This document shows positions 1-64,000 of a stretch of DNA of 64,000 nt, one piece after another. The notes beneath the pieces were generated by a model. The model saw only the letters and a program-made list of their open reading frames with translations, was not told where the DNA came from and made no database searches. Within the stretch, counting starts at the first letter, position 1; the number at the start of each line of letters is the position of its first letter. This DNA is from Semisulcospira habei (Eukaryota; Mollusca; Gastropoda; Semisulcospiridae). The stretch covers positions 122,055,451-122,119,450 of the forward strand of contig BTPG01000002.1 of assembly GCA_036245525.1 (NCBI GenBank), in the 5' to 3' direction. The position numbers and the translations under genes are program-made.

Positions 1-235
1 GTGTGCAGAAATATTGGAGATTCTCTTGTTTACATACTCACACACATACATACATACGCACATACATACATACCACGCTTCACGCCAAATGTACATTCAG
101 CAGCAAGGTTAGCGTAACTAGACATAACGTAATTTTTATCTTGTTACTTCAATTGTTAGAGGTTTAGCCTGCCCACCTTTGACATCATGGACATGCTATT
201 AAATTCGCCCCACCGCGACCCATCCTAAAAATTCC
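1..235 (+). repeat. Dispersed repeat R, 3' part
   Basis: Matches the 3' halves of the copies at 1781-2310 and 3350-3860: a CA/TACA-rich stretch, then conserved text around GGTTAGCGTAACTAG and a stretch ending near CATCCTAAAAA. The 5' part is outside the window. Function unknown. Confidence 0.6.
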
Positions 236-236
236 C

Positions 237-448
237 TTAACTCATTCTACCCCAGACACACCACAGCAAGATATGGATAGACCATGATAGTTCAAGGGTG
301 ATGCCAGAATAGCTTGGCGCCTACGGGCGCCAAGCTATTCTGGCATCACCCTTGAACTATCATGGTCGATCTGTGTCCTACTGCAAAGCAGTCTTCAGAG
401 GACAACGGCAAAATTTGGATATTTCGGTCTTGGGGTACAATGAGTTAA
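237..448. mobile_element. TTAA palindromic MITE, family A
   Basis: Begins TTAACTCATTCTACCCC and ends with the imperfect inverse GGGGTACAATGAGTTAA. The core is a near-perfect hairpin of about 40-bp arms (CATGATAGTTCAAGGGTGAT, inverted with a TACG-type loop near 322-326). TTAA at both ends is the target signature of piggyBac-type elements. No coding capacity. Confidence 0.75.
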
Positions 449-1780
449 AAACTGAGTATACTGATGCCGTCTGGACGGCAAGATGATTTGTTTTTTAAAC
501 TATAAATAGATTTACTAACATCCAGAATTGGTTTCAAAAGATTCACCGCTCTTAGGCTATGATGCCAAAGTGTCACTAAGTTTAACAAAGAGACACGGGT
601 GACTTATAAGCGTTCAGTCATCAATCGGCTTCGATTAATAGACAGGTTCGTGGTTACCGCAGTCCCTCAGAGTCCTTTGATACAATTATCAGTATACGGC
701 TGATTGAGCATGCACGCAGAAATAGTTTGTGTGTATGATGCACTGATCTAATCCAGGTTATGAGGCGGCCTGCGTATATTGTTGGACAATATAGACAAAT
801 CGCCCTGTAGATAGGATAACACTTATTCCTGATTGAGTCACACGCTCGAGCTAAACAATAACATATAAAGTTAGACACAAGACGCAAGAATCGCCAGTTA
901 ATCACAACAGCCCCTCTAGCGAGCATTAATTGGCATCTCCACTGTAGGGTTGAGATTAATACACGCGCAAACACCACAAAGTGTCAGCAGTACTCACGCG
1001 GAGCAGTTCACTAGGGATTATGTCAACGTCCAAGTGTAAAGCACTACAAAGTGAAGTCATCCACAGTTCATTAGTAAACACATGTCAGTTGGTAGAGCGG
1101 CCGATCGTCAAGAAAGATCGCAGTGCCATGTTTATATTCCTCACCTGAAGGAGAAGCCTTCGTGTGAATGCCACGGACTATGAGTTACAAAAGAGTTTAT
1201 AAAAACACAGATACGCTGTGAGTTGAGCAAGAGAACTAAAACGGCCCCGAAAGTAAACACTGTTCAGAATAAGCCGAATGACATACATCTCTTGGTAACA
1301 TCACCCACAAGTCAAATATTGTCACGGTTAACCTTCTCGCACATGCAGTCACTGTTACTGTATACAGTACCGGTGGTTGCATGCACAAGTAGGCCAATGT
1401 TATGTACAGTTATTTCAGCGAAGTTATGTACAGTTATTCAGGCGCCATCATGTTAAGTCACCCGGAACGTGCCACATACAGACATGCGGCATGCCACGGG
1501 TGAGTTTGGGCACACAATCTGATAAGAGGAAGAGAGCAAGAGATAGATCGAAGAGAGAGAGAGACAATTACGTCATCAGGCATAGGAATTGTCCTCGGAT
1601 CCGCGGTTTTCCGCGGAAAATAATTCACATTCCTCAAAATATATGCTCAGATTGCACAGATTTTCATCCCTTGTTTTTTTTCCGGGGTGCATGCCCCCAG
1701 ACCTCCCTAGTTTCAGGTGATTTTTGCTTTGGCAGTTCCCATGCCTGGTCATATCTAGATTATTTCATCAGTGTATGGGT

Positions 1781-2310
1781 GGTGACGAAGCTGCTGCCTT
1801 TACGTCGCTGTTAGTGTCTGATTTCCTCCAGAAGTCAAGATTTTCACTTCATTTTTTCTGGAAAGAATTTATTTTTACTGGAAAAAGATGCAAAGCTGGC
1901 TAACAAACTCATCTAATCTCCAATCTAGCTGTTTTCAAAATTTCAAGTAAAAAATGACAAAAATTACGGACTCCAATGAGTAATGTGGTTCAACTGACCT
2001 TCTATAAACAGTCATAAAACTCTTCAATGAGACATCCAAATTTAATATGCTCAGAGGTTCTCTCATTCACCCCTTGAATAAAGCATTTTCTTAATTTTCA
2101 AATTTGTATGTGCGCAAATATCAGAGATTGACATGTTTACATACACACACACACACACGCACATACATGGCACAGCGCTTCGCGCGCCAAAAGAACGTTC
2201 AGCACCAAGGTTAGCGTAACTAGATCTGACATAATTTTTATCTTCTTACAAAAGTTGTTGAGGTAATGGGCATGTTGCTGAATTTGCTTCACAGCAACCC
2301 ATCCTAAAAA
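1781..2310 (+). repeat. Dispersed repeat R, full-length copy
   Basis: About 530 bp aligning by eye with 3350-3860: a 5' part containing CAAAGCTGGCTAACAAACTC and a 3' part with a CA microsatellite followed by GGTTAGCGTAACTAG. Partial copies lie at both window edges in the same orientation. No ORF; class unknown. Confidence 0.6.
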
Positions 2311-2565
2311 ATCCTTTCTATAAATAGAAGGGACTTAAAAATCAGGGTAGGAGAAAGATAGTACACACACAAAAATAAAAAGTAGAATAAAAAGTTACAA
2401 TAAAAAAAATACAGCTGAAAAGTACATATAAAAACAAGATGAGGATTTCATCCCAAAGTCTACTGTATGTTTTGGAGCTCACATGCGTTTTTCTTTTTAA
2501 CAACATTCAGAGTTCATGTTCATATCTTTAAGCTTATCCTTCTGATCCATTTGCCTCCTCTCTAA

Positions 2566-3077
2566 AGGCCCCGCCACACGTGCCGGTTGTGCCCCGATTT
2601 TGAAGCCGATTCCGATCCGATTGCGATCGGATGACGTCAGTTATCTGATCCGGTCCCAGTCGGCTGGGAATCGGGTGTCTAGAACCTGCTCTATTTTCCC
2701 GATCCGAATCGGCCCCAGTTGTAAGCTTCAACCAATCAGAGCGTGTCTCTCAAAGCATGTCATTTTTTAGTTTGCAAATGGCGGAACACTGACGCCTGTT
2801 GTGATCAGTACCACCGCCGTTGCTGATGTTTCGCACGCCTCTTCCCAAATATGATGCAAAACTGCTGATAATGCAAGCACATCATCATCACTGTCAAAAC
2901 TAGCAGCCATTTTGCAGAACAGGTACGACTTTGATCTTTGGTTCAAACCGGCCGGTCGGATAAACAAGTCGGGGAAATGTGTCGCAGTGCACACGTGTTT
3001 TTAGTCCGGCCCGATCACCTACCGATTCGAAAATGATCGGGAATCGGCCTCAAAACTGGGCATGTGTAGCGGAGCCT
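2566..3077. mobile_element. Non-autonomous DNA transposon with TAA target duplication
   Basis: Terminal inverted repeats AGGCCCCGCCACACGTGCC (left) and AGGCTCCGCTACACATGCC (right, read inward), flanked on each side by TAA. Further inside, both ends carry CCGATT-rich imperfect inverted text. The 3-bp TAA duplication suggests the PIF/Harbinger superfamily; that assignment is inference. At 512 bp with no transposase frame it must be non-autonomous. Confidence 0.7.
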
Positions 3078-3349
3078 TAACCCAACCTCTGATCAAAACA
3101 CACTGGCGCACACAAATAAAGACGGACACATGGCGCCATTAGTACGGTGTGTGGGCTGAAGTAGCGACAGGACTTCTGAAGAGGAAGAATAGCACGAGCA
3201 GCAAAATAACGTCACTACAAGCATCCATCATGGCATTGCTAGTCCCACAATACCGTGTACACCATGATGAATTTGATGTCAATTCAGAAACATTGTATAA
3301 CACTGACATCTGGTGCTTTGCAACAATTTAGGAACATTGTGTAACACTG

Positions 3350-3860
3350 ATGTGTTTGGCACCTTTACATCACTGTCACTGTCTGATCCTTCTGGAGAGT
3401 CGAGAATTCTTACTTTTAATTTTTTTTCTGAAATTAATTACTTTTTACAAAAAAGTTGAAAAGGTACAAAGCTGGCTAACGAACTCATCCAATGTCTATA
3501 CCCAAGATAGGTATATATATATATATATATATGCAAAACTCTTAGTGAAAAGAGCAAAATTTACAGACTCAAATGCGGGTCAACCGACTTAATTTAAATG
3601 GCGATTTCTCTCTTTAACATGTCTACCATTTAAAATATGCCCGGAGGCTCTCTGATATACAGCTTGATCAAAGATTTCCTAAAGTTTCAGGCCTGCATGT
3701 ACACAAACACCAGAGATACTTGTGTCAAAATACATACACACACACAGAGCGTTTCCCGCCATTTGTACGTTCAACAGCCCGGTTAGCATAGCTAGGCATG
3801 ACATAATTTTTATCGTGTTACTTCAGTGTCAGAGTCTGATGTGTGCCCGCCTATGTTCGT
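3350..3860 (+). repeat. Dispersed repeat R, second full-length copy
   Basis: Same layout as the copy at 1781-2310, including GTACAAAGCTGGCTAACG near 3460 and GGTTAGCATAGCTAGGCATG near 3780. A short TA microsatellite sits at about 3511-3531. No coding potential. Confidence 0.6.
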
Positions 3861-4495
3861 CATTGCATGCTATGGAACATGCTCCGACCAGCCCTATCTC
3901 AAAGTACCGTATTTTCAATACGGTAGACAAAAATCACATCACACATACACACGTGTGTGTATGCACACACACACGTGTGTGTGTGTGCACACACACACAC
4001 ACATTACAAGAAACAGATACTACCAAAGGACTGCTGATGCATTGAACGATAATCAAAACATTTAAATCAAGTTCTAATTACAGGCAGTGGAGAAAAGATG
4101 GGTTTTAAGCAGTGATTTATGGGATACTGATGTAATCTGCAAGGTAACCCAAACAAATATTTGTACCTTCCCTTTGACCATGCTGAGTAAACTAGGGTCG
4201 TGATTTGTACTTCGATATCCTGAGTAATTCTTTGTTGCTGCCATAATCTAAAGGGATCTGCTTCAGGAAAGGAAGGGTTAATAGTTACATCTTCTTTGTG
4301 TTCAGAAGAGGGGCGAGTATATCTTACAATAATGGTGGACCAAACGGGCTAACGTATGAAATTTGAATGTTGCAAAATGAAAGACTTTTCTTCTGTTCTT
4401 TGTAGGAGAGTTCCACCATGACCATAGGGGACATTTGAAAACTTCTGTTACGAGTGCCTAATACTCACATCGATTGTAAAACCTCATGGCTGTAT

Positions 4496-4675
4496 GTCCC
4501 AAATTTTGGAGGTGCCACACAATGGCTGTGTACCACTACCAGTTGCAGGAGATGGATCGAACATGATAATTCAAGGATAGTGGCTGCATTAGCTTGGCAC
4601 CATCAGGCACCAAGCTAATCTGGCACTACCCTTGAATTATCATGGTCAATCCATCTCCTGCTGTAGCGCTTCAAG
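4496..4675. mobile_element. Palindromic MITE, family A (degenerate ends)
   Basis: Contains the family A hairpin, with arms meeting at the loop near 4603-4607. The GGAGATGGATCGA / TCAATCCATCTCC stems are visible on both sides. The terminal TTAA boxes are no longer clear. Confidence 0.6.
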
Positions 4676-4771
4676 GGGGAATGTATTAATATAAAATGTC
4701 ATGTGAAACATGGATGATAATGCCTCTCTTGGTTGGAAATGAAGATTGTTGGAAATGAAGATTGTTATTTG

Positions 4772-4874
4772 TTAACCCTTTGGCTGTCGGTAGCTTTGGG
4801 AGGGGGGGGGGGGGGCGATGATTCCTGCAGGAATTATTGTGACAAAAAACGGCTACCAACAACCGAAGAGTCAA
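4772..4874. mobile_element. TTAA MITE, family B
   Basis: Starts TTAACCCTTTGGCTGTCGG and ends with the decayed inverse GGCTACCAACAACCGAAGAG. The centre holds GATTCCTGCAGGAAT. A G-run of about 14 interrupts one arm. It ends only 24 bp before the receptor exon at 4899, so it makes up the branch-point region of that acceptor. Confidence 0.65.
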
Positions 4875-4898
4875 CTTCTTTCTTTGTGATTGTTCTAG

Positions 4899-20906
<16,008 letters not shown>

Positions 20907-21407
20907 GGTCCCTTCCCTTTTTGTTCTTGTCACTTCTAAGCCAAGTAAGGCATATTTTACAGTAATCTGTTGGGCAGTAAAGGTAGATTGACCTTGACAG
21001 GTGACCATCAAGGCATGGCACAAGGAGGCACCAAGCCAGTCAGGCTCTACGTTTGAGGTATTGTCCGCCCCCCCCCCCCCCCCCCCCCCCCAAGTGCCAA
21101 GCTATCCTGGCCTTGCCCTGTATCTATCATGGTGGATTTATCTCCTGCAGTAAGTGCTGGACATGAAACGGTTATCATGACCATTCATACTGTCATTGCT
21201 CCCTGCACAATTCTGAACAGATTACACGTTCAGTATATGCAAAAACCTTTTGTGCTTGTTCATATATTTTTTATCATTCCAGCTGTTGTTGATTTTTGCA
21301 GTGGGGCAGACTTACCAGTAGTGCAAACATTCTTCTGGGGTAGGCTTTTTGTCTTATTTGGGAAAAAGTGTTCATCGACATTATTCATTACCATAACTAT
21401 CATCATC

Positions 21408-21621
21408 TTAGCCCCTTCCCTGCCCAGAAAAACTGAACACAACCCAACTGCAACAGGTATAGATCCTCATGAGCCCCCAAATTGCAGGGGCTCATGAGGA
21501 TCTATACCTCTTGTTGAAATCAATTTGTATGCATGTTCCTTGGACGGGTGTGGCTTTTAGTCATTCAGTGAACAGAGATTGCAGAAACAAAATATGCATC
21601 CAGTAGCAGGGAAGGGGTTAA
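21408..21621. mobile_element. MITE, family C
   Basis: Left end TTAGCCCCTTCCCTGCC, right end GCAGGGAAGGGGTTAA. Central hairpin TAGATCCTCATGAGCCCC / GGGGCTCATGAGGATCTA. About 214 bp. The right TTAA also begins the next element. Confidence 0.75.
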
Positions 21622-21706
21622 CTCTTTGGCTGTCAGCAGCACTTTTTGTCACCATGATTACTGTATGAATTGTAACAAAAAGCGGTCTCAACAGCCAAAG
21701 GGTTAG
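21618..21706. mobile_element. MITE, family B
   Basis: Begins TTAACTCTTTGGCTGTCAGC and ends CAACAGCCAAAGGGTTAG, with inner arms CACTTTTTGT / ACAAAAAGCG. Shares its left TTAA with the family C copy at 21408-21621. Confidence 0.75.
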
Positions 21707-21835
21707 ATATACAACAACTGACAGTCAACCGTCATGTAAACATGCAACACTGGCAGCACGATTCTTACACACTGACTGCCAGGCATCAGCTGATGCACAA
21801 GAGCTGCGCATTGTTTATATACACTTGATGTCCCT

Positions 21836-22045
21836 TTAACCCCTTCTCTGCCACTGGACACATTTTGTTTTTTTCAATATGTTCATTCAATGACCAAAAG
21901 CTGCAAAAGCCAAAGGAACATGATTACAAATTGGTCTCAGCAAGAAGCATAGACCCTCATGAGCCCCTGCGCCTGAGGGGGCTCATGAGGATAAATGCCT
22001 TTGCAGGTGGGTTGTGTTCACTTTTCCTCGGCAGTGAAGGGTTAA
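21836..22045. mobile_element. MITE, family C
   Basis: TTAACCCCTTCTCTGCCA at the left, GGCAGTGAAGGGTTAA at the right. Hairpin CCTCATGAGCCCCTGCGCC / GGGGGCTCATGAGGAT at about 21955-21992. Confidence 0.75.
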
Positions 22046-22720
22046 TCCATGTCTGAGATTTCACCTTTGGATGAGAAAACAGCTTTGGAGGAATGCACTT
22101 TGATGTTTTTAGATGAAATCAAGAAAACAGTGTATATTTTAATTACGTTTTTGCTGAAACTTATCACATCTTGAGATGTTATATTTCAGTTTACATAAAC
22201 ATGTTCATTTCTATTATCAATATTCTGTTGACTACTGTAAATTGTTCATGACACTGCTTATTATTTTTGCTTTTCCTCAATTTGGTCACAATTGCAGTAC
22301 CATGCCAGTGGGTTCATTTTACAAAACAATAAAAGAACAATAAAAAAGATGAAAAGTGGCAAGAAACAGTTGTGTCAAAAACTGGTTCAGTCCTTTAGAT
22401 GATATGAGTTGCCTGTTAACTCCTTCACTGCCAGGACACAGCAAACAACACTTGATGCAAGAGGCATAGATTCGTGTCTGCCCCCTGAGGTTGCCTCGTG
22501 CTGGCTTCATTTTTATCTGTGTGTCTTGCAAACCGGTTTACAAAATCAGTACGAGTCTGTGATTTCATGAACATCCCAGTGGGCAAAAGGCCATCAGGCT
22601 GACTTTGGCTGCTGTTGGCCCATGCACGACCGTGCGCTGGCCGATGGGGCCAGCGTCGGCCCAATAACCTTTTTTCACTGAGATAACGTCTAGCACCTGG
22701 CAGTTCATGGGTGAACCCAT

Positions 22721-22933
22721 TTAACCCTTTCAGAGCCAACACCTACAGAAGGAGATTGATTGACCGTGATAATTCAAGGGCAGTGTCAGATTAGCTTGGC
22801 CCCTGAAGGCACCAAGCTAATCTGGCACTACCCTTAAATTATCATGGTCAGTCTACCTCCTGCAAGTGGTACATGGTCGTTAAGTAACGCTTCCAAAATT
22901 CAGGAAATGCGCCCATGGTGCTAAAAGGGTTAA
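22721..22933. mobile_element. MITE, family A
   Basis: TTAACCCTTTCAGAGCCA at the left and GGTGCTAAAAGGGTTAA at the right. Core hairpin of family A with loop near 22806-22810. Its right TTAA is the left TTAA of the next copy. Confidence 0.75.
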
Positions 22934-23111
22934 CCCCACAGCCGCATTTCCCAAATTTTGGAGGTGTCACCGGATGACCATGTACCATTTGCAGGAGGTG
23001 GATCGACCATGAGAAGTTAAGGTAGTGCCAGATTAGCCAACCTAATCTGGTACTATGGTCGATCCATCTCCTGCTGTAGTGTTTCCTGATGTGTGAGGCT
23101 AAATGGATTAA
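22930..23111. mobile_element. MITE, family A, shortened hairpin
   Basis: TTAACCCCACAGCCGC at the left, GAGGCTAAATGGATTAA at the right. The central palindrome has lost about 30 bases; arms meet near 23038. Shares TTAA 22930-22933 with its neighbour. Confidence 0.7.
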
Positions 23112-23127
23112 GGTTTTCCTTTTGTTG

Positions 23128-23342
23128 TTAACACATTCTACCCGAGGACCGAAATCCCCAAATTTGGAAGGTGTCCTCTTAAGGACTGCATTCCCAATTC
23201 TAGAGACATATCAAGCATGATAGTTCAAGGGTGATGCCAGAATAGCTTGGCGCCTATGGGCGCCAAGCTATTCTGGCACCACCCTTGAACTGTCATGTTT
23301 GATCCATGTCTTGGTGTGGTGTGTCTGGGCTGAATGAGTTAA
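23128..23342. mobile_element. MITE, family A, subtype like the copy at 237
   Basis: TTAACACATTCTACCCGAGG ... GGCTGAATGAGTTAA. The hairpin reads TTCAAGGGTGATGCCAGAA, as in the copy at 237-448, rather than the more common GGGTAGTGCCAGATT, which defines a subfamily. Confidence 0.75.
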
Positions 23343-23479
23343 TAGCATGAGTTTGAACCATAGTCTGTCATAGTCTGTCTTTGCGCCATGTCTTTGGAAT
23401 CACCTTTGTAGTGAAATAAATGTTGAAGCACAGTCCCATACTCCTGTTGTTATGTGTACATTTCCATACAACCTTTCCT

Positions 23480-23573
23480 GTTATCATTTCGCTGTCGGTA
23501 GCACTTTGTGTCAAGGTCATTCTTGCAGGAATCACCTTGATAAAATAAAAGCGCTTCTGACTGCGGAAGGGTT
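23480..23573. mobile_element. Decayed MITE, family B
   Basis: GCTGTCGGTAGCACTTTGTG and a TTGCAGGAATCACCTTG centre are visible, but the outer TTAA boxes have changed to TTAT and TTGA. Confidence 0.5.
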
Positions 23574-24154
23574 GAAGAGGTGCCAACATGTATTTGACAT
23601 TATCTGTATGTGTGCTTGTCTGTGATTGTGTATTATGCCTCTACATGATCATAAGGTACAAAATCACAGAGCAGAACACAAGTGTGATGTGACTGTGTAC
23701 CACCATCTTTCTTTACTACTGTTTGGCAACAGAATTAGCCTGGTATATCAGCAGGTATGAGATCACACTTGAATAATGAAGATTGTGTTTGTTACATATT
23801 ATAGAATAATGTATATTACAAAGTGCATGACAAACGAATAATCATGATTTGTTTTTTCTGACTGTATGGTTGTTTATGAGTTGTTAATAGAGTGCTTCGA
23901 ATAATGTACTGTAATGGTGAATTGCTAATAGCAGTGGGAAAAAAATCACATCAGAATTTCAAAATCTGTGAAAAAGAATCGGGGCTATCTGTGTCATTTT
24001 TTGGCAATACAAGTGCACCCATACCAGGTACTAGTATGTTGTCACTGTTATTTTTGTCCTATCAACGTGGGTCATGGTGCTTCATTGTGATAAAATTTGT
24101 AGTACAGTTTCTGATCCATCATTGGGTGTAGCATAAAGAAAATGACTGTGTGAT

Positions 24155-24255
24155 TTAACTCTTAAACTCCTAGAACAAAATGACTTCCATTCAATAAAGT
24201 TGATGATGTCACGATACAATGGAAGTCATTTAGTTCTGGGAGTTTTAAGAGTTAA
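24155..24255. mobile_element. TTAA MITE, family F
   Basis: A 101-bp element, TTAACTCTTAAACTCCTAGA ... GGGAGTTTTAAGAGTTAA. Inverted arms of about 35 bp include ATGACTTCCATT / AATGGAAGTCAT. TTAA at both ends without the CCC of the other families. Confidence 0.75.
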
Positions 24256-24382
24256 GGGCATGGAGACATTGACGGTGGAAAATGTCCTTATAATTTGTGT
24301 GCTTGTATTTGATTTTGGAACTCTTGGCTGTAGGGTCCAGAATCAGCCCACATTTGGATACCTAACAGCATTCTGCCCTCTC

Positions 24383-24683
24383 AGGTCAGCCTCAGTATTA
24401 CATGCTTCAGTATACTGCAGTATCTGATATAAGGTGCGCAGGTCTCTGGCTTCCAGGAGCATGCTGAATAAGCTAAAGTTCCTCGGGTTGACGTCGGCTT
24501 TAGCTGGCCCGCGCACATTTTGTGCAGGCCAGCTAAAGCTGACATCGGCCCAAGGAACTTTTGCATACCAAGCAGTTTTTTTCTTCAAAAGTCAGTGCAA
24601 GTCCAGCTCTACAATAACGCAATCACGAATAACGCAGTCTGACTGAATGGTTCCTAGGTACCACAATATAGTGAGGCTGACCT
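24383..24683. mobile_element. Foldback element, family D
   Basis: Ends AGGTCAGCCTCAGTATTA and, inverted, AGGTCAGCCTCACTAT. The central palindrome GCTTTAGCTGGCCCGCGCAC / GGCCAGCTAAAGCTGACATC lies at about 24500-24546. About 300 bp, non-coding. Confidence 0.7.
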
Positions 24684-24779
24684 GTATACATTTTGTGCTG
24701 CATATTAATCAGAACATGAGTGACATTGTAAATATTGTAATGTTCATATACAAACTACAGACAACAGTTACCTTCCTTC

Positions 24780-25056
24780 TTAACCCTTTTAGCCTCCCGC
24801 CGTGAGATGGCCTTAGTCGCCTGCTCGGCGTTAAACCCAAATAACTAACTTTTAGCCCCACAGGTGCATTTCCCAAATTTTGGAAGTGTTACTTAACGAC
24901 TATGTACCAGTTGCAGGAGGTGTAATGACTATGATAATTCAAGGGTAGTGCCAGATTAGCTTGGTGCCTTCAGGCGCCAAGCTAATCTGGCACTACCCTT
25001 GAATTTTCATGGTCAATTAATCTCCTGCTTTAGGGTGTTGGGGCTAAAAGGGTTAA
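24780..25056. mobile_element. MITE, family A, with extra left segment
   Basis: TTAACCCTTTTAGCC at the left and GGGGCTAAAAGGGTTAA at the right. The left flank has about 65 extra bases containing a second TTTTAGCCCCAC start at about 24850, as if one copy inserted next to or into another. Confidence 0.7.
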
Positions 25057-25180
25057 TTATGTTTATGTGGGGTTTTTTTCATTACACATCACATTAGAGC
25101 TGATAAAACCAGAGAAAACTTGTGAAACCATTCCTGTCATATTGAGATGTTTTCTTTCCCCCTGTCTTGCACATTTATTT

Positions 25181-25362
25181 TTAACCCCTTGACTGCCAGT
25201 ATATTGCGCAGTCTTTGTTAGTTCAGCGCCACAGAGCCCCAGCCACCCAAGGAACATGGATACAACGTATTGTCAGCAAGAGGCGTGCTGCTGGGCTCAT
25301 CAGGTCTTGCACCTCTTGCCGTTTTGATGGTGTTCATTTTTTCTTGGCAGTGAAGGGGTTAA
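25181..25362. mobile_element. MITE, family C
   Basis: TTAACCCCTTGACTGCCA ... TTGGCAGTGAAGGGGTTAA. Central arms around CAAGAGGCGTGCTGCTGGGC and TCTTGCACCTCTTG. Confidence 0.7.
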
Positions 25363-25560
25363 CATGTGCTTGGTTGTTTCAAGAAAGGCGAGAATGGTAT
25401 GGAGTGTGATTGGGTATGATATGGTGCACGTATTGTGGCAGAGTACATCAAATGGTTCTTGATCAATTTGTTAGCAAATGTAGCACATTGTATCACATTC
25501 CAGCCCACCATATACATGTATGTACATGTACTACCTTTGTGTGTGCACGCCTTTGCTTTA

Positions 25561-25763
25561 TTAACCTCTTCACTTTCAAGGAAGAGTGAACATGGTCCAA
25601 CTACAAAAGACATAAAATCTCAAGAGCCTTCACAACTGCAGGGGCTCATGAAGATCTGTGCCTTTTGCTGTATTGGCGTTCCTTGGGTGGTTGTTGCTGT
25701 TGGTCATTTAGCAAACAAATAATTCAGAAGCAAAATATGTGACATTGGCAGGGAAGGGGCTAA
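25561..25763. mobile_element. MITE, family C
   Basis: TTAACCTCTTCACTTTC ... GGCAGGGAAGGGGCTAA, with GCAGGGGCTCATGAAGATC in the centre. A more decayed copy appears to continue directly to the right (about 25760-25955). Confidence 0.65.
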
Positions 25764-26070
25764 CCTTGTCACTGCCTTTGCACCAGGCACAGATCTTCTT
25801 GAAACCTGACATGCAGGGGCTCAGGAGGATCTACACCTACTGCCGGCCCCATTTGTATCCATGCCCCTTGGCAGAGGAGGCGGTGGGGGTGGACAGTCTG
25901 TGATTGTCTTAAATACATCATTCATGGTCTGGGGCAGGCAAGGTGTTCACTGAGATAGGATATGACATACGTGGGTAAAATCACAACATGTACATGTGTG
26001 TTGCATTTTAAGAGATGAACATTGTTACACCTTAGCAGATCTGTAAGAAATATTTGTGGGGAAATATGCT

Positions 26071-26263
26071 TACCGGTTCAGTTCTGAGAGAATTTGAACA
26101 CTTCTCAGCTGCAAGAGGTATAGATTTGCATGACCCCCATGAGGATCTACGCCTCCTGCTGACATCACTTTGAATCATGTTCCTGGGACATCTAGGGTTC
26201 TTTGGTGTTGGATTAACGAAGATTACAGAAACAGTCTGCGTCAGCTGGCACTGTGTGGATTAA
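26071..26263. mobile_element. Decayed MITE, family C
   Basis: Central GCAAGAGGTATAGATTTGC / GAGGATCTACGCCTCCTGC hairpin with a short loop (about 26110-26160). The right end merges into the TTAA at 26260 that starts the next element. Confidence 0.55.
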
Positions 26264-26473
26264 CACATTTAACCCCAGGACCCTGCAGCAAGAGATGGAC
26301 TGATCATGATAATTCAAGGGTAGTGCCAGATGAGCTTAGTGCCTGAAGGCGCCAAGCTCATCTGGCACTACCCTTGAATTATCATGATCAGCCCATCTCC
26401 TACAACTGGTACGTAGTCATTAGACAATGCCTCCAAAAGTTTGGAAATGCAGCTGTGGGGTTAAGAGGGTTAA
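26260..26473. mobile_element. MITE, family A
   Basis: TTAACACATTTAACCCCA ... TGTGGGGTTAAGAGGGTTAA. Perfect core arms ATTCAAGGGTAGTGCCAGAT / inverse, with loop near 26346-26350. Confidence 0.75.
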
Positions 26474-27139
26474 TCTTATATTTGGTTCATGTCTGTAATA
26501 GGCAGGCTACAAAGATTGCAACCTGACTATCAAGTGAACGTGTGATAAAGCATGTTGCATACAACTATACATAGTACACTGCAGGCTCACAAATTCATGT
26601 AATGATCTACTCAGCATAAATGTATTTTTCACGTGTTTTGGGGCAGAATTCATTTATTTTCATTGCTGCAGTAAGGAAGCAGCTGTAGATCTGATTGAGT
26701 GCAATACGTTTGATTTTTGTATTTTCTCTCTGTCCTCTCTCTCTCTCTCTCTCTGGCTTCAGATTAAAATGTTATACAAGTACCAGAACATACAGGTTTT
26801 ACAGGTTACGTTAGATGATACCTGTACATTTTTATAGGTTTCTGTTCTAAGGAATTTCATATAGGAATGATATGATGAAATTATTGTCAAGGTACCATTT
26901 GTAACTTGTTATGTCTTTTGAACTAATTTGATTTTGTATCACCCCTTTTCCGTACCCCAGTAAATACTAGCTAATGATTAGTTTCTTTTGAGGAGTTCTA
27001 GAATTCTCTTTAGCCGCCTCAATTTTGGAGCTCTTGAGAGCATATGCCTTGTGGTGGACCCACTTATGTTTATGTTCCCATGATGGAGTTGATAATAGGA
27101 CCATTTGACTGTGGCATGGTCTACCCTCAAAGGATGTGC

Positions 27140-27215
27140 GGTTTCCGTGTGCAAGAGGCATAGATTCTCATGAGCCCTGGCAGTTGTGGAGGCTGATGAG
27201 AATCTATGCTTTATT
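27140..27215. mobile_element. Fragment of family C MITE
   Basis: Hairpin GCAAGAGGCATAGATTCTCA / TGATGAGAATCTATGC without recognisable outer ends. Confidence 0.5.
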
Positions 27216-28065
27216 TAGGTTCCATGGGGGCTCATGTGACGGTGGCATGATCGACTTGGAAAGGATGTGTGGGAAGCACATGGTCAGACCAAGTCCTGCT
27301 TTATCAGCGTTGGCCTGTATTTTGTAGTCTTATGGATGAGGGAGGTGTTCTGAGTTATCTTAACTTCATTTTGGAAGAGCCCTCCAACTTCTAGATCCAA
27401 GTGGTTCATGTTTTACACACAGAATTATAGTCCTCACTGTTTGTATTTGGATCAGTTATATGTTTAGGTCACAGGAAATGACTTGACCATTACAATTAAA
27501 GGGCAGTGCCTGATGATGCTTATAGCAAGTTAAAGATGTCAGATTTAGACACATTCTGCCAGAACAGAGTTCAGTTCTTTCCGCTCTTTTTTTTTTTTTT
27601 TTTTTTTTTTGGGTGGGGGGGGATGGGGGGGGGGGGGGGGGGGGGTATTTGAGAGAGATGTCAAGTCTTTGGTGCCAATTTTGTTGTGGATATTCTAAGG
27701 ATGTGCTTGGATTTAGGTGTTCTTGGGGTTTTTTTTGCTTTTGCTTTGTAGTGAGTAATGTATACATTTGCAGTCTGTAATTTGACATATCTATGAAACC
27801 CTCCAGGCATGTTATTTTTTTTACCAGCCAAGTAATAACTCGTCTTGCTTTTTATGTTTGCATCTTCATGTTCTTTGTTGTGCCTATTGCTGTGATAATA
27901 GTACAGACGTATGTCTTTATCATAAATTAATGTGAATGTTAGCGTTTTTTGTGTACAGACTGTTTGCAGTCTACAACTTTTAAACCTCCATGTGCATGTA
28001 GTACTGTGTAGTGTAACGGTGGCTGCATGCACAAGGGGGTTAAAGTGAAAAAGGCTCATGTATAC

Positions 28066-28705
28066 AGGTCATCCTCAGTATTGTGTGTGCCGGTTTACTG
28101 CAGTATCTGATACAATATACGCACAGGTCTCTGCCTCCCATGCAGATTGCCTGGTGAGCAAAGGTCCTCGGGCTGATGTCAGCCTTAGCTGGCCCATGCA
28201 CAGCTGTGACTGGTGAGCAAAGGTCATCAGGCTGATGTCAGCCTTAGCTGGCCCACGCACAGCTGTGACTGGTGAGCAAAGGTCTTCAGGCTGATGTCAG
28301 CCTTAGCTGGCCCACGCACAGCTGTGACTGGTGAGCAAAGGTCATCAGGCTGATGTCAGCCTTAGCTGGCCCACGCACAGCTGTGACTGATGAGCAAAGG
28401 TCATCAGGCTGATGTCAGCCTTAGCTGGCCCACGCACAGCTGTGACTGGTGAGCAAAGGTTTTCAGGCTGATGTCAGCCTTAGCTGGCCCACGCACAGCT
28501 GTAACTGGTCCTCGGGCTGATGTCAGCCTTAGCTGGCCCACGCACGGCCGTGTGTGGGCTAGCTGAAGCTGACATCAGCCCGAGGACCTTCTGCTTAGTT
28601 TTCCCCTGCAAGTCTATGTACATTTAGCACTACAATTTATGTGATCGCAAATAACGTCATCTGACTTCATGGCTCCTGGGCACCACGATGTACTAAAGGT
28701 TGACC
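28066..28705. mobile_element. Foldback element, family D, with 59-bp tandem expansion
   Basis: Ends AGGTCATCCTCAGTATT and, inverted, AGGTCAACCTTTAGTA. The palindrome's left arm (GGCTGATGTCAGCCTTAGCT, then GGCCCACGCACAGCTGT) is repeated about seven times with a period of 59 bp (units at about 28143, 28202, 28261, 28320, 28379, 28438 and a short last one at 28497). The single right arm follows at 28545-28590. Only the innermost unit can pair perfectly. Confidence 0.75.
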
Positions 28706-28789
28706 TGTATAGATAAATCATAGCATACAAATAATTTTCTTTGACATTGTTCCACAGCTTTTTAAATACGTCTGAAACCACTTTCAATT

Positions 28790-28925
28790 CCATTGCCTAC
28801 AGACAAGATCGCGTCTGTGGCACCAGTTGTAAGGTATTGTTTCTTACATAGAGTGACGGTGACTGGTCTTTGCGGACAAGCAAAGACATGTTGGCTTGCA
28901 GACGACAGAAATATAGTGTGTTGTC
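28790..28925 (+). repeat. Dispersed repeat, paired with 62095-62225
   Basis: Shares GTTGTAAGGTAT, GTTTCTTA and GCAGACGACAGAAA with 62095-62225, in the same order and spacing. Non-coding, class unknown. Confidence 0.55.
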
Positions 28926-29523
28926 AGACTACAGTCTAGAAACTTCTGAAAACACTTGCAGTTCCAATGCCTGAATAGTAGTGCCTCATTAGCTTAGTGG
29001 CTGGAGTCACCAAGCTAGTTAGATGTTACCCTTGAGTTGCCTCATTTGATCCGTTGCTTGCGACTTGTACATTGTAAGCTTGTACGTTTTCTGTGACTTT
29101 GCACATCAAATTCTAGTGAAAATTTCTTAATGACACAGTTTTGTACAACTTCTATGTGACAAACAAAGTGACTTAACTAGTTTAAACCTAACTTTGCTGG
29201 GTAGGCTAGATTTCCAAAGCATAGCAGTTTTGCTTGGTCCCAGCTGAAATGCATTTTTATCTTTATGTGTGTGAGTGTATGTGTGTGCGCGTCCATTCAC
29301 GTGCAACCATGTGTACTGTTCCAGTTAGAACCAATGTCAAACAATATAATTGTCACATTTTGTCATACGTGAACCATGCAACAGTTTACTATTGTTTTTT
29401 GTGACGTGGTAAAGTTTCTCTTCGTTGTCTGAAAATCATATTTACATATGAAATGGGACCTGAAGTCAGCACAACATATCAACGTATTTTGTTGTTTAAT
29501 AACACAACAGAATCAAACAATCT

Positions 29524-29616
29524 TTAACCCTTTGGCTGCAGGTAGTGGTTGTTGTGATGATTGATTCCTGCAGGAAGCATCGCAACAGCAATCCCTACTG
29601 GCTGCCAGAGGGTTAA
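29524..29616. mobile_element. MITE, family B
   Basis: TTAACCCTTTGGCTGCAGGT ... TGGCTGCCAGAGGGTTAA, about 93 bp, with GATTCCTGCAGGAAGC at the centre. Confidence 0.75.
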
Positions 29617-30197
29617 AACTGGAGCAGTAATTTGGCAACAGTAGTGTATTGAAAAAAAGCATTTGATACATGACAAAATGTTTCTACTATATCTTAGCGT
29701 TAATGACGTCACAAATGCTTTTCACAATACTCTACTGTGGCCAAAACTACTGCTCCGATTACAAAATTCTTGATGTTAGCTGATTCTGTTATGTAAGACT
29801 GCAAAGTAGGTCTCCATGTTGTGTTGACTTTGGGTACCCTGTAACAGTAACAAAGGTCACTTTGATTGCGGAACTGAGTCAACAGAAATGATGATGTGCT
29901 AAGTGTAATCAATATGTACTATAGCTTCCTCTGAAGGGCAAAGGATGTCTCCCACCAACACCACCACACCAACATTACATCTACATGTGTTGCTTCTTAA
30001 TCATGAATTAATCAGAGTTGTGTAATGTACATTAGTACAACATAACAATAACATTGCAAATTTTATGATTTTGTCTTTCAGCTGAAAGAATAAAAATGGG
30101 ACAACTTCAGTCTGTTGTGTGTGTACACATTTGTGCATATAGAATACACGCATGCTTGCGCTGGTATTTGTGTTTAAAATAAGAACACATTTTCACT

Positions 30198-30202
<5 letters not shown>

Positions 30203-30253
<51 letters not shown>
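30203..30253 (+). repeat. (CA)n microsatellite
   Basis: About 25 CA dinucleotides without interruption. Confidence 0.95.
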
Positions 30254-30255
<2 letters not shown>

Positions 30256-30299
30256 TCTGAATTTAATATGTTTAATATAGTGTATACAAATGACTACTA

Positions 30300-30690
30300 T
30301 CACAACATACCCCACCCGGGTCTGCCCTGGGGGACTTGGGTGGGGTTAGGTATTTTTTAGTTCCCAGGGTCACCCTGGTCAGCCCCACAGGGTGGGTTTT
30401 TCTCTCTATTCTGGGGCATGTGTTTCTGTCTACTCTTTGTCCATTCACCTGTATTTGCCTTTTTAAAACTCTCCCTACTGTCTGCACTGCCTGTAGCTCT
30501 TGATATTGGATGTGTGTTGCTAAATGGTCTTAGCTTTATTTAGGCCCCATGTGTTAGGTTTATTTAATGTATTTGACCGGCTGGCGACATACATTCAATG
30601 TTCTGTTTAGTTGGGTTTTTTTTTCACAAGCAGTGCAGGCCCGTCCTGAGAAAGCCTTGTTGCTGTCGGGACGTTAATCAATCAACTATC
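30300..30690 (+). repeat. Probable LINE or SINE 3' end
   Basis: GC-rich text (CCCTGGGGGACTTGGGTGGG) is followed by GTCCTGAGAAAGCCTTGTTG and CTGTCGGGACGTTAATCAAT with a short ATCA tail. 'Gacgttaa' plus a short repeat is a common LINE 3' terminus; the assignment is by style only. Confidence 0.4.
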
Positions 30691-33197
30691 ACAACAATAT
30701 TGGAGTAACATCTATTATAAACGAGATCTCCACAATTATCAGTGTTAAACCCACATAAAAATGTTTCTGGAACAACAGTTTTTACAAGTGCACAGTTAAA
30801 CATTTCAACCACAAAAACAACAAAACAAAATATCTGATATTGCTGCCACATAAATAAAGTATATAAACTCAACCCTTACACCAAAAATACTATAAAGCAA
30901 AAAACAGACATAATCTGCTCATTGCAAAAAGTGTCACATTTGTCTCCTGAGACATGGGGCTTAAAGACATGGTTTACCAGTAAGAAAGGTAACGTTGTAA
31001 AAGTGCATTCTATAAACAAAAGAAAAAACAAAAAAATAAAACCGCTCTCAAAGTATATGTACAATAAATAGGATCAAGGACAAGTTCACCAGATATTGCA
31101 TATACGATGAAAAATGTCATTTGTACATTTTTAGTTATGACTTTAACAATTTATAGGACAATGTAAAAGACACATAAACAATTAAAAACAAGACATTTAA
31201 AACTATCACAGTATACAGTATAGTACATGGACATGTATTACTAAATAAATTTGGGGGCACAATATGAAAATGTTGCCAAATATGTAGAACTTATCAGTTT
31301 GTCAAGAAATTCCCAACAAAGAAAGAAACCTGCTTTAAAAAGACAAGCAAGGTAAACTGAATGGCTGTCACACACCTCTTTTTAGTTATATGCAGATGAA
31401 TGCATGCAACTTGTCAAATGTATTTTTTTAATCAGTCGAAAGGCATATTCATTTCACCATCCGTTCTCTTATATTTTGTGTTATTTAAAACTAGTAGGTG
31501 GGAATATTTCTTAAGCACATGCACCACTTTGATTGCGAGTCGGACAGGAGGTGACCATAAGCACATAAACAATGTTCAGCGTTCCGGTCTTAGCGTCTTT
31601 TTCCGGCAGGGTGATGTCAAAGATGGGGCACCAAACAGAAACGGAACAAATTTTGACCCCAGCTGTGTTTGAACCCACAATGTGCAGAAAAGAGTTGCAC
31701 ACTGTACCATTCGAGCTGTGCAGCAAAAGTTGCGAGCTGGCATCTTGTGTATTTACAAGATGGATGTGGCAGACAGCTGCATTTCAATGCACAGGTACCC
31801 ATCAGCACTTGTGTCTTAAAGAGCTTTGTTGAAGGCCTATATAAAAGTGGAGTTAGAGGAGAGTAAAAACTGTTTATAAGTAAAATTCATTTTATGGTCA
31901 ACTTGGACACTGTATTTATCATTTTATATCCTGAATGGAGTGAATATTTGGTCGAACCTCATTTGCTATGCTAACAATTGAGTCCATGAAACTCGATCAC
32001 CCACCATCTCACTTGTGATTTTTCTACGTCTGTCTCCCGATCACCCACACACACTCTTTGCACATTGACGCTGCTGTTTTCAGTGAACAAAAGTAAACTT
32101 CATCTTAAAATATGAATTAACTTCTGGGAGTACACTTACCTACTACCAAGCCAGTAACTCAGAGGCCATGTACCATAGAAGCGCAAAGATTCAAATCTAC
32201 TTTTTCTCACCCCTTGCACTCGGTTTACATCTAAAGTTAAAAATTTGGGGGATTGGAAGTCAGAGATGTAAGTAAATTAAACGCCATTATGGAAGGGAAG
32301 TATAATGTTGTACTCATCCTTTCGAAGCATGTTTCTGTGTCGGGAATTTGTTTGCATTTTACATTTGTGGCAATCACAGGCACCTATGTAGCCTATTCTT
32401 TACCAATATGTCTTACTTATGAAAATGAAGAAGGAAAAAAATCACAGACTCTGCACCAAATGGTCTCTGCAACCTGAAATATTCGTATAATGCAAGCAAA
32501 GGGAATAGATTTTCATGATCTTTGTAGTTGCAGGGTTTCATAAAGAACCATGTTTCTTGCAGGTGGATGGAGTGATAAACAAACCAACAAAACAAAACTG
32601 ATAATACTAATCAGCATGCATGAAACAAGTGAGTTCATATCACATATGAAAAACTGGAGTTAAAACAAGTATACACCTCAATACAAACATTGCACATACA
32701 GTGGTGACCTGTAAAATAATTATATCAAAGTGTACAAACTACAAATTTGATGGCACTGACTTTTGCATTTGGCATAGATAATGTTCTGTTTGATATGTTT
32801 TCATTGGCAAACATTTGTGATGTGATCTGGGGTACATATAATAAATATATGCAGGCCACTTTACATCAGCTGGCACAGTATGTAAAATTTATCAAAGTTT
32901 ACCATATGCTGATATACACAGTGTATGCAAAATGATTGTCAACTAAGTGTGATAATGCAATCTTTGAACAAAAGGTATGCATAGCGTGTGATTGATAAGA
33001 TACCTTATACAGCTGCCTCATTGTAACTAATCCATAAAGCCCTGATACACTATGACAGGATGTGGCTCAGTCATGATAGTTCAAGGGTGGTGTCAGAATA
33101 GCATCGTACCTGTAGAACTGTAACACAGAACTTAAAAGGATATCTTAAAAGATTGATCATTTCATCCTCAAGATGGAATGACTTAATATAGAATTAG

Positions 33198-33450
33198 AGG
33201 TCAGCCTCAGTAAACTGCAGTACCCAGAAGCCTAAAAGTCAGATTAATTAATGAATGCATTATTTTAGCACTGCATGTACATAGACTTGCAAAGTAAAAG
33301 CATTGCTTCTTGAATCGACGTCAGCCTAAGCTGGTCCACACACAGCAGTGCACAGGTCAGCTACGATATTTTGCTCACTGGTCATCTGCACAGGAGTCAG
33401 AGACCTGTGCACATCATAGCTGATACATTGGTGTACTGGAGCACGTTACA
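33198..33450. mobile_element. Decayed foldback element, family D
   Basis: Begins AGGTCAGCCTCAGTAAACTG and contains GACGTCAGCCTAAGCTGGTC and the partly inverse CAGGTCAGCTACGATA. The right end is not clear. Confidence 0.45.
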
Positions 33451-34188
33451 CTGTGGCTGACTGGTACAGTCACCATGCATATGATGCAGATATGAATTGC
33501 AGACATGTAATCATGCAGCCAGGACTGTCCTTGTTTGACATGTGGATGGATATACTGTATAACTATCAACTGATTATTCATGCATTCACTTGATATGCAT
33601 TTCTTGCCAACAACTCTTGTGGTAAAGGTAAACTTGAGTGGATTTCATTGCTCTGAAGTACAAAAGCATACAAAATTCTCATATTTCTACAATAAGTAGC
33701 TCTACTGCATTTACTAAAAACCACTTTGTGCCATCCTATTTTCTCCTGCATATACAGCAAGTCTCATGCGAAAAAAAATGAAGAAAACAGGTGGTTGAAA
33801 GTCCTCACTCAACCTGTTGACATTTTGCAAATGTTTTCACGCCATTTACCTCGCAGAAAGAAAAAAATTAAAGGAAAAATGACTGACAAGACAAACCGTA
33901 GGCAGTCATAGTTAGGATCAAATTCACTGCTGATATCCAACACATGCTTAAGTCTAGCTGTCTGACTCTAGACAGCAGTAAAAGTCTATCATAAAGACTG
34001 AGGCACTCGAATGGCAGACAATAAGGTGGAAGTTCCCACAATGTTGTATAGTTCCCTCCCCTTCATCAACTGCTATGGAGGTGTGTAGCTACGTCAGTCT
34101 AGTTCTGACTTTGGACTGGGTACATAAATTACATTGAAGCTGCTGGGTGCCTGATACATCAGGAAAACTGAGACTTACTCGAGTAGAA

Positions 34189-34276
34189 TTAACCCTTTGT
34201 GTGTCCGTAGGAATTTTTGTCATGATGATTTCTGTAGGAATCATGGCAAATTCTGCTACCGACAAGCAAAGGGTTA
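34189..34276. mobile_element. MITE, family B
   Basis: TTAACCCTTTGTGTGTCCGT ... CTACCGACAAGCAAAGGGTTAA, 88 bp. Centre TCATGATGATTTCTGTAGGA. Confidence 0.75.
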
Positions 34277-34686
34277 AATGCCCTCCAATGCACATTGGAA
34301 ACTCTAAGTTTATAAGCACATCTCCCAGTCATCATGATATATCAATCAAAATGTGGTTCAAAATAACTTTTGCAAAACGGTATAGTCATGACAAAACACA
34401 CAAGTGCTGCCTCAGTTTTTCAGCAGCTGATCATTAGGCAAGTGGTGCACAATACTGCATCACATTTCTAGTGAACAAACATACAGGAAAATCAGACAGG
34501 TATTTCAGTCATGAGATGTCAACCATCAGTGAATTACTAGCTTGCTCAAACTACAGGCAACTGGAATGACAACGTATCCACTACAAACGAAAATTAGACC
34601 AATCCTATGGGAACAAGGCTTTCATCTACACATCATAGCTGCAAAAAACGTTCCCATGGGATTATTATAATATTGTTTATAGTTGT

Positions 34687-34861
34687 CTAAGAATCATCAT
34701 CTTTGACTTGTCTGATTTCAGCATCTTTGGGCTCAGTCATGTCAATGCGTATACCTAGGAATGTTGGAAATCGTGGGTGACCCCCTTTTGTCAGCTCCTG
34801 AAATTTGTACGTGATGATAGAGCCGATCTTGGGTGGATTTCGTCTGTCCTTGTCTGACAGC
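34687..34861 (-). CDS. Ligase exon 13 (OB domain end and stop)
   Basis: Acceptor TTGTTGCAG; 175 nt ending in TAG at 34687-34689. Encodes the second half of the OB-fold region, with SDKDRRNPPKIGSIITYKFQ and FLGIRID typical of the DNA_ligase_OB_2-like end of small ligases. Confidence 0.85.
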
Positions 34862-37800
34862 CTGCAACAACAAGGGGAACACATAAAGCATTTCTTCATG
34901 TTCCCTGCTAGACAATGGAAAGTGAAGTTTGTCATCTCAGCTTCTGTGTGGCTCTTTAAAAGCTCTCACAGCAATTGTCTAGATCATACCTTTTTTAACT
35001 ACCATCATCTACGAGGATAACATTAACCTCATGACTGCTGAGGAAAAAAGTGAACACAATCCAACTACAAGAGACTTAGATCCTCGTGAGCCCCTGTGAC
35101 TGGGGGGCTCATGAGGATCTATGCCTCTTGCTGAGACCAATTTGTATTCATGTTTCTTAGATGGTGTTGGCTTTTGGTGTATGTACAGTGGCAGGGAAGG
35201 GGTTAAAGAAAGACACAGAAGAACACTTCATTTTCCAGATGCCCAGCTATCCTTGCGTCATCATGGCCTATCGATCTCCTGCACTAGTGCTGCATGTAAA
35301 AGAGGTAAACTTAGGGCACCCACCCTGAGCCGACAGAGAATTCCACCCCACAGGCCATTTTGCAGCGCAGGGCTCCACACACAAACTGGTTGCGACCTTT
35401 CCCCTTCTCGTGACCAATCACAATGGCCTGCAACAAGCAACATGAATTATGTTCACCAAAACGAAAATCTGACATCAAGAGCAAAATATACAAAGGATAT
35501 AAGTTTTGATATGATAGAGAAAAAAAAACACCCAACACCATTGTCATAGACCATCTGCTTTTTTAGCCTTCTCTAGCCAGTGTAGCCATTGGCAACACTG
35601 GCTAGAGAAGGCTAGTAAAGCCAGCAGTCTGCCACTATGGTGTTGGGTGTTGTTTTCTATTAGAAGGGTATTAGTTTTTCTCCAAATGACATGATGCGCA
35701 CCACTTGTCCAAGTTTTCTTGCAATCATGACTGAATCCCTTAACCCTCAGAGCAAGCACTAACCAGCTGCAAGAGGCATACATCCCACAGTCGCGGGGGC
35801 TCATGAGGATTTATGTCTCTTGTTGGTTCTGTGTTCTTTATGCTTATTTCTGGTCCCATTTAGTTTCTGCTCTTTACATGAATGTCGATCAGTGTTCAGC
35901 AGTTTTTTGTTGCAAAATCCATGATCACTGGCATCGAAATGAAGCAGCCAGTAGCAAAAAGGTCAAAGTTCCAATATCAGGCTTCTGTTACAGATTCACA
36001 TCAGACCCTACAGTGAAAGGGGCCACAGAAAATCTGTACCTCCATTTGAGTGAGATCAGCTCTAGCTGTGCCTCACACTGTGTTATGTGTACAGTATTAA
36101 CTCATTCAACCCCATGCACATATTTCACAAATTTTGGCGGCGTCATCTAATGACTATGTACCTGTTGCAGGAGATGGATCGACCATGATAATTCAAGGGT
36201 AGTGCCAAATTAGCTTGGCGCCAACAGGCACCAAGCTAATCTGGTACTACTCTTGAATTATCATGGTCGATCCATCTCCTGCTGTAGTGCATCAGGGCTA
36301 AATGGTTTAAGCACACCAATATACTGCGGTATCTGAACGTGCACAGGTCACTGGCTCCCACAGGTGAGCGAAAGGTCCTCAGGCCAACGTCAGCTTTTAC
36401 AGGCTTGCCCACAGGCATGTATGAGCCTGCTAAGACTGACATCGACCTGAGGACCTTTTGCTTACCAATGTGTTTTCTTCACAAATTTATGTACTTTCAG
36501 CACAGCGATAATGCAATTTGACTTTATGGTTCCCGTGTGCCAAGATATACAGAGGATGCTTCGTACTTGGGGATAAAGGTATGGCTGATGGGGAAAGTCC
36601 ATACATCAAAAACAAAAGTGCTGAGAACAAAAAACAAAATATCCTCTGTTGACCATACACAGGCCAACTGTGGCCGTCGGCCCTAGGACCTTTTGTTCAC
36701 AGGGAACTCACCTCAGCATCGTAGAACTTCTTGATCTTGAGAAGCGTGGTGGATCGTGTACGCTCATACTTTGACTTGGGCTGTCGGATCATGAGCCCCT
36801 CACCCCCACGGTCCAGAACATATTTCAACTGATCATCCAGCTGCTTCTTGCTGGTGCACTTGGTGTGCTCAACAAAGTGGGCATACTTCGGCCTGCAAGG
36901 CAAAACAAGACAGCACAACTTTACTACAGCTGAAAATACATACCTGAACACGATGATGATTGTTAACCCTGTAAGTCTTGATGCAGTCTAACAGATAAAT
37001 TTGACCATGATCATGACCATGATAGTTGAAGGGAAGTGCTAGAACAGCTTGGCACCCAGGGGTGCCAAGCTATCCTGGCACCGCCCTTGAACTATTATGG
37101 TGAATCTATCTCCTGAACCATAATGTAGCCTTTATAGGACAATTTACATATCACAAATAATCAGCCTTACGATTTAATGGGTTAAATTAGCTCACAACAG
37201 GGTCAGATATAACATAAATCTGATAAAATTTTGCTTTTTTGAAAGCACCCATCCCTTTTTCGCTGTAGTTATTTCACTTATAACCCAGTGTGCAAAAGGT
37301 CTATGGGCTGATGTCAGGCATCATTGCCCCGCGCACTGCCATGCATGGGTCAACGTCAGCACTTCATGCAGTGGGAACAACTTCAGACAAATATCAACAA
37401 AAAATTAGCATCTTGTTACGAGGCAACTTCACTGCACCTTGCTAGCATATTTGGTGCAATCCACATTGTAGGCATACATCACCTATGAAAGTGGAAAACT
37501 GTATACAAGAGCATGTGCTTCCATTTTTGCACATTGCTTGCACGCATTGCTTGCATGTTACTGAACCAAAAACATTACATGTGTGACAGTGCATGTGTGA
37601 TGTTCTGAGATTTTAGACCTTATGGCTCTATGCCTATTCCCCAAATCACATACAGTGTACCTGTACATATATCTCTTTGGATATCGGTAGCGTGTTTTGT
37701 CGAGGTGATTCCTGTAGGAATCACCTTGACAAAACATTCTGGCAACAGCCAAATGGTTAATGATGTAACTTACTTTTTCTCTTCAAAGTAGTCTTTGATT

Positions 37801-40800
37801 GCTGCTATCCTCTCCTCAAATGGCTTTGTCTCCAGGCTGGGGGTATCAAACACCTGAAACACATTATGTCTTAATAAGGCGACAGTAACAGTGTCAACAT
37901 AATCAAAAGCAACAAATGTTACTTAGATGCACCATGAATTAAGATGGTAAACAAATGACTTTATGTATCATCTGCATATACCGGCAAACAACAAGGAGTG
38001 CATGTTTCCACAGGTAAAGCAAGAAACAAATATTTCTGAAAACCTAGAGTCACAAATTTGGCATACACACAATGATACAGTAAGCTACATACAGGTTAGA
38101 TCATTTATGTAATTTCAAAGTGAAACTGAAGTAACTTTATTAACCCTTTGGTTGTTGGTAGCACTTTTGTTCATTGTGATTCCTACTGGAATCGCCTTGA
38201 ACAAAAATGTTCCCAAGGCCAGATTGTTAATTCCTAAACTGTCCCTTGTCAACATTGCAGGGGATAATAAAATGTTCTGAATTTCAATCTGAAAAGGGAA
38301 ACTGAGAAATCTGTACTGAACTCACATGGTATTTGATCTTCTTGTAATCATCGCACCCAGCAGTTTTGACAATACGGACGGTTGACTGGAACTCACCACG
38401 CCCCCCAAACAACTCTCCATCCAGGTGCATGTCCTTCGGTAGGTCCTGTGTACAAAACCGACACAGCTACAGACTACAGAATTGACTGATTACCAGTAGT
38501 TGAAGGTTTAACATGCAAGGCACCAGAGTGATAATGGATGGCCCTCAGGGACAGGTTATGGGAGACACAGACAGCTATTACCTATGTCCACCTCTGTTTT
38601 TGCAAAAGGTCATCTGGAGTTATACTGCTCAATCCATCTCCTGTGACTGGAACATGGATGTTAGATGACACCTCCAAACTTTGTGAAATGCGGCCTTGGG
38701 GTTAAATGGGTTTAGTAAATATGGTCCATATGTACTTGAATTAAGGGATATATGGTACACATGTACTTACTGCTGTGAACCATGATGGAGCATAGAAGGC
38801 ATTCCCTAGCCGGGAATAGAAACACCTGTCAGAAAGAACAAAAACTCACTGCACATCACACTTCATCTGCTGAATCATGCATACCAATAGATCTTTCTCT
38901 TTAATCAATGTACTCTTTGACTAAATATGTGTGATTGTGATTTTGGACCTTATGGCTCAGACATATGTCAGGTTCAAACGCACAGACAAGCGCATCAATC
39001 ATTTGTATCAAATACCCTCTATTATCTACACATGAGTGTGCTTAGTTGGCAGGGTAATGAGATGAATGAAAGAATTTGGTAAAGCACTTGTATGATGACC
39101 ATTATTATTATTAATATATTATTCTTATTATTACTATTATCATTATCATCATCATTATCATTATTATTGCTCCTTAACACCTTCACTGCCTGTGGATGCA
39201 GATTGTGTTTCTTAAATCATTGTTAAAAGAAGGCCACCAACAAAAAAAACATGGATTCAAAGGCAAAGGCACAGTTATGGGGACACATGAGGATCGTTGT
39301 CTTTTGCAGTTGTTTTGAGTTCACTTTTCTGGGTAGTCAAAAGCCTGTTAAAATGCTGTCTGGAAATGGTGTAAGGAAAGCCTGTAGAAACCAATGTGCC
39401 CATGTCCTTTTTTTTCTTTCTTTTCTCTCTTCATGTAATTCTTACCGTACAACAGTAATGCTGCTACTACTGACTGTCAATACTCACTTTCCATTCCAGT
39501 ATGCTCGCACTCCATCCAGCTTCTCACTGATCCACCATCCAATGGGGTTGTGTGTCCTGAAAATACATACATCATTATTTCTGATCTGGTGCATGAGGGG
39601 AGACAATCTCCCTGTCTCCCCGATACAAAAGATTAAGTAATGCAGCCTCCAACTTCTAATTGAAAATGAAGATACTTTCAACTGTATTTTTCTCCACTTA
39701 TTAAATAAGCAATACATCCACTGAGCACTCCAAATGAAGCTCTAAAAGTTACAGTTTTTATTACAGAGACTTCTCCCTACAGTGCCAACTTCTCTGTCTG
39801 CGTCAGTGGAGATTATTTGCCATTAATCTCTAATGATACAGAGAACCAGGGGTCAGTTGCATGAACGAGCTTATTCCTTATTCTGCTATAGCAGAGCACC
39901 TTGCTTAGTGGCTGGCGCAGGATTAAGCTCACTCATGCAACTGGTCCTTACCTACCATGAATACTGAGCAAATGATAACAGGCCTACTCACTTTTCATCA
40001 TACTTGTGTGCCAGGAGTACATTCACCGTGATGTGTGGTGCAACATAAGCCTTTTTCTTTGCCTTGGAGACTCGTGCTTTTTCAAATGCCTCCCCAAGGT
40101 ACTCTTTCAGGTGTTTGCAGGTGCGCTGCACTTCGTCTTCACTTTGACCTTTCCAACTCTCACACCTGTAAAACAACATCCAGTCTGAAAATGTTACAAA
40201 AAATTGTCTGCAGCCAAATTGAAAAACAGAACTAAAGCTGGCTCTTAAACACACTGAGGTTTAAGGTTGCACAGTAATTCACAAATTTGGTAGATGTCTT
40301 CTGATGACTACATACCTGTCCCTGAGATAAATCAACCCTGAGAGTTCAAGACTTCTCAGAGCCAAGCTACTCTGGTACCACACTTCAACTATATCATGGT
40401 CAATCCACATTATTCCAGCAAGAAGGAGAAGAACCTGTAGCAGGGGAGATAATTTAGCTCAGTGTTCTAGTACAGTTGTACCAATTTCCCCCAGCACGCC
40501 CGCAGGCCCAGTGGTCAGCAGTCCTGCTAGTGTCAGAGCGAGTCAAGTACCAAGCCAATCGGCGAAAGGCACGCCGAACACACCCTTAGGGTTGTGGGGT
40601 ATAAATAGCGGTGCCTAGCGAGGGCGAGGGCGAGCAGGCCCTCCAGGAGACGGGTTTCCGGGATAAACCCCCCCAAATAAAGGGGTACAAATACCCACCC
40701 ATTTATAAAAGTAGGGTAAATAAAAGAGGAGGAGGCGTAGCCATCTACACCAAAACAGAATTAGCAATCACGGAAATCACCCACACGCTAAACCCACAAA

Positions 40801-43800
40801 TAGAGGCCATAATAGGTGAAATAACTACAACATCAAATGGGCGTAAACTAAAAATAGTAAACACCTACATCCCCAACCAAAGGGCCTATAGCCAAATACC
40901 AGTAGAAGATCTCAAAGAACTACTACTAGCAGGGGACATAGTGGTCGGAGACTTTAACGCAAAAAGCCCCCAATGGGACGAAAACCAAATAACCTCAGAC
41001 ACAGCGGGTAAAAAACTTGAGCAAGCCATAAATGAAACCCAAAGGTGTATACTAAATACCGGGGAACCCACCCACATGTTCGCCCAAGGTAACGCAGACA
41101 CCATGAACGCACTAGACATAGCGGTAGCCGCCAACACCATCGCTGTTAAGGCACAATGACAAGTGAATAACGACAACTTAGGGAGCGACCACTTCCCCAC
41201 CCTGATAACTATTAATGATAGGGACGAACCCCCACCAATACACCACCCCGGAGCCCCACAAAAAATTAATACCTCACGAACAGACTGGGAAACGTATCAC
41301 GAATTAACGAGATTCTCCCCAAACTGGGACGACAAACACAGCATAGACGATAAAACGGCCCACATCACAGACCACATTATCAGATCAATCAAGGAGTGCA
41401 CCCCCGCCGGATCGGATAATGGGAGACCAGGGAAATCCTGGTGGAATAAGGCCTGTGATCGAGAAGTAAAAAATAGGAAAAGAAAGCTCCAAATCTGGAA
41501 AAAACACAAAACGCCCGAAAATAGAATAGAATACAAACGTGCCAAAGCCATAGCAGACCGAACGGTAAAAGAAGCCAAAAAAGAAGACTGGTATGCCTTC
41601 ACAGAATCAATTAACATCAACACTAAGATTAAAGAAAGCTGGGATAAAATCAAAGCCATTAACAATGGCCCAAGAACCAGCATGCCATCTCTAAAAATAG
41701 AAAACAGAGTGTATGCCACCGATCAAGACAAAGCTGACTTACTAGCCCACACATTTAGCCAAGCTAGCTCAAATGACAACTTAACCCCGGAATTCCGGGA
41801 CCTCAAACCCCACTTAAGTACATGCTTTGAACAACCAACACAAATAAATAACTACGAACTAGACAACGAAATAACACTCCTAGAACTAACACAAGCCATA
41901 AGAACCACCGGAAAGGGCAAAGCCCCAGGCATAGACCTAATCACATACGAGATGATTCAAAGAAGCCACCCCTCCATGAAAATAGCTATAACCGCCCTCT
42001 TTAACGACATCTACTCCAAAGGGATATTCCCCACACAATGGAAAAACGCAGTAGTCGTCCCTTTCCCCAAACCAGGAAAACCAACACACCAACCAAACAG
42101 CTACAGACCCATAGCGCTAACATCACAACTAGGCAAAATGCTAGAAAAAATACTCAAGTACCGACTCATGTCATACTGCGAAAAACACCACATCTTACCC
42201 CCCCCCCCCCCCCCAACAAAGCGGATTCAGGAAAAAACGCAGCACACTCGACCACCTAACTACTCTACAACAAGAGATACTAAACACTCATAAAGAGAGA
42301 GGTACTGAACTCATCGGAATTTTTCTGGATATAGAAAAAGCGTACGACATGGTATGGCACGATAAACTACTTAGCAGACTGGGTGATCTAGGAATATCTA
42401 ACAAAATGTACAACTTTGTGAAATCCTTCCTGGCCGGCAGACGAATAACAGTCAAAGTAGGTAAGGCGTTATCAAGGGAATACACCCTAGAAAACGGAGT
42501 CCCACAAGGTTCAGTGCTCAGCCCCCTCCTGTTCACACTCCTACTCACAGGCCTCCACCACGTTGTCAGGCACAATAAAATAATGCAATTCGCAGACGAC
42601 ACCTCGCTAATAGGAAAAATTAAGAGCAGACAAAGAAATTTCAATTGGGAATTAGTAGGCTTCCAAGAATTCCAGCAAGACCTGACAAGAATAGAAAATT
42701 GGTTAGTAAGAGCAGGCCTTAAAATTTCCCCCGACAAAACCCAAGCAATCATCTTCAGGACCCACCAAAGCCCAAAATACCAAATAAGAGCCCCCATCCC
42801 TAAACTACATATTGGTAAAGTAGACATAGAATATCGTGTTCCTAGGAGTTACATTCACAAGTAACAACAACTGGTCACCATATATAGATCAAATATGCCA
42901 GTCGGCCAGGAAAGGAATTAACCTAATGCGCAAAGTAAGCGGAGCAGACTGGGGCACCGACCCCAAATCACTACTAAACCTCTACCACGCATTCGTAATG
43001 TCCAGGCTACTATACGCAGCCCCACTACTCACTAACTTAAACAAAACTCAAACCAAAAAACTCCTGTCAGTACAAGCAGATGCTTTGAAGGTTGTCCTGG
43101 GGGTCCCCAGACACACCCCCAACCTGCTTGTGCTGGCAGAGTGTGGCCAGAAACCCATAACGCTCACAATAATGGAAAGAGCTGCCAATCTGTACTATAA
43201 AACAATAAGCATGTCAGAAGACCACCCGGCCAAACTCACACTCACCTCCAGCCACAAACCCATAAATCAACCCACCCAAATGCCGCAAATAAAAGCAGCA
43301 GTCCAAAAGATCGAGGACACCATAAAACTCAAACTACCAAATAGAACCCCTAACCACCAAATAACAGTCCCACCATGGAAACTCCCACAAATAGAGGTAG
43401 ACCTGGACCTTACTAAATACCAGAAAACAACAGACGGGCCCAAAATGAAGATGGAATTCGATATCAAAAGAACCACTACATACAAAAACTACACAATCAT
43501 CTACACAGACGGGTCCCATGACCCAACCACCCACGCAACCGGACTAGGTATCCACGTTCCCAACAAATCGGATCGTGCTATCAAACTACCGGACCATACT
43601 GCAGTTTTCACAGCAGAGCTCACGGCCATCTTGGGAGCCATCAAAGTAATAAAAGCCGACCTCCAGAGAGCCAAGCACGTGCTCATAGTGACGGACTCCC
43701 TTTCGGCAATACAAGCGATTCAGAACCTAGACTCGTTCAGGGAAGATCTAACATACCTGGTCAGACTAAGAGCAGCCGAACTATCAGCCAAACAGTTAAA

Positions 43801-46800
43801 ATCATGTGGGTCCCGTCCCATGTGGGAATCCTAGGCAACGAACGAGCAGACGGAATAGCGAAGAAAGGCCTCGACCAAGAATCGACCTTCTTCAACCTAC
43901 CCCTCTCAGCCAACGAAAGGTCAAGAGCACTCCGACCCGCCTTTCAAAACCTCTGGGAACAAGAAATCCATCAGACCAAAAGGGGAAGACGAAAAAATCT
44001 AACGAGGGTACTTAACAACACACCCATCCTCTTTTCAGGCACAAGGAGAGATCAGTCACGGCTAACAAGAGTCCGATTGGGGGGCGAAAGATACCTAGTC
44101 CTCCCAACCCAAATAATGTGCACATGCGGACTCATTCTTACCACAGAACACATACTGCTAGACTGCCCAAACATAGAAGAAACCAGAACCACAATAGCAG
44201 ATAAACTCAACACACCCCTCACCCTAGAAGGCCTCATAAACCCCGACGCAACAACATGGTGCACTACTACCAAACACACAATTCACCTACTCAACAAACA
44301 CCCCCTAATTAAGTACATATAACCAAACATAGAAGATGAACAGAATCAATTATAGGGGGGGGGGGGGGGTTAGTAAAAACCAACCCCCCCTCAAACAAAA
44401 AGGACAACAGCTGGCGAAAATTAAAAATAAAATAATAATAATTAAACAAAAAAAGACTGTGACTACCAAAAGGAGGAAAAGGAACCTACACCACCGGCCA
44501 GGAAGACGGGAATCCGGACCCCCACGGGAACTCAGGCTCTTCCCCCAACGAACCGGCCTTGTGAGGTGCGGACAGCCATGATGAGAGGCCGAACGAAAAA
44601 GCGATGCGCGAACATCAGCGACAAACAGGCAAAATATAGACCCCATCCCCCCACCATCCCCGCCCCCCCCCCCCCCCTCCCCCTGGACGAAATCAGCGAG
44701 AGCTGGAAGTCCCTATCCATTTAAAATAGCACAGCACAGGGCGAGCAGGCTTCCCGCAAAGGGAAAACTCTGTTCTGTGAAAGAACATTAAATAGTAGTA
44801 AGACTTCCCGCAAGAGAAGACTGTTCTGTAGAGAACATTAGTAAGTTAGAGCCCCTTTTAGGAACACTGTCCAGCAACGGACATACTGTAGTTATTTAAG
44901 TAGATAATTTAAGTGCCTATAGTTGAGTGACGGTTAGGGTCCTATAGAACTTGGTATTATAATTTAGGTTTTATTTGGGTCAGTTAGTATGTCTAGTGTG
45001 TAGGCTAGCATAGTTTTGGGTTCATAGGGTCTAATGAGTAGGTAAGCATAGTTACGATTTCGGGCGTCTTATGAGCGTCTATATTATTGTGTTTGTTTTA
45101 TGCTACAATGAATGACTTTTGATATGTCTCAGATCATGACTGACTTAATGAAATGAATGTACTGTAAATAAACCTAAAGCACTTATAGAAATCTCATCAC
45201 TGAGAGTCAGAGATTGATGATGATGAATGCAAGAACGGATGCGAGTCAGTACTGATGTTTGTACACGTTTCAGTGTGTGATGATGGCAGCGCAAGAGTGC
45301 ACGTGTGGGTGTGTGTGTGTGTGTGTGAGACTGAGAACATGCTGAGAGCTTGTTAACGTACTTAGCTTGTCAGTTCAGTGTGGTACACATGGCAATGCAC
45401 GCACAGTCACTACTCGATCATATCAACTAGGGTTTCGCTGGATACTGTGGTAGGTCCATTGCGCGATTTGGTATTTTGAACACAACGCGAGGCAGACACA
45501 CATATTTTGAGAGTGCGCATGCGCGACCAGTGTAAAAGACTTGAAGATAGACTAATTACACTCCACAGCAATCTCCAGACCCTTCCCTAAACCTAAAAAG
45601 GGATACGGACTTAAAAGGTAGCTAAAACTGAACTAGACTGGCACAGTGACTCGCGTCAGTGTTGGATGGGCAGTCCGCAGAGTCTGACCATCTAATACAC
45701 AAGCCAGCCAGGCTAGTTGAAGCTAGCTAACCAGAAGTCCGGTTACAAAAATTTGGTGCCGTCACCAGGATTTCTTGATTGATCAGGATTTTAACTAGTT
45801 TGTTTCAAAGACTAGGACTGGTTGATATATCGGTAGTGTGCTGTGCAGAGCGCCGTTGCCAAAGTCTGTTTAAGTTAACGTGATAGTACTGGTACGTTCG
45901 CGCTAGTAGCGTCGTGAAGCGTTTTCAGTGGGATCAGTTGTGTACTTTCGAGTCTAGCGATCGTTCATTCTTTTAGAGTGGTTTTGTTGCCTTATGATTT
46001 AGTTCGCCTAGTGTGAGCTTTAGTCATTGCAAGATGGGTGCAGCTTTGTGCTTTTTGAGGCTCCTAGCGCCAAGCTGGTTGGTGCACAGTCCGTCTAGTG
46101 TTCACCCAAAGGTAGATCACAAGAGGAAGAAGTCTCAGGGAAAAGGCAGGCATCCACCTAGTGAGTCATATAGTAGTAGTGAAGAGAGTTCGTGCAGCCG
46201 CAGTAGCTGTAGTCATCGTACTCAAAGGAACAGAGTAGATACAACTAGGTCCTTTCTGAATACAAGTAGCAGTCGTGCTAGGAAGGAGAGGGTCCCTGAT
46301 GTGTTCACGGGTACCAAAGGTGATTTGAAGGATTGGTTCTGTCATTTTGAAACGTGCGCTAGATGGAACGGTTGGGACTATGGTGAAAAGGGAGTGAACC
46401 TTGCCATGTCACTCAGAGGTTCAGCACAACAGGTGCTAGGAGAGCTGTCATTAGGCGAGTTGGAAGATTATGATGCTATCAAAGCTGCCTTAGAAAGACG
46501 TTTTGACCCTGTAGAAAAAGAAAATTTGTATAGAGTTGAATTCAGATCGAGGTTGAAGAAGAAGAACGAAAGCGTGACAGAGTATGGTTTCGTGTTGAAC
46601 CGCATTGCGAGTAATGCCTATCCTCGAATGCCCCCCGAAGCAAGGGAGACAATCGTGATAGATCAGTTTGTCAGTGGTTTGCCATCTAAAGACCTGAGAA
46701 GACATGTACAGTTTCACCATCCTTCCACCATCCATGAGGCCATAGCACTAGCGAGTGAGTTTGAGTCTTTTGAAGAGAGGTTTGAGGGTAGGAAGCCAGA

Positions 46801-49800
46801 TAATCCAGAGGGAGGAGTCCGGAATATCAGTCCTACAGGGATGATAGATGAAAGTCTAGCGAAAGCTTTCCAGATGCTTAGTGACAAAATCACTTCAGAG
46901 CTACAGAAAGTAACGAAAGTTTTGAGTCGTCAGCCGACTGGTGGTAGAGCTAGAAACACATCCGAGGTTGTGTGCTTTAACTGCAGAGAGAAGGGACACT
47001 ATTCAAAGCAGTGCCCCGATAACAGCGATAGGAGAGGAAATGGCCATGTCAGTGGCACAGCGCCTAACGAAAACGCGCCAGGCCAGGGAAACTAGGGCGG
47101 GCAGAGCTCTCGGCAGCCCGGAACTCGGCCCAATTATTCACAAGTGGTGACGGCTGCTTAGAGGACGCTAAGGGGCAACGTTTATGCGTCTTGTCAAATA
47201 CAGGATGCTGGTTGGCATTAGTGAAGATGGGGAAAGTAAACATTGACTTTTTAGTTGATAGCGGGTCTTCCGCTACGGTCATTGGCACAGAAGTGTTTGA
47301 GCAAGTGAGAAGAGATTTCCAGATTCCACTGAGGGAAAGTAAGTTAAGACTTTGCACTGCTAATGGACAGAGTCTAGAGATTAAGGGTGAAGCGGTCCTA
47401 GCTCTAGAAATAGGTGGTCAAATTTTCGAACACACTGTGGTCGTTGGTGATATTGGGGAATCTGCAGGAATTTTGGGGACAGATTTCATGCAGAAATATG
47501 CCTGTCTATTAGACTTGGCACAAGGTTCCTTGAGAGTAGGCGAGGCAGTGGTTCAGTTGAAAAGGGAAAAGTCGAATATCTGTGCAAGAGTACAGGTGTG
47601 CGATACCGTCATCGTGCCCCCTAAATCGGAAATGTTCGTCAGGGGATCCTTTGTACAGCAACGTACTTTAGGAAAGACTGATGGATTGTTAGAGGGCATA
47701 GACAAGTTCAAGAAAGACACAGGGCTAGTGGTCCCTAGGTGTATGGTTCAGGTTACGGACGGAGAGATTTTTGTTCCGCTTACCAATTTTACGGATAGAG
47801 ATGTTAAGGTTAGAGCGGGCACAGAAGTAGCATTTGTGGAAACTCTGTTTCCCGTGAATTCTTTGTCCGAAGGGTCGGAAGAGAAAGAGGTAGTGTATGC
47901 GTACGATAAACTTCCTAGTCACCTCGAGCACTTGGTTACTAGTGTGTCGTCAGAAATAAGTGGGATAAACTTCCTAGTCACCTCGAGCACTTGGTTACTA
48001 GTGTGTCGTCAGAAATAAGAAGGATAAACTTCCTAGTCACCTCGAGCACTTGGTTACTAGTGTGTCGTCAGAAATAAGTGGGATAAACTTCCTAGTCACC
48101 TCGAGCACTTGGTTACTAGTGTGTCGTCAGAAATAAGTGGGATAAACTTCCTAGTCACCTCGAGCACTTGGTTACTAGTGTGTCGTCAGAAATAAGTGGG
48201 ATAAACTTCCTAGTCACCTCGAGCACTTGGTTACTAGTGTGTCGTCAGAAATAAGTGGGATAAACTTCCTAGTCACCTCGAGCACTTGGTTACTAGTGTG
48301 TCGTCAGAAATAAGTGGGATAAACTTCCTAGTCACCTCGAGCACTTGGTTACTAGTGTGTCGTCAGAAATAAGTGAAGGGACAAAAACAAAGTTGAAGGA
48401 AACGCTTGTTGAGTTTCAAGATGTTTTTCAGTCCCCAGGTGGTAAGCTTGGTAGAACGAGCAAAGTGAAACATACGATTGATACCGGGGATAGTAAGCCA
48501 GTGAAACTACCTCCCCGTCGTCTTCCGTTAGCTCAAAGAGAAACGGTGGAGAAAGAAATTGAAAAGATGTTAGAAGAAAATGTCATAGAACCCAGTGATA
48601 GTCCTTGGGCAGCAAACGTGGTGTTGGTCAAGAAAAAGGACGGGTCTGTCAGGTTCTGTGTCGATTACAGGGATTGAATCAGGTGACGCGCAAAGATGCG
48701 TATCCCCTTCCTCATATCGGAGATTCACTTGATGCTTTGTCGGGTTCTTGTTGGTTTTCGACACTCGATTTAGCTCAGGGTTTCTTTCAAGTTGAGATGG
48801 ACGATAAAGATAAACAAAAGACTGCGTTTGCAACGCACAAGGGCCTTTTTCAGTTCAAAGTTATGCCGTTCGGGCTTTGCAACAGTCCAGCGACATTTGA
48901 AAGGCTGATGGAAATGACACTGAGCCGCGGTGTTTTGTTTGAGAGGTGTCTAGTTTACATTGATGACGTAATCTGTTTAGGCAAGACAGAAAGTCAAGCA
49001 CTAGAGAATCTCAGGGTGGTATTCCAGAAGTTCAGGGAAGCAAATCTGAAACTAAAACCGTCCAAATGCTGTTTGTTTCAAACTAAGTGTACCTTTCTCG
49101 GTCATGTCGTGTCGCGGGAAGGGACGACTTGTGATCCAGCGAAAGTGGAGGCAGTGGTTAACTGGCCTGTCCCTACTAACGTTACGGAGGTCAGAAGCTT
49201 CTTAAGGATCACGTCGTACTATAGGAAGTACATTTGTGGCTTTGCTGAGATAGCCAGTCCCCTGACTAACCTAACTAAGAAAAACCAGAAGTTTGACTGG
49301 TGCGAGAAGTGTCAGACTGCGTTCGAGAAATTGAAGGCAGCTCTGGTCTCTTCACCCGTCTTAGCTTATCCGACGAGAGAGGGAAAATTTATCCTCGATA
49401 CTGATGCTTCGGCGACATCGGTAGGTGCCGTGTTGTCACAGATCCAAGGTGGAGAAGAGAAAGTGATCGCTTACGCGAGTTGTACTTTGTCTAAGTCTAG
49501 GCAGAGATACTGTACCACATACAGAGAGTTGTATGCAGTGATAAAGTTCGTCAAGCATTTTTCACACTATCTTTGGGGACGTCCGTTTTTGGTCAGAACT
49601 GATCACAGCTCCCTTAGGTGGTTGAAGTCATTCGATCAGACTGAAGGCATGGTAGCCAGGTGGGTGGCTACATTGGAAACATACGATTTCCAGATAGAGC
49701 ACCGGAAAGGGACTCTACATGGAAATGCGGATGGGTTGTCTAGAATCCCTAGAAGACGTTGTTTGAGGGAAGAGTGCAGTCAGTGTTGTGTGCATGTAAG

Positions 49801-52800
49801 GGTGGTGACACGCTCGCAAGTGCGTGGCCATGATGTAGCAGACAGTGGAGAAGCAAGCGGTACTCAGAGGAACGCTGCTTCACCGAAAGGTGAAGATGTT
49901 CCGCATGTGGACCCAGTTGTCGGCGACATTCAGGGTAGTTCTACCAGTAACAGGACAGGTGTAACGGTCAGAGTAGATGACATGGTTCAGAGTAATTCTG
50001 CCTCAGTGTCTGCTGAGGATGCCTTATATTCTGCTCAGTCTAGTGCATCTAATCCTGGCATGTCGAGAGATTTAGAGGGCGCGTCCCTAGAGGAAAGGGA
50101 TGGGGTGGAGCATGGTGTTGATCGGACCGGGGTTGATTCCTGTGTGGATGAAAACAGTGGGTCCGATAGTGTTCCTGTAGCGTCGGACTCTATTTCTCGT
50201 GAGAGCAATTGGTTTGCTGTCTGGTCTCGTGAGGACTTAGCGAAGTTCCAAGAGAGGGATCCAGTGTGTAGCACTCTGTTAGCCTTAATAGCGTGGGAGA
50301 GAAGCCTTTAAAGCCAGAAGTTTCAAAGCATAGTGCAGCCGTTAGAACACTAGTAGCTCAGTGGGACAGTCTGAGAGTAGTGGATGGCTTGCTGTACGTT
50401 GTTTTTAGTAGATGTCTCACTCAGGATGAGGTACTATTGCTAGTAGCCCCGGCTGAGATTAGACAAGAAGTTGAAAAGGTCGAGCTGAGCTGTAAAGCGT
50501 TTAATAAAAAACATGTGTGCGAGGCATGCGGCCAGGACCCCAAGCGATATGAGGCGCCATGTCCGGCGTAACCACCCAGTGCTAGCGGCTGATAAGCCAG
50601 GGGGGGGGGGGGGGGGAGCACACCGCCCTGAAAAGGCCGGTTGTCCACCCCATATCGGCACCGGGGAGGGCCAGCGCCGGAGACAGGCGCGAGAGAGATG
50701 TCGACCCGAAAGGGGCGCCATCCCTTTCCGAACATGAAACCGCAGGTAATACTGCCAAATGAGACTATGTTTTGTCACGTACTATGTGCCTAACACTAGG
50801 ATTTGATGTTTTACGCATTTAAATGCGTCCATATGTAGAATGTCTTAATATTTTGAATGTCTACCGATTGATATTTGTGTCCGAATATTTTTGTCGCAAG
50901 ACTTTTTGATACCAATGTTGTATGATGCTTAAACTTTGTCTTGTTGAGCCACCGTGGTGGTGCGCATCGATTTGTTTTGTGGAAATCTTTTGAATTTGTT
51001 TTCAGAGACTCAGTCTTGACCCAATGCCAGGAGAGCATTGTGGTCAATGAGACATGCGTGTGTCTCATGTCCGAGGTGGTTTAGTGGGATGGCGGCATCT
51101 CACGAGGGGGAAGCTCGTGCTGGCTCTAGTCGGCTTTCCTCTTCAGTAACCCATAGAGTGTGAGTTGGGCCTCCAGCTCACACTGGTTCGTTAAATTCTA
51201 TTTGAGATGGGCGTCTATCTCATACATGTCAGTCTGGGAGTAAACCAGTGGCTCTAGCTGGAAACCCCCAGACGAGAGTGTTGTCCGGTAGGCTCTGACC
51301 AGGGCAACCTCTCACGTCATGTGAACAAGAGACAAAGACAACAGAAGGACGCTAAACCTCAAGAAGAACCAAGGACATTCTTCGAGGACGAACAATGATA
51401 TTAATATCCGTTTAATTTTTGTTTCTTTTCAGATGTTCTATTCATGTGTAAATCAGTTTTTGGTGTTGAATTTGAAGTGTTTTTGATTTTTGATTTTGTT
51501 GTTGTCAGATTGATTTGTGCATGCCCGGACTTCCGGATCAGTATATTATTTTTTGTTTTATAACACTTAATCGTCTGACTAAGGATTATGCTGTTTTGAA
51601 GATTTGTATTTTAGCAACAGACGGGTCTGTTTGCTCATTTTTGCACTGGACTTTGAATTGTTTAAGTTGTGTATTTGATTTTGGTAAACCCGTATGTACA
51701 CGCTTGAGCAGGATTATTATTATTTTGTGCATTTTGTCTATACTCTTTTGTAGACTAATGTGACACGGAGTCACATTAGGTCTTAAGGAGGAGGGAGTGT
51801 AGCAGGGGAGATAATTTAGCTCAGTGTTCTAGTACAGTTGTACCAATTTCCCCCAGCACGCCCTCAGGCCCAGTGGTCAGCAGTCCTGCTAGTGTCAGAG
51901 CGAGTCAAGTACCAAGCCAATCGGCGAAAGGCACGCCGAACACACCCTTAGGGTTGTGGGGTATAAATAGCGGTGCCTACCACCAGTGCAAGGGTTTCCC
52001 CGATCACATTCGTGCCAGCGGGACGTAAAAAAGGAAGAAGATAGATAGACAGTGCAAGGGGACAGCACAGATGGCCTCCAAAAAAACCCAGCCGCCCGCC
52101 CTTGTTAGGGCGAACAGACGCCGAACAAACAAAGAACAGTGTGAGGATTATACCTCCAACCTCCCCCAGGCGCCGCCACAACAGATCAAGACCACAAAGG
52201 AGACAAGGAGCTATCGGCCCCCATTGTCCCCACCGATACAGCGACGTGAACAATCAACGGGGGGGGGCCTCTGCCCCCACAGCAAATGGTTCACTCACCA
52301 CGGCCGGTGACAAATTACGGCCACCTACAAGACCTTGGAATGCCGATACCACCTAGGGGAATGTTCCCCAAACTGGACGAACTCCTGCGCAGCGGTTTTA
52401 GCCCGTTGAACTACGCCGCAGTTGAGCAAATACACCAAGAAGAAAGAACGGCACCCGCCAGCCCCCGGCCACCACCCCAACAAGAAGAAGGGCCCGAGGA
52501 CTCGTCAGAGCCGTCGTCAGAGCCGGACCTCCCACCCTCCCCACCGCCGGTCGATTTCCCCGAATCACTCACTCGGGAGCGGCCGGCATCGACTGAGGAG
52601 GGGGAGACCCGGCTAAGAAGCATGGACTTTGAAGACCTCGTGCTGCTACTACAAGACGCAGTACCCGCCATCACAACGATCGGTGGCGACAACTACTACC
52701 GAGCACTGGTCACCGCCCGGTGGCTAGTGCACACAGGAGCCTTAAAAGATCTCCAGCCGCCCAAGGTAGAGAACACGGCCAGCCAGGCCACGCCCAACAC

Positions 52801-55800
52801 AACGAACAGTGACTGTCAAACAACAGCCACCGCTCCAAAAACAGCCCACAAAAAGACCGGCACCACGCCCACCTACGTCAAGCACAAAGGGTGCGGAAAC
52901 ACCCCGCCCACGACACAGGAGACCGGCACAGAGACGGAAGCCACACCAACCCTGACCATCAAGACCACTGAGACCAAGAACACGGGTACAGACCCGGCCC
53001 CACAACAGCCTCCACCACCGCCAGCCAACGGGCCAACTACCATCCAACGGCAACACCGACGCCACAGACCACCCAAGCGCTTCCGAGAGCACCGACCCGC
53101 GCTACTCCCCACGCCACCACCATACCTCCGCCTGCCACCCCACCACCGCTACCCACCACGCGCATCCCAGCGCCCGACCCCCAGACCCAGAATCCACTGG
53201 CCACCACCACCCCCACCACATCTCCCACCGGCATCCCATACCCAGCCACGGTTTCACCGGCCACCACCACCACCGCCACCACTCGTACAACAACTGCTAG
53301 AGTGGCTGGCCCATCAACACCTCCCAGCCTGGCACTGAAAGCGACGGACAACCGGCCACACCACCCGCCTCCTCCACCACCACCCGCCCGGCCCCGGCAA
53401 CACCACCAGCCACCGCGCGACGGGGCGACAAACAGACAACGACATACCCCCCCCCCCCCCCCCCCCCTGCTCCCCCCCCCCCCCCCCCCGGGCGAAATCA
53501 ACGAAAGTTGGAAGCCCTAGTCCGTTCCAAATTTGCACTTGCCAGTGCAGGGGCGCTCACACCAGAGAGAACAACCGGCCGCTTCACAAGCGTTTGGCCG
53601 AGCACTTCGTTAACAACCCATCGAGTACTACGTACTACAACTATCCACTTGAAGCGACACTCCAGCTCGAGCCACCGTCAGAACCAGAATCCGAAGCGGA
53701 CCTTACACCAACCCCTCCACCAATCCACATCCCCGACCACCTAATCCAGGAGAGGGAGTGGACGAAGAGGGAGAAGAAGGTACGCATAGGAACCATGGAC
53801 CTCGACGGCCTCGTAAGACTACTTGCGACAGCTATGCCAGCGATTCTCTCCACGGAGGGAGAATACTACCACAGAGCGTCAACCACAGTCAGATGGCTGT
53901 TTGACCAAGGGAACCTGAAAGACCACCAACCACCGAAGACCACCCATACAGGCTGCCAAGCGACCCTTCAGGCACAAGAAGCAGAGACCCAGACCATGCC
54001 ACAGCCCCCAACCAAATCAACGGGATGCCAGGCATCACAAGTCACCAAAACCAAAGGCACCAGCACCCAGCCACCCACCACCCAAGAAACAGAAAGACCA
54101 ACACGAGAAGCGGAGTCACAAACCGCACCTCCGCCCCAACCACGAACGAGGTCAACAGGGAGCCAGGCCTCCCAAGCGACCAAGACGAAAGGCACCAGCA
54201 CCCCACCCACCACTACCCACGAAGCAGAAAGCCTCACCGACCCAACCACCACCACAGCGGCCAGTACAAACACGGTACCGGTCACCACCAAGGACCAAGC
54301 TACAGACCCCACCCCGACACCGCGTCCAACCGGCGCGCACACCGACACCACCACCCACCGGCGACGCCACCGACCACCAAAGAAAGTTCGAGACCAAACC
54401 AAACGCCCGGCACTCCTCCCGACACCCCCACCACACCTCCGCCTGCCACCGCGGAATCACAGCGCACCACTCTCGTCTCAGCGGCCGACCCCCAGGCCTA
54501 GAATCCACTGGCCGCCACCACCACCACCCTACCTCCTCAGACCCATCTTCAACCGGCCACGGTTCCCCCGGCCACCCCCACCACCACCGCCACCACTCCT
54601 TCAACAGCTTCTGGAGTGGTTGACGATCCACCACCCACCAGCCTGGCGATAGCTACGGTTCCCCGGCCACACCACCCACCTCCTGCACCATCAACCGCCC
54701 GGCCCCGGCAGCACCACCAGCCAGCTGTGCGACGGAGCGACAAACAGACAGCGAGACAACTTCCCCCCCCCCCCCCCAAACCCCTGCCCCCCCCCCCCCC
54801 CCCCCCCCCCCGGACGAAATCAACGAGAGTTGGAAGTCCCCGTCCCTGTTTAAGCTCATCATCATCAGGGCGAGCAGGCTTCCCGCAAAGGGAAAACTCT
54901 GTTCTGTGAAAGAACATTAAATAGTAGTAAGACTTCCCGCAAGAGAAGACTGTTCTGTAGAGAACATTAGTAAGTTAGAGCCCCTTTTAGGAACACTGTC
55001 CAGCAACGGACATACTGTAGTTATTTAAGTAGATAATTTAAGTGCCTATAGTTGAGTGAGTTAGGGTCCTATAGAACTTGGTATTATAATTTAGGTTTTA
55101 TTTGGGTCAGTTAGTATGTCTAGTGTGTAGGATAGCATAGTTTTGGGTTCATAGGGTCTAATGAGTAGGTAAGCATAGTTACGATTTCGGGCGTCTTATG
55201 AGCGTCTATATTATTGTGTTTGTTTTATGCTACAATGAATGACTTTTGATATGTCTCAGATCATGACTGATAATGAAATGAATGTACTGTAAATAAACCT
55301 AAAGCACTTATAGAAATCTCATCACTGAGAGTCAGAGATTGATGATGATGAATGCAAGAACGGATGCGAGTCAGTACTGATGTTTGTACACGTTTCAGTG
55401 AGTGATGATGGCAGCGCAAGAGTGCACGTGTGGGTGTGTGTGTGTGTGTGTGAGACTGAGAACATGCTGAGAGCTTGTTAACGTACTTACTAGCTTGTCA
55501 GTTCAGTGTGGTACACATGGCAATGCACGCACAGTCACTACTCGATCATATCAACTAGGGTTTCGCTGGATACTGTGGTAGGTCCATTGCGCGATTTGGT
55601 ATTTTGAACACAACGCGAGGCAGACACACATATTTTGAGAGTGCGCATGCGCGACCAGTGTAAAAGACTTGAAGATAGACTAATTACACTCCACAGCAAT
55701 CTCCAGACCCTTCCCTAAACCTAAAAAGGGATACGGACTTAAAAGGTAGCTAAAACTGAACTAGACTGGCACTACTGGACTTGCACGTTGGATGGGCAGT

Positions 55801-56236
55801 CCATTGAGGTCTGACCATCTAATACACAAGCCAGCCAGGCTAGTTGAAGCTAGCTAACCAGAGTCCGTTACTAAACCCAAAGGAGAAAAAAACACACTTA
55901 GAAAAGACAGTTACAACACAATTTATTAATATTTCAGGTAAATAACCTACTCAGTTCACAGTAGACAAACAAACAAGTATGGAGATCAGTCACTACTGAT
56001 CTTATCAGTAAATATACTGAGCAAATGATAGCAAGAAGGAGAAATTATGAAAGCATAAAAGAATTCAAAAGAATTATGAAAGAATTCAATAGCGCAGTAC
56101 TTACGTGCAAGAATACACATTTCCATTTTTCATTAGTGTGTATCCTGTGTTGAACTTGATGCAGTCATCATCAGTCAGTTTACGCAGAGCCTCTTCTTCC
56201 TCTCCTCGTTTTGTCTTTGGCTCCTCCACTACAGAG

Positions 56237-56301
<65 letters not shown>

Positions 56302-59300
56302 ACACATGCAAACATTCATTTACAACGTTTACACACTACAGGCCCAGATCCAGGGGGGTGGAAGGGGGGTCCATGGACCCCCCCCCCCTTTCCCCTATAA
56401 ACAAAAATGTTATTGTGCTTGACAAGCACATTTTGTTGATGTTTGCACAACCACACACAAAAACTCTGCTTCAGGTGATTAATTTCTCAAAAAAATTTTT
56501 GGGACCCTCCACCACATTGATCCGGCCCTGCATTTCTGCCAACAACTAAAGCCATACCGGATGTGCAGTTATAAAAGTGGAATTATAGCTTACTGTCTGA
56601 AACATCTGTGGTTTACATGTTGTTCATGTCTTTTTTCAAATAAAACGGAATCATACATTCATCTCTAATTGTGCCATCACTATCAGACGGCTTATGCTGA
56701 TTTGCACAGCCTTAACGCCTTCACTGCCAAGAAATAAAATGAACATGATCCAACTGCAATAGACATAAGCCCCAATGACTGCAGGGGCTCATGAGGATCT
56801 ATGCCTCTAGCTGAGACCAATCTGAATCCATGTTTCTTGGACTGTGTTGGCTGTCCGTCATTCAATGAACCAGATTTCAGAAACAAACATGTACATACAG
56901 TGTACATACAGTGGCAGGGAAGGGGTTAAACTTAATCAGTTAGTCTTGTCTTGCCAGTTAATTATTTCAGTGAGTTTTCCCCAGTCATGTTAAGGGCCTA
57001 TATGAGTGGATTACGCGGGGCGGTCCGTGGCGCAGTGGTTAAGGCGCCTGCCACCAATGCTAAAGGTGCGAGGTTCGATTACGGGTTCCGGCGTCGGATT
57101 TTTCTCCTCTAGTAAGTGTCACCGTTAATTCGGGCGGACCGTTGGGGGTTCTTTCTCCGGGTACTCTGGCTCTTCCTCCCCCACGACTTTGGTATCAGTT
57201 TCAGCCCACTTAATCAAATTTCAAATACAAACGATTTTGAATTTCCAAAAACTACAGTAGCTCGCTTGAGCTTGCCCTTAGCACCACGTGAATGTTCAGT
57301 GTTTATGTACTGTGTGTGGGTGAATGCGCGTGATTCACGTGATTCACGTGAGCGTGCTTGTTGGGTTCAGTTCGCGGCGGCGCTTTGAGCCGATTTTCAA
57401 TTGGGATAAAGCGCCTATTTAATGCGCTTATTATTATTATTATTATTACCAAATTACATTATTTTGTATGTTATCTTTCTATACATACCTTCTTCATCTT
57501 CATCTTGTTTCTCCCCAGGGTGAAGAAACTCCTGTAAGTGTCCCTTCTCCTTGCGATAGCACTTGCTCCAATACTTGCATTTTTCTTTCTTTGCCTTGAA
57601 CTGCTTCACATTTTTCTTTGCTTTTTTAACAGAGGCTGCTCGTGACATGCCTGGTTTGGCCTCCATCTCTTCTGTCTTCCTCTTCTTTAGACACAGCACC
57701 TGTAGATGCACATCTGTTACAATTCATGAGAAGCCATACACAAAACTCAGCTGCAGAGGGGTCAGACTCAGATTCAGAGGCTTTATTGTTCAGGCTTTCA
57801 CCCCATCACAATTTGGGATTGGGGAATAAGGACGATGACATTTCATGAAAATCTGATCACAAGACAATTTTGTAAAACATTAAAACAGTCTGACTGGTGA
57901 CAACATCAGAGATAGTGTCTATTACAGTACTTGTATTATGGTCCTACATTCCTTACACACACGCTTGCAACCACCATCTGCTGCTGATATTGGATCTGAT
58001 GATTATTCACTAAATGTGATCCGAGGTATATCAAAGGCACTATATCAAGCACTCATTATTATTATTAGTAGTAGTAGAAAGTTCACATACTCTTTCACCT
58101 TAACCCATTCAGCCCTGATGCATGACAGCAGGAGATGGGTTGAGCATGATAATTCAAGGGTAGTGCCAGATTAGTTTGGCGCCAACAGGCGGCAAGCTAA
58201 TCTGGCACTACCCTTGAATTATCATGGTCGATCCATCTCCTGCAACAGGTGCATAGTCGTTAGATGTAGGGGAACAGGGAAGGGGTTAACCCATTTAGCC
58301 CCAATGCACTACAGCTGGAGATGATAATTCAAGAGTAGTGCCAGGTTAGCTTGGCACCATCAGGCGCCAAGCTAATCTGGCACTACCCTTGAATTATCAT
58401 GGTCGATCCATCTCCTGCAACAGATGCATAGTCGTTAGATGTAGCCTCTAAAATTTGGGAAATACATGCGTTGGGCTGAATGAGTTAAAACCATGCTTGG
58501 TCATTCTCGCAAGGTCAAACTTCATGTGAATACCTGCTAACTCTATGTAGTGTTTCGCAGACAAGAGTAAGATGTGACTGTACTGAGCCACCGACTCCTC
58601 CCTAACCAGCATGTTAATTAAGCACTCATTCAAGCTAAACCCATCAATAGCTGCGAAGTGCTGACCAGCATTGCAGGTGGCAACGCTGTATGACACCTTT
58701 TCAGCTATTGATGTGGGGGCACAACAGCCAACTGCATAAACACCCAGCGCTGACAGTGCAATTGTTTCACACTGACAGCCAGGCATCAAATGACTCTTTA
58801 GATCTGCATACTATTTAAATATGTCAGTTGTCCCTTTACACAAGCAGCTATCGACATTTAACGTTAAATGAGCGACAGTACCAGTAAAATCTTAACAGGT
58901 AATGGACCCATTTAAACCCATGACTGCGTGTCCTAAATTTTGGAAGTGCCACCTAACAAGTATGTACCAATTGGTGGAGATGGATCGACCATGATAATTC
59001 AAGAGTAGTGACAGATTAGCTTGGTGCCTGATGGTACCCTTGAATTATCCATCTCCAGCTGTAGTGCATTGGGGCTATATGGGTTAACCCCTTCCCTGTT
59101 GGCTGCTACGTCTCTTGAACAATCACATATTAGCTGATAGTGATACCTACTCAGACTGCTTGTGGCATGTGGATACAAACCAGACAAGCAAAAAGCATAT
59201 GTCCTCACAAACCCCCTCATATGTGGTGGATCATAAGCATTAATGTCTGCTTCATTAGCTTTTGTTGTTGTTGTTCACTGCGCTGTGGCAGTAAAGGACA

Positions 59301-61137
59301 TTAAGAAACAAACATTAGAAGTGAAAAAAAAGTACCTCAGCAAGTGCAGCTTCCTCATCCTCGGACTTGCGTTTTTGTAGACGTGTTTTCCATGGGCCTG
59401 TATCTTCCCCATCCAATGCACTGACCTCATGCACGAGTTTCTGCACACAAAGCCACCACATAGTGTTCACATGCATACAGAGTACAGTAATACAGTACAG
59501 CATGAGCGCCGTTCTGCACACAGGAGCTATCAATGCAGACTCTGTGATCATCTTAATTACTACTACCACTAGTATAGTACAATTAACAATACAGCGCATC
59601 ACATAGATGCCTTATCCCAACTGCAAATAACACCGCACACTGAGCACAAGCACGCTCATGCCAAACACATGCATTCACTCAAACACTACACAAAATTTAT
59701 TTACATGGTGTTTAACCAATTTAACCCCACAGCAGCATTTTTCACATTTTGGAGGTGTCATTTAATGACCATTACCAGTTGCAGGAGATGGATCGACCAC
59801 AATAATTCAAGGGTAGTGCCAGATCAGCTTGGCGCCTGATGTCGCCAAGCTGATCTGGCACTACATTGTGGTTGATCCATCTCCGGCTGAAGGGAGTTGG
59901 GGTTAAATGGGTTAAGGGCAGGCTCGTGTGAGCTACTGAGGTTTTGGGATTGATCGTATTTGAAAATGAAGTAGGCTGAAACTGGGACCATGTAAATTTG
60001 AAGGAAATCATTCATTTGGTCACAGGGGATCATTAAGAGTCCAAGTTTCATGCTGATGCAAGCGTGCACTACATGACTGACTGTATTACACTGAATTTGA
60101 GTGCAAGTGTTAGCATGTCATATTTTTCATTTTAATATGAAGTGTTTAATCACAGTTATGTAATGTAAAATCCTAACTACTTCATAAAACTGTCTGGCTG
60201 TCATTTGACATGTGCATGACTCAGCCGTAATAAAACTGCTAAATTAAAATTGTGATGATGCAGTTAAAATATTTTACCGGCTTTGAAGTAGAGGCATCTG
60301 ACGATCTAGCTCCATTTTTGATCACATCTGTATAAACAAAACTGGAGCATGTATTAATCTGTTTAACTCCATGACCACATTTCACACATTTTGGAGGTGT
60401 CACCTAACAACTTTGTACCAGATGCAGGAGATGGATCGACCATGATAATTCAAGGGTAGTGCTGAATTAGCTTAGCATCATCAAGTGCCAAGTTAATCTG
60501 GCACTACCCTTGAATTATCATGGTCGATCCATGTCCTGCTGTAATACCTCAGGGCTAAATGGGCTAAGTGCTTTTCTGCGTGTACATGAAAGTCATTCTC
60601 AGATGTCAGTGGAGAATTTTTCAGATCATGATGATTTTCTTTTATTTGGTTTGATCTGATATAACACACTGCACCCTAAGGCTGAAATCCCCAAATTTGG
60701 AAATTATCCTCCAAAGGTCACATACCAGTTTAGGAGAGAGATCAAACATAATAATAATATCAGTTTCATGGTTGAACCATGTCCTACTGAAGTGTGTTTG
60801 AGCCATCTGTGGAGACATGCCACAACAGCCATAAAGATAAAATGTGTGTATGCTGATCAATATTAATCTTGAGTATTAATCACTTTGTGCATGCATCCAC
60901 CGGTACTGTACTCAGTAGAGGCGGGTGCACGCACAAGGTGGTTAATACAATGTTTGTTAATACTGGACACATGTGGGACTCATAAGCGCAACATTAGTTT
61001 TTACCTTCCTTGGTGTCTTCGGTGTCTGTGTCGTCATTGTCATGAGAGAACTGTTCTATGTGTGCCTTGTTTTTGCGGTAGCACTTGTTCCCATACTTGC
61101 ACTTTGGTTTTGTTTTACCAACGGTTGCTGTTGCCAT
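34687..61137 (-). CDS. PBZ-PBZ-SWIM-ATP-dependent DNA ligase, complete 13-exon gene
   Basis: Spliced from 13 exons (listed separately) whose phases all agree: 1581 nt, 526 residues. Should seal nicks in DNA through a lysyl-AMP intermediate, probably in the nucleus. Residues 13-32 and 137-156 are two PBZ fingers (C-x5-C-x6-H-x5-H); PBZ modules in APLF and CHFR bind poly(ADP-ribose). Residues 207-226 form a SWIM-type C-x-C...C-x-H. The ligase core follows: motif I EKLDGVR with nucleophile K278, SRLGN at 293-297, motif III LDGE with E318, FD at 349-350, motif IV EGLMIR with E405, motif V LLKIKK with K426/K428, then an OB-fold region (435-526). Core size and motif wording resemble bacterial LigE-type ligases, not LIG1/3/4: no BRCT and no N-terminal DNA-binding domain. 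Function in PAR-directed repair is inference. Confidence 0.87.
35023..35206. mobile_element. MITE, family C, in ligase intron 12
   Basis: TTAACCTCATGACTGCTG ... GGCAGGGAAGGGGTTAA. Hairpin GATCCTCGTGAGCCCC / GGGGGCTCATGAGGATC. Confidence 0.75.
35324..35427 (-). CDS. Ligase exon 12 (OB domain start)
   Basis: 104 nt between acceptor TTGTTGCAG and donor GTGGGT. Encodes IGHEKGKGRNQFVCGALRC, the first OB strands after motif V. The Cys-Lys-Met-Ala-Cys segment is where the family usually has a hydrophobic loop. Confidence 0.87.
35527..35655. mobile_element. Palindromic MITE with AACACCCAACACCAT ends
   Basis: Left end ACACCCAACACCATTG and right end CTATGGTGTTGGGTGTT. The inner hairpin TAGCCTTCTCTAGCCAGTGT / ACACTGGCTAGAGAAGGCTA is nearly perfect. 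Lies in ligase intron 11 of the - strand gene. Confidence 0.7.
35740..35830. mobile_element. Fragment of family C MITE
   Basis: TTAACCCTCAGAGC start, then GCAAGAGGCATACATCCCAC and GGGGGCTCATGAGGATTTAT. The right end is lost. Confidence 0.5.
36097..36310. mobile_element. MITE, family A, in ligase intron
   Basis: TTAACTCATTCAACCCCA ... CAGGGCTAAATGGTTTAA with the consensus family A hairpin (GATGGATCGACCATGATAAT, inverse at about 36255-36275). Confidence 0.75.
36314..36555. mobile_element. Foldback element, family D
   Basis: TATACTGCGGTATCTGAACG at the left, with arms AAGGTCCTCAGGCCAACGTC and GACATCGACCTGAGGACCTT meeting near 36415. Directly follows the family A copy ending at 36310. A D fragment also sits at about 36590-36705. 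Confidence 0.6.
36712..36892 (-). CDS. Ligase exon 11 (motifs IV and V)
   Basis: 181 nt, acceptor CCTTGCAG, donor GTGAGT. Holds DRGGEGLMIRQP (motif IV, E405) and TLLKIKKFYDAE (motif V, lysines 426 and 428), which contact the adenylate. Both motifs are fully conserved. Confidence 0.92.
36963..37185. mobile_element. MITE, family A, divergent
   Basis: TTAACCCTGTAAGTC ... TTTAATGGGTTAA. The core hairpin TAGTTGAAGGGAAGTGCTAG / inverse is partly decayed, with loop CCCAGGGG near 37055-37062. Confidence 0.65.
37668..37760. mobile_element. MITE, family B
   Basis: CTCTTTGGATATCGGTAGC ... GGCAACAGCCAAATGGTTAA; the centre GATTCCTGTAGGAATC is a perfect palindrome. Ends 14 bp before ligase exon 10's donor end. 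Confidence 0.65.
37774..37853 (-). CDS. Ligase exon 10 (motif IIIa)
   Basis: 80 nt, acceptor GTTTCAG, donor GTAAGT. Begins with VFDTPSLETKPFEER; the FD pair is the motif IIIa aromatic-acidic site for adenosine. Confidence 0.9.
38140..38230. mobile_element. MITE, family B
   Basis: TTAACCCTTTGGTTGTTGGT ... CAAGGCCAGATTGTTAA with GATTCCTACTGGAATCG at the centre; lies in ligase intron 9. Confidence 0.65.
38326..38445 (-). CDS. Ligase exon 9 (motif III)
   Basis: 120 nt, acceptor GTACACAG, donor GTGAGT. Encodes MHLDGELFGGRGEFQ; E318 is the motif III acidic residue. The LDGEL.GGRG..FQ wording is the strongest link to LigE-type bacterial ligases. Confidence 0.92.
38771..38825 (-). CDS. Ligase exon 8
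   Basis: 55 nt, acceptor CTGACAG, donor GTAAGT. Encodes CFYSRLGNAFYAPSWFTA; SRLGN is the motif Ia equivalent (SR.GN in bacterial relatives), and APSWF is also shared with them. Confidence 0.9.
39092..39168 (+). repeat. ATT/ATC-rich microsatellite
   Basis: Interrupted ATT and ATC trinucleotides between ligase exons 7 and 8. A decayed family C MITE (about 39175-39353, TTAACACCTTCACTGCC ... CCTGTTAA) follows. Confidence 0.75.
39488..39556 (-). CDS. Ligase exon 7 (catalytic lysine)
   Basis: 69 nt, acceptor TTTTCAG, donor GTGAGT. Encodes WWISEKLDGVRAYWNG; K278 in EKLDGVR is the adenylated lysine of motif I. Confidence 0.93.
39992..40165 (-). CDS. Ligase exon 6 (second half of SWIM motif)
   Basis: 174 nt, acceptor GTTTTACAG, donor GTGAGT. 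The first base completes T208 between the two cysteines of the CxC pair. It carries C209, then TCKHLKEYLG with the C224-x-H226 pair, then a Lys-rich helix and the linker to the ligase core. Confidence 0.88.
40265..40415. mobile_element. Degenerate family A MITE beside the LTR element
   Basis: Scattered family A text: CACAAATTTGGTAGATGTC, then AGAGTTCAAG and CATGGTCAATCCACAT. Ends are lost. Lies 20 bp left of the LTR element. Confidence 0.4.
40601..40609 (+). promoter_or_regulatory. LTR TATA box
   Basis: TATAAATAG, repeated identically at 51962-51970 in the 3' LTR, about 165 bp from the LTR start. Likely core promoter for element RNA. Confidence 0.6.
40640..44737 (+). pseudogene. 5'-truncated I-superfamily-like LINE in the 5' LTR
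   Basis: Flanked by the 13-bp duplication AGGGCGAGCAGGC (40627-40639 and 44738-44750). It begins inside the endonuclease at LQETGF, continues RGGGVAIYTK, GDFNAKSPQWD and LGSDHFP. The RT has APGIDLITYEM, SYRPIALTSQLGK, FLDIEKAYD, GVPQGSVLSPLLF and FADD. An RNase H domain follows (IYTDGSHD, TAELTAI, VTDSLSAI, WVPSHVGILGNERAD), then a C-terminal C-x-C...H...C near 44120-44165. RNase H after RT suggests the I/Nimb group. Damage: an in-frame TGA at 41157 and frameshifts at the C-run 42200-42215, near 42835 and near 43800. Confidence 0.8.
44590..44737 (+). repeat. LINE 3' tail module
   Basis: CGACAAACAGGCA, then a C-rich run, then GGACGAAATCAGCGAGAGC and TGGAAGTCCC. The same module ends both ORF1-like units at 53420-53520 and 54730-54840, and appears on the - strand at about 62780-62905. 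Confidence 0.7.
45754..45771 (+). promoter_or_regulatory. Primer-binding site of the LTR element
   Basis: TGGTGCCGTCACCAGGAT begins a few bases after the 5' LTR. A PBS starting TGG pairs with the CCA end of a host tRNA; this one would need a tRNA ending CGGCACCA. The exact tRNA was not identified. Confidence 0.65.
46013..47095 (+). CDS. Gypsy-like gag
   Basis: About 360 codons, intact. A Ser/Lys-rich N-terminus is followed by a capsid-type domain (VFTGTKGDLKDWFCHFETCA, then AALERRFDPVEKENLYRVEF and ALASEFESFE), as in Ty3/Gypsy gag. Near the C-terminus a CCHC zinc knuckle CFNCREKGHYSKQC binds element RNA. The start may be further in, because the first 30 residues lack family resemblance. Confidence 0.8.
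   Translation: MSFSHCKMGAALCFLRLLAPSWLVHSPSSVHPKVDHKRKKSQGKGRHPPSESYSSSEESSCSRSSCSHRTQRNRVDTTRSFLNTSSSRARKERVPDVFTGTKGDLKDWFCHFETCARWNGWDYGEKGVNLAMSLRGSAQQVLGELSLGELEDYDAIKAALERRFDPVEKENLYRVEFRSRLKKKNESVTEYGFVLNRIASNAYPRMPPEARETIVIDQFVSGLPSKDLRRHVQFHHPSTIHEAIALASEFESFEERFEGRKPDNPEGGVRNISPTGMIDESLAKAFQMLSDKITSELQKVTKVLSRQPTGGRARNTSEVVCFNCREKGHYSKQCPDNSDRRGNGHVSGTAPNENAPGQGN
47191..50571 (+). pseudogene. Gypsy-like pol, broken by tandem expansion and frameshift
   Basis: Protease at the start (FLVDSGSSATVIG near 47250, with the D-S-G catalytic triad). A 59-bp tandem array at 47911-48382 interrupts the frame. RT then begins (48400-48670), shifts frame by one near 48665, and continues with YPLPHIGD, FSTLDLAQGFFQVEM, MPFGLCNSPATFERLM and the YIDD box (about 48957). 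RNase H follows (LDTDASATSVGAVLSQ, YRELYAVI, RTDHSSLRWL). After a long Ser/Asp-rich spacer, a second frame carries only DGLLYVV ... LLLVAPAEIRQEV, the leader to an integrase zinc domain. The HHCC and DDE core are absent. Confidence 0.8.
47911..48382 (+). repeat. Eight-unit 59-bp tandem array inside pol
   Basis: CTTCCTAGTCACCTCGAGCA recurs exactly every 59 bp at 47911, 47970, 48029, 48088, 48147, 48206, 48265 and 48324. Units are almost identical. The unit is a stretch of pol coding sequence; seven extra copies add 413 bp, which is not a multiple of three, so the downstream frame is lost. Confidence 0.92.
50572..51784 (+). other. LTR element 3' untranslated region with no integrase
   Basis: No long ORF. 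A GC-rich block 50505-50740 with a G-run (about 50600-50617) looks inserted; it contains a MRRHVRRNHP string reminiscent of zinc-finger ends of some LINE proteins, but this is too short to call. The rest is AT-rich. The integrase core expected here is missing. Confidence 0.55.
51785..51797 (+). promoter_or_regulatory. Polypurine tract of the LTR element
   Basis: AAGGAGGAGGGAG immediately before the TGTAGC start of the 3' LTR; primes plus-strand DNA synthesis in LTR retrotransposons. Confidence 0.8.
51798..55872 (+). repeat. 3' LTR, interrupted by ORF1-like sequence
   Basis: LTR parts are 51798-51979 and 54867-55872, matching the 5' LTR closely (small indels, for example GAGTGAGTTAGGG against GAGTGACGGTTAGGG). 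Between them lie 2.9 kb of foreign sequence. Confidence 0.85.
51980..54866 (+). mobile_element. Tandem ORF1-like units inserted in the 3' LTR
   Basis: Two related Pro/Thr-rich reading frames (52071-53338 with a frameshift at the G-run near 52260, and 53594-54652). They share a core (MDFEDLVLLLQDAVPAI against MDLDGLVRLLATAMPAI, then YYRA..T.RWL and LKD.QPPK) and a C-terminal block (RHRPPK, RPALLPTPPP, then RPTPRPRIHWPPPPP and LLEWL). Each unit ends with the C-rich tail module seen at the LINE 3' end. The last bases before the LTR resumes are an ATC tail. Likely ORF1 of the same LINE family, or a non-autonomous derivative. Confidence 0.6.
55873..55990 (+). mobile_element. Single arm of the 63299 foldback family
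   Basis: GGAGAAAAAAACACACTTAG, then AAAAGAC..TTACAACACAAT and TTATTAATATTTCAGGTAAAT match one arm of the palindrome at 63299-63382. It starts exactly at the right flank of the LTR element. Confidence 0.6.
56105..56228 (-). CDS. Ligase exon 5 (first cysteine pair of SWIM)
   Basis: 124 nt, acceptor CTCTGTAG, donor GTAAGT. An acidic/basic linker leads to GYTLMKNGNVYSC; C207 opens the SWIM CxC, and the intron splits codon 208. A CA microsatellite abuts the acceptor. Confidence 0.87.
56235..56298 (+). repeat. (CA)n microsatellite at ligase exon 5 acceptor
   Basis: About 30 CA units (GT on the coding strand) beginning about 7 bp upstream of exon 5 in transcription order. This replaces the usual polypyrimidine stretch with a UG/CU mix. 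Confidence 0.9.
56712..56929. mobile_element. MITE, family C
   Basis: TTAACGCCTTCACTGCC ... GTGGCAGGGAAGGGGTTAA; GCAGGGGCTCATGAGGATC at the centre. Lies in ligase intron 4. Confidence 0.75.
57017..57448 (+). mobile_element. tRNA-derived SINE
   Basis: The head looks like a tRNA gene: A box TGGCGCAGTGGTTAAGGCGC (57028-57047) and B box GGTTCGATTAC (57072-57082). About 350 bp of unrelated body follows, ending GCGCCTATTTAATGCGCTTA and an ATT tail (57429-57448). The clover leaf cannot be closed by a 3' acceptor arm, so this is a SINE and not a tRNA gene. It is antisense in ligase intron 4. Confidence 0.8.
57489..57699 (-). CDS. Ligase exon 4 (second PBZ finger)
   Basis: 211 nt, acceptor CATCTACAG, donor GTATGT. 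A Lys-rich stretch, possibly a nuclear localisation signal (KKAKKNVKQFKAKKEK), precedes CKYWSKCYRKEKGHLQEFLH, the second PBZ (C137, C143, H150, H156). The usual Gly after the aromatic is Trp here. An acidic end follows. Confidence 0.9.
58100..58289. mobile_element. MITE, family A with family C-like right end
   Basis: TTAACCCATTCAGCCC at the left; core family A hairpin; the right end GGAACAGGGAAGGGGTTAA is the family C terminus. Suggests recombination or template switching between families. Shares TTAA with the next copy. Confidence 0.7.
58286..58488. mobile_element. MITE, family A
   Basis: TTAACCCATTTAGCCCCA ... GTTGGGCTGAATGAGTTAA with a near-perfect hairpin. Abuts the previous element through one TTAA. 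Confidence 0.75.
58905..59087. mobile_element. MITE, family A, one hairpin arm deleted
   Basis: CCCATTTAAACCCATGACTG ... GGGGCTATATGGGTTAA. After the left arm, the right arm is cut to CCCTTGAATTATCCATCTCC. Its right TTAA starts a decayed family C copy (59084-about 59300). Confidence 0.65.
59336..59440 (-). CDS. Ligase exon 3
   Basis: 105 nt (35 codons), phase 0 at both ends, acceptor TTGTGTGCAG, donor GTACTT. Encodes a charged linker with KTRLQKRKSEDEEAALAE and no recognised domain. A symmetric phase-0 linker exon could be skipped without a frame change. Confidence 0.8.
59712..59915. mobile_element. MITE, family A
   Basis: TTAACCAATTTAACCCCA ... GGGGTTAAATGGGTTAA. Hairpin GTGCCAGATCAGCTTGGCGC / inverse; loop near 59838-59842. 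Confidence 0.75.
60278..60327 (-). CDS. Ligase exon 2
   Basis: 50 nt, acceptor TTATACAG, donor GTAAAA. Joins in phase to exon 1 and encodes VIKNGARSSDASTSKP, a Ser-rich linker. The exon is short; it is supported mainly by phase agreement (133 + 50 = 183) and good splice sites. Confidence 0.7.
60363..60567. mobile_element. MITE, family A
   Basis: TTAACTCCATGACC ... CAGGGCTAAATGGGCTAA, with the consensus arms GATCGACCATGATAATTCAA / inverse. A further decayed relative spans about 60660-60810. Confidence 0.7.
61005..61137 (-). CDS. Ligase exon 1 (start and first PBZ finger)
   Basis: 133 nt from ATG at 61137 to donor GTAAAA. Encodes a short basic leader and CKYGNKCYRKNKAHIEQFSH, a textbook PBZ (C13, C19, H26, H32), then an acidic tract. 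The ATG is chosen because no in-frame upstream ATG is evident before a stop and the PBZ follows at once. Confidence 0.87.
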
Positions 61138-62094
61138 ATCTCTGTATTACTTGATAAATCTGCAAAAAACAAAATTAATTTACGAAGATGGCCATAGCGA
61201 CATGACTTTGGGATGAAATCATATACGTACATCCCATGGACCTAAACATAGAAAGTGGATCCCTGAACTCCTGCTGACCCTCACTACCCTTCCCCGCCCC
61301 CCCCCCCCTCATCCCCGCCCCTCCCCCTCCACTTCATCCCAATGCAATGGCCATCAGGCCAACACTGGCAAATGTAGGTCTTACCGTGACAGCTATGGGC
61401 CAAACGGTAATGTCTTTTTACGCACTGCTACTGGTACTTTGTCTTGTTTTGATCTTTTCTTTTTTGTGTGTGTGTTTTTGCTTTTTCTAAACATAACAAA
61501 TCCTTCTCTTTGGATGGCAACTTTGTGGGACGGACTTTCCATGACAGTGCAATATGGATGTACGGCAAGTTATTACAGCTTGGTTTGGGGGGGGGGGGGC
61601 GGGCGGGGGGGGGGGATTGGAAATCTCCAATTACAACTGTTATAGCATCCAACGGCAACATTCATTTGCACACATATAAAAGAAAGTGTGTACATCTAAT
61701 TACGTTGTAGGCCTACTGTCTGACTTCTGTCCTGCCGCGCCGGGACTTTGGAGTCGGTCCTGATCGCCAGAATGAAAATAGGCCCAGTGCTTGCCATCAT
61801 TTGGCACCGTGTAAGGTGCCAATAGGCACCAGTTTTAAACCATATCCGATACGTCTTCTGCTGCTGGTTTGTTTGACGACATTACACACAAAAAGTTTGA
61901 CGGTCCGTGGTCGTTGACACCAGGTGAATGAGTGTGGGCGTAACATTGTACACTCAGTAGTACAACTGCCATCCACTGCGTCGTCCCCGTTATACAATAC
62001 AATAATACAATCAGATCTAATTTTACAATCAGTATACTTTTAATCTAACAACAGCAACAACAACAAAACAACAAACCCTCACTGATGCAGCATT

Positions 62095-62225
62095 GAGGGC
62101 TGAGGCAGCACCGCTTCTGTAGCACCTGTTGTAAGGTATGGTTTCTTATATATATGGCCGGTCGTAGGTCTTCGCGGACAAGAGCAGACATGTCGGCTAG
62201 CAGACGACAGAAACTTCCGTCTAAA
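62095..62225 (+). repeat. Dispersed repeat, paired with 28790-28925
   Basis: About 75% alike by eye: GTTGTAAGGTATGGTTTCTT, then CGCGGACAAG and GCAGACGACAGAAAC. Same orientation in both places. Confidence 0.55.
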
Positions 62226-62779
62226 TTTAGAACATAAACTCTTAATACAGTACTTGTTGTTTTTGATACAGCTTTCGCTTCATATTATACCTCGACGCGT
62301 GAAAGACGTATACTAGATAAATAATACTTATCAATGTAGTAAAGAGCATAAAATAATCACAAAACTGTCTGCAAGTGCATTAATGAGCTCATGAGTGATG
62401 GATTCCCGTTGCTATAAATACATTCTTAAATTTCCGCGAAGCACTCTTCTGTCGACCGTCAACACTCGCCGTCGGATTTGTGAAATTGGAGCAAACAACT
62501 AAAAATAAACGTAACTTTGTGTGTGTTCGTTCATTCACTTCAAATCACGTGTGCGAGGCCTTGCGTAAAAAAAAAGAAAAAAAAAAAAAAAAAAAAAGAA
62601 GAGAAACAAGATGGGCCGGACGTCAGTGACGGCGCCGCTAACCCACACTGAGTCAAAGACGGTCAGTCCCGGCCTCAGTAGCTGTGGGTCTATATGTCTA
62701 TATGAGAGCAGTCCTCGCTGGTAAGACCGGGTCAGTCTCTACCTTTCAAGTTGTCTTTCAAGCAAGCAAGCAATTTTTA

Positions 62780-62990
62780 AAAGAATGGGGACTTCCAGCT
62801 ATCGCTGATTTCGTCCAGGGGGGGGGGGGAGGGGGGGGGGGGCCGGTCGGGGGGTTGGAGGGTCGGGGGGTCAGTCTGCCTGGCTGTTTGTCGCTCCGTC
62901 GCGCATCGCGGGCTGGTGGTGGTGCCGGGGCCGGGTGGGTGGTGGCGGGTGGTGGCTTAGTGTCTTCCCATTGGTTTGTCAGACTGACGT
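62780..62990 (-). repeat. LINE 3' tail module, - strand copy
   Basis: Read on the - strand: a Pro-codon-like CCACC-rich stretch, GCGACGGAGCGACAAACAG, C-runs, then TGGACGAAATCAGCGATAGC and TGGAAGTCCC. Matches the ends at 44590-44737, 53420-53520 and 54730-54840. Confidence 0.7.
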
Positions 62991-63298
62991 CATTTTAGTG
63001 TCATGACGTATTTTTTGGTTGTACGTAATTTTATGAGTATTTAACGGCGTGATATGAGTTTCACTGACTTTCGCTTCAAGGCTTGAGAAAATGGTGACTA
63101 GAATTTCAGGGTACAATTTCAGCGGCCGGTTTTGCTCATTTAGCTGGCGTGACATCAGGTTCAGTGACGGCTTTGCAGGGTGACTTCAGGTTGACTTTGG
63201 CTGTTTACCTAGCTACATGATATATTAAGTACACATGCATGCTCTCCTGAAAGCAATCCAGACCAAAAAGGTGACTGCCAAGCGTGTAATATGCAAAG

Positions 63299-63550
63299 AA
63301 GTACCCAACGGAGAAAGAAACACGCTTAGAAAAGACGGGTACAACACAATTTATTAATATTTCGGGTAAATACCCTTTGCCTAGACAAACAAACAAACAA
63401 ACACATTCCTTCTGCCAATAAAGATAAGTAGCGGCTAATCTCTCTGTTTATTTGTTTGTCTATTTTGACAAAGGGTATTTACCCGAAATATTAATAAATT
63501 GTGTTGTACCCGTCTTTTCTAAGCGTGTTTCTTTCTCCGTTGGGTACTTC
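63299..63550. mobile_element. Foldback element with about 80-bp inverted repeats
   Basis: The left arm (63299-63382) begins AAGTACCCAACGGAGAAAG and runs through TTATTAATATTTCGGGTAAA; the right arm (63463-63550) is its inverse almost base for base. The spacer is about 80 bp. No coding potential. Confidence 0.85.
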
Positions 63551-63627
63551 TCTCCTGAAAGCGCCGCCGGCGTCGATGTGTGGTGCGCGTGCTTGTGAGT
63601 GCGCGCGCGCTCCAAAGTATCCGGCTC

Positions 63628-63708
63628 CAAGAGGCACTGGCGGCCGACTGCCGGATACGGAATGATCCTCATGCGCCCTGGGCGCATGATGATCTATGCC
63701 TCTTGGAG
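63628..63708. mobile_element. Fragment of family C MITE
   Basis: CCAAGAGGCACTGGCGG ... GATCCTCATGCGCCCTGGGC / GCGCATGATGATCTATGCCT hairpin. Terminal TTAA boxes not found. Confidence 0.5.
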
Positions 63709-63735
63709 ATGCGCGCATATGTGCGGTGTGGGTGT

Positions 63736-63747
63736 GGGTGTGTGTGT

Positions 63748-63786
<39 letters not shown>
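63736..63786 (+). repeat. (GT)n then (GA)n microsatellite
   Basis: TGTGTG tract ending in GAGAGAGAGAGA before ATTACGTCAT. The same GA-to-ATTACGTCAT junction occurs near 1553-1575. Confidence 0.85.
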
Positions 63787-63823
63787 ATTACGTCATATTT
63801 AGAGTATTGCGTCAATGTGTGCG

Positions 63824-64000
63824 TGGTGACGGAGTTGCTTATTTTACGTGCACCGGCCTGACTTTCTCCAGAAGTCAAGGTTTGTTACTGTTTATTTTTA
63901 TTTTTTTTCGAAAATAATTAATTTCTACTGAAGAAGTTGAAAGGGGTACAAAGCTGGCTAACAAACTCATCCAATGAGTGTCTTTCTCCAAAGTTGACTC
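63824..64000 (+). repeat. Dispersed repeat R, 5' part
   Basis: GTGGTGACGGAGTTGCTTAT, CTCCAGAAGTCAAG and GTACAAAGCTGGCTAACAAA match 1781-1923 and 3350-3500. Cut by the window end. Confidence 0.65.

Follow-up and report, generated by a model that had tools for sequence, protein, structure and literature searches.

A ligase E of the snail Semisulcospira habei that bears paired PBZ fingers and a SWIM-like motif, with predicted recruitment to breaks marked by poly(ADP-ribose)

Human LIG3 acts with XRCC1 and PARP1, using zinc fingers and poly(ADP-ribose) (PAR) to reach breaks, and combines a zf-PARP finger and a DNA-binding domain with a BRCT partner. An animal 'ligase K/E' with an N-terminal PBZ was described in 2018 and 2023 (PMC6264785, PMC10665377). 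'LigK' is stated generally to carry domains such as PBZ N-terminal of the core, and a figure of the same paper lists models of the Lottia, Aplysia, Capitella, Salpingoeca and Blastopirellula proteins (PMC6264785). Three animal species are given as having PBZ at the LigE N-terminus, with Saccoglossus, Lottia, Biomphalaria and Capitella named as LigE holders (PMC10665377). The bdelloid rotifer enzymes AvLigE-A and -B likewise join a LigE core to PBZ and are linked to radiation and desiccation (PMC10665377, PMC6264785), the bdelloid LigE being radiation-induced and giving nuclear signal (PMC10665377); its PBZ is C-terminal, whereas that of the protein described here is N-terminal. Bacterial LigE differs in being minimal, about 250-300 residues; its canonical members often have an export leader (PMC8455567). 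LigE has been called essentially proteobacterial on the basis of a survey confined to 250-370 residues (PMC8455567), a limit by which larger WGR-bearing proteins would be missed; the leader-less Myxococcales cluster of that survey may belong to the SWIM-LigE family considered below. The word 'SWIM' appears neither in the main texts of PMC6264785 and PMC10665377 nor in passages from that of PMC10809525, although drawings in these papers may show the module, and a literature search on PBZ, SWIM, WGR and DNA ligase listed no paper on the fusion.

The window, a 64,000-nucleotide stretch of contig BTPG01000002.1 of S. habei, carries a minus-strand gene spanning 26.4 kb (34687..61137). Positions 34000-42000, 44300-47000, 50300-57500 and 56800-64000 were read, and splicing of the 13 exons by script (Table 1) gave 1,581 bases and 526 residues with 0 internal stops, and 12/12 introns were GT-AG with matched phases. 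The 13-exon, 526-residue model with consistent phases proposed in the first-pass annotation was thereby reproduced exactly, and the ligase motif residues it had named (K278, E318, E405 and K426/K428) were found at the positions claimed. A close relative, P0001 ('lgn', which we take to denote Logan read assemblies), has a 526-residue frame of the same length as the window protein and 97% identical to it (18/526 differences), on an intron-less contig of 3,153 bases. In tblastn, P0001 matched 13/13 exons in order, with exon 2 (50 bases) found only at E 0.18, while P0002 (Batillaria attramentaria, 86% identical and the nearest named protein) and P0004 (Littorina) matched 12/13. Exon 2 was the one without a match for these two, despite the P0002 protein alignment running across it. 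Given a 3,153-base contig against a 26.4-kb gene here, P0001 is read as the spliced transcript of a near relative; alternatively it may be a retrocopy.

P0001 follows all 13 exons in one frame, which makes it very likely that the PBZ exons and the ligase exons lie on one transcript, the spliced-RNA evidence coming from the relative. This mostly answers the doubt, raised when the gene was first annotated, that the two sets of exons might belong to separate transcripts. A rival reading takes the model for two genes run together, the PBZ gene lying before a 16-kb intron filled with retroelements and the ligase gene after it; this would draw on the length of intron 5 (15.9 kb) and the whole LTR element inside it. 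It is largely refuted and extremely improbable, however, as P0001 holds both parts in a single frame with the exon order matched, PBZ and ligase domains occur together in the Batillaria, Littorina, Lottia and Aplysia proteins, and the SWIM-like motif is itself divided by intron 5.

Table 1. Positions in the window of the exons of the PBZ-LigE gene and of other elements.
Feature	Position	Strand	Basis or remark
Exon 1: start codon and PBZ finger 1 (C-C-H-H 61042-61101)	61005..61137	-	splicing, Pfam, tblastn with orthologs
Exon 2: linker, 50 bases	60278..60327	-	splicing; aligned to P0001 and P0002
Exon 3: charged linker	59336..59440	-	splicing, tblastn
Exon 4: lysine-rich stretch and PBZ finger 2 (57520-57579)	57489..57699	-	splicing, Pfam, tblastn
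Exon 5: SWIM-like module, first half (ends in codon after C207)	56105..56228	-	splicing, module profile, tblastn
Intron 5: 15.9 kb, retroelement-swollen	40166..56104	-	sequence, splicing
Exon 6: SWIM-like module, second half (C209...C224, H226), and start of ligase region	39992..40165	-	splicing, module profile
Exon 7: ligase motif I, KLDG, predicted AMP-accepting K278 (39520-39522)	39488..39556	-	splicing, alignment
Exon 8: adenylation domain	38771..38825	-	splicing, tblastn
Exon 9: with E318	38326..38445	-	splicing, alignment, tblastn
Exon 10: adenylation domain	37774..37853	-	splicing, tblastn
Exon 11: with E405 and K426/K428	36712..36892	-	splicing, alignment, tblastn
Exon 12: OB domain	35324..35427	-	splicing, Pfam, tblastn
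Exon 13: OB domain end and stop codon	34687..34861	-	splicing, Pfam, tblastn
LTR retrotransposon within intron 5 (no part of the enzyme)	44658..55875	.	two ~1.1-kb direct repeats
LTR direct repeats	44658-45750, 54787-55875		96.2% identical
gag-like frame of LTR element	46001-47092	+	zinc knuckle above cut-off, capsid matches below
Reverse transcriptase/RNase H frame of LTR element	48602-50308	+	
Tandem repeat of 59-base units inside LTR element	47905-48375		copies ~99% alike
Frames with non-LTR retroelement look (endonuclease, reverse transcriptase, RNase H)	40605-44322	+	by eye
LINE-type frame, uninterrupted, 1,031 codons	9920-13015	-	endonuclease and reverse transcriptase domains
DIRS-like element	13375-19645		by eye
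Repeats flanking DIRS-like element	13375-13576, 19448-19645		93.6% alike
307-codon frame	19983-20906	+	no Pfam match
MITE-like repeats	4537-4677, 24849-25057, 26259-26473, 36094-36311, 58099-58495, 59704-59915, 60351-60562		

Other elements were recorded in the window. A Pfam scan of one piece (41160-42290) of the frames resembling a non-LTR retroelement gave no match. The DIRS-like element contains plus-strand reverse transcriptase-like and recombinase-like frames, the recombinase Pfam match lying under its cut-off. The 307-codon frame contains a PPPPY motif and a stretch that resembles a transmembrane segment; it may be the final exon of a gene for a membrane protein. Dispersed repeats of 120-215 bases, in both orientations, about 78-94% alike and hairpin-like, resemble MITEs, and several are located in introns of the PBZ-LigE gene.

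In the ligase core, Pfam DNA_ligase_A_M (PF01068) matched residues 271-428 at 44.8 bits (cut-off 26.2) and DNA_ligase_OB_2 (PF14743) matched residues 442-507 at 97.1 bits (cut-off 28), so that both models suggested as a check in the first-pass annotation scored above cut-off. The NCBIfam LigE equivalog model (PRK09125 / NF006592) scored 309.6 against a cut-off of 200 over residues 250-509, with the ten other NCBIfam ligase models listed far under their own cut-offs. The catalytic residues K278, E318, E405, K426 and K428 were invariant in 45/45 aligned relatives. The best solved relative of the window protein was the Neisseria LigE structure 8u6x (E 1.2e-59), and further solved relatives of the core were the LigE structures 4d05 and 6gdr; these bacterial enzymes share the adenylation and OB_2 core at 37-41% identity in structural alignments. 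The likeness to Haemophilus/Neisseria LigE that had been proposed therefore stands at the level of the family, but eukaryotic LigE and bacterial SWIM-LigE-WGR proteins are closer. At E 10, Pfam did not find in the window protein the N-terminal DNA-binding domain of LIG1, LIG3 and LIG4 (PF04675); this lack and a predicted PAR reader on the same chain set the protein apart from LIG3. On visual inspection, the charged N-terminus leads straight into PBZ 1. The predicted structure of P0001 had core blocks mostly above 90 pLDDT, a SWIM-like part at 90-94 and PBZ at 85-90, with residues 36-88 and 98-121 below 50. Its best fold match in Foldseek was the LigE structure 6gdr, and searches with the whole models of both P0001 and a Blastopirellula protein returned ligases only among the best 50 matches listed. 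The sequence evidence supports a single chain that joins a LigE-type ATP ligase to two PBZ fingers and a SWIM-like motif.

The Pfam zf-CCHH model (PBZ, PF10283) scored 70.2 bits against a cut-off of 22.7 in two stretches with C-C-H-H complete, which bears out the two complete fingers first described. Solved relatives of the fingers were APLF structures (E 3e-7), and the Tyr/Tyr/Arg of the ADP-ribose pocket, whose role in PAR binding has been given for APLF (PMC6264785), is kept in both. At least two PBZ fingers were present in 43/46 best matches. Among the 88 fingers of these 46 matches, 76 had Tyr/Phe, Tyr/Phe and Arg intact and the other 12 had Gln in place of the arginine; because of this substitution, selection may not uphold strict PAR binding in every relative. 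The same 12/88 fingers lend something to an unlikely alternative, in which the PBZ fingers serve another contact (a protein scaffold, a histone or end-processing) rather than PAR and the ligase performs general nick sealing, as does a 3'-end processing role suggested from shared PBZ domains (PMC6264785). Retention of C-C-H-H and Tyr/Tyr/Arg in both window fingers, and the recurrence of paired fingers among the best matches, argue instead for PAR as the predicted ligand.

Between the fingers and the core, the window protein has a C-x-C-x(n)-C-x-H pattern (C207-T-C209...C224-K-H226), of which C207, C209, C224 and H226 were invariant in 45/45 aligned relatives, three of them bacterial. The Pfam SWIM model PF04434 did not reach the window protein at E 10 and reached only 2/45 relatives at E 0.1, while UniRef labels the Littorina ortholog and several fungal relatives SWIM-type. 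A profile was built solely from 119 modules of the bacterial P0117 family (SWIM-LigE-WGR), whose members are mostly unnamed and metagenomic, the four named ones being planctomycete. This profile matched window residues 194-241 at 51 bits (E 1.2e-15, with 242 sequences searched) and found 116/121 forward proteins, among them P0117 as a training sequence, vs 0/121 reversed. The five missed were P0037, P0045 (partial), P0050 and the crinoid entries P0076 and P0116. A Blastopirellula protein modelled from its own alignment had the module order strand-strand-strand-helix-helix-helix, the same as the P0001 model. Because a bacterial-only profile finds the window module and the predicted secondary structures match, bacteria and eukaryotes share the SWIM-like module, on profile and model evidence, as a single homologous unit, by whatever name it goes. 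The SWIM motif that had been reported is therefore present as C-x-C...C-x-H and its module is restored by the P0117-family profile, but PF04434 fails, and since this model misses the window protein and 43/45 relatives the label is kept as 'SWIM-like'.

The relatives analysed were the 120 best matches to the whole window protein, a query that included the SWIM-like module. They include gastropods, bivalves, hemichordates and crinoids, with identities to the window protein of 51% for Lottia P0019 and 53% for Aplysia P0011. These two and Batillaria P0002 have the same order of PBZ, SWIM-like motif and core, with no difference of substance from the window protein. The architecture, first thought to be undescribed, is thus already known as the animal ligase K/E with N-terminal PBZ (PMC6264785, PMC10665377), and the window gene adds a further species. 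A BRCT domain was present in a chiton relative and in basidiomycete and oomycete relatives; PBZ was present in chytrid relatives and in that of the choanoflagellate Salpingoeca, whose BRCT match lay under its cut-off. In Salpingoeca and the chytrids PBZ precedes the core, which suggests from domain order that the PBZ-ligase fusion is older than animals and argues against the later metazoan acquisition of PBZ that has been proposed (PMC10665377). The fusion is not universal in animals, since two crinoid LigE entries, P0076 (Anneissia) and P0116 (Antedon), have neither PBZ nor the SWIM-like module, a state reflecting either loss or short gene models. In the basidiomycete Macrolepiota fuliginosa, P0060 has three successive SWIM-like motifs ahead of the ligase core.

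A large bacterial family, reached through the match P0117, joins a SWIM-like module, a LigE core and WGR, the last present by Pfam in P0117 and in L006 of Blastopirellula marina. These proteins have the same module directly before the core as the window protein, with the same predicted secondary structure, and 43-50% identity to eukaryotic LigE over aligned positions; they differ in a C-terminal WGR (in the rows listed) and in having no PBZ. Named genomes with bacterial SWIM-LigE are mostly Planctomycetota, the others by record title being Verrucomicrobiota, Myxococcota, Obscuribacterales, Thermoanaerobaculia and Riflebacteria. L078, a SWIM-LigE gene in a metagenome bin titled Klebsiella pneumoniae, probably has a wrong label. 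The 10 proteins neighbouring six bacterial SWIM-LigE loci had nothing common to them (a chemotaxis receptor, DUF2721, SET, PPDK, methyltransferases, WD40, a kinase and two without a match). The SWIM-like motif was present in 114/120 matches of the whole-protein query and in 22/119 new matches of a plain-LigE query. The bacterial genome scan kept 80 loci of 525 confirmed; the genome and viral scans were seeded partly by the SWIM pattern (one of two seeds), so that its presence in 80/80 bacterial loci is no frequency. It was found in 19/80 kept loci of viral contigs and in a 485-kb phage record. SWIM-like LigE was noted in a large phage and in viral contigs (L163, L081-L088, L090-L094, L096, L124, L145, L150, L154 and L158); these lack WGR, judged by length, and are possible carriers of the fusion. 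Taken from sequence, the fusion of SWIM-like module and LigE is common to animals, fungi, protists, bacteria and large phages.

A tree was built from the core only, with 101 hand-picked rows from the listed matches, the eukaryotic rows coming from the best matches of the window protein. Its sampling leaves aside bdelloids, annelids, ciliates and kinetoplastids, and rows were dropped for having no motif I by script (L060) or for being long, odd or deep (L145, L090, L162, P0263 and P0084). All 37 eukaryotic rows fell on one side of a branch (100/97), the 18 animal rows grouped together (100/95), as did bivalves and gastropods (99/97), and the window protein adjoined Batillaria (100/97); the chiton fell outside the other animals, at odds with the species tree. 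By this tree the animal gene is inherited from an older eukaryotic family rather than a recent acquisition by the S. habei lineage. Recent horizontal transfer from bacteria into the snail lineage, or contamination, could appeal to the wide occurrence of the core family in bacteria and to the acquisition by transfer argued for bdelloids (PMC10665377), but is hardly credible for a gene with 12 GT-AG introns that is nested in molluscs, in animals and in eukaryotes in a tree sampled without bdelloids, annelids and kinetoplastids.

The deeper origin is less firmly placed. The 25 bacterial SWIM-LigE rows grouped with four viral rows, one without the module (94/91). Their union with the eukaryotes appeared in the best core tree with support of 75/30, and the alternative clade of eukaryotes with proteobacterial plain LigE was not rejected (AU p 0.244). 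Presence of the SWIM-like module required 3 changes on the core tree (4 rows uncounted), and plain LigE rows and SWIM-bearing phage rows were intermixed. A tentative scenario, which we regard as possible though doubtful, would derive the PBZ-SWIM-LigE of animals, choanoflagellates and chytrids from one ancient gain of a planctomycete, verrucomicrobial or myxobacterial SWIM-LigE-WGR repair ligase. The SWIM-like module would have been kept as a DNA grip, and WGR, the nick-sensing fold of PARP1, swapped for PBZ, a reader of the PARP product. The enzyme would then correspond to LIG3 but act as one chain and independently of XRCC1, and vertebrates, arthropods and nematodes would have lost it.

The order of a predicted PAR reader (PBZ), a disordered basic linker, a Cys/His module and a catalytic core makes it probable that this LigE ligase is drawn to PAR-marked breaks and seals nicks in parallel to XRCC1-LIG3. 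PARP enzymes would build PAR at a break, and binding of the PBZ pair to it would raise the local concentration of the ligase. The SWIM-like module beside the core would be a zinc-binding grip on DNA, replacing the DNA-binding domain of LIG1, LIG3 and LIG4, while K278 would take AMP from ATP and pass it to the 5' phosphate before the nick is closed. The PBZ fingers and lysine-rich stretches suggest a nuclear location. LigK acts on kinetoplast DNA. A mitochondrial ligase of that kind, with PBZ irrelevant to nuclear PAR, would fit the relatedness of LigK and LigE (PMC10665377), but is improbable as the first PBZ cysteine is residue 13, with no evident presequence by eye, and the bdelloid LigE gave nuclear signal (PMC10665377).

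The proposal that the ligase is brought to PARP-marked breaks without XRCC1-LIG3 is weakened by a search of the same genome (1.98 Gb, 507 contigs). XRCC1_N matches were present on C3, and a zf-PARP finger had DNA ligase III as its best solved match (1.6e-34 vs 4.6e-24 for PARP1), this zinc finger being the whole of the LIG3 evidence. Because XRCC1-type and LIG3-type domains share the genome, the PBZ-LigE would act beside XRCC1-LIG3, as at most a parallel route. Other PBZ exons are also present in the genome. On the strand of the LIG3-like zinc-finger exon, one of them follows 68 kb downstream, the pair being at C1:246473148 (L169) and C1:246541081 (L171); either the snail LIG3 also has a PBZ or the PBZ belongs to a neighbouring gene.

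Vertebrates are reported to be without the ligase K/E type (PMC6264785), and bdelloid LigE raises the radiation tolerance of human cells (PMC10665377). Some invertebrates, molluscs among them, carry this additional type of DNA ligase, whose predicted PAR reader is built in. The SWIM-like module that it has in common with bacterial ligases would offer a testable part of how a minimal ligase holds DNA, and may serve as a marker of the source of the eukaryotic gene.
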